Shown one piece after another: positions 1 through 64,000 of a DNA stretch of 64,000 bases (position 1 is its first letter; the number at the start of each line of letters is the position of its first letter). Under the pieces are notes generated by a model. That model made no database searches. It was not told the DNA's origin and was given only the letters and a program-made list of their open reading frames with translations. The stretch spans positions 4,650,001-4,714,000 of the forward strand of contig OY751489.1 of NCBI GenBank assembly GCA_963565915.1, given 5' to 3'. This stretch comes from Entoloma clypeatum. Lineage: Eukaryota; Basidiomycota; Agaricomycetes; Agaricales; Entolomataceae. Made by a program: the position numbers and the translations under genes.

Positions 1-802
1 ATCTCGACTTCCAGGCGAGATATGATGTCATCAGGGGTGTCCATGAAGTTTTTATAAAGTTTAAATTCCAATCCTGCGAAGATATTTGCGCGCAAGCATT
101 GGGGAGGGTTTGGGTTTAATTTATAGAAGTCCTTGATTGATTCTTGTGAATGTTCTAGGTGATCCTCGGGTTCCCATGTGTTGTGATCCGGAGTCAGACC
201 TTCCCATTGCACTAAATATTCCAGCTTTCCTCTTTTCAATCTTGAGTCAATAACTTTAGCGACATCATACTCCTCTTCGCCATTGATAACTATCAGGTTT
301 GGTGCCTGCGCCCTTTGTGATCTAAATAGTGGCTCTTTAAATAGTCAGACCCATGATACATTGATGACCAGGTGGATCTTCCAAGTTTTCGGTAATTTAA
401 GTTCTACGGCATGTGAAGAAACAATTTTGGTTACATCATAGGGCCCAATCCATCGTTCAGCAAGTTTCTTTAACGGTCGGTTCAATTTTAGGTCTTTTGT
501 TGATAACCAGACTTTGTCGCCAACTTTGTAGATTGGTGTGTCACTTGTTTTCAAGTTCGTGTACCGTTCCATCTCCTCTCTCGCTTTTAGTAATGCCGCC
601 TCCACTTCCTCATGGATTTTCTTCATTCACTCTGCGAATTCTTTTGCCGGTTCTGACTTTTCTGCCCTCCGAGGTTCTATGCCCATCCTAGGGTTAAACC
701 CATAATTTACATAGAACAGCGAAAACTGAGGTGCTGTGTGAATTTTATTATTATAGACAAATTCTGCAGTTGCCATCCATTCGGGCCAATCTGTTTGCCG
801 AT
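1..802 (-). pseudogene. Gypsy D pol, 3' part: integrase end and chromodomain
   Basis: This is the C-terminal end of the polyprotein of chromovirus D, read on the minus strand. About 802-640 gives the end of the integrase core (QTDWPEWMATAEFVYNN). About 626-345 gives the GPY/F-type C-terminal domain (KVGDKVWLSTKDLKLNRP, RWIGPYDV). About 300-100 gives a chromodomain (EEEYDVAKVIDSRLKRGKLE, then LVQWEGL and NTWEPE). Chromodomains target integration to marked chromatin. The frame is broken by a TGA after SWV near 345 and by small shifts. The reading leaves the left edge, so the 3' LTR of D lies outside. The integrase is interrupted at 802/803 by element E and resumes at 6297; the rejoined reading (SHW then QTDWPEW) is in frame when one 5-bp target copy is removed. 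Confidence 0.85.
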
Positions 803-1204
803 TGTTATGCTTAACAAACCGTTCCAAGGTTCGGGCAGAGTATGCAGGAAAGTGGAAAGGCAAAGAGCAAAGTGATTGCTAAATCTAAGGAATCTACTAG
901 AGTACAAGAGGTTTATATAGGTACTGACTATAGGCGGTAGCGGATGAGTCAGTACTGCGGAAGGCAGTGCGCATGAGTAAGGCGACTGCGGAAGGCTATG
1001 TACAGTGAGTAAGCTGACTGCGGAAAGCGAGTCAGCGTGGGAGCGAAGTATACTAAAGGGGATGACAAAGTAATGTAATGAGTCAGACTGGAAATCGAAG
1101 GTTGCGAAAGTAGACATTAGACATAGTAAGTTCGTAACAGGGCACCGAGTCGGGCCGATAAGTAAAAGATATGATGTGGTCCTCATACCGTAGAGTCCGT
1201 AACA
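803..1204 (-). repeat. 3' LTR of gypsy E
   Basis: 402 bp, matching 5895-6296. In the element sense it starts TGTTACGG and ends GCATAACA. It carries TATATAAA at about 917-910 and the R-start AGATTTAGCAA at about 884-874. Confidence 0.93.
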
Positions 1205-1217
1205 TGTTCCCCTCTCC
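1205..1217 (-). other. Polypurine tract of gypsy E
   Basis: On the minus strand the bases just before the 3' LTR read GGAGAGGGGAACA, a purine run directly joined to the LTR TG. This is the expected plus-strand primer of reverse transcription. Confidence 0.75.
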
Positions 1218-1238
1218 AAGCTCTGTGTCCTCACAGAG

Positions 1239-1610
1239 TCACTGTCCCCATCCCTCGTTGTTGCCAGGATCGGACCAGTTCGGACTTTCCTTGAGGCTCC
1301 AATCATATATCAACTCCTCGTTGATGGCTACGGCGAGTTCAAGGCCATTGATAGCCAGCCAAATACGTCGATTTTCAATGACGAGGGTGCTGGTGTAGTT
1401 TCCGAGAATTTGTTTTTCCTCGGGAGTCGGGGCGACGGGTAGGTTGGACAATGAATGAAGTCGAATATGCATCTGGCGATGAAGGAGATCGGTGAGGGAT
1501 GTTTCGAGAGCATGGATTTGGTCTCTCATGGAGAGTGCTTTGTTCATAAGGGTGGCGATGGCAGGGTTAATGTCGGTGGTGGAGGTGGAGGTGACGATGG
1601 TGTTTGACAT
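1239..1610 (-). CDS. Unknown 123-aa ORF between E pol and 3' LTR (sense strand)
   Basis: An open frame of 123 codons in the same direction as pol, in the slot between the chromodomain stop (1745) and the polypurine tract. It begins MSNTIVTSTSTT, has a central region with regular hydrophobic spacing (MRDQIHALETSLTDLLHRQM, possible coiled coil) and ends in GNNEGWGQ. I do not recognise it and see no zinc cluster or membrane segment. In elements B and C the same slot holds an antisense gene, so this position seems to tolerate accessory cargo. It has no internal stop although the pol of this copy is broken. It could be a leftover accessory ORF or a chance frame; a start before 1610 was not resolved. 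Confidence 0.45.
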   Translation of the reverse strand: MSNTIVTSTSTTDINPAIATLMNKALSMRDQIHALETSLTDLLHRQMHIRLHSLSNLPVAPTPEEKQILGNYTSTLVIENRRIWLAINGLELAVAINEELIYDWSLKESPNWSDPGNNEGWGQ

Positions 1611-1744
1611 GGCGGTGAGAATGGTTGAGAGGTAAAAGAAGAATGGGGTGGCTATATTGGGCAGGGAAAAGGACTAGAGCGGGGAACTCAGTGTGTGGTT
1701 GACTGATGAGGTCGATACTGCCATGGGTTTCGAGAACTCGTCTT

Positions 1745-4330
1745 TTATTGTGGTCGAGACGGGTTCTGCCAATGGAAATCACGGATCAAATCTTGAGCGT
1801 TCTGAACATTAGCTCGAGGTTCCCATGTGTTCTCTTCTGGGCCATATCCTTCCCACTGGACGAGGTACTGGATCTTTCCGCGGAACTTTCGAGAGTCCAG
1901 GATCGTAGACACATGGTACTCTTCTCGTCCTTCGACAATGATCGGATCAGGGGCTGGTTTCTTTTTCTGGATGGCGTACTTCGGAGTTTCATATGGTGAC
2001 AACAGGGTCTCGTTGAACACAGGGTGAATCATCTTCCAAGTCTTTGGAAGATCAAGAAGGTACGCGCTAGCTCCTTTCTTCTCTAGGACTTTGAATGGTC
2101 CATGTCGGAGTGCATCAAGTTTCTTTGAGGGGCGATCGGTCCTGATGTTAGTCCCTTCCAGCCACACCTTGTCTCCGATGCAGTAGTCCCGAGACGGACT
2201 TCGCCGTGTGTCAACTGTCTTCTTCATCTGATCCTGTGCTTGTTTCAGCGCAGCATTGGCTTCTTCTCGTGCCTGTTTGAGCTTTTTCAAGAAGTCGTTG
2301 GCAGCCGGATTGGTATCTTCTAACATGAGTTCTCCCTTCCACGGATGTAAACCGTAGTTGAGGTAGAATGGGGTGTGCTTCGTTGCCTGATGTTCTTTGT
2401 CATTGTACTGGAACTCTGCGATTGTGATCCATTCAGCCCAATCATCCTGTAGATGGTTGACAAAGTTTCATAAGAATGCTTTAGTTCCCCGGTTGTCGGA
2501 ATGAGGTGAAGCATCTTCAAATGTCTATCCATGATGACCAGAATTGCGTTTTTTCCATCAGATTCTGGTATCAGTCCCACAACGTCGATTCCTATGTCTT
2601 CCCATGGGTGACTTGGTGCTGCATGGGGATGTAGCGGAGCATGTCGCTTTTGTCGGTTAATCTTGTTGCGTTGACAAGTGTCGCAACCCTTCACGTACTT
2701 CTTCACATCATGCAGTATGGTAGGCCACCAGTAGGTGCAAGTGAGGAGTTCATGTGTCCGGTACTGTCCTGGATGTCCAGCCACTGGTGCATCGTGTGAC
2801 TCGAACATCAATTCTTGTCGTAATTGTGGATCTGGTGGGACATAGATTCGTTCTACTGCATAGGTGATCCCATTCTCCTGCTGATACCAATGAGGATTCT
2901 TTTTTAGGCCCTGGGCTACTTCTGCCTCCATGTGGTTTGAACCCTTGATGTGTGCAATCCACAGATTTTCAATGGTTGTGACATTTCCAATTTTGATGGA
3001 ATCAGATGTTTCACCCCCTTCAAAGAATTGTTCCTCCGTGAACATCTCCATTTGTACCACATCTTCTGATTCCAACCATTTCAAGAATAGTCCCTCCTTG
3101 AGCATTTGGTCACTGTCCTGTGGTTCGAGTTCCCCTTCATACCAGGGTAAGCGTGACAGGATGTCCGCTTTCGCATTGGTCGTGCCGGGCACATGCCGTA
3201 ATTCGAAGTCATAGTCTTGTAACTTCATTTTCCAGCGTCGCTGTCGTTGATTTAGGTCCTGAGGACGACGGAAATATTCCAGGTTCTTGTGATCGGTCAA
3301 GATCTCGAAACGTTCCCTGGCTTCAAGCAGATAGTGTCTCCAATCTTTCAATGCTTCCACGACTGCCAGGAGTTCCTTGTCGTATATCTCGTAATTCTGT
3401 TCGGCCGCGGACATGGTCCGCGACAAGAACGCGATGGGGTGCCATTTGTCGTCTTGCTTCTGAGAGAGTACTGCTCCAATTGCATAGCCCGATGCATCGG
3501 TTTCAAGCCTGAACTGTCCCTCTGGTTTTGGTAATGCCAAGACTGGTGCTGATGTAATTGCCCGTATGAGACCTTCAAAAGCCTGCTGCTCTGTTGGTCC
3601 CCAAGTAAATGCCGTACCGCCTGTGAGCGCGGTGAGAGGTTTCGCGATGTTTGAGTACCCTTCAATAAAACATTGATAGAAGTTAGCAAATCCAAGGAAC
3701 TTCTGAACTTCCTTTTTTGATGTGGGTGCTCGCCAGTTTCGAATTGTATCCACCTTCTCAGTTTCCATCTCAACACGTCCCTCACCAACCACATATCCCA
3801 ATATAGGACATTTCGTTACTTCCCATAAACACTTCTTCTCCTTTAGGAACAAATCATTGTCCGATAGGATCTGTAGGATTTCTTCAGTGTTTCGCGTGAG
3901 TTCTTCCTTGGTTTTACCGATAACCACGATGTTATCCATGTAGATCACGCAGATATGTTGGCAGATCTGGTCCCGGAATAGACTAGCCATGATTCGAGAG
4001 AACGTTCCCGGGGAGTTGCAAAGACCAAAAAACATGACCAATGGTTCGAACAATCCTCGACTGGTGAGGAAGGCAGCTTTCCATTCATCGCCCTCCTTAA
4101 TCCGGACGTTGTTATAACCCCACATGATGTCCATTTTATTGAAGTAGACCGCATCTTTCAGTACGTCCAAGAGATCGGATATTCGTGGGAGTGGGAACCT
4201 GTCTTTGACCGTGAATTTATTGACCATGCAGTAATCTTGTACCAATCGTTTGGAGCCATCCTTCTTGTTGATGAAGAAGCAAGGGGAGGCATAAGGGGAT
4301 TTGGATGGACGGATCTTTCCCTTCTGGAGT
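1745..4330 (-). pseudogene. Gypsy E pol: RT, RNase H, gapped integrase, chromodomain
   Basis: Read 4330 to 1745 on the minus strand. RT begins at KSPYASPCFFINKKDGSKR (about 4310-4255) without the usual upstream protease and RT start. The RT active site reads YMDN instead of YMDD/YVDD. RNase H follows (RLETDASGYAIGAVL, YDKELLAVVEALKDWRHYL), then the integrase zinc region (AGHPGQYRTHELL, CDTCQRNK). After TTGELKHSYETL near 2475 the reading jumps to the integrase end (DDWAEWITIAEFQYND), so the second catalytic Asp and the Glu are deleted. The C-terminal domain and a chromodomain (EEYHVSTILDSRKFRGK, LVQWEGYGPEENTWEP) follow at 2326-1745. It is dead as an enzyme because of the Asp to Asn change and the integrase deletion. 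Confidence 0.88.
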
Positions 4331-5437
4331 TCTTCTTCAGCTTGCGGCAGTTGCGCGCGATATGGCCTTCTTGGTCACAGTTGAAACACTTGCGACCATC
4401 TTTCTTCTTTGGAGTGCTACAGTCTTTAGCCAGATGACCGAAGTGTTGACAGTTGTAGCAATGGGCTACTCCTGCTTTGTCGATCTCCATGGCCTTGCCC
4501 TGACCACCATAAGTGGTACCCGATCCGGTGCGCATGTCGCCGCCACCTCGGATGACCAGTGCGTGTCCTTCCATCTGTCGTCCCTTGTTTCGGATCTCCT
4601 TTGCATAATCGGTGTACGTCTTGCCATCGCTAGCCACTTGTTCAGAGATTCTGCGGTTGACGTTTTTCTCTAGGATGTATTTCCCAGTTTCTTCGCCAAG
4701 GTTTGACAGTTTCGAGAGTTCTTTGAATTCATCCAAGAATTCATCAACGGTACGTTTCTCTTGTTTCAGGACTTCGAGTCTTGCTTTAGCAGCGACTGAC
4801 TTGTTGGCGATGGAGAATCGTGTGGCGATATCATCGGAAAAACCTAGCCAGGTGATGTTCTCGTTGTCAACAGCAAGAGTGTCTAACTTGTTACTGGCCC
4901 AGTGTCTGCCGGACCCTTCCATCATGCGGGATAGCACCGCAAGAATCTTCTGATCGTCTGTGAGGCTCTTTTGGAACCTGATGTATAGTTTGGTGGCTTT
5001 CCACCACTCGTCAAAGGTGTATCTGTCCTTGAACATCCCAGGATCCTTGATGATCTTGGATGTATCCATTGTTTGTACAGCCGGGGCTTCTGCCATGTCT
5101 AGAGTCTGCGGAGGAGAAGAGGGGTCGGGTTGTTGGGATGAAGATGGGGTTCGGGATACAGGTAAGGATTGAAAATGAGTCCCTGTTCTAGGCGTCTGTT
5201 CGATATCTGACTGCGCGGAGTCAAAAGTAAATTCGTCAGGGGACTCGTCGGCGGAATCGGTGGCAAAACGTTCAGAGTATTTCCTCTGTAAATCTCTAAG
5301 GAATCTCTGTTCCTGCGCGTCTGTTGGTCTCGAGAAGGGGTCAAGTCTCTCGTTTCGTGCCCAGCGGTTGTACTGTACTCAGTCTGTTGTTCTTCGGTGG
5401 TGAAGTGGGTGTAGATCTGCTGCTTTGAGTAAGACAT
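4331..5437 (-). pseudogene. Gypsy E gag with two zinc knuckles
   Basis: Capsid/nucleocapsid polyprotein on the minus strand. The likely start is the ATG at 5437 (MSYSKQQIYTHF). A frameshift near 5370 moves the reading into the frame that continues through an acidic Pro/Ser-rich N-terminus to MAEAPAVQ at 5096 and then the retrotransposon gag core (FDEWWKATKLYIRFQKSL, VDEFLDEFKELSKLSNL). Two CCHC knuckles follow at about 4470-4370: CYNCQHFGHLAKDC and CFNCDQEGHIARNC. Just after CRKLKKN the sequence joins RT out of frame with no aspartic protease between them, so a deletion has fused nucleocapsid to RT. The family normally has DSG protease here. Confidence 0.82.
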
Positions 5438-5585
5438 GATGATGTGGCTCTGGGACGTCTCGATGTGAGCGTCCTAATCAATCTTCTGATAACGGTTGTC
5501 TGGACACCGATAAACTCTCTGATCTCTGTGATCCGACCTGTTTCTGAGGTCCTTCTTGAACGCGAAAGCTTTCGAGTTTATTCTG

Positions 5586-5834
5586 TCAGGCGTTGTAACG
5601 CGCGATCTGGTGTTGTCGAGCAAGATGGATGCTCTCTGCTATCTCGCCGTGGGGGCGATGCTCGTCATTGTCTAGTTCTTCGTCAAGCACCTGCTGTAGG
5701 ATGCGACGGATCTCCGATTCAATGTACTGCTGGATGAGTGTAAAATCGATACTGTCTCGAGAACTTAGCTCCTCCTGTCGGGCTTCTGGCGTGCTGAATG
5801 GGTTACTGGTAAAGTCTTCAAAGAAGCGCGACAT
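5586..5834 (-). CDS. 82-aa ORF at the 5' end of gypsy E (gag N-terminus?)
   Basis: First open frame downstream of the 5' LTR and primer site in the element sense. It starts MSRFFEDFTSN at 5834 and is rich in charged residues (ESEIRRILQQVLDEELDNDE), compatible with an amphipathic helix. It ends at a stop before the gag frame that starts at 5437. It may be the original gag N-terminus cut off by mutation or a separate leader peptide. No known domain is visible. Confidence 0.4.
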   Translation of the reverse strand: MSRFFEDFTSNPFSTPEARQEELSSRDSIDFTLIQQYIESEIRRILQQVLDEELDNDEHRPHGEIAESIHLARQHQIARYNA

Positions 5835-5881
5835 CTTGACTCGTCTGGTAGTTGCTCTCTTCGCTCTGGGCGAACCTAATG

Positions 5882-5892
5882 AGATTTAGCAA
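5882..5892 (-). other. Self-complementary primer binding site of gypsy E
   Basis: On the minus strand, two bases after the 5' LTR end, the sequence TTGCTAAATCT is the exact complement of AGATTTAGCAA, which lies in the LTR at 5978-5968, 33 nt downstream of the TATA start. No TGG-type tRNA site is present. This is the layout of Tf1/sushi self-priming. Confidence 0.7.
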
Positions 5893-5894
5893 CT

Positions 5895-6296
5895 TGTTAT
5901 GCTTAACAAACCGTTCCAAGGTTCGGGCAGAGTATGCAGGAAAGTGGAAAGGCGAAGAGCAAAGTGATTGCTAAATCTAAGGAATCTACTATAGTACAAG
6001 AGGTTTATATAGGTACTGACTATAGGCGGTAGCGGATGAGTCAGTACTGTGGAAGGCAGTGCGCATGAGTAAGGCGACTGCGGAAGGCTATGTACAGTGA
6101 GTAAGCTGACTGCAGAAAGCGAGTCAGCGCGGGAGTGAAGTATACTAAAGGGGATGACGAAGTAATGTAATGAGTCAGACTGGGAATCGAAGGTTGCGAA
6201 AGTAGACATTAGACATAGTAAGCTCATAAGAGGGCGCCGAGTCGGGCCGATAAGTAAAAGATATGATGTGGTCCTCATACCGTAGAATCTGTAACA
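5895..6296 (-). repeat. 5' LTR of gypsy E with promoter
   Basis: 402-bp LTR, about 97% like the left copy by eye. In the element sense it carries TATATAAA (6011-6004) and a predicted transcript start at AGATTTAGCAA (5978). Confidence 0.92.
6004..6011 (-). promoter_or_regulatory. TATA box of gypsy E 5' LTR
   Basis: TATATAAA in the element sense, 33 nt before the sequence complementary to the primer site, which is the spacing expected if transcription starts at that sequence. Confidence 0.6.
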
Positions 6297-9068
6297 CCAA
6301 TGGGAGATAAACGATCTTAGATATTGCTCCAACTCCTGATTCATGTGTTCCGTCTGTCTGTCTGTCTGCGGATGATACGCCGTTGATAATCTAGTTGTGA
6401 TTCCCAATATTGTATTTAGTTCCTTCATAAATATTGCCGCAAATTGTGGTCTGCGATCTGATGTTAATGATTCTGGAAGTCCATGAGGTTTCCAGACTTC
6501 ATCCCAATATAGTTTAGCTAATCCTTCTGCTGAGACTTCATTGCATGTTTTGATAAAGTGTGATTGCTTAGTGGATCTGCAAGCCACAACTAATACTGCA
6601 TTGTACCCCTGAGCTTCTTGATGCAGCCAGAGACCCTGCTCCTCATGCCATTCATCTGCTCATAATGTTTTTGTGTTTGTCTTTTTAAGTTCTTCTACTG
6701 CTTTGAGTACCTGCTCATCAAATTCCTTTGCATCCCTGATATGTTTTAATAGTTTACTTTCTTCTCCATCAATAAGTATGTGACCTCGATCCATTGCTCG
6801 CAAGTGGAAGTATTCCAGTTTCAATAATGTTACATCTTCATTGTCATTTTCCACCCCCTTTCTATGATCGACCCTTCTCGAAAGAGCATCCGCCTTTCCC
6901 ATTGAGGTGCCAGCCTTGTGTATTAATTTGAAATTGAAATGTGTTAGATACAATGCCCAGCGTGCTTGTCTGCGATTAAGCTTTCATCCCTGCATGAAGT
7001 ACTCAAGGTTTTTATGATCGGTCCAGATCTCAACCTCATGTTTGGCTCCTTCAAGATGGTGTCTCCATGCTTCCAGCGCTTGAATTATGTCCAGCATTTC
7101 TTTATCATGTACATCGTAATTTTGTTCCACGTCATTTAATCCTTTAGATAGAAAGGCACATGGCCTCCATTTCTCATCCTCACATTCCATAGATAGAATC
7201 ACTCCCATGGCGAAGTCCGATGCGTCTGATTCTACTCTTAACTTCTGATCTGGATCGGGAGATACCAATATGGGTGCTTTCGTAAATAATTTTTTAGCAT
7301 GTCAAACACTTCCTCCTGTTCTTCTTTCCAATTCCATATTGTTTCTTTCCTTGTTAATTTATGTAGTGGCCCTGCCACTTTGGAGAAGTCTTTCATGAAT
7401 CTTTGATAGAAATTTGCCAATCCTAGGAACGACTGGACTTCTTTGACTTTCATTGGTCTTGGCCATTGTTTGATAGTGTCTACTTTCAAAGGATCCATTC
7501 GAATTCTGTCTTTCCCAATAATCAACCCTAAGAACTCTATTTCATCTCTGTCAAAGAAATATTTTCCCAGTTTTAAGAATAAGTCATTTTCCCATAATCT
7601 TTTTAGAATTTCCTCCACGATTTCACTGTGTCCTTTCTCTTCTTCAGTTGCTACCAATATGTCATCAATATAGATGACTACATCTCCTTGATCAATCAGA
7701 TCTCTAAATATGTCATTCATCATAGCTTGAAATGTGCTTGGAGGTTGGTTCAAAGGCTCCATCCGGGGTTGTGAATGCTGCCTTCCATTCATCTCCTTCC
7801 TTGATGCGCACATTGTTGTACCCCCATCTGAGATCCATCTTGGTGAACCTTTTCTTTTCTTTTAATTTATTGATCAACTCCGGAATCAACAGGAGTGGAT
7901 AATTATTTCAGACAGTCCAGCTATTGATGTGTCAGTAATCCTGTACCATTCATTTCTTTCCATCCTTTTTGGGTATAAAGAATACTGGCAAAGTTTGTGG
8001 TGACTTGGTAGGTGGAATATATCCTTTGCGTAATTGGTCATTTACAAACTCAGATACTTCTTTCCTTTCATCTGGTGACAAGGGATAGACTTTGGCCTTT
8101 TTTGGTACAAAATCTGGCTTTAGGTCTATGGCGTGATCCCATGGTTTCCGGACTGGTAACCTCTCCGACGCTTTCTTTTCAAAGACTGATAGATATTTGT
8201 GATATTTCCGGGGGACAACCTGTTCCGCCGGTACTTCATCTGAGGGTTCTCCCTTAGCTGCTCTGAGCATGTGGATTACCTCCTCCTCTACTTCTTCTTC
8301 ATTTCCTTCTACTACTTCTTCCATTCTTCCACCCCATCTGGTCCTTGCAGTTTTATTTAAATAATGTGTTCGACACATGCCACATTCTTCTGGACATCTT
8401 GATAGTTTAATTTCCGCTTTTTCCCAATCAATTTCTGGATTATGGCATTTCAGCCAGGTATGTCCAACAATAATTTTAGCTTTCCCTAGGTTGCATGCTT
8501 CAAACACTGCTATCTCCACATGTCCTTTATACCACATAGCCATGACTGCTTCGTGCGTGATCGAACCTCCTTGGTTAAGCATGCCATCAACGTTGTAGAC
8601 CTGAATGGGGAAAGGTAATCTCCTTAATTTAATGTTGTTCCTTTTGGTGAAGTCCAGATCTATGAACATTCCTGTTGCCCCTGAGTCTAATAATGCTTCA
8701 ACATTAAATGTGCGCTTGTCCTGCAACGTTTCCAGCATGATTCTCATCATAAGCTCTTTTTCCAAAGAAGCAGATTGAATAAAAGATGGTTCCCCCATTG
8801 AGTCCATTTGCCTATTTAAGTTATCTGATTCATCTGAACAGGGAATTAAGCATTCGTCTGTAAGGGCCGAACCAAGCCTCATTCCCGAGGACTCCCCAAT
8901 GATATAATTTACAAGTGTATCTAAGTCCGAATCATCTGTGCTATTTTTTTGAGTTTTTACCTTTTTGGGTTTGTCCAATAGTATTTTATTGTATGTAACT
9001 GCTGTGTCTGTAAGCTTTTGAAACCAAGAATTTACAGTGTCTTTATGTATATAAGAGTCTATAGGCAA
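6297..9068 (-). pseudogene. Gypsy D pol, 5' part: protease, RT, RNase H, gapped integrase
   Basis: Read from 9068 leftwards. Protease: ALLDSGATGMFIDLDF with the VGHTWL motif (about 8720-8440). RT starts with FVPKKAKVYPLSP, is broken by stops and shifts at 7950-7740, then continues with an intact YIDD box and FLGLANFYQRFMKDFSKVAG. RNase H: RVESDASDFAMGVIL and DKEMLDIIQALEAWRHHL, with one stop after YFMQG. The link segment (RADEWHEEQGLWLHQ) near 6640 runs straight into EAQGYNAVLVV, so the integrase HHCC domain is deleted. The core continues (TSDRRPQF, AYHPQTDRQTEHMNQELEQYL) to 6297, where E interrupts it. Several frames are needed, so it is dead. Confidence 0.87.
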
Positions 9069-9103
9069 TTGTTCATAACGATTTGTCAGAGCCAGCGGGG
9101 GAT

Positions 9104-10189
9104 TTACTGGTTGACGTTTACAAAACCCTGCTGCCCTGCAGCTTGTCCATTTGGATTCAGTGCAGGCGCGCTATTCACACCCATTTGTCCATTTGTGGCT
9201 TGACGTGCTTGACGCCTTGCTGTTATCTGTCGTACAATCTCTTCTTCCTCGTGCTCATCAATCTGTTTGATCATTGCCGCTTGTACCCTGCGCTGCAGCT
9301 GCCTGCAATCTCAGGCAAAATGCCCCTGTCCTCCACAGTTATAGCAGTTACCAGGAGCTCATCGCTGGTTTCTGTCGACGTTCATCGCGTTCAGATCGCG
9401 TCGTTGTTGCTGCTGACCATTTTGCTGGGGATGGTACCCCCCATTTTGTTGCCCAAAGGGCCTTCCGAAATTATTCTGGCCTTGCGGCCGCGGTGCTTGC
9501 TGATTCTGAGGGTGATTTCCCCATCGGTTCCCTTGTCTTTGAGGTCCCTGCCTCATTCCTTGCCTCATGACATAATTTTCTTCAGCCCTTCCAATGGCTG
9601 AGATTTCTTCAACAGTTTCCTGCATGGTGTTCTGCCATCTTCCTTGCTGAAACAATTGTTGTATAATTGAGTCCTGGGCATTTCTCTCTAATAAGGAAAT
9701 CCCATGATGATCCTCAATTTTCCCTTTGATCACCAGTGTTCCAAACTGTGTGATCCAGTCATCTGTTTTCATCTGGTTCTGTTTGAACCCCTCAATCTTT
9801 GCTCTGGCCCATTCCACTTCGGTGGTAGGGCAAAACCTCATGGTAATCTCATAGACCAAGTTTCGATATGTTGGCCAATCATTCAATTCCATGCATTGGG
9901 TGAGTTGTGTCTCCCCATATGTTCCTGCAATTGGTCCATCTAATTGGGACCAGACTGCGATACAGATTTCATCATCCCCATGTAACAAATCTCGATTTAC
10001 TCAGATCCACATGAGCATTTTTGCCCACCACCCCAAAAACAGGGGTCAGGATCCATTATATTTGCTGGGATCTGCGGCTATTTCAATTCTTTGGCCTGGT
10101 TGGGGAGGAGGTGGTGCAATGGGAGGTTCAGGATGTTCATGATGTTCATGATGTTCGGGGTCTTGGTCCTGAAGATCTTGATTGTCCAT
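9104..10189 (-). pseudogene. Gypsy D gag
   Basis: Starts at the ATG at 10189 (MDNQDLQDQDPEHHEHHEHP, His/Glu/Pro-rich N-terminus) and continues through a gag core (YGETQLTQCMELNDWPTYRN, VEWARAKIEGFKQNQMKTDD) into a Gln/Pro/Asn-rich linker and a zinc knuckle at about 9345-9305 (CYNCGGQGHFA, stop, DC). Stops lie near 10040 and 10000 and inside the knuckle. It ends at a TAA at 9104-9106. Protease follows in another frame. It would form the particle and bind RNA, but this copy is broken. Confidence 0.8.
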
Positions 10190-10712
10190 GTTGGTGTTCT
10201 GACGGGGGGGGGGGGGGGATCTTTTGGTTTGAACAGTAGTGCCTTATGTCAGGCGTGTGACCCTGTTCTGATGCTTAGGTGAAAAAAAATCTGAAAAGAA
10301 AACCCAAAGAACGATCTGTCTACCCAGGCAGTGGGGATGCCTGAATGGAGGAAGATCTGGGAAAGATGAAGTCCACGCGGTCAATACCCCTATGCATGCT
10401 GGACTGGTCAAACTGAGATGTCGAGGAGGCAGGGATTGGAACACCTGTTGCGAACTAGACATGTATGGTCTTCTCTTCCAAACCGTCCCACGCGCCAGCA
10501 ACTTTCCCGAAGGTTAGATGTGTTGGCCTTTGGTCACCTCGACACGGGACGGGCTCAATGTTTCCCTGTGTGTCTCGAATGGCAATGCTAGTTATGATGG
10601 GTGTACCAAGTGTTTCTCTTCTTATTCCTGAAGTCCAGGAGGTCCCCCTTAACGTTAGGGTCCATGTGTAATAACAAAGTGCGACTTTTAACGCAAAAGT
10701 GCGAAACGGCGG
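10190..10712 (-). other. Gypsy D leader, inner part, with a G15 tract
   Basis: Non-coding sequence upstream of D gag in the element sense. It contains a run of 15 G (10204-10218, C-run in the sense strand) close to the start codon. A TGG-type string TGGCGCGTGGGACGG (10497-10483, minus) looks like a tRNA site but is not next to an LTR. It ends at the gypsy A insertion; gcgg (10709-10712) is one TSD copy. Confidence 0.6.
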
Positions 10713-11735
10713 TGAAACAAAGGAAGTGAGTCTGGGGATGAGCACGAGTGATATCTCTATCACACACACAAACACCAAACACAACAACGAAGACCGAACA
10801 AGTCTCGCGATGCATACTTCTCAATTGATATAGTCTGGGGTGATGAGTGGAATCACTCAGGATGCGACTCTTCCAAACAACAATTGAATAACTCGTTTAG
10901 CAATGGCTCAATAAGTCTTGAACAAGACTTAGAGATAGTTCTCAACAGATAATGAACCAAGGTTTGTGATTTCTGAACCAACAAGACTTTGCAAACAAGA
11001 CTTTGCAAACACGATCTTGACCGAATATGAACACGACAATGACCAATACGACCGATAGATAACACGATTTGACAATTGACAAGTTCTCAAACACACAAAA
11101 CACAATCGCGACTGACTTCCGATGCAAACCAAACAATCTTGAGGCTTCAATGATACTCGCAAACAATGACAGATGCACAAGACAAATGCTATCAATTCTG
11201 GGGCACAATCTAACCTAACCTATCTATGACGAAACTACGAGATTTTATACATGAGCAGCAATAAATATAGAAAAAGATTGCATGTGGTATCAATAAATGG
11301 TATCCAGTCAAATGACCTTCGCTAAAGTCATTTCGATGCGCCCATGTGGTAGACAACGCCACAGATATGCCCCTTTTCCATATCTGAACCTCTGCCGCAC
11401 TGGAGGGGCCACTATTTCACATGAAGTATCAACTGCATCAATTAAAGGTCGCCTCGGTAAGCCACCCATCAGATTCGATCTCTATCAAAGTTCACCATAA
11501 GGTCATGTTGATCGCGACATATCAAACCCGATCTCGGTCTGTATCATCCGATGTCATTTTGATATTCCCAATATGGACAATTTGGACGTGAAGCACGGCG
11601 CACGTTGACCAAACCTCTTGTGAGAATGTCTCCGGTCAAGCCCCGACATATGGTAGACAGTGCTAGTGTCATCGATAACTCCAATATAACCCATCTCCTT
11701 GTTTCACGCTTTGTCGTGAGAGGCACTCGATAGTC
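10713..11735 (-). repeat. Gypsy A 3' LTR, distal portion
   Basis: In the element sense it ends CTTCCTTTGTTTCA and matches 47994 back to about 47030. It is split from the rest (17550-17779) by copia-1, whose TSD tagtc lies at 11731-11735. Small open frames of 60-88 codons in it recur in every copy of this LTR and are not genes. Confidence 0.9.
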
Positions 11736-12043
11736 TGTTGAAACTTTTCCATCACGGAGATTAGATTAGATTAGATTATATCACGTGACCTTAGACATCT
11801 TCAATTACATACTTGTTTGGTTGGTACAAACAGTAGTACGGTATATAAGACCAGGAAACTGTCAATATCAACAAGTTGTCTCTTGACTCTTAACCAGCTC
11901 CATCGCTCTTACCAGCCTCAACTGCTCTCACCAGCCTCACCCTTCCCAACCAAGTAAGTGACTAGAACGGTAGAGTAGATTACTTCCACTGTAGCTGTGT
12001 TGCTCAGTACATCTGTGGCTAGCGCCCAGGTGGAACTTCAACA
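11736..12043 (+). repeat. 5' LTR of copia-1
   Basis: 308 bp, TGTTGAAAC to CTTCAACA. Contains TATATAAG near 11841 and a CT-rich stretch downstream of it. Confidence 0.95.
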
Positions 12044-12058
12044 GGTTATGGGCCCCGG
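12044..12058 (+). other. Half-tRNA-iMet type primer binding site of copia-1
   Basis: GGTTATGGGCCCC follows the LTR directly. This resembles the copia-type site complementary to the anticodon stem-loop of initiator tRNA-Met rather than to its 3' CCA end. Confidence 0.7.
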
Positions 12059-12409
12059 ATAGCAGAGGGACTTGGGAACGCTGGCAACAGCAAGTACCTG
12101 CCCACTCTACCCTGGTTGGCAAAGAACCGATCAAAAGATCTAGGTTCTGAGTCTTACTTCTTCACACATGAACCTGGGAACGTCATTACGACAAGTACCT
12201 GTCATGAAGCGTCCCTAAGGGGATTGACTTAGTACACATCATGTGGAAACATTGATTGTACCTCACACACTTCTGACAAAAAGGGTTTTTCCCACAACCG
12301 CTATTCCTAAAGGGAATATGTTATGAGGAATCATTTATTTGTTTTCTCTAAAAATCAAATTCATAAAGAACATCACTGATTGGGAGAACTCCTTTTAGAT
12401 TCATTAAAA

Positions 12410-15400
12410 ATGTCTACCTCTCGCTCCGCCCTTGACTCCATTGTCGTCTTCGACGGCATCGACTATCAAAGTTGGGCCGAAAAGATGAAGTCGTACCTTC
12501 TCCATTGAGGAGTATGGCGCCTCGTATCCGGCGACATTGAGCGCCCTGACATTGCGGACTTCACCGTCACGGTCTCCACTCCTGCCTCTGCCACCTCGAT
12601 GTCTGCGACCCAGCCTCCAGTCATCACCACCACCGTCGACCAGCCCGCCTTCCACAAAGAAAGGAAGACCTGGATCAGGGACGACGACATGGCCCTCGGT
12701 TCCATCCGCCTCAAGGTCTCCAAAGCCATCAGGAGACACATCAAAGATGCCAAGACCTCGAAGGAAGCCTGGACATCGTTAAAGGACGCATATTCGAAGG
12801 TCTCCCCTGCCACCATTTTCGGCGACTTCAAAGCCGCCGCCTCCTTCAAACTGTCGGGTCGCGACCCCGTACCGGAAATCGAACGCCTTGGGTCACTCTT
12901 CGCTCAGCTCAGCGACGCAAAATTCGTCGTGCCTGATCTCATGCAGGCTATGATCCTGGCAAGTGCCATTCCTGACGCTTGGTCATCCCTCTCCACCGCC
13001 CTCTTCCAGGTCTACGATGCCGATGACTTCACATGGCAGGCCGTCACCAACAGCATCGTGTCGGAGTACAGGCGCAAGTATGCAATTGGGTCTACTCAGG
13101 CGTCCAACGAGCAGGCCCGGAAAATCTCCGGGACCAAGCGAAAGGGGCAAGACCCCAAATGGGAAAAGCAGACAGTGCCAAGTACCTCGTGTAACAACAC
13201 TGACGAGCAGACTAACTCGACCGACCCGAGTACCGCTTCTGAAAAGAAGAAGGGAAAGGGACGCTGGCGCAACCAGAAGAAGCGCACCAACAATGCGGAC
13301 AACAAGTCCGACCACGCTGAGGAAATGATCGAGTTTATTGCACCAGCCATTGAGCAAGCACCTCGTTGTCCTGCTCCTTGTCCCCTTCCTCCTCGTCAAC
13401 GTGCCCCTTGCCCTCTCCCTCCTCATCATGCACCATCTTTCACCACCGTAACTGGTCGCGGAAAGACTTCCTTTACTGCACAGCCTGAGTCAGAAAGGAT
13501 GCAGTCACTACTGCAACGCATGAACCCTCCTCCTTCCCAGTACACCGGGCTTCCTTCTGGAAGGCCGTCAGTGTGGAAAAAGAATGAGAGGGTGCGAAAG
13601 CTCGCCCGAGAGATCGGCGCACAACCCTCTGGGTCAAATCTTCGCATCTTAGATACCATCATTCCTGACATTGACGAAAGGCCGGCTAAACAGCGTTGCG
13701 TAGCCCCGTCGATAGAAGAATCGCTGAAGATGATGGACATCGACCAGGAACGGATGGGGCCGGATGTGTTTGAGGACAAGATAGAACTTGACGGTCTGTC
13801 AAACCCTTTTCTTGAACCTTACCAATTGCAGAAAGCTAACAATACCTCTCAACAGACGTATGATATAATAGCAAGTACCAGTACAGAATGCATAGATCAC
13901 TTTAGCAGTGATTTACATAAAAAATATATCAAACATTTTGCTTCTTGTACACATTGTAAGGAAAAAGAACGCATGCAATGGATATTAGATTCCGGCGCCT
14001 CTTTACACTTCACCTATGAGTTTAAGGACTTCGCATATTATAGACCTCTCACGGTCAAGTGATTCGTCCAAACTGCAGCTAAAGGGAAGAAACTGGAATA
14101 CTCGGAGTTGGGGCCGTTCCAGTACGGCACACCCTAAATGGGGAAGTTAAAACCCATCTTCTCAGACCGGTGTTCTACATCCCGGACATGGACACATGCC
14201 TATTGTCCCTAGGTGTCTTCCTTAACCATGGTTACAAGGGCTGAGCAAAATCCAGTTTTTGCCCCACATCCTTGGTCAAACCATTTACTGGTTAGACATT
14301 GAAATACGCTATGACCAGATCCATGCGATCTCAAGCGAAATCACTGTTGAAACATGGCACAAGTGTCTTGGTCACCCAAATGATCAAGCACTCCGAAAGA
14401 TTCCCACCAGTACCAAAGGGGTACCTGAGACACTAGTACGTGAGAAATCACAGGAAAGTTGCACAGGTTGCCTCAAAGGGAAAATGCCGAATCAGTCATA
14501 TCCCAATTCAATGACAAGGGCAACAAAAACCTTTGATCTGATCCATTCCGATCTCAAACAGATATCCACGGCATCATACCACAAATATAAATATTTCCTT
14601 ACATTTTTGGACGACTTTTCATCCCATGTCTGGGTCGTCTTGCTTAGGAAGAAGTCAGATGCCATCACGGCACTACGACAATTCCTTGCGATGATCCTGA
14701 ATCAATTCGCCGCCACCCCTGAGAAATGGCGAGTTGATGGAGGTGGAGAGTTTAACGAATACAAGGATGTACTTGCCGATCATGGAATTCTGATCGACGT
14801 CACGCTCCCGTATCAGCACCAGCAGAACGGTAGAGCAGAACGGATAAATCGAACCCTGTGGGAAAAATCTCAGGCCTTGCGCTTCAACGCGTGCTTACCC
14901 CCTATGTGGTGGGAATTCTGTTTGGAACATGCAGCTTTTCTCTACAACAGAACCCCCATGCAGCGTCTCGAATGGAATACCCCTTATTTCAGGGTGACCA
15001 ATGAGATCCCCGATATGTCAAGCATCAGAGTCTTCGGATGTCAGGCATATGTGTATATCCCAAAAGAAAAACATAGAAATTCCCTGGAGTCTAGATCTCG
15101 ATTGATGATTTATCTCGGATCAAAGCCAGGGGTCAAAGGATACCGTTTCATGGATCCTGAGACTAATACAATTTTCATGGGTGGGAAAGCTATCTTTGAT
15201 GAAAGCAAGTACCCTAGATGCCACATCGACCCTTTGCCAGAAAACCATCCAGAAATGGAAAACCCAGAACCGGCTGATGAGTTTGAGGACCTCATCCCCG
15301 GAAACGATGACAATGACAGTCATTACGAAAAACCTCACGACCCTGTTCCCACTGGACAGGATCACCCTGAATCAGACCATGACTTGCCGTCTAGCGAGCC

Positions 15401-17174
15401 CGACGATGAACCGCGAGTACCCACTCCAGAACCCGAACAAGTACCAGATCGACCGATCAGGGAACGACGAGTTCGCAGAATACGAGATAGCATCTATGGG
15501 GAAGACACCCCTGCGTCTGATCTTGAAAAAATGGATTGAAGACATAGATTGGGCGGTCAAATGGCATGGATGAACGATCTTCTAATGGAGGCAATCTCTA
15601 TCCAAGTCTCTATCCAAGTAGGCACCATCGAAATGTCACACAAAGACATATACTCTCTTCCGAACAAAGAAGATTGGTATGCGGCAGAACGAAAAGAGCT
15701 AGACATGCTCAAAAGCCGCGGGGTGATCACGGAGTTAGTACCCCTACCTACAGGGAGGAAAGCACTAAGGAACAAATGGGTTTACAACGAAAAATCCGAC
15801 GGGCGTCTGAAAGCGCGCCTGGTTGCAAAAGGCTTCTCACAGGTAGAAGGGATCGACTTCGATCAAATCTTCTCACCGGTAGTGAGATACGAGACTGTCC
15901 GGTTGATTTTGGCATTGACAGCCCTTGAAGGGTGGTTCATGACATTCTTGGACGTTTCATCAGCCTTCCTCTATGGAAGACTCCATGAGGTGATTTACAT
16001 GCAACAGCCTGAGGGCTACATAGTAAAAGGGAAAGAAAACTTCGTGTACCGACTATACAAAGCCCTATACGGACTCAAGCAGGCCGCATTAGCCTGGTGG
16101 AGAGAACTCGATTCCTCCATGAAAAAGCTCAGCTTCGTCCGGCTTCACTCCGATGTGGGAGTTTTCATTCACACAAGTACCAAAGGGGAAATTGTGATCG
16201 CCGTCATTTATATCGATGACTCTGCTTTTCTCGGCACAAACTGAGAATACACGCTAGAAAAGAAGAAGGCCTTCATGACAACATGGGAATGTAGGGACCT
16301 AGGCCACCTAGTGTCTGATGGGGAACCAAAAGAATTTCTCTCAATCCAAATAAGGCAACGTGGGAAGAGGATCTTCATTGATCAAGTACCTTACCTTGAG
16401 AAAATTCTCGCACATATGGGGATGAGCGAATCCAATGCCACCCATACCCCACTCTCGACGGGCTACAAACCCATGAAGTCTGAAGATGAACCCAATGCAG
16501 AACTCAGATCCAAGTACCAATCCGTCATCGGATCACTATTGTACTTAATGATCGGAACAAGACCCGACATTTGTTTCGCCGTGATCAAAATGTCCCAATT
16601 TTCTGCAAACCCCACCAAACGCCATTTAGAAGTGGCTAGGGATATTTGCAGGTATTTGAAGGCAACAAAAGATTACGCAATCATGTACGATGGTGACTCT
16701 GGGAAAGGAATCTATGCCTTCACAGACTCCGATTGGGCATCAGACAAAAACACCAGGAAATCCACCACTGGTTACTTCATATCGCTGGCGTCTGGAGCAA
16801 TAACATGGGTTTCATCAGCACAAAAAACCATTGCCCTCTCTTCCACGGAAGCAGAATACATGGCGCTATCAGATTGCAGTCGCGCAGTAACATGGCTTAG
16901 AAGCATGCTTGCCGAACTTGGAATGCAGATCGGATCGGTTCCGATCTATGGAGATAACAATGGCTCCGTCTTTATCACATCCAATCCTGTAACTGAGAAG
17001 CGATCCAAGCACATCGACATGTGATTCCACTTCGTCAGAGAAAAAGTATCCGAAGGAATTATTACGGTCGAATTCATCGAAGGAGTGAATAACCCTGCAG
17101 ACCTTTTAACTAAGAATCTAGGGAAAATCCTCTTTAGCAAGGTTATCCCGTACTTCGGACTACTCAAAAACTAG
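12410..17174 (+). pseudogene. Copia-1 gag-pol polyprotein, inactivated
   Basis: Starts ATG 12410 (MSTSRSALDSI). A TGA follows at about 12507 where copia-2 has Gln. Gag runs to about 13900, protease DSGASLHF at about 13987, then a TGA for Arg (CGA in copia-2) at about 14060 and a small deletion with a frameshift. Integrase has HKCLGHPNDQ, CTGCLKGK and the DDE residues (HSDLK, VDGGGEF, GRAERINRT). The acidic linker (15250-15530) ends in a stop. RT has YIDDSAF. Further Arg to TGA changes lie at about 16243 and 17023. RNase H has TDSDWASD, TEAEYMALSD and DNNGSVF. It ends at the TAG at 17174. Most in-frame stops are CGA to TGA, the mark of CpG deamination. Confidence 0.93.
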
Positions 17175-17241
17175 GCAAAAAAGAGTACCTATATGGGAAA
17201 AAGTAAGATGTATTTAGAAGTATGTACTAAATATGGGGGGG

Positions 17242-17549
17242 TGTTGAAACTTTTCCATCACAGAGATTAGATTAGATTAAATTATATCATGTGACCTTAG
17301 ACATCTTCAATTACATACTTGTTTGGTTGGTACAAACAGTAGTACGGTATATAAGACCAGGAAACTGTCAATATCAACAAGTTGTCTCTTGACTCTTAAC
17401 CAGCTCCATCGCTCTTACCAGCCTCAACCGCTCTCACCAGCCTCACCCTTCCCAACCAAGTAAGTGACTAGAACGGTAGAGTAGATTACTTCCACTGTAG
17501 CTGTGTTGCTCAGTACATCTGTGGCTAGCGCCCAGGTGGAACTTCAACA
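17242..17549 (+). repeat. 3' LTR of copia-1
   Basis: 308 bp, preceded by the purine tract AAATATGGGGGGG. Differs from the 5' copy at cacagag/cacggag, catgtg/cacgtg, aaccgc/aactgc and one A/G. Confidence 0.95.
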
Positions 17550-17779
17550 TAGTCTTTTCTATCTCGTGAGACAATCCCATAGCTCTCGAGTATCATAGCT
17601 AAGCCCATAGTGGTGACCAGCGCTATGTCCTACATTGCCAGGGTCACTGGTCTCTCTCTAACATCGCCACCAAGTCCTCAGAATTGGAGCTCATCTAGGA
17701 CTCCCTATATCCCTTAGAGATAGTGTGAAAGGGTGCAAAATGCACAGATTTTAGGCCTAGATGTATCGCGGCCTTATCA
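17550..17779 (-). repeat. Gypsy A 3' LTR, proximal portion
   Basis: Begins TGATAAGGCC at 17779 in the element sense, matching the start of the 5' LTR at 46792. Together with 10713-11735 it makes a full LTR of about 1.25 kb. Confidence 0.88.
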
Positions 17780-17795
17780 TCTCCCCCACACTAAA
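17780..17795 (-). other. Polypurine tract of gypsy A
   Basis: On the minus strand TTTAGTGTGGGGGAGA joins the LTR TGATAAGG directly. A 15-base copy of the same string recurs at 21417-21431. Confidence 0.75.
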
Positions 17796-18139
17796 TCCTG
17801 ACTGTCCCAGTCAATCCTATCTAATGACAGCGATATGACCAGTCCACTCTAGCACCGCTTTGCATATATTCGAGTTCCACCCCAAAACATGTTTCTCGCA
17901 AGATGGCCCGACTTGACACGCTGCACTGTGGACACACAAAGTCTGCACTCGGCCCCCGCTGGCCTCATGTTCACCTATACCAAGTAATATCAAAGGTTTG
18001 CCATTCTCGTGACCTAACTCCACGCTGATGGATCTTGACAGATAACTTTCTCCGCAGTAGCCTCGCAAGACTTCCAATTCCCATAAAGGCTGGGGCATTC
18101 TTCCTCATTCTCCAGTTCTCACTTTTCCTCTCATTCAAC

Positions 18140-21047
18140 ATGACCACTTCTCCAAACAAGCTCTACACTTGTCTTTCCAAGTTTGAGGTCGAACTCAATA
18201 TCCTCACCGATCTCAACCGACTCCGCAAGTCCGGAGAAGCATGGGTTCGGGAAATCTTATCAGAACTTCACGATACACTGGTAAGTCATGCTCGCAAGAC
18301 CCTGTTTCCTACTAAAACATTTCTTCTTTCAGGTCGCAGCTGCAGGTTGTGTGGACAACTACGCCAAGCGGCTCTTAAACACGATCGCGTACAACTTATA
18401 CCGCGCCGGCTACACAATGGACCGCCGCTGGTGGAAATGGTGGCCCGACCTTCATGGGCGAACCCTCCAAGACCTCCCCGAGGTGAGTCGTTTGCTTATT
18501 TGCTTTGCTAATTCCCACATTATATTTATGCAGGATCGCCTACTGGAAGAGGACGAGGCTGTCCCCATCCCCGAACCGCCCATCTCTAGTAGGAAATGGC
18601 CTGCAAAGCTCATCGCGAAGGCCATGGAGTACATGATGGCCGGTCCAACTTCACCCCACATCAAGGACAAGGGCAAGTTGACCTCTCACGCTGCACAATC
18701 GAAGCCTGTGACCGGTGCTAGTGGTAAGCGTGTGGCTCCTCATTCGCCTCCCAGTCAGGGAGCTCTCAAGGTCATCAACAAAGACTGGGCGGCTGGTGGC
18801 CTCGCAGTCTCTGACGACACTGAAACCTTAGCCATCGGACACGGGTTCTCCAACCTGGTCAGTCTGCTAGGGGGTCTCTCCAAACTGGAAGAAATCCACA
18901 TTTTTACTGACTCGGTCAACGCCATCCGGCGTGCCACTGACCCGGATCTCCACTCCTTGCAGGCAACTGCGCTCGCCATCATCAGCAACCTGGTCCCTTG
19001 GTTTGAGGAACCAGGTCTGAAATCCAAGGTTTTCTTCCACCATGTCCCTGATTGCTCAGACCATGGCTTTGAACCCCACCGTGTAGTGCACGACTTTGCC
19101 TCCTCGATACACATTGAGTGTGGCGAGTCGGCCTCCAGATCCCTTGACTTCAACACGAAGCAGTTCACGGACGACATGCTCAGCGATTGGAACAATCTGT
19201 ACCAGTCCCCAAAGTACGTCGGCCATCACTATCAATTCCCGAGATCATGCGTCAGACGCCAAGACCACGCTCGGGCCAAACAAATGAAGCCGTCCCACCT
19301 CAAGGGCGGCACTTGGCTTAAGAATGTGGGCCACTCCCAATCCATCATGGCACAAAAATGGTTCGCGGCCTCACCAGTCACGCTCCAATTGGCCACTATA
19401 GACATAGGTTCAATATTGGTGACAAAGTTGAACAATGCGACTGTGGATCGGGGTCTGTTGAGGACTTCGCCCACGTATTCTACAAATGTCTGCACCACCC
19501 CACCAGGCCCCCAGACATGCCCACCTTCTCGAGGAACACTCCCATCTGGGACGTCTTCGGGAAATTCATTATGGACAACCCAGGGGCCTTTGCCTTTAGG
19601 GATCGTCCAACGCCCAACACAACCGTTGGCGGTAGTCGTGTGGTAGCGCGCTGGGTACAAAGGGGTGCAGCCCCCTCTGGCAAGTGAACATGATCGAAGG
19701 GTAAGAACCGCACAGGCACTTCTTTGGGGGGTAGGGCGCAGACAGCCCCCAGCACCATCAACGGCCAACCTCACAAGGTTGGAGTGCTCCTGTTTCATGC
19801 AGCCCAATATTCAGGCGCGCATACTAACGTGTTTGTTTACAACAGACTCCCCCGTCCTGGCGCGAGGACTTATCAGCTCGACAGAGCTTTGCGCCGCTTG
19901 TTCTTCATGCGTACGTAGATCCTCGGATCGATGTAGTTTACTCTATGTCAAGCGGACTGTACCCCTAGTATACTGCTATATAAATTGTTGACAAAAAAAA
20001 AAAAAAAAAGGAGCTCTCAAGGTGAACTTCCTGACCATTTCTTTTACTTCTTACTAAATTTCCTTCCAGAAATGTCGCTCCGATATCGGTTGTCAAGCTT
20101 CGCAAGCAGACAGCGAGGACGATGTTGTCGAGGTGGTCGGCGTGCACACCCCCACCAGACCTCAACCCGTCACTACAAGGCCCCATGTCGTAACAGTGCC
20201 CGCGGCCACTGAGAAAGTGCCCGCGAGGCCCCCTACTCAACCCGAACCGAAACCCACCATGGTCACGAAAGCACCGCAGGTCGACACGAAAGAGGGTACT
20301 GCCCTCAAGGCAGATGAGTTGCAACAACTCCGTGTTGCATTGCCCGTTATGGTACGTTTTCTTTCTTCCTGACTCATTCTATAGTTAACTATGCCTTTTA
20401 TTAGCCCAGCCTTCCCTGCCTCGTTTGCGCCGGTGGACCAAGTGCGGCTCGTTGCTGTTTCCAAGGTTGGGGCAAGAAGTGCTCCAACTGCCAGAGCGGC
20501 AGCCGGGTAGGGTGCTCTTTCGAGGTGAGTGGTGAAAGTGCAGAGCTACTCGCGACCATGGCCCATGCCTTTGGTCAGTCGAGTACCACTGGTGTGTCCT
20601 ACCATGGTCTCTTTTCTTCTAGCCACTGAGATTTTATTTTATTTTATTTTTCCAGCCATCTGCAAGACCGTTGTTGGCATCCATGCCTCGACTGCTCTCC
20701 ACTTCCACCTTTCGGAAGCCTTGTCGGCCATTGCCACTCATTGCGAGCAGTCCATTACCCTCTTCCTTCACCAGCTGGCTCAGCTGTATCGTTGTGAGGG
20801 CGACTTTCCTCAGGGCCTGGTAGCTGACGAGGCGGCTCGCCAGGAGCTCTTCAAAGTCTTTGGCCTTGCTCGATTCAACCCTCCCGCTGGTCAACAGTCC
20901 TCCCATGAGAATCCCGTCTTTGTCAAGAAGGTTGCGCCTGTCCAGAAATCGGACTCGGCTTCTAACGAGGACTCTCCTGTGGAGGAAGATGCCGATGAAG
21001 TCGCGAAGGATCTGTTCATTCAGGGGTCGTCTCGCAATGTCGCCTAG
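18140..21047 (+). CDS. Accessory gene A1: antisense spliced gene with Cys cluster, broken by LINE-beta
   Basis: A multi-exon gene on the strand opposite to gypsy A. Exons: 18140-18280, 18333-18482, 18534-18770 (then LINE-beta; the second TSD copy continues to 20021), 20070-20351, 20405-20524 and about 20656-21047. All but the last junction keep phase with GT-AG introns of 48-54 nt. The last intron is off by one base, so it holds a frameshift or uses other sites. The N-terminus starts MTTSPNKLYTCLSKFE and has a Trp-rich stretch (RRWWKWWPDLHG). The middle is Pro/Thr-rich. Exon 5 has a Cys cluster (CLVCAGG, RCCFQGWGKKC, SNCQSGSRVGC). The tail is acidic. It lies within the gypsy A boundaries, upstream of and parallel to A2. 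I do not know its function; DNA or RNA binding is only a guess from the Cys pairs. Confidence 0.65.
18759..20022. repeat. TSD pair of LINE-beta
   Basis: ggagctctcaagg occurs at 18759-18771 and 20010-20022, flanking the insert: a 13-base target duplication typical of LINE integration. Confidence 0.9.
18772..20009 (+). mobile_element. LINE-beta, 5'-truncated
   Basis: 1238-bp 3' end of a LINE of the gamma family, ending in A17 (19993-20009). It codes for the end of RNase H (DKDWAAGGLAVSDDTETLA, HIFTDSVNAIRRATDPDL) and a C-terminal Cys/His segment (CDCGSGSVEDFAHVFYKC), with one frameshift near 19350. It interrupts exon 3 of gene A1. Confidence 0.93.
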
Positions 21048-21743
21048 GTACTGCAGCCTTTGTTCTTTTTTAATATTTGCACATGTTGCGGGCTATATGC
21101 CCTTATATATGGTTTCTGTATACACTCGCTGCGGGCTTACGCCCAAATATACTGCCTTTCTTTGATCTTTGATTAAGTCCATTAAGGGCCTCCTGCTCAG
21201 AACTAAAGTATTACTAAGTCTATCGCAAAGACATTGGACGACATCTCATTTTACTTTGATCATTATGCTGCATGGCACTCAGGGGTTCGGTATATCTATT
21301 TGACGGTGATTATGTCTTTCTGATATCTCCTTCCGAGATTCCGCTCTTTCATGTTCTGTTTCATTTATGGCGATTTGAGGTTCGCAATTGTACTGGAACA
21401 GGCTCGCGACCCCCCACTCCCCCACACTAAAGAATACAACTCTCCGAGTTGGACATCGCTCTATTCCGTGAAGGCAAGACTAGCATCGCGAAGCTCCCCC
21501 TGTTGACTATCACCAGGGCTGACTATCCCCTCATAGAGGGAACTGCCGTGCCTAACCACGCAATCCCGGGCACCACTACCATCCGGTATAGCACAGCCTC
21601 AAAAAAAACTTTCGTTACTAAGTCGCCAGGGAAGCTATAAAAGCCCACGACCACTCGAAGAGTAAACTCCACCCTCACCCTAGCACAAATAAACCCCACT
21701 AGACAAACTTGCCCTTGGGTCACACGCCACCTCTAAAAAAAAG
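21048..21743. promoter_or_regulatory. A1-A2 intergenic region with a CTATAAAAG box
   Basis: Non-coding. CTATAAAAG at about 21636-21645 lies about 100 bp before the A2 start and is a good TATA candidate. The 15-mer ctcccccacactaaa (21417-21431) repeats the antisense polypurine tract at 17781-17795. No other structure seen. Confidence 0.5.
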
Positions 21744-23105
21744 ATGTCTAACAAAGCCGAAACCCAGGCTGTGAAAAAGGTCTTAGCCTCACTCATCGGT
21801 TCATTCCTGGAAGATCCCCAGGCACCCCCCAAAAAGCTGCCAACCTGCTCCGAGGCATACCTCATCTGTCGGTACACATATGACAACCTCAAAGTACGTT
21901 GTGACAGCGCACCGAACCTGTTTGACCATTCCAACTATTCTGTCAGCCTCTAAACCTCTGTCATGCACATATTTCCAATGAGTACCTCAAGGATGCACAA
22001 CTCGTGGACCACATTTTCGTAGCTAGGAACGGCCTACAAGTGTTCCATGACAAGAACAAGTCTTGGAGACTCCCGCCCATGTTCTTCACCCTCAAGGACA
22101 TGGTCGCGTACATACGATACCTGCGTCAAGGACCTACATCCACCGAGGAGACTGCGCCTCCACCTGCAAGTGAGCCTCCGGCCAACAGCGAGAAACCCGA
22201 AGTGAGTCGACGCGAGAGCTGGAGTCCGTCCCCCACACTAATTGAATGGCTCGACCAGGTCAAGGTAACTGATCCCGACGCCAATCTCAATCTCAACGTC
22301 TCTAATATCCCGGACACAAACAGCCCATCCGCCGCTGCGGAACCCGAACTAACCCAGCTGGGGACAGCGACGACAGCAACAGAAACGCCGAGCACCCTGT
22401 TGAACCTCATAAGCGATTGCGAGATGATGAATCTGATCATGAGGTCTGTCATTATTCTTATACTACCTTCCAACTTCCAATGGTATTGAAGCCACTTCTC
22501 GCTACTGTGCAAGAAGATGGACATCGACCCCGAGACCCTCCATCCCATAACTGCGGACGATGGGTCTGCCAAGAAGTCCGTTACAGCTCCTTTGACAGAG
22601 AAATCATCGTCCTGCACGGTACGTCGGCATACTGCCCCCAACAATCTCTTCTAATTTTCCCCATATCACAGAAAGGGTCTGGGTCGAAGGGCAAATCAGC
22701 CCCGGATCCCAAATCCAACAAGAAACCGTGGCTGGAGACCAAGGAAGCCCTGTTCAAGGACACAGCGCCGATGGGACCAGCACAAGTGGAGCAGCGAGGT
22801 AATTTCCACAAAGAAGGTACTGTCCTAAACATATCCGCCTTCTTCATCCAACACTAATATGTCACCCCGCAGCCGCTCACTTTGCAATGGACAATCCTCT
22901 CGCAAACAAGATCCTCTTGGAGAGTGGGTCAATCCTGGAGATGCCCCTGACTCACACCGAGAAGTCCCTTTGTGACACCGAGGCCCTCGTCCGATCCCAA
23001 TTTCTCACTACAATTTCTTCTCTTGATTACAACTTAAAGTATGCACAATACCTAAAGCAGCAACACAACCTTCTCCTTTCTGAATTGAAGGAGCAGTATG
23101 AGTAG
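21744..23105 (+). CDS. Accessory gene A2: intact antisense 5-exon gene of gypsy A
   Basis: Five exons keep phase throughout: 21744-21893, 21947-22443, 22492-22618, 22672-22798 and 22873-23105, giving about 377 residues with no stop. Introns are 48-74 nt with GT and AG ends. The protein starts MSNKAETQAVKKVLASL, then has an aromatic and basic block (KSWRLPPMFFTLKDMVAYIR), a long Pro/Ser/Thr/Glu-rich linker, a Lys/Ser-rich part (KGSGSKGKSAPDPKSNKK) and a C-terminal helix with Leu spacing (YLKQQHNLLLSELKEQYE) suited to a coiled coil. It is convergent with the integrase of gypsy A (stop at 23304, about 200 bp away). No domain is recognised. An open, phase-consistent gene inside a decayed element is notable. 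Confidence 0.72.
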
Positions 23106-23303
23106 ACTGCCCTTCACCTTTCCTGCCGCAGCAAAAGCCACATGTCCCCTTGTAGAGGTTTTTACTGTATAGTCCGTAATACAGGTCTTCCTCTGCTGGC
23201 ACATAGGCGTTCAATATGATTGCTAAGTCATTCCAACATGGCCCTAGGCCTCGCGAGATTATACCAGTGGTGATTTCCTTCAAAGTAAGTCCCGCGAGCC
23301 TGG

Positions 23304-24375
23304 TCATTCATCATCTGGGCTGGAATCCTCGTCCGAGACTGCCCCCGCGTCATCCATGGTAGCCTCGCGAGGCGTATCCTCAAACCTGTCATTCTTATCT
23401 AAGTCCAGCCCTGTTCCGTCGAACCACAGGTCCTCACCACTGTCCTTAGCAGCCCCGGTCGAATTTTTCAATCCTTCCAATGTCACTTTTGTAATATTGA
23501 TGAAGTCTAACACCCCTTTAGGGACTGCAATGGCACGTCTCGCATGGTAGGGAATGAGTCTGAATGCTGCAACCTTCTCATGCCATACCGACCCATCCAG
23601 TTCCGCAATGATGTATGCTCCACCTTTATTCCTCGCAACAACCACCATAGGACCAAAGTACCTGGGCTTTCTTGTTGAGACTATTTTCAACCGCTGTATT
23701 GTATACTAACACTAGATCACTCTCTCTAAAGTCATAATCTCTGATCTTATGCCAGTGCTCTTGTTCACAACGAAGTACTGCTGTCATCTTGGCACGCGTA
23801 ACCCGCTTACGCATCTCATCAACATGCACTTGGTGCTTCGCGAGCGCACGAGCCCTAAATCCGATCAGGTCTGCCATTGACAGCGGCCCATCTGGAAGTT
23901 TCACTAGCCACGTCGCCTCAACAATATCTAGGGGAAGGATGGGATGTGCCCCTGTACACACAAAATATGGCGAGCATCCCAAACCCTTCCGAATCGTGAT
24001 CCTATCTGCCCACATCATATGGTGGAAGAACCAGAACCACTTGCCGATATCACCGCCTGTGGCCTTAAACAAAGCCTGACAAACATCCCAATGCGGCCTC
24101 TCGATCCATCCATTTGCTCTAGAATTATAAGCCGATATCATAATCCCCTTAATTCCATACTTCTGTTCTATCCAGGCCAAAGCTTTCTTGAATGGCCCCG
24201 CATTATCGGTCACAATCATGACCATACCGCCCAACAGTCCTACCTATTTTTTGCCTTAGCGGCTGCCCTTCCATCCATGTCGATAGTGCACAGCAGCCGT
24301 GAACAATGTATTTACAACCGTTCGACGCCAGCATCATGTGTAGTGTATCGGCATGCAGGACCTGAAACAGACCCG
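23304..24375 (-). pseudogene. Gypsy A integrase core and C-terminus
   Basis: Minus-strand reading from the copia-2 insertion leftwards. The first Asp is in LHADTLHMM near 24340, then CKYIVHGCCALSTWMEGQ. A frameshift near 24235 leads to VTDNAGPF (second Asp) and YNSRANGWIERPHWDV (Glu). The C-terminal part has RDYDFRESDLVLVYNT, RNKGGAYIIAELDGSV and an acidic tail ending at 23304; another frameshift lies near 23650-23690. It is the mushroom gypsy type rather than a chromovirus, and no chromodomain is seen. The catalytic triad is present but the frame is broken. The upstream zinc domain is at 29629-30066. Confidence 0.87.
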
Positions 24376-24684
24376 TGTTGAAACTTTTCCCATCACGTAG
24401 ATTAGATTAGATTAGATTACATCACGTGACCTTACATATCTTCATTACATACTTGTTTGGTTGGTACAAACAGTAGTACAGTATATAAGACCAGGAAACT
24501 GTCAATACCAACAAGTTGTCTCTTGACTCTTAACCGCCTCCATCGCTCTTACCAGCCTCAACCGCTCTCACCAGCCTCACCCTCTCCAATCTATGTAAGT
24601 GGTCAGAACGGTATCGTAGAGTACTTCCACTGTAGCCGGTTGCTTCAGTACACTTGCGGCTAGCGCCCAGGTGGAACTTCAACA
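24376..24684 (+). repeat. 5' LTR of copia-2
   Basis: 309 bp, TGTTGAAAC to CTTCAACA, with TATATAAG at about 24482 and a CT-rich stretch downstream. Confidence 0.96.
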
Positions 24685-24699
24685 GGTTATGGGCCCCGG
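24685..24699 (+). other. Half-tRNA-iMet type primer binding site of copia-2
   Basis: GGTTATGGGCCCC directly after the LTR, identical to copia-1. Confidence 0.7.
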
Positions 24700-25044
24700 A
24701 TAGCAGAGGGACCTGGGAACGCTGGCAACAGCAAGTACCTGCCCACTCTACCCTGGTTGGCAAAGAACCGATCGAAAGATCTAGGTTCTGAGTCATACTT
24801 CTTCACATATGAACCTGGGAACGTCATTACGACAAGTACCTGTCATGAGACGTCCCTAAGGGGATTGACCTAGTACACTCCATGTGGAAACGTTGATCGC
24901 ACCTTATACGTTTCTGACATATAAAGGGTTTTCCCATGACCGCTATTCCTGAAGGGAATATGTCATAAGGAATCATTCAATTGTTTTCTCGAATCATATT
25001 CATAACACATCACTGATTGAGAACCCTTTTTAGATTCATTCACA

Positions 25045-28000
25045 ATGTCTACCTCTCGTTCTGCCCTTGACACAATCACTGCCTTTGACGGCATCGACTA
25101 CCGGAGCTGGGCCGAGAAAATGAAGTCTTACCTCCTCCATCAAGGAGTCTGGCGCCTTGTTTCTGGCGACATCCCCCGCCCTGTCATCGCCGACTTCACC
25201 ACCACAGTCTCCACCCCTGGGGCCACTGCTGCTGCTCACCCTGTGCTGGTTACCACTGTTGACCAGCCCGGCTTCCGCAAGGAAGAAAAAGCCTGGATCA
25301 GGGACGACGACGTAGCTCTTGGGGCGATACGCCTGAAAGTCTCCGAAGCGATCAGACGCCACATCAAGGACGCCACTTCCTCAAAAGACGCCTGGAAGTC
25401 ATTAAAGGATGCCTACTCCAAGGTATCCCCGGCTGTCATCTTCGGCGACTTCAAGGCCGCCGCCACCTACAAGCTCTCTGGACGCGACCCCGTCCCTGAA
25501 ATTGAATGCTTGGGGTCTCTTTTCGCTCGGCTCGCCAATTCGAACTTTGATGTCCCCGATCTGATGCAGGCAATGATCCTGGCAAATGCAATTCCCGACG
25601 CCTGGTCGTCACTGTCCACCGCCCTCTTCCAGGTCTATGACGCCGACGATTTCACCTACAAGGCCGTCGCCGAAAGCATCATATCAGAGTACCGGCGCAA
25701 GTATTCGATTGGGTCCACTCGTACGTCCAACGAGCAGGCCCAGAAAATTTCCGGGACAAAGCGAAAGGGGCAGGACCCCAAATGGGAAAGGCAGCAGAAG
25801 CCAAGTACCTCGCAGAACGATGCTGACGAGCAGCCCAACTTGGCCGACCCAAGTACCGCTTCTGAGAAGAAGAAGGGAAAGGGACGTTGGCGCAATCAGA
25901 AGAAAAGCGCTAACAATGCGGACAACACGTCCGACCATGTGGAAGAAACGGTTGAGTTTGTTGCTCCCGCCATCCATTTCCCTCCTCTTCCGCCGCCATC
26001 CTTCACCACCGTCACTGGTTGCGGGAAAACAACAAGTACCGCACAGCCCGATTCCGCAAAGATGCAGTCGCTCCTGCAACGAATGAACCCCCCTCCGTCA
26101 CAGTACACTGGGCTTCCTTCTGGAAAACCATCCGTGTGGAAAAAGAACGACCATGTCCGCAAACTCGCGCGCGGCATTGGTGCGCGCCCCTCAGGATCGA
26201 ATCTTCGTATCCTAGACACCATCATTCCTGACATCGACGAAAGGCCGGCTAAACAGTGTCGCGTAGCCCCGTCGATAGAAGAATCGCTGAAAATGATGGA
26301 CATAGACCATCAAAGCGAGCGGATGGGGCCGGAACAATTCGAAGATGGGCTGATTGAACTTGACGGTTCGTCACATATTTCTCTCAAACTTGACCAAATG
26401 GGAAACGCTAATAATCACGCACAGACGTTTGAATACATATTAGCTAGTACCGATGCAGATAGTATAGATCTCTTTAGCGATGATCTGTACAAAAAATATA
26501 TCAAACATTCCGCGTCCTGCACACACTGCAAAGAGAGAGAACGCGCTCAGTGGATCTTAGATTCCGGCGCATCACTACACTTTACCCATGAGTTCAAAGA
26601 CTTCGCGTATTACAGGCCTCTCAAAGCTAAGCGATTTGTCCAAACAGCTGCAAAGGGAAAGAAACTGGAAATTCTTGGAGTTGGGGCCGTTCCAGTACGG
26701 CATACCCTAAATGGGGAAACTAAAACCCATCTCCTACGACCGGTATTTTATATTCCGGATATGGACACACGTCTATTGTCCCTAGGCGTCTTCCTTAACC
26801 ATGGTTACAAAGTTGATGGAATGCGCGGAGAAATTAATATCTCTAAAGGGCTGAACAAAATACAGTTTTCGCCTCATTTCATCGGACAAACCATTTACTG
26901 GTTAGACACTGAAATACGCTATGACCAAATCCACGCGATCTCTAGCGAAATCACTGTCGAAACCTGGCATAAACGCCTTGGCCACCCAAATGACCAGGTG
27001 CTCAATAAGATTCCCACCAGTACCAAAGGAGTACCCAAAACGTTAGTACGTGAGAAATCACAGGAAAGCTGCACGGGGTGTCTAAAAGGGAAAATGCCGA
27101 ATCAATCTTACCCTAACTCGGTGACAAGGGCTGTCGAACCCTTTGATTTGATCCATTCGGACTTGAAACAGATATCCACGGCAGCGTACCACAAGTACAA
27201 ATATTTCCTTACCTTTTTGGATGATTTTTCTTCCCATGTCTGGGTCGTCTTGCTTAGGAAAAAGTCAGGCGCCATCACGGCGCTGAAACAATTCCTTGCG
27301 ATGATCCAGAATCAATTCGCCGCCACCCCTAAAAAATGGCGGGTTGATGGAGGTGGAGAATTCGATGAATACAAGGATGTACTTGCCGATCATGGAATTC
27401 TGATCGACGTCACACTCCCATATCAGCATCAGCAGAATGGTAGAGCAGAACGAATAAATCGAACTCTGTGGGAAAAATCTCAGGCATTGCGTTTTGACGC
27501 ATGTCTACCGCCGATGTGGTGGGAATTCTGTTTGGAACATGCAGCATTTCTATACAACAGAACCCCCATGCGGCGTCTTGAATGGAAAACCCCTTATTTC
27601 AGGGTGACCAATGAGATCCCCGACTTGTCCAGCGTCAGAGTCTTCGGATGCCAAGCATACGTATATATCCCAAAAGAAAAACGCAGAAACTCCCTGGAGT
27701 CAAGATCTCGATTGATGATTTATCTCGGATCAAAACCAGGGGTCAAAGGATACCGCTTCATGGATCCTGAGACTAACACGATTTTCATGGGTGGGAAAGC
27801 TATCTTTGATGAAAGCAAGTACCCTAGATGCCACATCGACCCTTTGCCAGAAAACCAATCCGACGGGCGTCTGAAAGCGCGCCTTGTCGCAAAAGGCTTC
27901 TCGCAGGTGGAAGGGATCGACTTTGATCAGATCTTCTCACCAGTCGTAAGATATGAAACCGTCCGACTGATACTGGCATTGACAGCCCTTGAAGGGTGGT

Positions 28001-29238
28001 TCATGACACTGTTGGACGTCTCATCAGCCTTCCTCTACGGAACGCTCCAAGAAGTCATTTACATGCGACAGCCTGAGGGCTACATAGTAAAAGGGAAAGA
28101 GCACCTCGTGTACCAACTATTCAAAGCTCTATATGGACTTAAGCAGGCCGCATTAGCCTGGTGGAGGGAACTTGATTCCTCCATGAAAAAGCTCGGCTTT
28201 GTCCGGCTTCACTCTGATGCGGGAGTGTTCATTCACAAAAGTACCAAAGGGGAAATTGTAATCGCCGTCATATATGTCGACGACTCTGCTTTTCTCGGCA
28301 CAAACCGAGAATACATGCTAGAGAAGAAAAAGGCCTTCATGACCACATGGGAATGTAGGGACCTAGGGCACCTTGTGCCTGATGGGGAACCGAAAGAATT
28401 TCTCTCTATCCAAATAAGGCAACGTGGGAAACGTATCTTCATTGATCAAGTACCTTACCTTGAGAAAATACTCGAACGAATGGGGATGAGCGAATCTAAC
28501 GCCACCCATACCCCACTTCCTACGGGCTACAAACCCATGATGTCCGAAGATGAACCCAATGCAGAACTTCGATCAAAGTACCAATCCGTCATCGGATCGC
28601 TTCTATATCTGATGATTGGAACGAGGCCAGACATCTGTTTTGCCGTGATTAAAATGTCGCAGTTTTCCGCAAATCCCACCAAACGCCATTTAGAAGTGGC
28701 TAGGGATATTTGCAGGTATCTAAAGGCGACAAAAAATTACACAATCATGTATGATGGCGACTCAGGTAAAGGGATCTATGCATTCACAGACTCCGATTGG
28801 GCGTCAGATGAAAACACGAGGAGGTCTACCACTGGCTTCTTCATATCACTGGCGTCTGGAGCAGTAACATGGGTATCATCGGCGCAAAAGACCATCGCCC
28901 TCTCTTCCACAGAAGCAGAGTATATGGCGTTATCAGATTGCAGTCGCGCAGCAACATGGCTGAGAAGCATGCTTGCCGAACTTGGAATGCAGATCGGATC
29001 AGTACCGATCTACGGAGACAACAATGGTTCCGTCTTTATCACATCCAACCCTGTAACCGAGAAACGATCCAAGCACATTGACGTGCGATTCCACTTCGTC
29101 AGAGAAAAAGTCTCCGAAGGAATAATTACGGTCGAATTCATTGAAGGAGTGAACAACCCTGCAGATCTTTTAACTAAGAATCTGGGAAAAATCCTCTTTT
29201 CCAAGTTTATCCCGTACTTCGGATTGATAAAAAACTAG
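25045..29238 (+). CDS. Copia-2 gag-pol polyprotein (1397 aa)
   Basis: One open frame. Gag covers about residues 1-330 (YRSWAEKMKSYLLHQGVWRL) and lacks a classical CCHC knuckle; only a CTHC pair precedes the protease. Protease DSGASLHF at about 506. Integrase: HKRLGHPND and CTGCLKGK zinc residues, catalytic HSDLK (about 705), VDGGGEF (about 767) and GRAERINRT (about 799). At about residue 938 the reading passes from PLPENQ to SDGRLKARLVAKGF: the acidic linker and the first conserved RT block (KALRNKWVY in copia-1) are missing, in frame. RT has DVSSAFLYG and YVDD (1077-1080). RNase H has TDSDWASD (1247), TEAEYMALSD (1289) and DNNGSVF (1324). All other catalytic residues are present, but RT lacks part of its fingers and may be inactive. 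Confidence 0.96.
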   Translation: MSTSRSALDTITAFDGIDYRSWAEKMKSYLLHQGVWRLVSGDIPRPVIADFTTTVSTPGATAAAHPVLVTTVDQPGFRKEEKAWIRDDDVALGAIRLKVSEAIRRHIKDATSSKDAWKSLKDAYSKVSPAVIFGDFKAAATYKLSGRDPVPEIECLGSLFARLANSNFDVPDLMQAMILANAIPDAWSSLSTALFQVYDADDFTYKAVAESIISEYRRKYSIGSTRTSNEQAQKISGTKRKGQDPKWERQQKPSTSQNDADEQPNLADPSTASEKKKGKGRWRNQKKSANNADNTSDHVEETVEFVAPAIHFPPLPPPSFTTVTGCGKTTSTAQPDSAKMQSLLQRMNPPPSQYTGLPSGKPSVWKKNDHVRKLARGIGARPSGSNLRILDTIIPDIDERPAKQCRVAPSIEESLKMMDIDHQSERMGPEQFEDGLIELDGSSHISLKLDQMGNANNHAQTFEYILASTDADSIDLFSDDLYKKYIKHSASCTHCKERERAQWILDSGASLHFTHEFKDFAYYRPLKAKRFVQTAAKGKKLEILGVGAVPVRHTLNGETKTHLLRPVFYIPDMDTRLLSLGVFLNHGYKVDGMRGEINISKGLNKIQFSPHFIGQTIYWLDTEIRYDQIHAISSEITVETWHKRLGHPNDQVLNKIPTSTKGVPKTLVREKSQESCTGCLKGKMPNQSYPNSVTRAVEPFDLIHSDLKQISTAAYHKYKYFLTFLDDFSSHVWVVLLRKKSGAITALKQFLAMIQNQFAATPKKWRVDGGGEFDEYKDVLADHGILIDVTLPYQHQQNGRAERINRTLWEKSQALRFDACLPPMWWEFCLEHAAFLYNRTPMRRLEWKTPYFRVTNEIPDLSSVRVFGCQAYVYIPKEKRRNSLESRSRLMIYLGSKPGVKGYRFMDPETNTIFMGGKAIFDESKYPRCHIDPLPENQSDGRLKARLVAKGFSQVEGIDFDQIFSPVVRYETVRLILALTALEGWFMTLLDVSSAFLYGTLQEVIYMRQPEGYIVKGKEHLVYQLFKALYGLKQAALAWWRELDSSMKKLGFVRLHSDAGVFIHKSTKGEIVIAVIYVDDSAFLGTNREYMLEKKKAFMTTWECRDLGHLVPDGEPKEFLSIQIRQRGKRIFIDQVPYLEKILERMGMSESNATHTPLPTGYKPMMSEDEPNAELRSKYQSVIGSLLYLMIGTRPDICFAVIKMSQFSANPTKRHLEVARDICRYLKATKNYTIMYDGDSGKGIYAFTDSDWASDENTRRSTTGFFISLASGAVTWVSSAQKTIALSSTEAEYMALSDCSRAATWLRSMLAELGMQIGSVPIYGDNNGSVFITSNPVTEKRSKHIDVRFHFVREKVSEGIITVEFIEGVNNPADLLTKNLGKILFSKFIPYFGLIKN

Positions 29239-29314
29239 GCGAAACAAAAGTACCTATATATATATGTGGGAAAAAGTAAGATGTATTTAGAAGTATGTAC
29301 TAAATATGGGGGGG

Positions 29315-29623
29315 TGTTGAAACTTTTCCCATCACGTAGATTAGATTAGATTAGATTACATCACGTGACCTTACATATCTTCATTACATACTTGTTTGGT
29401 TGGTACAAACAGTAGTACAGTATATAAGACCAGGAAACTGTCAATACCAACAAGTTGTCTCTTGACTCTTAACCGCCTCCATCGCTCTTACCAGCCTCAA
29501 CCGCTCTCACCAGCCTCACCCTCTCCAATCTATGTAAGTGGTCAGAACGGTATCGTAGAGTACTTCCACTGTAGCCGGTTGCTTCAGTACACTTGCGGCT
29601 AGCGCCCAGGTGGAACTTCAACA
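29315..29623 (+). repeat. 3' LTR of copia-2
   Basis: 309 bp, apparently identical to the 5' copy, preceded by TATGGGGGGG. Confidence 0.96.
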
Positions 29624-29628
29624 ACCCG

Positions 29629-30066
29629 GCGTATGGGTTACCGTAGGAGGAATGTGAACCAATGTCTTCTGTCTCAGCTGACATATATGACAAGTCTGGA
29701 CATATAGGTGAACATCGTGTTCATATTCCGGCCACCAGAATCTTTGCACAATAAGCTCCTTTGTTGCATAGAAGCCGCGGTGCGCAAGGCTATCATGGGA
29801 CGCCCTCATCATGTACATGTGATGCCCCTTTTTGGCCACTAGTTTGTGCTTTCCCTCGCTACCTCTTCTATAGAGCTGGCCATCATCAGCGACAAATAAT
29901 TGTCTTGCCCGCTGCACGAACTGTTTATACTGTTGGTCATTCAGGCCGTTTGGTCTCACAAAAGGATCCTCGAGCCAAATCTTGATGTCAGGAATGTGGT
30001 CATCCTGCAACTTTGCAGTCATTGTGCGATGATCTTCATCATAAGTTTCTCGCATTGATTCATCCC
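29629..30066 (-). pseudogene. Gypsy A integrase zinc-binding domain
   Basis: Upstream continuation of the gypsy A integrase on the minus strand: KFVQRARQLFVADDGQLYR, then the HHCC region (HDSLAHRGFYATKELIVQRF and CHICQLRQK), then PPTVTHTPG at the copia-2 boundary. The usual family shows the same order. Its upstream end is the TSD atccc (30062-30066) of gypsy B; the linker continues at 41292-41556. Confidence 0.85.
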
Positions 30067-30597
30067 TGTCACATAGCGTTTTTCTCAATGTCGGAAAATG
30101 TCGGATGAGTCGGAGCGGAGTAGCGGAGGAGTGGATGTGATAAGTGCGACGTTGGCAGAAAGGACCTGGCTTCAACTTGTGCGTTGTGCCCCACTCTTTG
30201 ACGTGGTCCTCGATTTCAAATTGGCGGATGTCAGATGAGTGGAAGAGCAGATGAGTGGAGGTGACGGAGAGAATGCTCAAAAGCAAGTAGAGACGAATGT
30301 GAATGAGGTGTAATGTATGATATTTGAACTGAGATTCTACGACAGGTTTGTACACTATTTATAGTAGACTAGAATGATCAGCATTACTATAAGTGATGTG
30401 CAGATATCGGAGTTGACCATCAGAACATTCGGAGTACGGAGAGTAGCAAATGAAAAGTGAACAACATATGTCTACTTGTAAGTATGGTTGAGATGTTACG
30501 TAGTAGAAGTATAATCAAATATAAATAGAATGTTGTTGGAGTAGATGAATCGTCGGAGTTGTCGGATAAGTCAGATGTGAATCGTATGGTTATGACA
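30067..30597 (-). repeat. 3' LTR of gypsy B
   Basis: 531 bp, matching 40775-41291 apart from several short indels and substitutions. Rich in TCCGA/TCGGA words. Confidence 0.93.
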
Positions 30598-30613
30598 GTA
30601 TTTCCCTCTTAGG
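30598..30613 (-). other. Polypurine tract of gypsy B
   Basis: Minus strand CCTAAGAGGGAAATAC runs straight into the LTR TG. The same tract (AAGAGGGGAATAC) precedes the LTR of C. Confidence 0.75.
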
Positions 30614-30728
30614 GCCGAACCCTGAGGCCCAGATGAGGTAATCCACGTGACCGTTGGTTGAAAAGCTTTGCGTGTGATTTTTCTCTCTTGTCACCCAACC
30701 ACAACATCTATCCCGTCGCCTATCCACT

Positions 30729-31690
30729 ATGTCCGCTGAGAACTCACCCCTCGCCGCTCTTTGTGCTGAAAGGGAGCACCAGAAGAAGGTCACCGAAGAG
30801 TTGGAGAGGAAGCTGCAGGAGGCAGAGGAGCGCGCGGAGGTGAAAAGGGCAGCGAAAGAGCAGAGACGAGCAGAGAGGAAGGCAGAGAAAGCGAAGGCGA
30901 AGGAACCGGTTGCGGGTGCAGATGCAGATGCAGATGCAGCGAATGCAGAGGTGAAGAAGGTCCAGCTGCAGGGGGTTTTCAAGGATATGCCTGCGAGTTA
31001 TGAGCAGGGGAAGGAGGATTGCACCTCCTGCTTGAAAGCGGGGGACATGTGTTTTTGGCCATTGGAGTGAGTCTTTTCTATTTCTTTATACGCTTCATTA
31101 TTAACTTGTTCTTTAGGAATGACAATGCTTCGTCGTGCTGGCGGTGCCAGCGTTTAAAACAAAGCTGCAGAACGGGAGCGGAAGCGGAGTTGGAGGTGAA
31201 GCGGAGGATGACCAAGGCGGTGAGGGTCGGAAAGGCTAAGGTGGCAGGTGGTGCGATGAAGAACACGAAGGCAGGATCGTCCAAGGGAGAGGGGACCATG
31301 GAGGGATGGATAGCCGCAGCGTCGGAGGAGCCGGAGGGGTTTGGTCCGCCGGAGGTGGTCATAGGCACGGAGGTGGTGAGAGGGCTTAGGAGCATGATAA
31401 GGGAGATGCGGCTGATAAAGGCAGAGTTGAAGGAACTGCAGGAAATCAAGGAGCTTCTGACAGTTATCGTGTGGAGGGAGGATTTGGAGGCTTCGGAGGA
31501 GGGATCCGACAAGGATGAGGATGCGGAGGAGTATGATAGGGTATTGGAGGAGTTGGGAAAGGAGGTAGAAGAAGAAGAAAAAGAAGAAGAAACGAAGAAG
31601 TGGAAGCGGATGGAGGAAGCGGATGCGGAATCCGGATCGGAGTGGAACAAGGAGACAGAGGGGGTATCTAACAAAAAACAGCGAAAGTAG
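30729..31690 (+). CDS. Gypsy B antisense accessory gene: coiled coil plus Zn2Cys6-like cluster
   Basis: Two exons, 30729-31066 and 31117-31690, joined across a 50-nt intron (GTGAGT to TTTAG) to give 303 codons without a stop. Residues 15-70 are a charged helix of Ala/Glu/Lys/Arg (KKVTEELERKLQEAEERAEV). The Cys cluster follows: CTSCLKAGDMC, 11 residues, CWRCQRLKQSC, that is CX2CX6C-X11-CX2CX6C, close to fungal Zn2Cys6 DNA-binding clusters. The intron falls between the halves. After it come a basic segment (KRRMTKAVRVGKAK) and a long acidic Glu-rich helical tail. It is convergent with pol (stop at 31736, 45 bp away) and starts about 130 bp from the 3' LTR. An equivalent gene lies in C. The role is unknown; nucleic-acid binding is an inference. 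Confidence 0.78.
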
Positions 31691-31735
31691 TTTTTTTGTT
31701 AGTATAAAATATTAATAGATTTTCTTTTCTTCTTG

Positions 31736-34700
31736 TTACAAGTGCGATAAGGGGCCTGGCTTAGTTGGTTGAGCGGAGTGGAAGTCCGCTACCGTATCCG
31801 CTGTGTGTTCAAGCTCGGATGCGGATAACCAAGAAAACTCTTCACTGGTGTCTTCATAACCTAACCAGCGGACGAGGTAAAGGAGTTTGCATTGTCGTCT
31901 TTTATCGATCTTTGAGTTGATGATTTCCACAATTTTGTATTCGGTTTCTCCTTTGATCTCGAGCGGAGGCGGGGGAGATTGTATCCGATTTGGAATCTCG
32001 TTAGGAGTTGCTGGTTCGAGCATGGATATGTGGAAGACGGGGTGTATAGCATGCATAGTGTCGGGTAGACATAGTATAAAGGAGTGCATGCTGGGTTGGG
32101 CTATAATTTCAAATGGGCCAGCATATTTGTCAGATAACTTTTGGGTGGGTCATGTGGTGCGGAAGAACTTGGCTTTAACAAAGACTTCTTGTCTGATGCG
32201 GAGCGGAGGAGGCGGAGAACGTCGGACGTCCGCAGGGCCTTGATAACGTTGTTGTGCCTCTGCGACAGCAGTCTTTAGTTCTTGATGTAATTCATCTAAG
32301 TCGATGATGTATTGTCGAGCTTTATCAGATGCTAGATCACGTTCTGGATGGAGTGTAATGTCGGGATGATAACCTTTGTTGGCGAAGAATGGTGATACAC
32401 CAGTAGTGGCACTTGGAGTGTTGTTGTAAGTGAACTCCGCAAGCGGAAGCAAAGCGGACCAGTTGTCTTGCTGGTAGTTGCAGAAGATGCGGAGGTATTG
32501 TTCGAGTGTTTGGTTGGTGCATTCGGTTTGACCATCGCCTTCAGGGTGATATCCAGAAGTGAAGTGAAGTCTCATGTTGAGGGCTTTTGCAAGAGAGCGG
32601 AAAAAGCGGGAGACGAATTCAGGTCCGCGATCGGATGTGACATTTTGTGGAACTCCGTGCTTGGAAAAGACGTGAAGCACAAAAAGGTTTGCTAGGTCTT
32701 CGGATGTGCAATTAATGGTGGTAGGAATGAAGATGCCTTGTTTAGTGAGGCGGTCTACAATGACCAAAATCGCATCGGAGCCAGCGGATGTCAGAAGGGG
32801 TTCAATGAAGTCCATGGAAATAGAATGCCAGGGACATTCAGGAATAGGGAGTTGTTTAAGCAGACCGTAGGGTTTATGACGTTGGGGTTTGGCGCGCATA
32901 CAAGTGGTACATGACTTGCAATACTTTTTGACGAAGTCACGCATTCCAGGCCAAGTGTATTCTCATTGGATAAGACTAATAGTCTTATTCTGACCAGGGT
33001 GTCCAGCGAGGATATGGTCGTGCTTATTGCGGAGGATGCGGAGACAGAGGTCGGATGAGTCGGGAACATAGATACATCCATTGTGGAGTAGATAACCTGC
33101 TTCATTCACGATCCAGCATGGATTAGGATTGTCGAGGAAAGAGGTGTAAATGGGATCGGTCGGAAGAGGATGTCGGAGCGGAGCTGATCTGTATCCATGA
33201 TGATTGTGGCACGGAGGACGGGTGTATATAACTCTGTTGCGTGAAGTGAAGTGGTGAGCTGTTCTTGTGTGAAGATGGGTTTGAAGTTGCTTGGATTGAT
33301 GGACAAATAGTCGCTATTTCCCTCTTTAGGGTAGACGTCCCATCATCTACTTAAAAGATCGGGCTTCGTACCTAAACAGCCAGGGCGGAAGCGGATGATG
33401 AGATTGAACTGGCAGAGGTATTCGGACCAATGAGCTTGTCGACGTGATAAAATCTTGGTAGTAGAAAAGTACTCAAGATTTTTGTGGTCCATTATGACAT
33501 TGATCGGAGCAGCGGAGCCTTCAAGGTAGTGACGCCAAACCTTGAATGCATCGTGGATCGCTAATAGTTCTTTGTCGTGGGTGTCATAGTTTAACTTGGG
33601 AGGTGTAAAGGTGCGGGAGTGGAAAGCGACCGGATGGATTTCGTCGTCAGAGGTGCGGATGAAGAGGATCGCACCCAAAGCGTAGTTGGAGGCATCGGTT
33701 TCGACAATAATAGGGCTGTCGGGAATCCAATGCGTAAGAACAGGTGCTGTGGTAAAGGCTTTCTTCAAGGTGTTGAAAGATTCGCGAGCGGAGTCGGAGA
33801 AGTGCCATTGTGTGTTTTTGCAGGTGAGTTGAGTGAGCGGAACGGTGATTTCGGAGTAGTAAGGAATGAATCGACGATAAAAATTGGCAAAACCTAAGAA
33901 AGATTGAATATCTTTGACCTTCCTTGGTTCAGGCCAATCTTGAATAATTTTGACTTTCTTATCCGACATGTGGAGGCCTGTCGGAGAGAGGATAAAGCCA
34001 AGGTATTCAACAGTATCCATAGAAAACTTGCATTTGTCTGCGCGCACGTATAAGCCATGTTGTCGGAGATGTCGGAGGACTTCGCGGACATGCTTCCGAT
34101 GCTCGGAGGGAGAGTCGGAGTAGATGAGGATGTCGTCGAGATATATGGTAACATACTTATCGAGCAGGTCATGGAAGATGTCGTTCATGAAGCATTGAAA
34201 AACAGCTGGGGAGTTGGTGAGTCCAAATGGCATGACAAGCCATTCAAAAGACCCATAGCGCATGCGGAAGGCGGTTTTCCATTCATCTCCTTCTGCTATG
34301 CAGACGAGGTGATAGGCGTGTCAGAGGTCAAGAGCCGTATAAACACTGGCTTTTCCAGTGGTCTGGAGAAGGTTGGATATGAGCGGAAGCGGATATCGGT
34401 CCTTCTTTGAGATTTTGTTAAGACCACGGAAAGCGACGCAAAGATGAAGGGAGCCATCCTTTTTACGAACGAAAAGGATGGGAGCACCGTGCAGAGAGGA
34501 AGAGGGTCGGATGAATCCAATGGTGAGGTGTTCGTCAATGAATTCACAGAGGGCATTGAGTTCGGTTTGTGAAAGGGAGTAGATCAGACCGAACGGAGGA
34601 GCGGAACCCTCTTCAAGTTCAATCTTGAGGTCGTAGGGACGGTGTGGTGGAAGAGTGTCTGCTTGTCCTTTACTGAAGACGTCAGCATAGTCATGGTATT

Positions 34701-35400
34701 CCTCGGGTATGTTTGTCAAGTCAGGGGTGTCGGAAGCAGATGCGGAGTGAGCGGAAACGGAGGGAGTCGAAAGGTGAAGTCAAAAGGATTGTGTACCAGG
34801 CAATTTGCATGCCCTCATAAATGCGGCTGCGTTAATGAGTGAAATCTGCGGAGGTACGATCGGAGGTTCCGGAGGAGGAAGCATAGCTGTCCTACCTTGG
34901 GAGGAGGTCGATGTCGATGTCGGAAACGGCTCTTTTTACATCTGTGGACGGAAAGTGATACTGCCCAATACCCAGTCAATCATAGGATTGTGGCGGGTGA
35001 GCCAGTTGTATCCAAGAACCACGGAAGAAGCGGAGTCGAGCGGAGTAACATAAAAATCCTGTTCAAAAGATTCACCTGAAGGAAAACATATAGGTATTGT
35101 TACAACTTGAGTGATAAACACGTTAGAAGAACCATCGAAAAGCTTTAGTTCTAAAGGCGGAATAGTGGAGGTCGGAAGATCATAAGTGGAGGAAAAGTTA
35201 TTGTCAATAAAACAGTGGGTAGATCCTGAATCAATAAGTGCTGGGACAGAATCTGAAGAGAAAAAAGAAGATGAGATATTGATACGTAAAGAGTTCGGAT
35301 TGGAGAGAGCGGACACGTTAAGTCGGATGGGAGCGGAGGCACGCAGAGAGTCAACGCAGTCCTCAGACCATGCTTCATGAGGACCACTGCCTATTCTTTT
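31736..35400 (-). pseudogene. Gypsy B pol: protease to chromodomain
   Basis: Minus-strand reading. Protease ALIDSGSTHCFIDNNF at about 35240 with VVLGYNWL. RT from [18 protein letters not shown], stop after YTALDL near 34325 (Arg expected), YLDDILIYSD active site at about 34140. RNase H VETDASNYALGAIL and HDKELLAIHDAFKVWRHYLE. Stops and shifts lie near 33343-32950. Integrase: CKSCTTCMRAK, SMDFIEPL, TSDRGPEFVSRFF and GYHPEGDGQTECTNQTLE, then a stop after FFRTT near 32150. Chromodomain TEYKIVEIINSKIDKRRQCK, LVRWLGYEDTSEEFSW, end at 31736. Catalytic residues survive but at least four in-frame stops make it a pseudogene. Several stops are at positions where C has CGA. Confidence 0.92.
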
Positions 35401-36504
35401 GACTCAATCTCCTTACCTTTTTCCTTGGCTTGAGTGCTGACTTGGGCGGCTTTCCCTTTAGCCTTGGAAGCGGAGGAGGTGGACTTGGGACAGTCCTTGA
35501 CAGCGTGTCCGACGCTACTGCAGAATAAGCAAAGGTTATTATCGAAACGACGTTTGCGTTCTTGATATGTCAGTTTGCCGTCTTTGCCTAATTTACTGGA
35601 GAGGTCGGGTTTCGGAGCGGATGTGGAAGCGGAAGCGGTAGCAGGAGCGGAGGGTTTGGTTGATGATGTTTGTGCAGTGGATTGGTTCGGAGCGGATTGT
35701 TTCTTGTCGGACTTGGGAGTGGGTTTATCGGTTCTGGATTTCTCTCGTTGACGTTCCCAGTAGCGAGCATCAATAGTATGAGCCGCGGATCATAGGTCTG
35801 GTAAAGACTTGATCTTGGGTTGTTGGGAGAGGATGTCCTTGATCCGATCCAGAAGTCCGACGTAGTAGTGGTGTCGGAGGGAGTTTTCATCCCAGTCAGT
35901 CTTGGTAGCAAGACATTGGAATTCAACATTGTACTTCAATATCTTTTGATTTTCCTTCATCCGTAGGTTGTCCAACTGTTCTTCGGCTTCGCCCTGAGGG
36001 TCAATGGTACCAAACTCGGAGTGGAGAAGTCGGATGAACTCGGGGAAAGAACCCCGCCAATTGGGTTCATCATTGTCAAGAATGAAGGGTTCAAAAAATT
36101 TGAGTGCTGTGCCTCGGAAGTAAGACATGGCAAAGTTGACTTTGGAATGTTCTGAGTCGAAGTTGTCGTTGTTGGAGAAGTAAAGTTTGCATTGTAAAAT
36201 AAATGCGGAGAGTTTGCGCAGATCAGATCCGTCGAAGGTATCCGGTTCGTTGGCATACGACTTTTTCTTCTTTGTGTCACGATGTTTCAACTCTTTGGTC
36301 ATGAGCAGAATGGCTTCAGCTAGATTGGGTTCCTGATCTGGATTGGAATCGGAGTCCTCCAAATCTCCATGTAAACTACCATCGGAAGGAGGAGGAGATC
36401 CTCCTGGAGGTCCGCCAAATAAGCCAGAATTTAGAGGTGCGGAAGGTTCCGTTGGTGGGTTTAGTGGAGGACTGGCGGGAAGTGGTGGGAGCTGAGAGTC
36501 GGAA
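35401..36504 (-). pseudogene. Gypsy B gag, 3' part
   Basis: Minus-strand gag: a Pro-rich N-terminal segment (36500-36365), the gag core (SYANEPDTFDGSDLRKLSAF, VNFAMSYFRGTALKFFEP), a stop after KIKSLPDL near 35790, then a Ser/Lys/Ala-rich linker and a CCHC knuckle CLFCSSVGHAVKDC at about 35530-35490. The N-terminal exon of this frame lies at 40560-40723, beyond LINE-gamma. Confidence 0.85.
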
Positions 36505-36527
36505 GAAGGCGGAGGAACAAAGGGCAG

Positions 36528-36605
36528 TCTGGCGTAATGGTCATGCTGTCTGCATCTTAGGCTTGATCACCTAGGGAAAGGTCGCCGGTTCGAACCCGGC
36601 TGAAC
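36528..36605 (+). promoter_or_regulatory. tRNA-like Pol III head of LINE-gamma (A box, B box, T arm)
   Basis: TGGCGTAATGG (about 36530-36540) fits an A box. GGTTCGAACCC (about 36590-36600) fits a B box and is the loop side of a perfect T arm (GCCGG/CCGGC around TTCGAAC). The acceptor and anticodon stems do not pair well, so it is tRNA-derived rather than a tRNA gene. Confidence 0.6.
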
Positions 36606-37404
36606 TCAACACCTTGTAAGTCTACCGTGGGAACGTCTCCTAAGGTAGCATAAAGTTGAGGGTGCACGAAGTAGTCATGTGTCATTACCTAATACATCAC
36701 ATGATGGAACGTGTTGCCGCAACACCCCAAGTAGCCTCCGCCCCATGGGGTGTATGGTGATGCCCGTAAAGGGACCGAACAACTGGATAGGGGATGATAA
36801 GAGGGGGAATCCGGAAAAACAAACCGAATATGGGATATGCCCCCATCAGGTCACCCCCCCCTGCATAAATTGAACCTCCATTGGGGTAACTCCCTTGTTA
36901 GAGGGGTTCCACTCTCGCTTGCAGGCCGCATCACTGGGGGGGCTCGTGGTGTATCCATGTGCTGGTTCCCTGGGTATGTACTAGGCTGAGAGGTGCTATG
37001 TAGGTCGTTAGTCATCTGCCTGTGGGCCCACATCACTGGGCTTTAACTCCCTGGGTATGTCAAAGGGTCTTAACAACTCCGGATCAGTGGCTTGTCCCTG
37101 AGTGATCCATCCGGTTGGGCGATGGCAAGACAGAGATCCTGGACAGTGTGGGGATCCGCGCCAGATGGCATCAGCGAACCACCTGCCAGGGAACGGGAAA
37201 CTGGGGCGGACGTGGTCTTCGGGCCGAAACCTGCCGAGTGTAAAAGACTCCTCCAGCGGGCCGTAGCAGACAGGGACAGTCCCTCTGATCTGGCTCGAGA
37301 GCACTATATCCTCTGTCGGTTCTCCTGATGTAGTAATAAGTCAGGTGAGAATCTAAGTTGATTCCGGGGTGGGGCTGTAAAAAGCCGGGGCAAAAACCCC
37401 ATAA
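36606..37404 (+). other. LINE-gamma 5' non-coding region
   Basis: No coding frame supported. The phrase ccctgggtatgt occurs twice (about 36967 and 37049). Origin unknown; it may be a chimeric 5' part acquired by template switching. Confidence 0.5.
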
Positions 37405-40400
37405 TACCAGGCTCCTCCCGCAAGGGGGGGGCCTAAACTTCGCTTCCACAAGTCCTTCCAGTCTGCCGAAGCACGACCTGTCGACCCCGACAGGCTGCGC
37501 AGTACTCTAGAACCTCAGCCCAAAAGGGCTTGGGTTCCATTCACTTCGCAAGAGGTCCTCCAGGCCCTGGCCGGTTGTTCGAGCCGGTCAGCCCCAGGTC
37601 CTGACCATCTTACGTGGACTCACCTCAAGTGCCTAACCGCACATAAACAAATCTTGGAGCTGTTCGTCTGGACCCTGAACGCCTGCCTCTCGGCGGGGTT
37701 TTGGCCTGACGCCTTCAAAATCTCAACGACCGTCATTATTCCTAAACCAAATAAGCCGGCGTACGACGTTCCCAAAGCATTTCGACCCATCGTGCTTCTA
37801 AACACCCTGGGCAAACTCTTTGAGAAAGCTATCGCTAACAGACTCCAGTGGGAACTAGCCCGCCATGGTCTACTGCACCCAGGTCAATTCGGGGGGGTTC
37901 GTCAGAACTCCACCGAAGACGCCGGACAATTCCTTACCCACCTCATACGTGCAGGATGGGCGAGGAAACTCAAGACAAGCGTTGTCGCCATTGACTTGGC
38001 CCAATACTTTCCCTCCCTTAACCACTCGGTTATATCGCTCATACTAGATAGGATGGGGTTCCCCGACACTGTCGTGGATTTCTTCTCAAATTACCTAGTA
38101 GGGAGACAGACTCAATACGCCTGGGAGGACGACCTCTCAGACCTCTTCTCTGTGGACATTGGCGTAGGTCAGGGCTCTGCCCTCTCCCCTGTGCTATCGT
38201 CCATCTACCTCGCCCCGCTGATGTACGCATTCCAAGCCGAACAACCGCAGGCTAGCCTCATTTCCTACGTCGACGACGGGACTATCATAGTCCAATCTGA
38301 GACGTGGAAGGAAAACCTCGCCAAATTAAAAAAGGCATACAAATGTCTGTTTGAGCTGACCACAGCCCTCGGGCTTGTCCTTGAACACTCTAAATCGGAG
38401 GCGTTCCATTTTTCCAGGAAGAATGGCGACGATAACCCCCCGGTTGACCTCGGGTTTGCGCCCTTCACCGGCGACTCCCCTCTCGTCCCCAAGACCTTCT
38501 GGAGGTACTTGGGCTTCTTCTTCGACCGCAAGCTACTCTTTACTGAGCACGCGAAGCGGTATGCCACTAAGGCCTTCTCAGCAACGGGAGCCTTACTATC
38601 CCTGGGAAACTCAGTCCGTGGACTCACTCCCAAACACAAACGCACCCTGTACCGATCGTGTATTTTGCCGATCGCGCTATACGGTGCTAATCTTTGGAAC
38701 TTCGACGGCGCCCGCAACAAGGGTGTCGTCAAGTCTATCTCCAAAGTCCAAAGACGCGCAGCGCTATGGATCTTGGGAGCCTTCCGTACCACCCCCACAG
38801 GGGCGGTCGAAACACTTGCTGGCCTGCCTCCGGTGCACTTGCACCTCAAGAAGCTCTCCTGCAGAAACCGTGTCCGCATGCACTCCCTTGCACCCAGACA
38901 CATGACCGTCATGGTATGCGACGAGGATGACCCCTCCAAGCGTCCGTGGTACTCCCCGGAGTTTATGTACAACCTTAAATCCCCCCTCGTCGATATCTGG
39001 GCATACCGTGCAAATGTGACTGTCCCCCTATCGCCCTTTAATAACTACAACGAACCAGGAAAACGCGTCCTCGACCGATTCCCTGAACGCGTAATTCACG
39101 ACATTACCCTTATCCGCGGCAAAACCGCTAAGGATCGTGCCGAAGCCAGAAAGGCGCGCCTCATCACCCTTAACAAGGTGTTTGACGCCAACATCTGCTC
39201 CAATAAAGCCGCCGTCATTGTCACTGACGCGGCAGTCCCCTCCCTTTCGTCGGGCCACCAAGCTGTTGCAGCCTGGGAAACCTGGCACAAAGGGCACTCC
39301 ATCGACAAAGACTGGGCGGCCGGCGGCCTCGCAGTCTCTGATGACACTGAAACCTTAGCTATCGGACATGGGTTCTCGAACCTGGTCAGTCTGCTAGGGG
39401 GTCTCTCTCAACTGGAAGAAATCCATATTTTCACCGACTCTGTCAACGCCATTCGGCGCGCCACAGACCCGGATCTCCACTCCTCGCAGGCAACTGCGCT
39501 CGCTATCATCAGTAACCTGATTCCTTGGTTTGAGGAACCCGGTCTGAATCCCAAGGTCATCTTTCACCATGTCCCCGATTCTTCGGACCATGGATTCGAA
39601 CCCCACCGTGCAGTGCACGACTTCGCCTCCTCGATTCGCATTGAGTGTGGTGAGTCGGCCTCCAGATCCCTTGACTTCAACACGAAGCAATTCACGGACG
39701 ACATGCTCGGTGACTGGGACAATCTGTACCAGTCCCCCAAGTATGTTGGCCGACACTATCAATTCCCGAGATCGTGCGTCAGACGCCAGGACCACGCTCG
39801 GGCCAAACGTATGAAGCCGTCCCATCTCAAGGGCGGCACATGGCTCAAGGATGTGGGTCACTCCCAATCCCTCACGGCACAAATGGTCCGCGGCCTCACC
39901 AGCCACGCCCCAATTGGCCACTATAGACATAGGTTCAACATCGGTGACAAGGTTGAACAATGCGACTGTGGTCTGGGGTCCGTTGAGGACTTCGCCCACG
40001 TTTTCTACAAATGTCTGCACCACCCCACCAGGCCACCAGACATGCCCACCTTCTCGAGGAACTCCCCCACCTGGGACGTCTTCGGGAAATTTATCATGGA
40101 TAACCCAGGGGCATTTGCCTTCCGGGATTGTCCAAAGCCCAACACAACCGTCGGCGGTAGTCGCGTGGTAGCGCGCTGGGTTCAAAGGGGTGCAGCCCCC
40201 TCTGGCAAGCGAACGCGATCGAAGGATAAGAACCGCACAGGCGCTTCTTTGGGGGGCAGGGCGCAGACACCCCCCAGCGCCGCTAACGGCCAACCTCACA
40301 AGGTTGGAGTGCTCTTGTACCGCGCGGCCGAATACTCGGGTGCGCATACTAACGCGTTTGTCTATAACAAACTCCCCCGTCCTGGCGCGAGGACTCAACA

Positions 40401-40443
40401 GCTCGACGGAGCTTTGCGCCGCTTGTTCTTCTTGCGTACGTAG
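37405..40443 (+). CDS. LINE-gamma reverse transcriptase-RNase H protein
   Basis: An open frame of about 1010 codons with no ATG near its 5' end; it opens after a TAA at 37402. It contains the pre-RT motif (GCSSRSAPGPDHLTWTHLK), the RT palm (STTVIIPKPNKP, FRPIVLLNTLGKLFEKAIAN, VAIDLAQYFPSLNHSVI, GVGQGSALSPVLSSIYL) with active site SYVDDGT at about 38260, thumb (RRAALWILGAFRTTP), RNase H (VTDAAVPSLSSGHQAV at about 39220, HIFTDSVNAIRRATD) and a C-terminal Cys/His segment (CDCGLGSVEDFAHVFYKC). No endonuclease domain precedes RT. It ends in FFLRT at 40443 before the A tail. With no stop it is probably recent. The start codon is unresolved, so it may be the 3' part of a longer protein. Confidence 0.9.
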   Translation, partial: YQAPPARGGPKLRFHKSFQSAEARPVDPDRLRSTLEPQPKRAWVPFTSQEVLQALAGCSSRSAPGPDHLTWTHLKCLTAHKQILELFVWTLNACLSAGFWPDAFKISTTVIIPKPNKPAYDVPKAFRPIVLLNTLGKLFEKAIANRLQWELARHGLLHPGQFGGVRQNSTEDAGQFLTHLIRAGWARKLKTSVVAIDLAQYFPSLNHSVISLILDRMGFPDTVVDFFSNYLVGRQTQYAWEDDLSDLFSVDIGVGQGSALSPVLSSIYLAPLMYAFQAEQPQASLISYVDDGTIIVQSETWKENLAKLKKAYKCLFELTTALGLVLEHSKSEAFHFSRKNGDDNPPVDLGFAPFTGDSPLVPKTFWRYLGFFFDRKLLFTEHAKRYATKAFSATGALLSLGNSVRGLTPKHKRTLYRSCILPIALYGANLWNFDGARNKGVVKSISKVQRRAALWILGAFRTTPTGAVETLAGLPPVHLHLKKLSCRNRVRMHSLAPRHMTVMVCDEDDPSKRPWYSPEFMYNLKSPLVDIWAYRANVTVPLSPFNNYNEPGKRVLDRFPERVIHDITLIRGKTAKDRAEARKARLITLNKVFDANICSNKAAVIVTDAAVPSLSSGHQAVAAWETWHKGHSIDKDWAAGGLAVSDDTETLAIGHGFSNLVSLLGGLSQLEEIHIFTDSVNAIRRATDPDLHSSQATALAIISNLIPWFEEPGLNPKVIFHHVPDSSDHGFEPHRAVHDFASSIRIECGESASRSLDFNTKQFTDDMLGDWDNLYQSPKYVGRHYQFPRSCVRRQDHARAKRMKPSHLKGGTWLKDVGHSQSLTAQMVRGLTSHAPIGHYRHRFNIGDKVEQCDCGLGSVEDFAHVFYKCLHHPTRPPDMPTFSRNSPTWDVFGKFIMDNPGAFAFRDCPKPNTTVGGSRVVARWVQRGAAPSGKRTRSKDKNRTGASLGGRAQTPPSAANGQPHKVGVLLYRAAEYSGAHTNAFVYNKLPRPGARTQQLDGALRRLFFLRT

Positions 40444-40559
40444 GTCCTCGGACCGATGTAGTTTACTCTATGTCAAGCGGACTGTACCCTTAGTATACCG
40501 CTATACAAATTGTTGAGGAAAAAAAAAAAAAAAAAAAAAAAAAAGAAGGCGGAGGAACA

Positions 40560-40723
40560 GATGGTCCAGGGGTAGGAGCAGATGATGATGCTGTGGCTCC
40601 TCGAGGGGTAATGGTTACATTGCGTGTTCCTCAAAGAAAAGCAGAGTGTGGTGTGGATGATGAACGTTCTGCTGCTGCACGAGCAGTCCTAGTTGTTCGT
40701 ACTGTATTACGGGTTTGAGACAT
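40560..40723 (-). pseudogene. Gypsy B gag, N-terminal part
   Basis: Starts at the ATG at 40723 (MSQTRNTVRTTRTARAAAE). It has one stop after SAFL (TGA) and continues Pro/Ser-rich to the LINE-gamma insertion. It rejoins the Pro-rich segment at 36500. Confidence 0.75.
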
Positions 40724-40761
40724 GTGGGTAGAGGTTGTTGGGTAAATCAAAGAATGGTGGT

Positions 40762-40772
40762 AGTTCAAATAT
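40762..40772 (-). other. Self-complementary primer binding site of gypsy B
   Basis: Minus strand ATATTTGAACT, two bases after the 5' LTR, is complementary to AGTTCAAATAT at 41022-41012 in the LTR, 33 nt after the TATA start (41055). Confidence 0.7.
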
Positions 40773-40774
40773 AC

Positions 40775-41291
40775 TGTCACGTAGCGTTTTTCTCAACATC
40801 GGAAAATGTCGGACAAGTCGGAGCGGAGTAGCGGAGGAGTGGATGCGATAAGTGCGACGTTGGCAGAAAGGACCTGGCTTCAACTTGTGCGTTGCGCCCC
40901 GCTCTTTGATGTGGTCCTCGATTTCGGATTGGCGGATGTCGGATGAGCGGAGGTGACGGAGAGAATGCTCAAAAGCAAGTAGAGACGAATGCGAATGAGG
41001 TGTAACATATGATATTTGAACTGAGGTTCTACGACAGGTTTGTACACTATTTATAGTAGACTAGAATGATCAGCATTACTATAAGTGATGTGCAGATATC
41101 GGAGTTGACCATCAGAACATTCGGAGTACGGAGAGTAGCAAATGAAAAGTGAACAACATATGTCTACTTGTAAGTATGGTTGAGATGTTACGTAGTAGAA
41201 GTATAATCAGAATGTTGTTGGAGCGGATGTTGGAGCGGATGAATCGTCGGAGTTGTCGGATAAGTCGGATGTGAATCGTATGGTTATGACA
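40775..41291 (-). repeat. 5' LTR of gypsy B with promoter
   Basis: 517-bp LTR; TATAAATA (41055-41048, minus) and predicted start AGTTCAAATAT at 41022. Confidence 0.93.
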
Positions 41292-41556
41292 ATCCCATTT
41301 CAAAGAGTCGTCGGGCAACGCCGGTTCCCCCACGAATTGCGAGAGCAGCCCAGCCTTACACACTTGCTCAAGATATAATCATTCAATATTCAATCTCTCG
41401 CAAGCGTCAGCAAGCTCTCCCTGGAAGTCTTTAACCGACATAGCCCAAAGATAACCACCACATGTGTCTATCTTTGTTTTAAACTCGTCGAACTCTAATG
41501 GGTCATTCTTTTCCACATTAGGGATACCATTTTCCTTATCGGGATACTCATACCGT
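41292..41556 (-). pseudogene. Gypsy A RNase H-integrase linker
   Basis: Minus-strand reading RYEYPDKENGIPNVEKND, then LEFDEFKTKIDTCGGYL and SVKDFQGELADACERLNIE. It links RNase H (now at 54982, plus strand) to the integrase zinc domain (30066). When one copy of the 4-bp duplication (ccgt at 41553-41556; acag at 54979-54982, which reads ctgt on the other strand) is removed, RNase H ...DGPP continues in frame into RYEYPD. Confidence 0.7.
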
Positions 41557-42297
41557 TGATAAGGCCGCGATGCGTCTAGGCCTAAAATCTGCGCATTTTG
41601 CACCCTTTCACACTATCTCTAAGGGATATAGAGAGTCCTAGATGAGCTCCGATTCTGAGGACTTAGTGGCGACGTTAGAGAGAGACCAGCGACCCTGGCA
41701 ACAAGACTATTGAGTGCCTCTCACAACGAAGCGTGAAACAAGGAGATGGGTTATATTGGAGTTATCAATGACACTAGCACTGTCTACCATATGTCAGGGC
41801 TTGACCAGAGACATTCTCACGAGAGGTTTGGTCAACGTGCGCTGTGCTTCACGTCCAAATCGTCTGTATCGGGAATATCAAAATGACATCGGATGATACA
41901 GACCGAGATCGGGTTTGATATGTCGCAATCAATGTGACCTTATGGTGAACTTTGATAGAGATTGAATCTGATGGGTGGCTTACCGAGGCAACCCTTAATT
42001 GATGCAGTTGATACCTCATGTGAAATAGTGGCCTCTCCAGTGCGGCAGAGGTTCAGATATGGAAAAGGGGTGTATCTGTGGCATTGTCTACCACATGGGC
42101 GCATCGAAACGACTTTAGTGAAGGTCATTTGACTGGATACCATTTATCAATACCACATGCAACCCTTTTCTATATTTATTGCTGCTCATGTATAAAATCT
42201 CGTAGTTTCATCATAGATAGGTTAGGTTAGATTGTGCCCCAGAATTGATAGCATTTGTCTTGTGCATCTGTCGTTGTTTGCAAGTATCATTGAAGCC
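41557..42297 (+). repeat. Solo A-type LTR, left half (inversion-split)
   Basis: Begins TGATAAGGCC like the 5' LTR at 46792 and follows it to TGAAGCC at about 42297, then switches to LINE sequence. A stretch present in 46792-47994 (about 46936-47018) is missing here. The other half is 54983-55369, inverted. Confidence 0.88.
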
Positions 42298-43083
42298 CCA
42301 TGATCACACACCTACTGACCTGATCCTCTCTAGGCCCAACCAAGACGGTTCACTCACAACACAGACCATCAAATCCATCCCCACCTACAAATATGTTGGT
42401 GTCAACAAAGTGTCCGCCAACATGATCTGGTGGTCCAACCAGGTATCCCGCCTCTCCAAGATATTGGGGGGAATGCCGGCGCACTGGATCCACCAACTGT
42501 ACAACATGGTAGCTGTCCCGCCTTCACCTATGCAGCAGATGTTTGGTATACCAAGATCCACCCCTCACCCTCTGGCAAGAAGTGTACTGGCTCAGTCGCT
42601 GTCTCCAACAAACTAGCCCCAGCGCAACGACATGCAGCCAAGCTCATCACCGGGGCCCTAAGCACCACAGCAGGCGACACCCTAGACATACATGCTAACC
42701 TACTCCCTGTAGACCTACTCCTCAACAAAACCCTCCATTGAGCCATGCTCCGTCTCGCCTCTCTCCCTCCTACCCACCCCCTTCACATTCCAGTCCGCAA
42801 GGCTGCCAGACGCTATGTGTGCAGACACAGATCCCCTCTACACAATCTCTTCGATGACCTGGACTGCGACCCCTTGCTGTTGGAGCAAATCTCACCGACC
42901 CATTGTCGACTGAACTATATCCTGTCCTTCACCACTCTCATACCAGATAGCAAAATATTGGCTATATCTGCAGCTGAGGACAACCACCACAAAGCCCACG
43001 TAACCATTTACTGTGATGGATCAGGCTTTGAAGGCAAAATCGGGGCCTCCACAGTCCTATACATGGACGCCTCCGAGTCCCAA
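42298..43083 (+). pseudogene. LINE-alpha RT end and RNase H start (inverted piece)
   Basis: Plus-strand reading that continues LINE-alpha RT from the minus-strand piece at 55370: HDHTPTDLILSRPNQDGSL, KSIPTYKYVGVNK, FTYAADVWYTKIHPS, SNKLAPAQRHAAKLITGALS, then RNase H VTIYCDGSGFEGKIGASTVL. A frameshift lies near 42510 and a TGA near 42740. G interrupts it after ASESQ. Confidence 0.85.
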
Positions 43084-43240
43084 TGGAGAGGTGGGAGCGG
43101 TCAGGCAGGCTCAGAGCAAGGCTCATTGAGGGATGGCAAAGATGGAGGATCAATAGCAGATGGTGTCTACAACAGGCTGTCTTGTGTCTACATGTCTATG
43201 TCATGTGACCATGTGGAGTCAGGCCCAAGGCCCTACTCCA
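43084..43240. repeat. Left LTR of element G
   Basis: 157 bp, TGGAGAGGTGGG to GCCCTACTCCA; ends are inverted (TGGAG/CTCCA). Confidence 0.85.
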
Positions 43241-43339
43241 GGTGGCCCCTTTCTATATGGCGATGTCCTCATCGCCTCTAGAAATGCTGTAAGAGACTCT
43301 AAACCCTCATGTAAAACCCTCAAGGTATAATTGAGACTT

Positions 43340-43833
43340 GAAAGAGGTAGTGTTTTGAAGTCCAGTCTCAAAGACCTAGAACTGGACCAGAACCAGACTG
43401 GTAAAGACTGGTGAAAGACTGGACTGCAGTCTCAAGTTTCAGATTTTTAAGAATTGACCAGTCTCAGGTTCTTCAAACTTTGGAAAAAAAGAAGACTGGC
43501 TTAACACCAGTCTTGATTTGAGACTCAAAAAATGTAAACTGGTCATAGGTTCACATAGATTTTGTTTATCAAAGCTTCTATAAAATGTTTTGAAATGTGT
43601 CATAAATGATATTCTGAAACAGTTTTAATAAATTGGAAAATAACCAGTTTAAACCGGTTTGAACCAGTCCTGGTTTACTTTTTTCAGAAAGGAAAGACTG
43701 ATTTACCAGTCTTTGACCAGTCCAGTCCTGGTTTCACTTTTTGGAGAAACCACTCAACCAGTCTTGGTTCTAGGTTCTTAATTTTTTGGGCAAAAAACCG
43801 GACTGGACTGGACTTTCGAACACTAGAAAGAGG
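43340..43833. repeat. 8-bp TSD of the hAT-type MITE
   Basis: gaaagagg at 43340-43347 and 43826-43833. Confidence 0.9.
43348..43825. mobile_element. MITE H, hAT-type
   Basis: 478 bp with inverted ends TAGTGTTTTGAAGTCCAGTC and, on the other strand, TAGTGTTCGAAAGTCCAGTC, and an 8-bp TSD. No coding frame. The inside is dense in ACCAGTC/GACTGGT words in both directions, the subterminal repeat pattern of hAT elements. An autonomous partner is not in the window. Confidence 0.88.
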
Positions 43834-44027
43834 GGGTGGAGCTTGAGGTAACTTGTGATGGCGATAGCGACATGGATTGCATGAAGATGCATGGTGGCAA
43901 TCCTTTTTGCAGGTATGTGAGGGGCGGGACTGGATGTTGCATCTGCGAGAGCAATGTTGAAGTGTCGCAAATGGCTGGGACGAGGGGGAGCGGAGTACAG
44001 AGAGGTCGCGTGGTGGTCGAGGAGGTG

Positions 44028-44744
44028 TCATGGGGAGCGATGCGGCATCTGTTGCCCAATTGAGAGGTTCTGGCGGAGATGGGGTTGGGTCACAGGTGTG
44101 GGCAGAGGCAGCGAGAGGGACACTGGCATTGACAGAGGGGTCATGGCTTTGAGGTCCATGGTCTGGGACTCCTGGTCACGACAGGTCAGGGGCTGCTTGA
44201 GGTCCTCCTCCTCTCTTCGGCACTGGTATCCCTTCTCGAATCCATTCTCATATCCTCGCTTCTCTGATGTCCTTCTCCCCTCTCTCCATAGGTTGGTACA
44301 GTATACGGGGAGCCATGGGAGCTCCTGTCTGAGGGCGGAGAACCTCCATCGTAAGTCTTCATTCGTGGGCTCGTCTCCCAGCAGTGGCAGTCGCAGGTTC
44401 ATTGCATGCATGAAACTCTTCTTCCCTTCCTCGAAACCCTCTCTCTTTCCCTTCGTGTAAGCCTTCTCTCGTGCTTCTTGGTAATCCTCTCTAGGTGTTG
44501 TCATTGGTGCAGGCAGGGACGTGGGCACAAATGTTGATGCAGGGGTGGGCATGGATGTTGGCAGCAATGGGGACATGGGCACAGACAGCGATGGTGATGT
44601 GGGCATGCGTGGCAATGAGGCAGGGGATGCGGGTGTCGATGTCTGGTGTGGTATTGTCACAGGAGGTGGGGTTGCTGCTCTTCCTTCCTCGTAGCCAGTC
44701 TTCCGGCCTTCCTTGAATGCATGCTCGTACTGCTCTGCTGGCAT
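44028..44744 (-). CDS. Unknown 238-aa ORF inside element G
   Basis: Minus-strand frame; in-frame sequence is open back to about 44806, so the start is unsure. The protein has repeated charged motifs with Gly and aromatic spacing: YEHAFKEGRKTGYEEGR, YQEAREKAYTKGKREGFEEG and KRGYENGFEKGYQCRREEED, separated by a long Pro/Ser/Thr/Met-rich stretch. The C-terminus is Pro/Leu-rich. I do not recognise it; it is not gag or pol. It could be a captured host gene fragment or the element's own protein. Confidence 0.45.
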   Translation of the reverse strand: MPAEQYEHAFKEGRKTGYEEGRAATPPPVTIPHQTSTPASPASLPRMPTSPSLSVPMSPLLPTSMPTPASTFVPTSLPAPMTTPREDYQEAREKAYTKGKREGFEEGKKSFMHAMNLRLPLLGDEPTNEDLRWRFSALRQELPWLPVYCTNLWREGRRTSEKRGYENGFEKGYQCRREEEDLKQPLTCRDQESQTMDLKAMTPLSMPVSLSLPLPTPVTQPHLRQNLSIGQQMPHRSP

Positions 44745-44806
44745 GGCCTCGAGCTGTGGGTGGTTCGCGTGTAGAATGAGGTCCGGCAGCTCATTGCTGG
44801 GAGGGA

Positions 44807-45666
44807 TTCAGGTTGTGGACTCTGTGAATGATGCCTTCAGGGATGAAAGGTCTGGCGTTGTCGGCAACTGTGAAATTGGGATGTTGGGGGATCTGGCTGT
44901 AGAGGGCAGCAGAGTTGTTGGGACAGCAGTGGCAGGCGTGGACATGGAATCGATGAGGGATGGGGAACTGGGGTCATTCACAGGTATTGTCGGGGTAGTT
45001 TTCTTCTTATTTGGTTTTTTAGCTTATTCAATGGTGGGGGCATGATAACAGGCACGGGCAAGGTCAAGGGGGTCGTGGTAAGGTTCTGTTGGGCTTGCCA
45101 AAAGGTGGGGAGCTTGTCACGGGCTCAAAAATGGAAGGGCAGGGATGCAGGATGTGAAAACTGGGCGAAACTTGGGTAAACTTGTGGTAGCACTCGAAGT
45201 GGGGCTCTATTGGCTCTAAAACTCTAAACTCTAGTCTGAAAAACTCTTGAGGACTCTAGGAAAATGCTGGGCTTGAGCAGAAATGCTGGGCACAAAAAAA
45301 CGCGATGGTGCTGTGATGGGGCGGAAAAAAGCGATGCTGAAAAGGCAGATGGGCCAGAGGGGGTCAAGGGCAGGTGCTCTGGGGGTAAAGATGGCTGTAA
45401 AGGCTGAGTCGGGTGCGAAAAATGCGAAGTTGATGATGTGGTGCCAAAAAAATGCGACTGCAGATGCAGGTGGACCAGAGAGGGTAAAAAATCGGTTCTC
45501 CGAGGCAGAAAAGGCCATTCTGAGTGCGGAAAAAAGAGCTGGACATGAGGGGTGCAAAGACTGGCATGAAGGCGAAAAAACGCGCTGAAAAAGGCAGCAA
45601 AGCAGAGTGCAGTAGTAAGCAAGGTAGTTGATATGTTAAAGGTCGAATCGTGCTCTCATCACCATG
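44807..45666. other. Element G right interior, no gene seen
   Basis: Purine-rich on the plus strand with several A6-A7 runs next to GCG. Open frames on both strands look like composition artefacts. Confidence 0.5.
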
Positions 45667-45811
45667 TGGAGAGGTGGGAGCGGTCAGGCAGGCTCGTTGA
45701 GGGATGGCAAAGGCGGAGGATTGATAGCAGATGGTGTCTACAACAGGCTGTCTCATGTCTACATGTCTATGTCACGTGACCATGTGGAGTCAGGCCCAAG
45801 GCCCTACTCCA
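45667..45811. repeat. Right LTR of element G
   Basis: 145 bp; lacks about 12 bp present in the left copy after GGCAGGCTC. Confidence 0.85.
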
Positions 45812-46416
45812 CCAACACCTTCAATACCATCTGGGCCCAGCCTCACACCACACAGTCTATGAAGCTGAAATCAGAGGCTTCACATTCACCCTCCACATGC
45901 TGACCATCCTCCAGACCCCCCTCCACACATACACTGTCATTGGTTCAGACAGCCAAGCAGCCATATGGGCCCTCAACAACCAGCGGCCCCACCCAGCCCA
46001 CCACCTCCTAGACCACGTCCATGATGCCTTGGAGAGACTCCATGCTATCCAGCACAGGCTGAAAGGTAACTGAACCTTCATCCAATCTGCAAGCAAAGGT
46101 AAGCGCCCTGCAAAAGACGCAGTTGACCTCCAAATACATTGGATGCCTGGACACGTCAACTTTGCACCAAACAAACGGGCAGATGAGCTAGCCAAACAAG
46201 CTGCCCAGGGAACGTTGAGTGCGCCTCCCCTCCTCCCAACCTTCCTCCAAAGAAAACCCCTCCCCAATAGCTTAACCGCCCTTCGCCAAACCCACCTTGC
46301 CAATCTCAAGACCCAGTGGAATTGATGCTGGAGAACATCCCCATGCTTCCCCTCCATGAACGTCATTGACAAGTCGCTCCCATTGAAGAAATACCTGAAG
46401 CACATTGCCATCCCTG
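45812..46416 (+). pseudogene. LINE-alpha RNase H and C-terminal part
   Basis: Continues RNase H: HHTVYEAEIRGFTFTLHML, VIGSDSQAAIWALNNQRPHP, stop near 46072, then HWMPGHVNFAPNKRADELAK (the conserved RNase H end), and ALRQTHLANLKTQWN followed by a TGA. It reads to about HIAIPV at 46416, where the D-type LTR begins. The real 3' end of the LINE must lie beyond the left edge of the window if D is nested in it. Confidence 0.85.
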
Positions 46417-46724
46417 TGTTATGATTGTATTTTCACTTTTCACTTTATCTTATCTCAATCTTATCTATATCTTATTGTACATGAGGACATCTTATCATTA
46501 TCATACAGCAGGATATGCAAGACCCGGAATCACGCAGCATGACGCAGCCTCATGGTACTTATATATATAAGTAGGATACTTTCACTTGTATTTGATAGCT
46601 TGTTCTCTTGAGATTCCTGCTGGGTCTCTTGGCAATACAGCCCCTTCTTCATCTTTCTACGTTCCTCACTCTAAGTTCCTAAGTTTGGGCTTGCGACGTC
46701 ATTTGACTTAGCGTCGCCTCAACA
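46417..46724 (+). repeat. 5' LTR of gypsy D (now inverted relative to D's body)
   Basis: 308 bp, TGTTATGATTG to CGCCTCAACA; homologous to the solo LTR at 49243-49612. TATATATAA at 46562 and predicted start AGCTTGTTCT at 46597. It has no TSD with its right flank, as expected for one end of a larger element. Confidence 0.75.
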
Positions 46725-46791
46725 GAAGAACAAGCTCTTTCTACTTGCCCGCCCAAACACACACTTCATACTCCATCATCACTATCCCCGC
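46725..46791 (+). other. Outer leader of gypsy D with self-complementary primer site
   Basis: 67 bp between the D-type LTR and the gypsy A 5' LTR. AGAACAAGCT (46727-46736), two bases from the LTR, is complementary to AGCTTGTTCT at 46597-46606. It ends with ccgc, the inverted partner of gcgg at 10709-10712, so it should continue at 10712. Confidence 0.65.
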
Positions 46792-47994
46792 TGATAAGGC
46801 CGTGATGCGTCTAGGCCTAAAATCTGCGCATTTTGCACCCTTTCACACTATCTCTAAGGGATATAGAGAGTCCTAGATGAGCTCCGATTCTGAGGACTTA
46901 GTGGCGACGTTAGAGAGAGACCAGCGACCCTGGCAATGTAAGCCATAGCACTGGTCACCACTATGGGCTTAGCTATGATACTCGAGAGCTATGGGATCGT
47001 CTCACGAGATAGAAAAGACTATTGAGTGCCTCTCGCGACAAAGTGTGAAACAAGGAGATGGGTTATATTGGAGTTATCGATGACACTAGCACTGTCTACC
47101 ATACGTCGGGGCTTGACCAGAGACATTCTTGCGAGAGGTTTGGTCAACGTGCGCTGTGCTTCACGTCCAAATCGTCCGTATTGGGGATATCAAAATGACA
47201 TTGGATGATACAGACTGAGATCGGGTTTGATATGTCGCGATCAACGTGACCTTATGGTGAACTTTGATAGAGATTGAATCTGATGGGTGGCTTACCGAGG
47301 CGACCCTTAATTGATGCAGTTGATACCTCATGTGAAATAGTGGCCTCTCCAGTGCGGCAGAGGTTCAGATATGGAAAAGGGGCGTATCTGTGGCATTGTC
47401 TACCACATGGGCGCATCGAAATGACTTTAGCAAAGGTCATTTGACTGGATACCATTTATTGATACCACATGCAACCTTTTTCTATATTTATTGCTGCTCA
47501 TGTATAAAATCTCGTAGTTTCATCATAGATAGGTTAGGTTAGATTGTGCCCCAGAATTGATAGCATTTGTCTTGTGCATCTGTCGTTGTTTGCAAGTATC
47601 ATTGAAGCCTCAAGATTGTTTGGTTTGCATCGGAAGTCAGTCGCGATTGTGTTTTGTGTGTTCGAGAACTTGTCAATCATCAAATTGTGTTATCTATCGG
47701 TCGAGATCGTGTTCGCGAAGTCTTGTTGGTTCGGACATCACAAACCTCGGTTCATTATCTATTGAGAACTATCTCTAAGTCTTGTTCAAGACTTATTGAG
47801 CCATCGCTAAACAAGTTATTCAATTGTTGTTTGGAAGAGTCACATCCTGAGTGATCCCACTCATCACCCCGAACTATATCAATTGAGAAGTACGCATCGT
47901 GAGACTTGTTTGGTCTTCCTTGTTGTGTTTGGTGTTTGTGTGAGTGATAGAGATATCGCTGGCACTCATCCCCAGACTCACTTCCTTCGTTTCA
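46792..47994 (+). repeat. 5' LTR of gypsy A
   Basis: 1203 bp, TGATAAGGCC to CCTTCGTTTCA, matched by 17779-10713 (inverted) and by the split solo LTR. Confidence 0.9.
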
Positions 47995-47996
47995 TC

Positions 47997-48013
47997 TGGA
48001 GCCCACCACGAGG
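47997..48013 (+). other. Primer binding site of gypsy A (tRNA type)
   Basis: TGGAGCCCACCACGAGG lies two bases after the LTR and would pair with a tRNA 3' end finishing in CCA. The tRNA was not identified. Unlike B, D, E and F it is not complementary to its own LTR as far as I could see. Confidence 0.55.
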
Positions 48014-48478
48014 GGTGGTTCTAAAATAACAAATTTACTCACTATCGGCTCGATACAGTTCCTCTCAAGGAATTTAGTTATAGTTCTCGCTTGAGAGATA
48101 ACCCTGTCCTCTACAAGCAAACCCACTGTTGCATCTAGCAGCAAACACATTAAAGCAAACTCGTGGAAGCCTTCAGTTCATAAAAGAGGTCTCGCAAGCG
48201 GTCATAACCCGAAGACAACGTCTCTAAAAGCGTCATCTTCAAAAGCAACAAATTCACAATCTATTGAAATGGCTTGCAAGCACGTGACCCGTAGTCTATC
48301 AAAAGCAGGAGCAGAACTAGTAGGACCTCTCAAAGAGCCCATAAAGCATACTTGAAAGAGAACACTAGAAAACCTTGAATCAGAAAGGCTACTAGCATTG
48401 CGAGAGCATTCAGTATCCATTGTGCAACCAATAGAAACTCAAAATCAAAATCTTAACAGTCAATTGTTGACATATACA
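48014..48478 (+). other. Gypsy A leader
   Basis: About 465 bp between primer site and gag start with no convincing ORF or repeat. Confidence 0.5.
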
Positions 48479-50268
48479 ATGGCTACAAATACACAGAATG
48501 TTGCAGCAACTGCACCAAGGAATGGTTCGAGAATGCTGCGTCGAAGTGAACGAGGAGCACCGAGATTTGATAAAGAAAAGGCCTCCGAGCTTTTAAGATT
48601 TATCGATGAAGTTGAAATCTGCTTTGACCACACAGGTATAACCGATATTGTGGAAAAGAAAAAGTTAATCAGAGGCTATGCAGATAGTGTCTCTGAAGAA
48701 GAATGGACAACCCTTGATTCCTATGCTACAGGAACATGGGAGGAGTATAAGAAAGAGTTAATAAACAACTACCCAGTGGTAGCGAGCAGATGCGACGGTA
48801 CCTTGGCCAGATTATCGAGTATCTGCAAGGAGCACAGTCATCTTGGACTAGGCAATCTAGATGAAATTATCTCCCTAAAAGGTAGTTTCAAAGCCGAAGC
48901 TAAGAAACTGACTGGTGCGAATGGTTGTATCCCCAATCGTGAGCTTGTGGGGAGGTTCTTGAGTTGTTTAAACGACGACTTCGCAGAAGTGGTCAGGTTG
49001 AGATTGTCCATGATGGACACTGCAGCCACAGCAAATAATGCCGCGGCACCTGCGGTGAGACATCAGGATAATCTCGTAGACTTGAGTGACATGATAAAAA
49101 TTGTCGAGAAAATGGCGAGGCACCATAACGGTTTCACCGCTTCCAATAATTATACATCGCGAGCCGCTCCCTCCAATGTCGCAATTCCTATGTCCAATCC
49201 GTCATCGGTGGTAAAGATTGAGCAAATGCTTGAGTCTGTGGCTGTTATGATCGCTCTTATCTTATCCTATTATCTAATCTCATTTTATCTTATCTCTTTA
49301 TCTTATCTCATCTTATCCTATCTCTTGATCTTATCCTATCTTATCTGAAACCTTTATCTTATCCTACCTCATGTTAGACACATGTTATTCTAGAACAGTC
49401 TTATTTACTGTGCACCTCATTGATGCCTCATGGTATTTACATATATAAGTAGCCTACTTTCCTTTGTATTCTGTAGCTTGTTCTCTTGAGATCCCATGTG
49501 GGTCAATAGTCAGCATCGCTCCTTTGTCTTGATGGCATCGTATCACCTTTCCTTGCGCGTTTTATGTTCGGGCCTGTGGATGTAGTCGTCAGACTCACAT
49601 GTCGCCTCAACAGTGGCGCAGAGTCAGGCATTGTTGACCGATAGGGTTGAAGGCTTCAAGAAATCTATGCAAGGAATTATGAAAACACTTCAAGCGATGC
49701 AGGCAGGCCCTCAGCAACAGTACAAACAGAAACCGCGAGCGGCACCCAGTGGTGGGGCGCCTCCAGGATGTTGTCACTATTGCTACAAGCCGCACCATTT
49801 CCTTTGAGAGTGTACCAAACTTCAGACCCATCTAGCGCAAGGAAAAATCAAAGCCACCCCACAAGGGATCCATTTGCCAGACGGAGGCTACATTCCTCAC
49901 AAGCCTAGTAATATTAGTCAGAAGGATCGGATAGAGCAATTGTCAGCCAATAAGCAATTGTATCAAGGATATTTCGAAGACGAGCAAGCTCCTGGCATAC
50001 TTAATTTTGTGCAAATACAGGACAATTCAGACTACTCTCTGTTTACAAATAAGCCTCGCGATCAGCGAGACGAGAATCTGCGGTTGATGCAAGAAGGGAT
50101 GGCCAAGCGTGACCAACAGATCGTGGCATTTAACAATCTCATAGCGCAACAACAGGCCAGTATGGCAATCCCACCATTAAACCCGGTTCAGCAGCCATTT
50201 AATAATTTCAATATGTATATGCAACCGTACGGTACTGCTCCGGCAGTTCCGAAGCATTCCTCACGATG
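48479..50268 (+). pseudogene. Gypsy A gag (split by a solo LTR)
   Basis: Starts ATG 48479 (MATNTQNVAATAPRNGSRML). Gag core: FDKEKASELLRFIDEVEICF, EEEWTTLDSYATGTWEEYKK. It runs to LESVAV near 49242, is interrupted by the D-type solo LTR and continues from 49618 (AQSQALLTDRVEGFKKSMQ). A CCHC knuckle CCHYCYKPHHFL, stop, ECTK lies at about 49770-49815; the stop is TGA where Arg is expected. The C-terminal part is Gln/Asn/Pro-rich and stops at 50268. It belongs to the mushroom gypsy clade that has no chromodomain. Confidence 0.85.
49243..49612 (+). mobile_element. Solo D-type LTR in gypsy A gag
   Basis: 370 bp, TGTTATGATCG to CGCCTCAACA, TSD gtggc (49238-49242, 49613-49617). It has tandem TTATC words (49258-49370), a TATATAA and the same AGCTTGTTCT as the D LTR. 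Removing it restores the gag frame. Confidence 0.92.
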
Positions 50269-50279
50269 ACTAAAGCGAT

Positions 50280-50948
50280 GCATCCATATGCAAAGTGCCA
50301 ATGAGCAAATCGAAAAGTCGCTGGGACTATTGCGAAACATGCCATTCCGTTTTGATCACATTGTAGTCTATCTGCAGGTCCATATTATAAATGAGCCAGC
50401 CTATAGAGTGCTTTTGGGGCGACCTTTTGACGCGGTAACTTGTAGTAGTTATCAAAATGATAGAGATGGAGGACAACTCCTGACCATCAAGTGTCCAAAT
50501 ACTAGTCAGAAGATCACAATCGCGATGTTGGAACGAGGAAAGGATCCTGATCTATTGAAGAGGAAACGGCCCACCACTGAAGCAGATGGTATGGGTTTTC
50601 AATCTTCAATGAACTGGTTGGCCACCAGGGAGAGATAATTATAAACATTGATTCTAGCGATATTGAGAGATCATATATAGTGGCTTATGGCATTGCCGAA
50701 AATGGAAAATTTACGAGAGACGAAATTAGAGACCTGTATCTTGAAGTGTCGCGAGATAGTGTCGCAGACGAGAACACACAGGCCCTTTTAGGGGCATATT
50801 GGGACGGAAAATCGAAGGAACATCCAGAATGGCTTCGCGATGATGAACGAGAAATATTAGACCAATATCATGGTGGGATTGTACAAGTGCTAGCGGGCAA
50901 GAAATATAAACCCGTCGACAAAAAGGTGCGACCAGTATTGGGAGAGTT
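50280..50948 (+). pseudogene. Gypsy A protease region
   Basis: Plus-strand frames with HIVVYLQVHIINEPAYRVLL, GRPFDAVTCSS (the retropepsin C-terminal LLGRPF motif) and LLTIKCPNTSQKITI, then a frame change near 50640 and FTRDEIRDLYLEVSRDS up to RPVLGEF at the C-type LTR. The catalytic DSG is not visible in an intact frame. Confidence 0.7.
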
Positions 50949-51661
50949 TGTTAAGTAGGTGAAACGTCGGAGCTTCGTCGGAGTCCGTCGGAGGTCGGAC
51001 GAAGGACTGAGACTGGAGCGGAACTCCGGAAATGTGGAGGAACGATGAAGGGAAGGGACGTGGCTTCAACATATGTGTTGCGCCGCCGTTTGTTGGATAA
51101 GGTGTCCCAATTTCAGGAGGTCGGAGGAGAGGTCGGAGATGCGGGGGTTCTCGGAAAGATCTCGGTGAGAGACACGTTGACGTGGAAATGGTCCCACGAC
51201 GTCGGAGTTGTGACTCGGACACAGTACTGAGCTCGTCGAAGGGTAACGATGGAGGAAGAGCAGTAGATGAGGATGTCGTCGGTGTATTGTACCACAGCGA
51301 GGATCTCTGGCATGAACAGGGAGTAGAGGAGTGAACTTTGTTGATATTCGAACTGAGGAACTACAGGTATGGTACGAGCTTAAATACCTAAGTGAGATTA
51401 CTTTACGGAGATGGTCGGAGTAGGTCCGGAGTTGTGGCGTAAGTTGCCAGCGACTGTAACGAACATCGGAGATGTCGGTCAACAGACCATGCGGAAAAGG
51501 CGATGCATAAGTAAACGGGAATATGAATATGAAATGCATAAAGGCATGGAGTTATGAATATGAAATGCACAATGGCAACGTGCGGAGATGTGGAGGTAAC
51601 GGATGTCCGGAATGTCGGAGGATGATCGGAGTGGATCGGAGATTCGGAGACGGATATAACA
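50949..51661 (-). mobile_element. Solo C-type LTR in gypsy A
   Basis: 713 bp matching 61121-61814, TSD gagtt (50944-50948, 51662-51666). Joining the flanks restores the gypsy A reading GELSETFRIV. Confidence 0.94.
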
Positions 51662-52376
51662 GAGTTGTCAGAGACATTTCGCATAGTTTGCGAGATAAAA
51701 GGGGACCCCCTTGCTGAGTTACCAAAGTTGAACCCAAAACCACCGGGGTTTGCGCCCAAGGGCCGCTACACCCAGGAAAGGATGGAGCACATGGACAGTA
51801 TACACGACCATGATTTTCTCTGAAAAGAAGAAATGAAACTAGTACATCATTTATTGAGTGAACAGAATCAAGCATTTGCATGGGATGATTCGGAGCATGG
51901 TAGCTTTCGCGAGGATTCCTTTCCTCCGGTACAGATACCCGTGGTACCGCACACTCTGTGGGTACTAAGAAATATTCCTATTCCACCTGGGATACATGAT
52001 GAAGTGTGTAAGATAATAAGGATGAAGATGGCCGTGGGCATGTATGAACCGTCAAATTCCTCATATAGATCCTGGTGGTTCTGTGTATTGAAAAAGGATG
52101 GCAAGAGTCTCTGTATTGTCCACAGTTTAGAACCATTGAACCAAGTCACTATAGCACATTCGGGCCTTTCCCCGGCAATGGAGGAATTAGCCCACCATTT
52201 TGCGGGACGTGCTTGTGGTGGAATGTTCAATCTCTATGTGGGATATGACGAGTGAAAGTTAGCGGTCCAGTCTCGCGACTTGACTACATTTCAGATGCCA
52301 TTTGGTGCTCAAAGATTGGTTACTTTACCAATGGGTTGGACAAATTCGGTACCAATCTTTCACGATGTTACACATA

Positions 52377-53994
52377 CAGTGCCTCACAAAACTGATTCAA
52401 TGTTTGCTACTTTGTGAATACCTTCAAAATAACTTTGCAAATAATGCCAATCAAAAGAAGGTATTGGTACCTGGTTAAAGGCCCTGCTTCAGGACTCTTG
52501 GAATCTGCAATAATTATGTAATTCCCATAAAAAATGATCAATATATGATCAAATTACTCCAGGGACTCATTGAATCAGTTTTGTGAGTATGTACAATAAA
52601 TACAGTATTTTATACTTTAGTACTTGGTATTACCCCCCTTAGCTTTGATTACTGCCTCTACCCTTCTTGGCATACTTTCTATCAGGTTTTGACACACTTC
52701 TGGCTCTATATTATTCCACACCTCTGCTGCTCTGTCCCAAATCTCCCAGACTCCCTTGGGTGGTGTTGGATATTCATTCAACTTCCTTTTAATATGAACC
52801 CAGAGGTGTTCAATAGGATTGAGGTCTGGGGACTGTGCAGGCCAATACAGCAGAGCAATATTCTTGCTGTCCATCCATTTTTGGCCTTCTTGGAGATGTG
52901 CTTGGAGTCATTGTCCTGCTGAAAAATGATCTCCTCTTCAGAGATTCCACTCTCCTCCATGCTGGGCAGCAAATTGTCCTCCAAAATGGACACATACTGA
53001 TCAGCATCCATCCTCCCCTCAACCTCTGCAAGTCTCCCCACACCTTCCCAACCCATACAATCCCAACCCATAATATTTCCTCCCCCAAACTTGACTGTGC
53101 CCTGAACCTCTCTTTCAATAAGCCCCTCACCCTTCTTTTTCCAGACCCATTCCTTGCCATCTGACCCAAACCTGTTGATTTTGGTCTCATCTGACCAAAT
53201 GACCCTCTTCCAGTCCTCCACTGTCCATTCCCTGTGCTTCATAGCAAATGCCAACCGCCTCTTCCGATATATGGCCTTTAAGAAAGGTCTTTTCTTCTTT
53301 GTTACAGCCTTGAATTCATGTTTTCTGAGAACCCTTCTCACAGTTTCTGGGGAGACAGGATTGGAGATGACAGTGTTGATGTGTTTGGTAGCCTGCACAG
53401 CATTGGAGGCTCTCCCTGAGGTGATTTGTGAAAGTATATTTCGTGTGTTGGTGGGAGAAAGCTTGGATGGACGACCACCAGAAGAGAGATTGCGATGAGG
53501 AAGAAGATTCTGAAGCACTCTGGAGACAGTTGGTTGGCTGACACCCAGGTTAGAGGCAATATGATGAGTGGAGTGACCATTGGAGGCCAGAGAAAGAATG
53601 TTTTCCTTGTGGGAAGAGAAGATAGGGCACATGATTAATTATGGAGGCTGTTGAGGTTGGATTCTTCTTATACAACTTTCCTTGACAACCCATCAGGGTT
53701 CTATTCAAGTTCCATCAGTAAGTCATGACAACTGGTTACCATACAACCAGTGAAGCATTTGATTCTGATAATTGCCATAGGTACTCACAAAACTGATTCA
53801 ATGAGTTGCTGATTTAATTTAATCATATCTCCATGGATTCTGATCTAAATCATATGATTCCTTTATATTCTGAAAGCCCTGAAGTAGGGCTTTCAATTAT
53901 ATACCAAAGGTTTAATTCAATTGGTATTCTTTGCAGAGTTATCTTGAAGGTATTCAAAAAGCAACAAACATTGAATCAGTTTTGTGAGGCACTG
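52377..53994 (-). mobile_element. Mariner-1 (Tc1/mariner)
   Basis: 1618 bp with inverted ends CAGTGCCTCACAAAACTGAT and its complement at 53975-53994. An inner copy of the core lies about 190 bp inside each end in the opposite direction (about 52570-52590 and 53782-53805). It codes for a DDE transposase on the minus strand. Confidence 0.95.
52617..53632 (-). pseudogene. Mariner-1 transposase, frameshifted
   Basis: Starts MCPIFSSHKENILSLA at 53632. N-terminal helix-turn-helix (HHIASNLGVSQPTVSRVLQN), a GRPS hinge (SSGGRPSKLSP), a second DNA-binding part, then the catalytic domain: WTVEDWKRVIWSDETKI (first Asp), FQQDNDSKH (second Asp), and after one frameshift near 52870 YWPAQSPDLNPIEHLW (Glu, D34E spacing). 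The C-terminus is SMPRRVEAVIKAKGGNTKY at 52617. All three catalytic residues exist but the shift separates the last one. Close relative of the transposase at 58948. Confidence 0.93.
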
Positions 53995-54982
53995 TATATT
54001 GCAGGACAAAATACCAGATGTTACTATTCCCTACATCGACAATGTGGCGGTTCGCGGCCCATCTACGCGATACAAGTTGCCTGATGGCAGATATGAAACT
54101 ATAGAAGAAAATCCAGGCATTAGGCGATTTGTATGGGAACATGTACAGAATGTGAATAGAGTGTTACAGAGAATGTGGTATAGTGGAGGAACATTCTCTG
54201 GGTATAAGTCACTAGTATGCGCGAGCGAGATAGTGGTAGTTGGCCATTGTTGCACGTATGAAGGACGGAGACCCGAGACAGATAGGTTCGGAGTTATAAG
54301 CCGCTGGGGACCTTGCAAAGATATACATGATGTGCAGTTGTTCCTTGGAATGGCTGGCACTTGTCGAAACTTGATTAGAGACTTCGTGAAGAAGGCGGAA
54401 CCTCTAGTCAAGTTGACGCGAAGTCGTGAACTCTTTGTCTGGGGATCTGAACAGGAGGAGGCCATGCAAGGCATAAAGGATGCTTTAGCGGCATCCCCCG
54501 CGATCAAGCCAATAGATTATCATGGTGGAGGTGCAGTGGTCCTTTGCATAGACTCCTCGTGGTGGGCAGTTGGCTTCTATATCTGTCAAGAGGATGAGGG
54601 TGATTCTAAGAAGAGGACATACGCAAAGTTCGCATCAATAACACTAAACGAGCTTGAGGCGAGATATTAGCAACCAAAGCGAGAATTGTATGGTTTATTT
54701 CGCGCATTGAAGGAAGCGAAGTTTTGGCTCTTGGGCTGTCGGAACCTGGTTATAGAGACCGATGTGAAGTATATCAAGGGGATGCTCAATAATCCTGGTC
54801 TTGGACCAAACACTGCTATAAATTGGTGGATTGATTACATTTTGATGTTCCACTTCACACTAAGGCATGTGCCAGGCAAGACCTTTGCACCCGGTGGTCT
54901 ATCGAGGCGAGAAGCGCAACTGGGGGATGAAACCTACCATATCGAGGAGGACTGGGTGGATGAACCAGATGGACCGCCACAG

Positions 54983-55369
54983 TGAAATGAAGGAAGTGAG
55001 TCTGGGGATGAGCGCGAGCAATATCTCTATCACACACACAAACACCAAACACAACAACGAAGACCGAACAAGTCTCGTGATGCGTACTTCTCAATTGATA
55101 TAGTTCGGGGTGATGAGTGGGATCACTCAGGATGCGACTCTTCCAAACAACAATTGAATAACTCGTTTAGCGATGGCTCAATAAGTCTTGAACAAGACTT
55201 AGAGATAGTTCTCAACAGATAATGAACCGAGGTTTGTGATTTCCGAACCAACGAGACTTCACAAACACGATCTCGACCGATAGATAACACGATTTGACAA
55301 TTGACAAGTTCTCGAACACACAAAACACAATTGCAACTGACTTCCGATGCAAACCAAACAATCTCGAGG
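54983..55369 (-). repeat. Solo A-type LTR, right half (inversion-split)
   Basis: On the minus strand it follows the LTR from AAGATTGTTTGGTTTGC to the end TTTCA at 54983. It lacks a short stretch near 55275. At 55361-55369 it passes into LINE sequence through the shared string atctcgagg. Confidence 0.87.
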
Positions 55370-55621
55370 GGTGCAAGGAAAATTCATGAGGGCGAGCTTG
55401 GATAATTTGAACGGGGAGTTGTGTGAGGGCGACCAGGCAAATCCTCCATCTGGTCGCTCCATCATGTCTCTGATCATGGCATGTGAGTCTTCAAGAGTGT
55501 CTGCAACTGCTAGGACCATGGAGTCATCCACAAATCCCAGGGACGTTTTGTGTTTGTGAAGGGCCACTTGGATGAGTGGGGCATTGTAGAAGGCATATAG
55601 GAGCATGGAGAGGGGGCAGCC
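55370..55621 (-). pseudogene. LINE-alpha RT middle piece
   Basis: Minus-strand RT after the F insertion: CPLSMLLYAFYNAPLIQVAL, then SLGFVDDSMVLAVADTLEDS (RT active site FVDD), and HNSPFKLSKLALMNFP. It continues the frame ending NGTTQG at 57514 and is continued by 42298 on the plus strand. Confidence 0.88.
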
Positions 55622-56079
55622 TGTTATGGTTGACAAACCCATGCAATGCTTAGGCAGAGAGGCTTAAGTAGCAAAGGCGGATACCAAGGTGATTGCTAGA
55701 TCTGGGGAATACATGCAATGTATGTACCCTATATATACTAGAAGGTCGAGTCATCTAGATGACTCTAGAGCGGTTCCGGTCTGACTCCAGAAGCGGACCC
55801 GGAGTAGGTGTCTATGGTAACTGCTGCGGCGTGAGTCAGTGTATCTAAGTATAGTCCAATAAGTAACATGATGTCAAGGATGTGTGAGAGTAACCATCTA
55901 GATATGGTAACGATGACCATACTGTAGTGAGTAAGCGGAGGCCGGGGCCCGAATGATGTAAAAGTGAATAGTAAGCATGAAACCAATAGATAAGATGAAA
56001 CTGGCCATTAATCAGATAAGGCCTCTATGTCTTGTATCTTGTCTGAGCGATCAATGCCATGGATAGCGAATCCATAACA
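55622..56079 (-). repeat. 3' LTR of element F
   Basis: 458 bp; in the sense strand starts TGTTATGGATTC and ends CATAACA. Contains the 16-bp palindrome agtcatctagatgact at 55750-55765. Confidence 0.94.
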
Positions 56080-57042
56080 TTACCCCCTTCTCAAAGGTTT
56101 TCGTCCCAAAAACAATCTTGAAAAGCCAATCTTGATGTATCATTTTGCAACCAAGGTTTTCAAAAATTGCGCTTGAGATCGTTCGTCGATTTCTTCTTCC
56201 AACTCCGTAGTGTCTCTCCATTGTTGTTCATCTTCCTCCTCCCATGCTCTCGTTGTTCGTCTTCATCCTCCAATCTCCATCGTCGTCCAACTCTGTCGTT
56301 GTTCCTCTTCATCCTCCATCTTCGACCATTGTCGTCTTCATCTTCCAACTCTGTCGTTCCTCTCCTTCGTTGGTTCTCCCATCCTCTACCCCCTTCTCAA
56401 GATTTGGCGTCCCGACAAATATACATCTCCCCCAGGTGTTGAGAGTCCCGAAGAGATCCAAAGGCTCCGTTGGAGCGAAAAAAAATTCTGTGTTTTGCAC
56501 TGTTGTGACTTGTGGTGTGTCCTGCTGACCAATCTCTGGTGTGATGGTGCAATGCGCCAAGCGCCTTACTTGCTGACATGTCTTGGACCAATGCTCCCTG
56601 AGCCTGACATGGCCTCCAAGAGAAAATGATATGCTGTCCAATACTGATGGACCCTGATGCGTGATGTGATGGTGTGATGCGCTGTTGCGTCTGTGATCCG
56701 TTGCTGATGTGATGATGCAATGCGCCAAGCGCCTTACTTGCTGATGTGTCTTGGACCAATGCTCCCTGAGCCTGACATGGCCTCCACAGGGTAATCCATT
56801 CCTGAACTGAGCAACGCGCTCCAGGTTCCTTCCTGCAGTCGTCGATGACCTGCACAGGGTAGTCCGTCCCTGAACCGAGCAACACGCTCAAGGTTCTCTT
56901 CGTCCAGCTGGTCATTGCTGGCCCTGACTCCAAGCGTTGAGCTTGAGTCGTCCTGCCCTGGAAAGGTCATCCAAGGGCTGAGCATCGTGCGTGCGTTCTT
57001 GACCTCGGTAGGTAGCTCGTTCCTCTCCGAGTAAGCCTGGTG
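56080..57042 (-). other. Element F interior: pyrimidine/purine block and direct repeats
   Basis: 56165-56400 is CT-rich on the plus strand (sense GA-rich) with imperfect repeats. A segment of about 80 bp at 56540-56620 recurs at 56711-56790 (aatgcgccaagcgccttac). A second pair lies at about 56788 and 56854 (gagcaacrcgct). No gene supported. Confidence 0.7.
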
Positions 57043-57054
57043 AGATCTAGCAAT
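57043..57054 (-). other. Self-complementary primer binding site of element F
   Basis: Minus strand ATTGCTAGATCT, one base after the 5' LTR, complements AGATCTAGCAAT at 57137-57126, 34 nt after the TATA start (57171). Confidence 0.72.
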
Positions 57055-57055
57055 A

Positions 57056-57513
57056 TGTTATGGTTGACAAACCCATGCAATGCTTAGGCAGAGAGGCTTA
57101 AGTAGCAAAGGCGGATACCAAGGTGATTGCTAGATCTGGGGAATACATGCAATGTATGTACCCTATATATACTAGAAGGTCGAGTCATCTAGATGACTCT
57201 AGAGCGGTTCCGGTCTGACTCCAGAAGCGGACCCGGAGTAGGTGTCTATGGTAACTGCTGCGGCGTGAGTCAGTGTATCTAAGTATAGTCCAATAAGTAA
57301 CATGATGTCAAGGATGTGTGAGAGTAACCATCTAGATATGGTAACGATGACCATACTGTAGTGAGTAAGCGGAGGCCGGGGCCCGAATGATGTAAAAGTG
57401 AATAGTAAGCATGAAACCAATAGATAAGATGAAACTGGCCATTAATCAGATAAGGCCTCTATGTCTTGTATCTTGTCTGAGCGATCAATGCCATGGATAG
57501 CGAATCCATAACA
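57056..57513 (-). repeat. 5' LTR of element F with promoter
   Basis: 458 bp; TATATATA (57171-57164, minus), start AGATCTAGCAAT at 57137. Confidence 0.94.
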
Positions 57514-58748
57514 CAGCCTTGTGTTGTGCCATTGACTATGTCGATAGGCACAGAGGTGTAGTTGTCAAACTTGAGGCACGTTTTTCTGCCAGACAGCATG
57601 CAGTCAGTGAGTCTGGTGTAGCATGTTGGTACTCCGTGAGCTTTCATGTTGTGGATGAGTTGGTTTTTGCCCATGTTCGGGAAGGCGCCTTGAACATAGA
57701 GGAAGAGGGCTGCTGCTACCTTGCCAGCTCTCCAGGCATCCTTGACTTTGTGCATGAGTGAGTGCATGGCGTCGGTCATACAGTGACTGGGTCTGCTGCC
57801 GAATTGGCCTGGGGGCAGCATATGATGTCATTCTGCAAGATGTGAGAGGTCAGCTGCAATGAGGGTAGACAGGAGCTTGCCGATGGTATCCAGGAGGCCA
57901 ATTGGTCGGTATGCCTTAGCGACATTGTAGGCTGGTTTATCAGCTTTGCATAGTACCAGAGTGGTTGAGGTTAGCCAGCGTTCATGGTAGACGTTGAGGT
58001 CGAGGACAGCCCTGTAGATGTAGAAGAGATGATCTATGAGGGTGTCTACGCAGTGGATGCTGCTGGGGCCAGGGGCCTTGTATGGTTTTAGTGTCTTGAT
58101 GGCTGCGCGGATGCGGCGGCGGGTGAAGAAGTGGATGCTGGGGAGAGGGGGTGGATGGGAAGGGTTTGTTGGGGCTAGTGAGTGATCAGGCAGAGGGGGG
58201 AAGAAAGAGGCAGCCAGGGGTTGGGCTTTCGCGTTGTGGTCTGGGCATCAGGGGAGGAGTTGTCCGAGGTCTTGAGGGTTGGGATGCAGGCACAGGATCG
58301 GTCAGACAGGGTGTCAGTGATGTATTTGTTTGCCAGGTAAATCTGCTGGGCGGAGATGTTCTCGAGCTAGTCTGTCCAGTGAAATGTGGCCGCGTCGTCA
58401 ATTGCCTTGGCGAATTCATGGGCGATCTTCTTGTGTTCCTCAATGGCAGGATGGTCACAGATGTGTCTGAAGCGGTGGGCCTGGTAGCTGAGTTTGTTTT
58501 TCCACTTCTTGAGGTCTGTGAGGTCCTTGGTCCACCAGCGTTTTGAGAAGGGACAAGGTTTCTTCAACGGGGCATGGTTTGCAATGGTGTCCTGTATTAT
58601 TAGTGTAAGATCATCCATCTTCTTATTGAATTTGGCTTCAGAGGTGATGAGGGAGGCGGGGGAGTCGTGTTCGAGGCGGGCCTTCAGTGCAGCATTGAAT
58701 GCATCGTAGTCTATCAGCCTAAAGTTGCGAGAGGGTGTGGAGGAGGAT
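57514..58748 (-). pseudogene. LINE-alpha, N-terminal RT part
   Basis: Minus-strand reading from the mariner-2 junction: SSSTPSRNFRLIDYDAFNAA (end of the endonuclease/linker), APLKKPCPFSKRWWTKDLTD, a stop near 58367, RT start with frameshifts, then LPPGQFGSRPSHCMTDAMHS, VAAALFLYVQGAFPNMGKNQ (RT block A, Val in place of the catalytic Asp) and VPIDIVNGTTQG at F. The endonuclease domain proper is missing, so the element is 5'-truncated at about 58748. Confidence 0.85.
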
Positions 58749-60194
58749 CTAATAATAAATAAAACAAAATAATCAATCATTGGGACAGTTTTTTGACCCT
58801 TGGTCATTTTGGCAATATCCCTGCTATAGCAAGCCAAATCACAGTGAGTTTGAGTGTGGGAGTAATAAACAAAATCATGTGACCTTGTTTACATCAGTTT
58901 GACATGTTGAAATTATTTCAACCCTTCTCTTCCTCTTCCACCATCATATGAGGCCCACATCTTCTACCAAGCACTCCTCTGTGGTTTCCCTTCTTCAAGA
59001 AGGTTATACTTTGCGTCAAATTGAGGAAAAAACTGGTGTGGGCAAGTCTACCATTGGTAGAATCAAGAAGGAGGTTGATGGGGACAAGGAAAACAGCAGA
59101 GGGGGCCGTCCTTCCAAGCTTACTCCTCGTGACAAGCAATCAATTATTCAACAAATCACTACAGGAAAGCTTGATAATGCTGTTCAAGCTACCCACTACA
59201 TCAACAACATCCTCCCCAATCCTGTCACACCTCAAACAGTCAGAAATGCACTCAAATCTGATGACTTTCGCTCTGTTGTCAAGCAGAAACGTCCTCTGCT
59301 TAAAAAGGCCCATCGACTGGAGCGTCTCAGATTTGCCAGGTACCATGAATTGGACAGTTGAGGATTGGAAGAGGGTCTTGTGGTCAGATGAGACAAAAAT
59401 TGACAGGATTGGATCAGATGGGAGGGTGTATACTTGGAAAAAAAGGGGGGAACCACTTTCTGACAGAACCACTACTCCTACAGTCAAGCATGGAGGGGGG
59501 AATAACCTTATGGTATGGGGGTGCATGGGCTGGAATGGGGTGGGGGTGCTTACAGAGGTTCAGGGGATCATGAATGCAGACCAATACTGCCAAATTTTGG
59601 ATGAAGGAGTGGTGGAAAGCTTTGAAAAGTTGGAGATGGCAGAGGGGGAAAGGATATTTCAGCAGGACAATGACCCCAAACATGCCTCCAACAAGGCAAC
59701 AAAGTGGTTTGAGGACAACAACATTCAAGTTCTGGTCTGGCCTGCCCAATCCCCTGATCTCAATGCCATTGAACACCTCTGGGTAGAGTTGAAGAAGAAT
59801 TTGAGGAAATATCCAAGTCCACCAAAAGGGGTACATGAGTTGTGGGAGAGGGTTGCAGAAGAGTGGAACAAAATTACACCAGAAGCATGCCAAAGACTTA
59901 TAGAAAGCATGCCTAGAAGGATACAAGCAGTTATCAAGGCAAAAGGGGGTCATACCAAGTACTAATTGTGTAAATAACCAAGGGTCAAAAAACTGTCCCA
60001 ATGATTGATTATTTTGTTTTATTTATTATTCCATCAATATTTGTTCAAACCACATGACCCAGTGCTCAAAAGCAAGCTAAGATGATACAGAATAACATAT
60101 CTTTTTTGCAGAAAATTATTACAAGTGCCTGTTGTGTTATTAGCAATACAGTACAAAACAGCCAAACATTGGGACAGTTTTTTGAGCTACTGTA
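58749..60194 (+). mobile_element. Mariner-2 (Tc1/mariner), left end missing
   Basis: The right terminal repeat ends ...GAGCTACTG at 60194 followed by TA. Inner inverted repeats of about 54 bp lie at 58749-58802 and 59979-60032 (core CATTGGGACAGTTTTTTGAC). The matching outer left end, expected about 190 bp to the left, is replaced by LINE-alpha, so the LINE probably inserted into this element. Confidence 0.85.
58948..59965 (+). pseudogene. Mariner-2 transposase, one frameshift
   Basis: Starts MRPTSSTKHSSVVSLLQE at 58948. Helix-turn-helix (YTLRQIEEKTGVGKSTIGRI), hinge RGGRPSKLTP, second DNA-binding region (NAVQATHYINNILPNPVTPQ). At RFARYHE, near 59347, one extra base shifts the frame; the other frame continues WTVEDWKRVLWSDETKID (first Asp), FQQDNDPKHAS (second Asp), WPAQSPDLNAIEHLW (Glu) and ends SMPRRIQAVIKAKGGHTKY at 59965. 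Length about 339 residues, as usual for the family. Apart from the single base it looks intact. Confidence 0.94.
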
Positions 60195-60700
60195 TGTCTT
60201 GAAAGGTGTCTTGGAATACTTGAGCATTGAAAGGGCCAAGACAGTGTCAAGAACAATGAAATTCTCTTGGAAATCATGAACCCTTGAGAGTCTTGAGAGA
60301 TATCTTGAGAGTCTTGAATGCCTTGAACACCATCTTGAGATCTTGGCAATCCTTCAAGAAACTCCAAGACACTTCAAGAAAAGTTCAAGTAAAGAGACAT
60401 TTTGCTGATGACCATGGGAATACTGCAACTGGCATCGCATGTCCGTTGCGCATCCATATGATTTCTTGGTCACCAACATATTATCTTAACAAGCTCTTCA
60501 AATAGTAGTTACATACAAACCGTCCTCACAGTTTTGAACAAGCATCAGCAAACCCTGATCATGCTGCCCAGCCCTGGACAGCACTGTATAGGGTCATAGC
60601 ACCATAGCATGGGTGCTTTGCTGTGTAGTTCAGGGTTCCTTCTGTGCAGTTCTAGCCAGTCAGGGTCCTTTCTATGCAGTTCTTGCCAGTCAGGGTCCTT
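60195..60700. other. Unassigned region with short repeats
   Basis: No gene. 60275-60390 has several imperfect copies of cttgagagtcttgag. 60641-60670 and 60671-60700 are two near-identical 30-bp tandem units (gcagttctagccagtcaggg type), with a degenerate third unit just before. Confidence 0.6.
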
Positions 60701-60981
60701 TGTCATAACCATGCAATTCATACATCCAACACATCCGACGACTCCGATGTTTTATCCGGTCCGATATCCGATGATTTTCATAATAGTACTTATTGACATC
60801 TCTACTAGTTAACATTCTAATTATGCTGACAAGTAGACATCTTGATGTTGATTTTGCATTTGCTCCTCTCCGTACTCCGATTGCTCTGATGAGTAACTCC
60901 GACATCCACACCTTACCTATAGTAGTTACTGACCCACTTCTGGTTTACTATAAGTAGTATGAATTTTGTCTAGGGCATAAC
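60701..60981 (+). repeat. B-related LTR fragment
   Basis: Begins TGTCATAACC and follows the B LTR (acaagtagacat, ctctccgtactccga) to just past its TATA region (TACTATAAGTAG), then ends near GCATAACA. No TSD seen, so it is a truncated or rearranged LTR. Confidence 0.65.
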
Positions 60982-61120
60982 ACGGGTGCGGTATAAACCA
61001 CAGTTTTCATGTGATGGGTACCACAGGTACAGGTACGGTGTCAAGTTCGACAACCCAAGGCGAAACCACACCCGTACTAGCAGGTATACAGGTTTCTTAC
61101 AGGTATCAGATAGACCACAA
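60982..61120. other. Unassigned 139 bp
   Basis: Contains acgggtgcggtataaacc and, further on, acacccgtactagcaggtata, a weak inverted pair. No gene or clear element. Confidence 0.35.
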
Positions 61121-61814
61121 TGTTAAGTAGGTGAAAAGTCGGAGCTTCGTCGGAGTCCGTCAGAGGTCGGACATAGGACTGAGACCGGAGCGGAACGACA
61201 AAAGGGAGGGACGTGGCTTCAATGTATGTGTTGCGCCGCTGTTTGTTGGATAAGGTGTCCCAATTTCAGGAGGTCGGAGGAGAGGTCGGAGGTGCAGAGG
61301 CTCTCGGAAAGATCTCGGTGAGGGACACGTTGACGTGGAAATGGTCGGACGACGTCGGAGTTGTGACTTGGACACAGTACTGAGCTCGTCGAAGGGTAAC
61401 GATGGAGGAAGAGCAGTAGATGAGGATGTCGTCGGTGTATTGTACCACAGCGAGGATCTCTGGCATGAACAGGGAGTAGAGGAGTGAACTTTGTTGATAT
61501 TCGAACTGAGGAACTACAGGTATGGTACGAGCTTAAATACCTAAGTGAGATTACTTTACGGAGATGGTCGGAGTAGGTCCGGAGTTGTGGCGTAAGTTGC
61601 CAGCGACTGTAACGAACATCGGAGATGTCGGTCAACAGACCATGCGGAAAAGGCGATGCATAAGTAAACGGGAATATGAATATGAAATGCATAAAGGCAT
61701 GGAGTTATGAATATGAAATGCACAATGGCAACGTGCGGAGATGTGGAGGTAACGGATGTCCGGAATGTCGGAGGATGATCGGAGTGGATCGGAGATTCGG
61801 AGACGGATATAACA
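61121..61814 (-). repeat. 3' LTR of chromovirus C
   Basis: 694 bp, homologous to the solo LTR at 50949-51661. In the sense strand it starts TGTTATATCC and ends CTTAACA. Followed on the right by the purine tract (minus AAGAGGGGAATAC). Confidence 0.92.
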
Positions 61815-61933
61815 GTATTCCCCTCTTAGGTCTGACACCCATGGAAGACCGCGAGAAAATAAACAAGGTCATGTGGTCTCGGTTATTTAACGGAGATGAG
61901 CGACCGAAGGGTTTTCTTCCAGTTACCACCAAC

Positions 61934-62789
61934 ATGCCCCAAGACTCAAACACACAACCCGCGCGCTCCAGCGCCAACCTCGACGACTCCGAAAAGGAGC
62001 TCCTGCGCCGTCTGGCGCAGGTACGCAAAGAGAAGGAGGAGGTGGAGGCAAGAAAGAAGGCGGAGGCCGAGAGGAGGGCGAGGGAGGCAGAGGCGAAGAA
62101 GAGGGCAGAGGCGGAGGCGGAGGCGGAGAAGAAGAGGGCGAAGAAGGCGGGGAAACAGAGGGCGGAGAGCGGAGCGGAGGAGTCGGAGGTCCGGGGGGAG
62201 GCGTGTCAGGCCTGTGCGCAGGCGAAGGTGGAATGCAAGTGGGCACTGTGAGTACCCGCTTTTCCATCTTCTTTTTCTTACTGACAGTCTCCTTAGGCAG
62301 GGGAAGGGCACCGCATGCCAGCGGTGTAAAGACGGCAAACGGGTTTGCCTGAAGCCTGGCGAGACGAGGGCGAAGCGGAAATGGGGGAAGACGGAGGAGG
62401 CCCGAGCGGAGGTCGCGGGCCTGAGCGGGGCGAAGAACTGCTGCGGCGCAGGGGTCGTGGAGGAGCTCCGGGAGCTCCGGGAGGAGAAGGAGGAGAAGGA
62501 GGAGCGGTCGGCAAGGGTCGGTTGGGCGCTGCTCCGGCAGCTGCAAATTATGAACAACCACCTCGCCTACCGGAACTTCCTGCTGGAGGCGGCGGCTCCG
62601 GAGTCGGAGATGGAGGATGGAGAAGAGGAAGGAGAGGAAGAGGACGAGGAAAAGGACGAGGGGGAGGTCGAGGGGTTGGCGGACGGGGAGCTTGCGGAAC
62701 TGCAAGTGGAGAAAGAGGAGGCGGAGGGAGAAACGGAGGAAGAGTCGGAGGATGACGGTCCGCCGGCCAAAAAGGCCAAAACCCAGTAG
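61934..62789 (+). CDS. Chromovirus C antisense accessory gene: coiled coil plus Zn2Cys6-like cluster
   Basis: Two exons, 61934-62247 and 62297-62789, across a 49-nt intron (GTGAGT to CCTTAG), 268 residues, no stop. The frame also has an upstream ATG at 61853; 61934 is chosen because the B homologue starts at a similar distance from the LTR. N-terminal charged helix (LRRLAQVRKEKEEVEARKK), then CQACAQAKVEC, 10 residues, CQRCKDGKRVC, that is CX2CX6C-X10-CX2CX6C. The intron splits the cluster at the same place as in B. A Leu/Glu heptad-like stretch (VEELRELREEKEEKEERSAR), then a very acidic tail ending PPAKKAKTQ, a possible nuclear signal. It is convergent with pol (stop 62855, 65 bp away). Confidence 0.8.
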
Positions 62790-62854
62790 CCCCTCCCCCC
62801 TCTAATTGTTTTTTTATTTTATTTTATTTTGCAATATGAGTGTCTTGCGTGGTT

Positions 62855-63999
62855 CTATAGGCGTGATAAGGGGCCCAGTTTCTCCGGATACGCGGAGTGG
62901 AAATCCGCGACTAAGTCCGTCGCGTGTTCGAGTTCTGTGGCGGGTAGCCAGGACTGTTCCTCATTGGTTCCTTCATAGCCTAGCCAACGGACTAGGTAGA
63001 GTAGTTTGCAAGAACGCCGACGATCCAGTTTGGTGTCAAGGATTTCGGTGATTTCGTATTCCACTTCTCCTTCAACGTCGATCGGAGGAGGCGGAGTTAC
63101 TGTCCGGTTCGGAATGTCGTTCAGAACAGATGGCTCCAGCATGGAGATGTGGAAAACAGGGTGAACACCGCGTATGGTGTCTGGAAGTCGGAGGGTGTAA
63201 GAGTGTGTACCATTCCTGGCAAGGATGTCAAAGGGGCCAAGGTACTTTTCAGACAGCTTTTTGGAGGGTCGTGTAGTGCGGAAAAACTTAGCCTTCACAA
63301 AAGCTTGCTGTCCTACTTCGAGCGGAGGGGGCAGAGCACGCCGGAGATCGGCGGGGCCTTGATAACGTCGTTGAGCTTCTAGGATTGTAGATTTGAGTTC
63401 TTGGTGAAGCTCGTCCAGGTCTACGACAAATTGTCGGGCACGGGCGGATGCAAGGTCGCGCTCCGGATGGACGGAGAGGTTCGGATGATAACCTTTATTG
63501 GCGAAGAAGGGCGAGATCCCGGTCGTAGCACTCGGAGCATTGTTGTACGCGAACTCCGCAAGCGGAAGTAGCTCGGACCAGTTGTCCTGCTGATAGTTGC
63601 AGAAAATGCGGAGGTACTGTTCCAAGGTTTGGTTGGTATGTTCGGTTTGACCGTCGCCTTCAGGATGGTAGCCAGAGGTGAAGTGCAGAGTCATGTTGAG
63701 GGCTTTTCCGAGGGAGCAGAAAAAGTGGGAGACGAACTCCGGGCCTCGGTCGGAGGTGACATGTTCTGGTACTCCGTGCTTGGAGAACACATGCAGGATG
63801 AATAAGGTGGCTAGATCTTCGGAGGTGCAGTGGATCGTAGTCGGAACAAAAATGCTTTGTTTTGTCATTCGGTCAACAATAACAAGGATTGCGTCAAAAC
63901 CGCCAGAGGTCGGAAGTGTCTCGATGAAGTCCATGGATGGAGTTCCACGGAAGGTTCGGAACTGGGAGTTGCTTCAGCATACCATAGGGCTTGTGGCGT
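62855..63999 (-). CDS. Chromovirus C pol end: integrase core, C-terminal domain, chromodomain
   Basis: Minus-strand frame from 63934 to 62855 without a stop: MDFIETLPTSGG (first Asp), VTSDRGPEFVSHFF (second Asp), GYHPEGDGQTEHTNQTLEQY (Glu), AFVKAKFFRTTRPSKKLSEK (C-terminal domain), VHPVFHISMLEPS, and chromodomain VEYEITEILDTKLDRRRSCK, LVRWLGYEGTNEEQSW. It ends KLGPLSRL. Upstream, at 63940-63999, RHKPYGMLKQLPVP is seen in another frame, so a small shift lies near 63935. The N-terminal pol lies outside the window. Very close to gypsy B but without B's stops. Confidence 0.9.
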
Positions 64000-64000
64000 T

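Follow-up and report, generated by a model that had tools for sequence, protein, structure and literature searches.

The window considered here is a stretch of 64,000 nucleotides of Entoloma clypeatum (assembly GCA_963565915.1, contig OY751489.1, positions 4,650,001 to 4,714,000), in which two LTR retrotransposons, elements B and C, are of concern (Table 1). Both are chromoviruses, with reverse transcriptase (RT), RNase H, integrase and then a chromodomain between LTRs, as judged from Pfam matches, the LTRs and the target-site duplications. The LTRs of B, with ATCCC on either side, share 91% identity when gaps are counted (527 columns, with 28 mismatches and 18 gap positions); its pol is drawn to 36254, the limit of DNA similarity to C, and other, intervening sequence separates it from the 5' LTR. 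Element C continues past the window to a 5' LTR at 4717751-4718444 (contig C8); its 694-bp LTRs are 99% identical and bounded by the 5-bp target-site duplication CACAA.

Table 1. Features of elements B and C (positions within the window)
Feature	Position	Strand	Description
3' LTR of B	30067..30597	-	TGTC...GACA ends, flank ATCCC; self-comparison and LTR matches in B loci
B antisense gene, exon 1	30729..31066	+	ATG at 30729; charged N-terminal region and first half-cluster CTSCLKAGDMC
B intron	31067..31116	+	50 nt, phase 2, GTGAGT...TTTAG
B antisense gene, exon 2	31117..31690	+	second half-cluster CWRCQRLKQSC, acidic region, basic C-terminus NKKQRK
B pol (RT, RNase H, integrase, chromodomain)	31736..36254	-	Pfam matches; several broken frames
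5' LTR of B	40775..41291	-	TGTC...GACA ends, flank ATCCC; self-comparison
3' LTR of C	61121..61814	-	paired with an LTR outside the window
TATTTAA, TATA-like box	61884..61890	+	50 nt before the ATG of the C antisense gene
C antisense gene, exon 1	61934..62247	+	ATG at 61934; charged N-terminal region and first half-cluster CQACAQAKVEC
C intron	62248..62296	+	49 nt, phase 2, GTGAGT...TTAG
C antisense gene, exon 2	62297..62789	+	second half-cluster CQRCKDGKRVC, acidic tail, C-terminus PPAKKAKTQ
C pol, 3' part (integrase, SH3-like, chromodomain)	62855..64000	-	Pfam; runs on past the window

In each element, a gene of two exons lies on the strand opposite to pol, in the interval from pol to the 3' LTR, as the first-pass annotation had proposed from the letters and open reading frames. 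The gene starts about 120-130 bp inward of the 3' LTR, heads towards pol and ends tail to tail with it at a distance of 45 bp in B and 65 bp in C. The short intron falls between the two half-clusters in both, and the acidic tail, also described at first sight, is evident from the charge per 50 aa; a charged coiled coil is plausible from the composition of the predicted proteins. The predicted spliced products are of 303 aa (B) and 268 aa (C), and the C frame is open under alternative splice choices too. Without splicing, both frames stop immediately, at a TGA lying over the 5' splice site.

This arrangement was indeed recurrent in the genome. Among the 60 best loci (30 per family), which were found through the antisense gene itself, pol was opposite and adjacent in 59 and the family LTR stood on the 5' side of the gene in 57, which is the position and orientation of an antisense accessory gene (aORF-3R). 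The spliced frame was open in 46 of the 60 loci (25 B and 21 C), and 42 of these open copies kept the Cys spacing, i.e., all 25 of B and 17 of 21 of C (X10/11). The B intron had the same length and the same splice sites, including GTGAGT, in 25/25 intact copies. A usable GTGAGT...TAG was found in 20 of the 21 intact copies of C, for which the initial models, made without preference for GTGAGT, had chosen another donor in 12 of 29 cases; intron length there ranged from 46 to 55 nt (one mis-modelled at 69) with the frame unbroken. Exon indels came in multiples of three in 11/13 cases for B and 13/14 for C, and C intron indels in 2/4, all counted in intact copies only, a choice which favors such indels in exons. 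Homologues lying away from LTR elements, or a loss of the Cys spacing, either of which the first-pass annotation had named as counting against its proposal, were thus not what the 60 loci of this genome displayed. In viral contigs, queried each time with two brief peptide patterns taken from the charged N-terminal portion, no relatives turned up.

Purifying selection on the antisense gene was visible at the protein level. The median Ka/Ks of the spliced gene was 0.31 in B and 0.26 in C, while that of pol in the same copies was 0.31 (8 pairs) and 0.32 (17 pairs), respectively, which indicates a constraint similar to that of the neighboring pol. Variable sites common to two or more copies were most numerous at the third codon position; sorted by position 3/2/1 of the antisense frame, they numbered 19/7/6 in exon 1 and 12/11/8 in exon 2 of B, the latter a weak wobble signal, and 28/13/12 and 53/34/23 in exons 1 and 2 of C.

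The six Cys are spaced CX2CX6C-X11-CX2CX6C in B and CX2CX6C-X10-CX2CX6C in C, and both proteins conform to the Zn2Cys6 family pattern, CX2CX6CX5-12CX2CX6-8C, a pattern of this type being absent from 200,000 shuffles of either protein. The Cys columns were invariant in 25/25 intact copies of B; in the 21 intact copies of C, three were invariant and three had one exception each. Cys aside, the core is not better conserved than the remaining protein, variable positions amounting to 6/33 in the core versus 58/270 in the remainder for B, and to 17/32 versus 114/234 for C. The Zn2Cys6-like cluster that had been proposed for these genes therefore stands as regards spacing, which is that of Zn2Cys6 factors, but not as regards membership of the Pfam family Zn_clus (PF00172), as the cores scored 15.6 bits in B, a weak match, and 7.5 bits in C against a cutoff of 21, and the best-matching stretch was half a cluster. 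With whole proteins, the Pfam scan (E up to 1) yielded no Zn_clus match, no other Pfam domain rose above its cutoff in either protein, and comparison of both cores with solved structures returned chance-like matches only, none of them sensible. An intron inside the cluster, present in both families, further distinguishes B and C from Zn2Cys6 factors.

The two antisense proteins had no similarity detectable by BLASTP. Profile comparison nevertheless aligned one block of 52 columns (pairwise E 6.6e-5, probability 64%) that takes in all six Cys, and the two introns share the same phase, with six residues from the split codon to the fourth Cys in both; the six-Cys core of B and C is, judged from its sequence, old. 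Taken together, placement of the loci, open spliced frames, Cys spacing, Ka/Ks and the profile block indicate that the gene is encoded by the element and selected as a protein. The earlier proposal of an element-encoded DNA- or RNA-binding regulator is upheld in this respect, the gene being antisense and, in prediction, split by an intron, whereas the binding role itself stays a putative one.

Antisense genes at this place have precedents. Botrytis is an ascomycete, and brtn of the Boty-like retrotransposons of Botrytis cinerea is said to have been described by Zhao et al. in Virology in 2011. In the portions of the sources available to us, brtn is an additional antisense gene between pol and the 3' LTR (PMC7264820), and Boty-like gag-pol ends in a chromodomain (PMC4227169); compared by description only, it resembles the genes of B and C in its placement within a fungal chromodomain LTR element. 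From the same kind of partial text, plant Ty3/gypsy elements have antisense ORFs (aORF-3R) in the same position and orientation, such as Grande gene23, RIRE2, Retand ORF4/TRP28 and PvRetro13, which occur in most copies of a family and are conserved like other retrotransposon proteins, the Grande protein being nuclear and that of Retand predicted to bind DNA (PMC7264820, PMC11963269). By contrast with these, B and C are chromoviruses, Retand belonging to a non-chromovirus lineage (PMC11963269), and their genes have a six-Cys core with an internal intron instead of the TRP28 or Smc domains described in the available text. The words "intron" and "zinc" do not appear in the main text of PMC11963269, as far as accessible. 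Neither a fungal chromovirus with an antisense gene of the zinc-cluster type nor an antisense accessory gene with a split zinc cluster was found in the literature searched, in which subscription journals are thinly covered. Likewise, the accessible text of a paper on Laccaria transposable elements (PMC3411680) lacks "antisense", "ORF" and "zinc", that of a paper on Tcn1-like chromoviruses (PMC2864245) lacks "antisense", "additional ORF", "third ORF" and "zinc", and that on co-option of fungal transposable elements (PMC10799480) lacks "Zn2Cys6".

From a mechanistic point of view, we consider a nuclear, nucleic-acid-binding regulator to be the likeliest role of the predicted protein, with a probability of about 0.5. 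Against it count the Zn_clus scores under the cutoff, the want of a sensible structural match, the unremarkable conservation of the core, which lowers the odds slightly, the weak wobble signal in exon 2 of B and the missing TATA-like box in B. B and C represent two chromovirus families whose third gene occupies the opposite strand and runs from the 3' LTR side towards pol. This gene would be transcribed and spliced, the six Cys would fold into a compact cluster of the two-zinc type, and the protein would enter the nucleus by means of its basic C-terminus, where it may bind LTR DNA or RNA of the element and so set the amount of genomic RNA made or used, as an accessory regulator working like HBZ of HTLV-1. 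Since an unspliced transcript would yield a half-cluster protein, splicing might serve as a switch. Being antisense to the genomic RNA, the intron escapes removal by splicing before reverse transcription, which is why a retroelement can retain it. The likeness to HBZ, an antisense gene with spliced and unspliced isoforms which encodes a basic leucine zipper protein according to the available part of PMC6237760, would be one of working only, with no homology claimed: B and C have a Cys cluster, and the bZIP family was absent from the Pfam scan of both proteins at E up to 1.

The most serious competitor, although an unlikely one, is a factor acting on the RNA side, i.e., a nucleocapsid-like helper for packaging or RNA export and not a regulator of transcription. 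With the antisense gene set aside, the word CTCCG is dense and nearly confined to the sense strand (80 versus 8 in C, 46 versus 2 in B), exceeds synonymous-codon shuffles (65 versus 26.5 in C gag-pol, 17 versus 6.1 in the B pol frames), and shows a strand bias more in keeping with single-stranded RNA than with DNA. However, TCCGC outranks CTCCG in the B pol frames, the CpGs of the motif are kept no better than other LTR CpGs (p 0.27 in C, 0.86 in B), and a weak CCHC zinc-knuckle match (Pfam, 17.3 bits, cutoff 20.8) is already present in the Gag of C. Moreover, a dispersed word of its own, AGTACC (12 versus 1.4), occurs in element E, a copia element that lacks the antisense gene, so that such words need no zinc-cluster protein. 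Somewhat less credible still is an action of the antisense RNA itself, which, by pairing with the 3'-terminal part of the genomic RNA, would give double-stranded RNA and small RNAs limiting the element. The geometry permits pairing wherever both strands are transcribed, and regulation by antisense RNA is discussed for other elements in the accessible part of PMC7264820, but the Ka/Ks of 0.26-0.31, the codon-position bias and the near-invariant Cys reveal selection on the protein; an RNA action may exist in addition to the protein, not instead of it. Guidance of the nuclear pre-integration complex, or of the choice of insertion site, would suit the basic C-terminus and the adjoining chromodomain integrase, yet contact with integrase is hypothetical and the chromodomain is itself a targeting device, which leaves this role improbable.

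Readings which deny an element-borne antisense protein appear very improbable. An open-frame artefact of Glu/Lys/Arg-rich sequence, or a true gene on the sense strand, finds some basis in long sense frames (198 aa in B, 203 and 260 aa in C) which are open in intact copies, the longest stop-to-stop frames being 203-209 aa in B and 187-292 aa in C. Within exon 2, the B frame and the 203-aa C frame share the antisense wobble position, so that the codon-position test cannot discount them there. On the other hand, the wobble positions of the 203-aa C frame in exon 1, and of the 260-aa C frame in both exons, fall on antisense positions 1/2, which vary less than position 3; the B and C sense products are unlike (best BLASTP E 3.3), and no frame other than the spliced antisense one accounts for both exons, the six Cys and the similarity between B and C. 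Just as little weight can be given to a recently captured host zinc-cluster gene, or a host gene beside the elements. Zn2Cys6 proteins are plentiful in fungi and this genome has 18 Zn_clus matches, but none of the 18 places coincides with a B or C match among those listed, the divergence between B and C is too great for a recent capture, and the placement is the same in 59 of the 60 loci.

As regards targets of the putative regulator, Zn2Cys6 clusters hold two zinc ions and bind DNA at CGG triplets, and words containing CGG are frequent in the LTRs of B and C. A simple cluster of CGG sites in the LTR was nevertheless rejected: the word, although strongly enriched in both LTRs, lies on one strand throughout the whole element, and the copia word and the CpG comparison mentioned above speak against it as well. 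A more elaborate, self-contained circuit, which we hold to be improbable, would have the spliced zinc-cluster protein read CTCCGA (sense), or TCGGAG, across LTRs and coding sequence, the switch being the splicing of the cluster; each family would thereby mark its own nucleic acid, and its regulator would read the mark.

Antisense accessory genes as such are already known, in plant Ty3/gypsy elements and in Boty of Botrytis, and what appears new here, at the level of sequence, is a six-Cys core split by an intron. Accessory regulators are usually regarded as a trait of retroviruses. That an intron-bearing antisense gene under selection is common to two chromovirus families so far diverged suggests that retrotransposons of simple appearance can encode regulators of their own, and these elements may make theirs. 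The unsolved role of antisense accessory genes thereby becomes testable, with the intron as a clean marker, any spliced read being proof of antisense expression. With regard to promoters, transcription driven from the 3' LTR side, as first suggested, stays conjectural; a TATA-like box was absent before the gene in 25/25 intact copies of B; in C, TATTTAA stands between the LTR and the gene, at -50 or -51 from the ATG, in 21/21 intact copies.

Each of the chromoviruses B and C carries, opposite pol and between pol and the 3' LTR, a two-exon gene which we modelled by frame-by-frame translation and a splice-site search (see the table below). The intron of about 50 nt, claimed in the first-pass annotation to separate the half-clusters of a six-cysteine core (CX2CX6C-X11-CX2CX6C in B, X10 in C), was indeed recovered in both, and the distance between the ends of pol and the antisense gene, previously put at 45-65 bp, measured 45 bp in B and 65 bp in C. 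The C frame also stays open with alternative splice combinations; GTGAGT...TTAG was favoured because CxWxL after the third cysteine, as in B, is then retained. Six residues separate the split codon from the fourth cysteine in B and C alike, and in both a TGA at the 5' splice site ends the unspliced frame, so that intron retention would yield a half-cluster protein. A Zn2Cys6-type pattern arose in none of 200,000 shuffles of either protein.

Coordinates of the B LTRs and of the modelled antisense genes in the window
Feature	Position	Strand	Basis or remark
B LTRs	30067-30597 and 40775-41291		flank ATCCC both sides
B antisense gene, exon 1	30729-31066	+	translation + splice-site search
B intron, 50 nt, phase 2	31067-31116	+	splice-site search
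B antisense gene, exon 2	31117-31690	+	spliced product 303 aa
C antisense gene, exon 1	61934-62247	+	translation + splice-site search
C intron, 49 nt, phase 2, GTGAGT...TTAG	62248-62296	+	splice-site search
C antisense gene, exon 2	62297-62789	+	spliced product 268 aa

The genome (60 Mb, 20 contigs) is probably fungal, judging by its short introns, its elements and its Zn_clus matches. Searching it exon by exon gave at least 142 matches for B, with 130 of 294 candidates scored, and at least 162 for C, with 143 of 293 scored. DNA was examined for the best 30 per family, a sample of 60 loci which includes the window copies (L011, L041) and favours intact genes. The expectation that relatives would lie antisense to pol and beside LTRs was borne out among these best loci of the same genome, since opposite-strand pol adjoined the antisense gene in 59 of 60 (all but L055) and a family LTR lay 5' of it in 57 (all but L031, L037 and L040). 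An intron model was obtained for 56, and 46 (25/30 B, 21/30 C) were open from ATG to stop after splicing. Initial C models had picked a different donor in 12 of 29; GTGAGT...TAG, later given preference wherever the frame was kept, was usable in 20 of the 21 intact C copies.

Selection on the protein was evaluated from pairs with Ks > 0.1. Median Ka/Ks was 0.31 in B (range 0.24-0.40; 47 of 300 pairs) and 0.26 in C (0.13-0.60; 205 of 210 pairs). The pol tail, comparable in 23 B and 8 C copies (20 and 6 of them stop-free), gave 0.31 (B, 8 pairs) and 0.32 (C, 17 pairs), and the antisense gene in those copies 0.31 and 0.23, respectively. Third codon positions of the antisense frame were enriched for shared variable sites in each of the four exons, the signal in exon 2 of B being weak. 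Intron divergence did not exceed synonymous divergence (medians 0.024 in B and 0.068 in C, versus Ks of 0.034 and 0.235); the introns are therefore possibly constrained or of less mutable composition, and their low divergence may hint at constraint or low CpG content.

The cysteine spacing, which was expected to be conserved, held in B, where all six columns were invariant in 25/25 intact copies, and largely in C, where three columns were invariant, three had one exception each, and exact spacing was kept in 17 of 21 intact copies, the deviations (L040, L044, L045, L061) coming partly from the splice model. Cysteines aside, the core showed no extra conservation over the rest of the protein (variable positions 6/33 versus 58/270 in 25 B copies, 17/32 versus 114/234 in 21 C copies); this ordinary conservation is neutral regarding a binding surface, yet unlike a strongly constrained DNA-binding domain.

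The B and C proteins did not match each other in BLASTP. Profile comparison returned one 52-column block with all six cysteines (probability 64%, pairwise E 6.6e-5, 29% identity), which, together with the same intron phase and place, supports descent of both putative genes from one gene, coils and tails having diverged past recognition. As for the Zn2Cys6-like cluster proposed earlier, the spacing agrees, but the Zn_clus profile match was under cutoff and a sequence search of solved structures with the cores found no relative. At the sequence level, the predicted protein is Zn2Cys6-like and is not counted as a Zn2Cys6 member.

C inserted recently; it measures about 7.3 kb, extends beyond the window and has 694-bp LTRs (98.99% identical, TGTT...AACA ends), a CACAA target-site duplication, and a Gag-like frame, protease, RT, RNase H, integrase and chromodomain. 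An extra C LTR copy (50949-51662, 95% identical), alongside which self-comparison revealed no C internal sequence, is possibly a solo LTR. B is older: its LTR pair is 91% identical with gaps counted (28 mismatches and 18 gap positions in 527 columns), its pol is split over several frames, and its 5' part contains other sequence. The antisense gene of this element (30067-41291) is still open despite the diverged LTRs and broken pol, which could be chance.

Four control chromoviruses (L070-L073) were picked for variety from 150 chromodomain matches listed (of 2044 candidates) in the same genome. CX2CX6C was absent from their open antisense frames up to 1.6 kb after pol, a stretch which in L073 includes a copia-like insertion starting roughly 0.4 kb past the end of pol. 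L070 and L073, with near-identical pol tails, are one family. A third frame directly follows pol in the sense direction in L070, L071 and L073, and L072 has no long frame there. The third frame of L071 terminates in a Cys-rich stretch.

Plant elements and Boty of Botrytis have been reported to carry antisense genes in the same position, after pol and before the 3' LTR, with function given as unknown (PMC7264820). Retand elements encode an antisense TRP28 protein with predicted DNA binding (PMC11963269), and the antisense mRNAs of HTLV-1 HBZ occur in both spliced and unspliced form (PMC6237760). Among the papers listed by our literature search, none showed a split zinc cluster like that of B and C. 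Most likely, a spliced antisense transcript would encode a nuclear nucleic-acid-binding accessory protein that adjusts expression of its own element, and pairing of antisense and genomic RNA would go along with this if both strands are transcribed; existence and selection of the protein aside, we infer every step of this working. The first-pass annotation placed the promoter perhaps on the 3' LTR side. The ATG lies 119 bp (C) or 131 bp (B) from the LTR edge, with a polypurine tract in between, and TATTTAA stands 50 or 51 nt upstream of it in 21/21 C copies and 0/25 B copies; given this stretch and the C TATTTAA, a promoter of the gene's own beside the LTR appears as likely as one within it.

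That such a protein might target the word CTCCG(A/C) is only a hypothesis, raised by its abundance in B and C. CTCCGA occurs 4 times in B LTRs and 11 times in C LTRs (0.2 and 0.6 in shuffles). CTCCG occurs 65 times in C gag-pol versus 26.5 under synonymous-codon shuffling, ranking first of 414 five-mers, and 17 versus 6.1 times in B pol frames, second of 111 after TCCGC (20 versus 7.1). CTCCG(A/C) is spread over LTR and coding region (B 30067-36254; C 61121-64000 plus locus L069), nearly all on the sense strand (CTCCG, antisense gene excluded: 80 versus 8 in C, 46 versus 2 in B), and the controls L070-L073 hold 2-8 CTCCG per 3 kb. However, the copia-type element E (24375-29623), which has no antisense gene, likewise bears a dispersed word, AGTACC (12 versus 1.4 expected in its frame; by Markov estimate 15 and 14 versus 2.2 and 2.4 in E and the related A, 11736-17549), suggesting that each LTR element family of this genome bears an element-wide sequence tag, and CpGs inside the CTCCG(A/C) motif, compared across LTRs (25 of C, 28 of B), were conserved no better than other CpGs.

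A short translated stretch, CILCPNLGTVC, was observed at window positions 846 and 5938 (-) and in L070, so that the window and the L070 element have a repeat in common.
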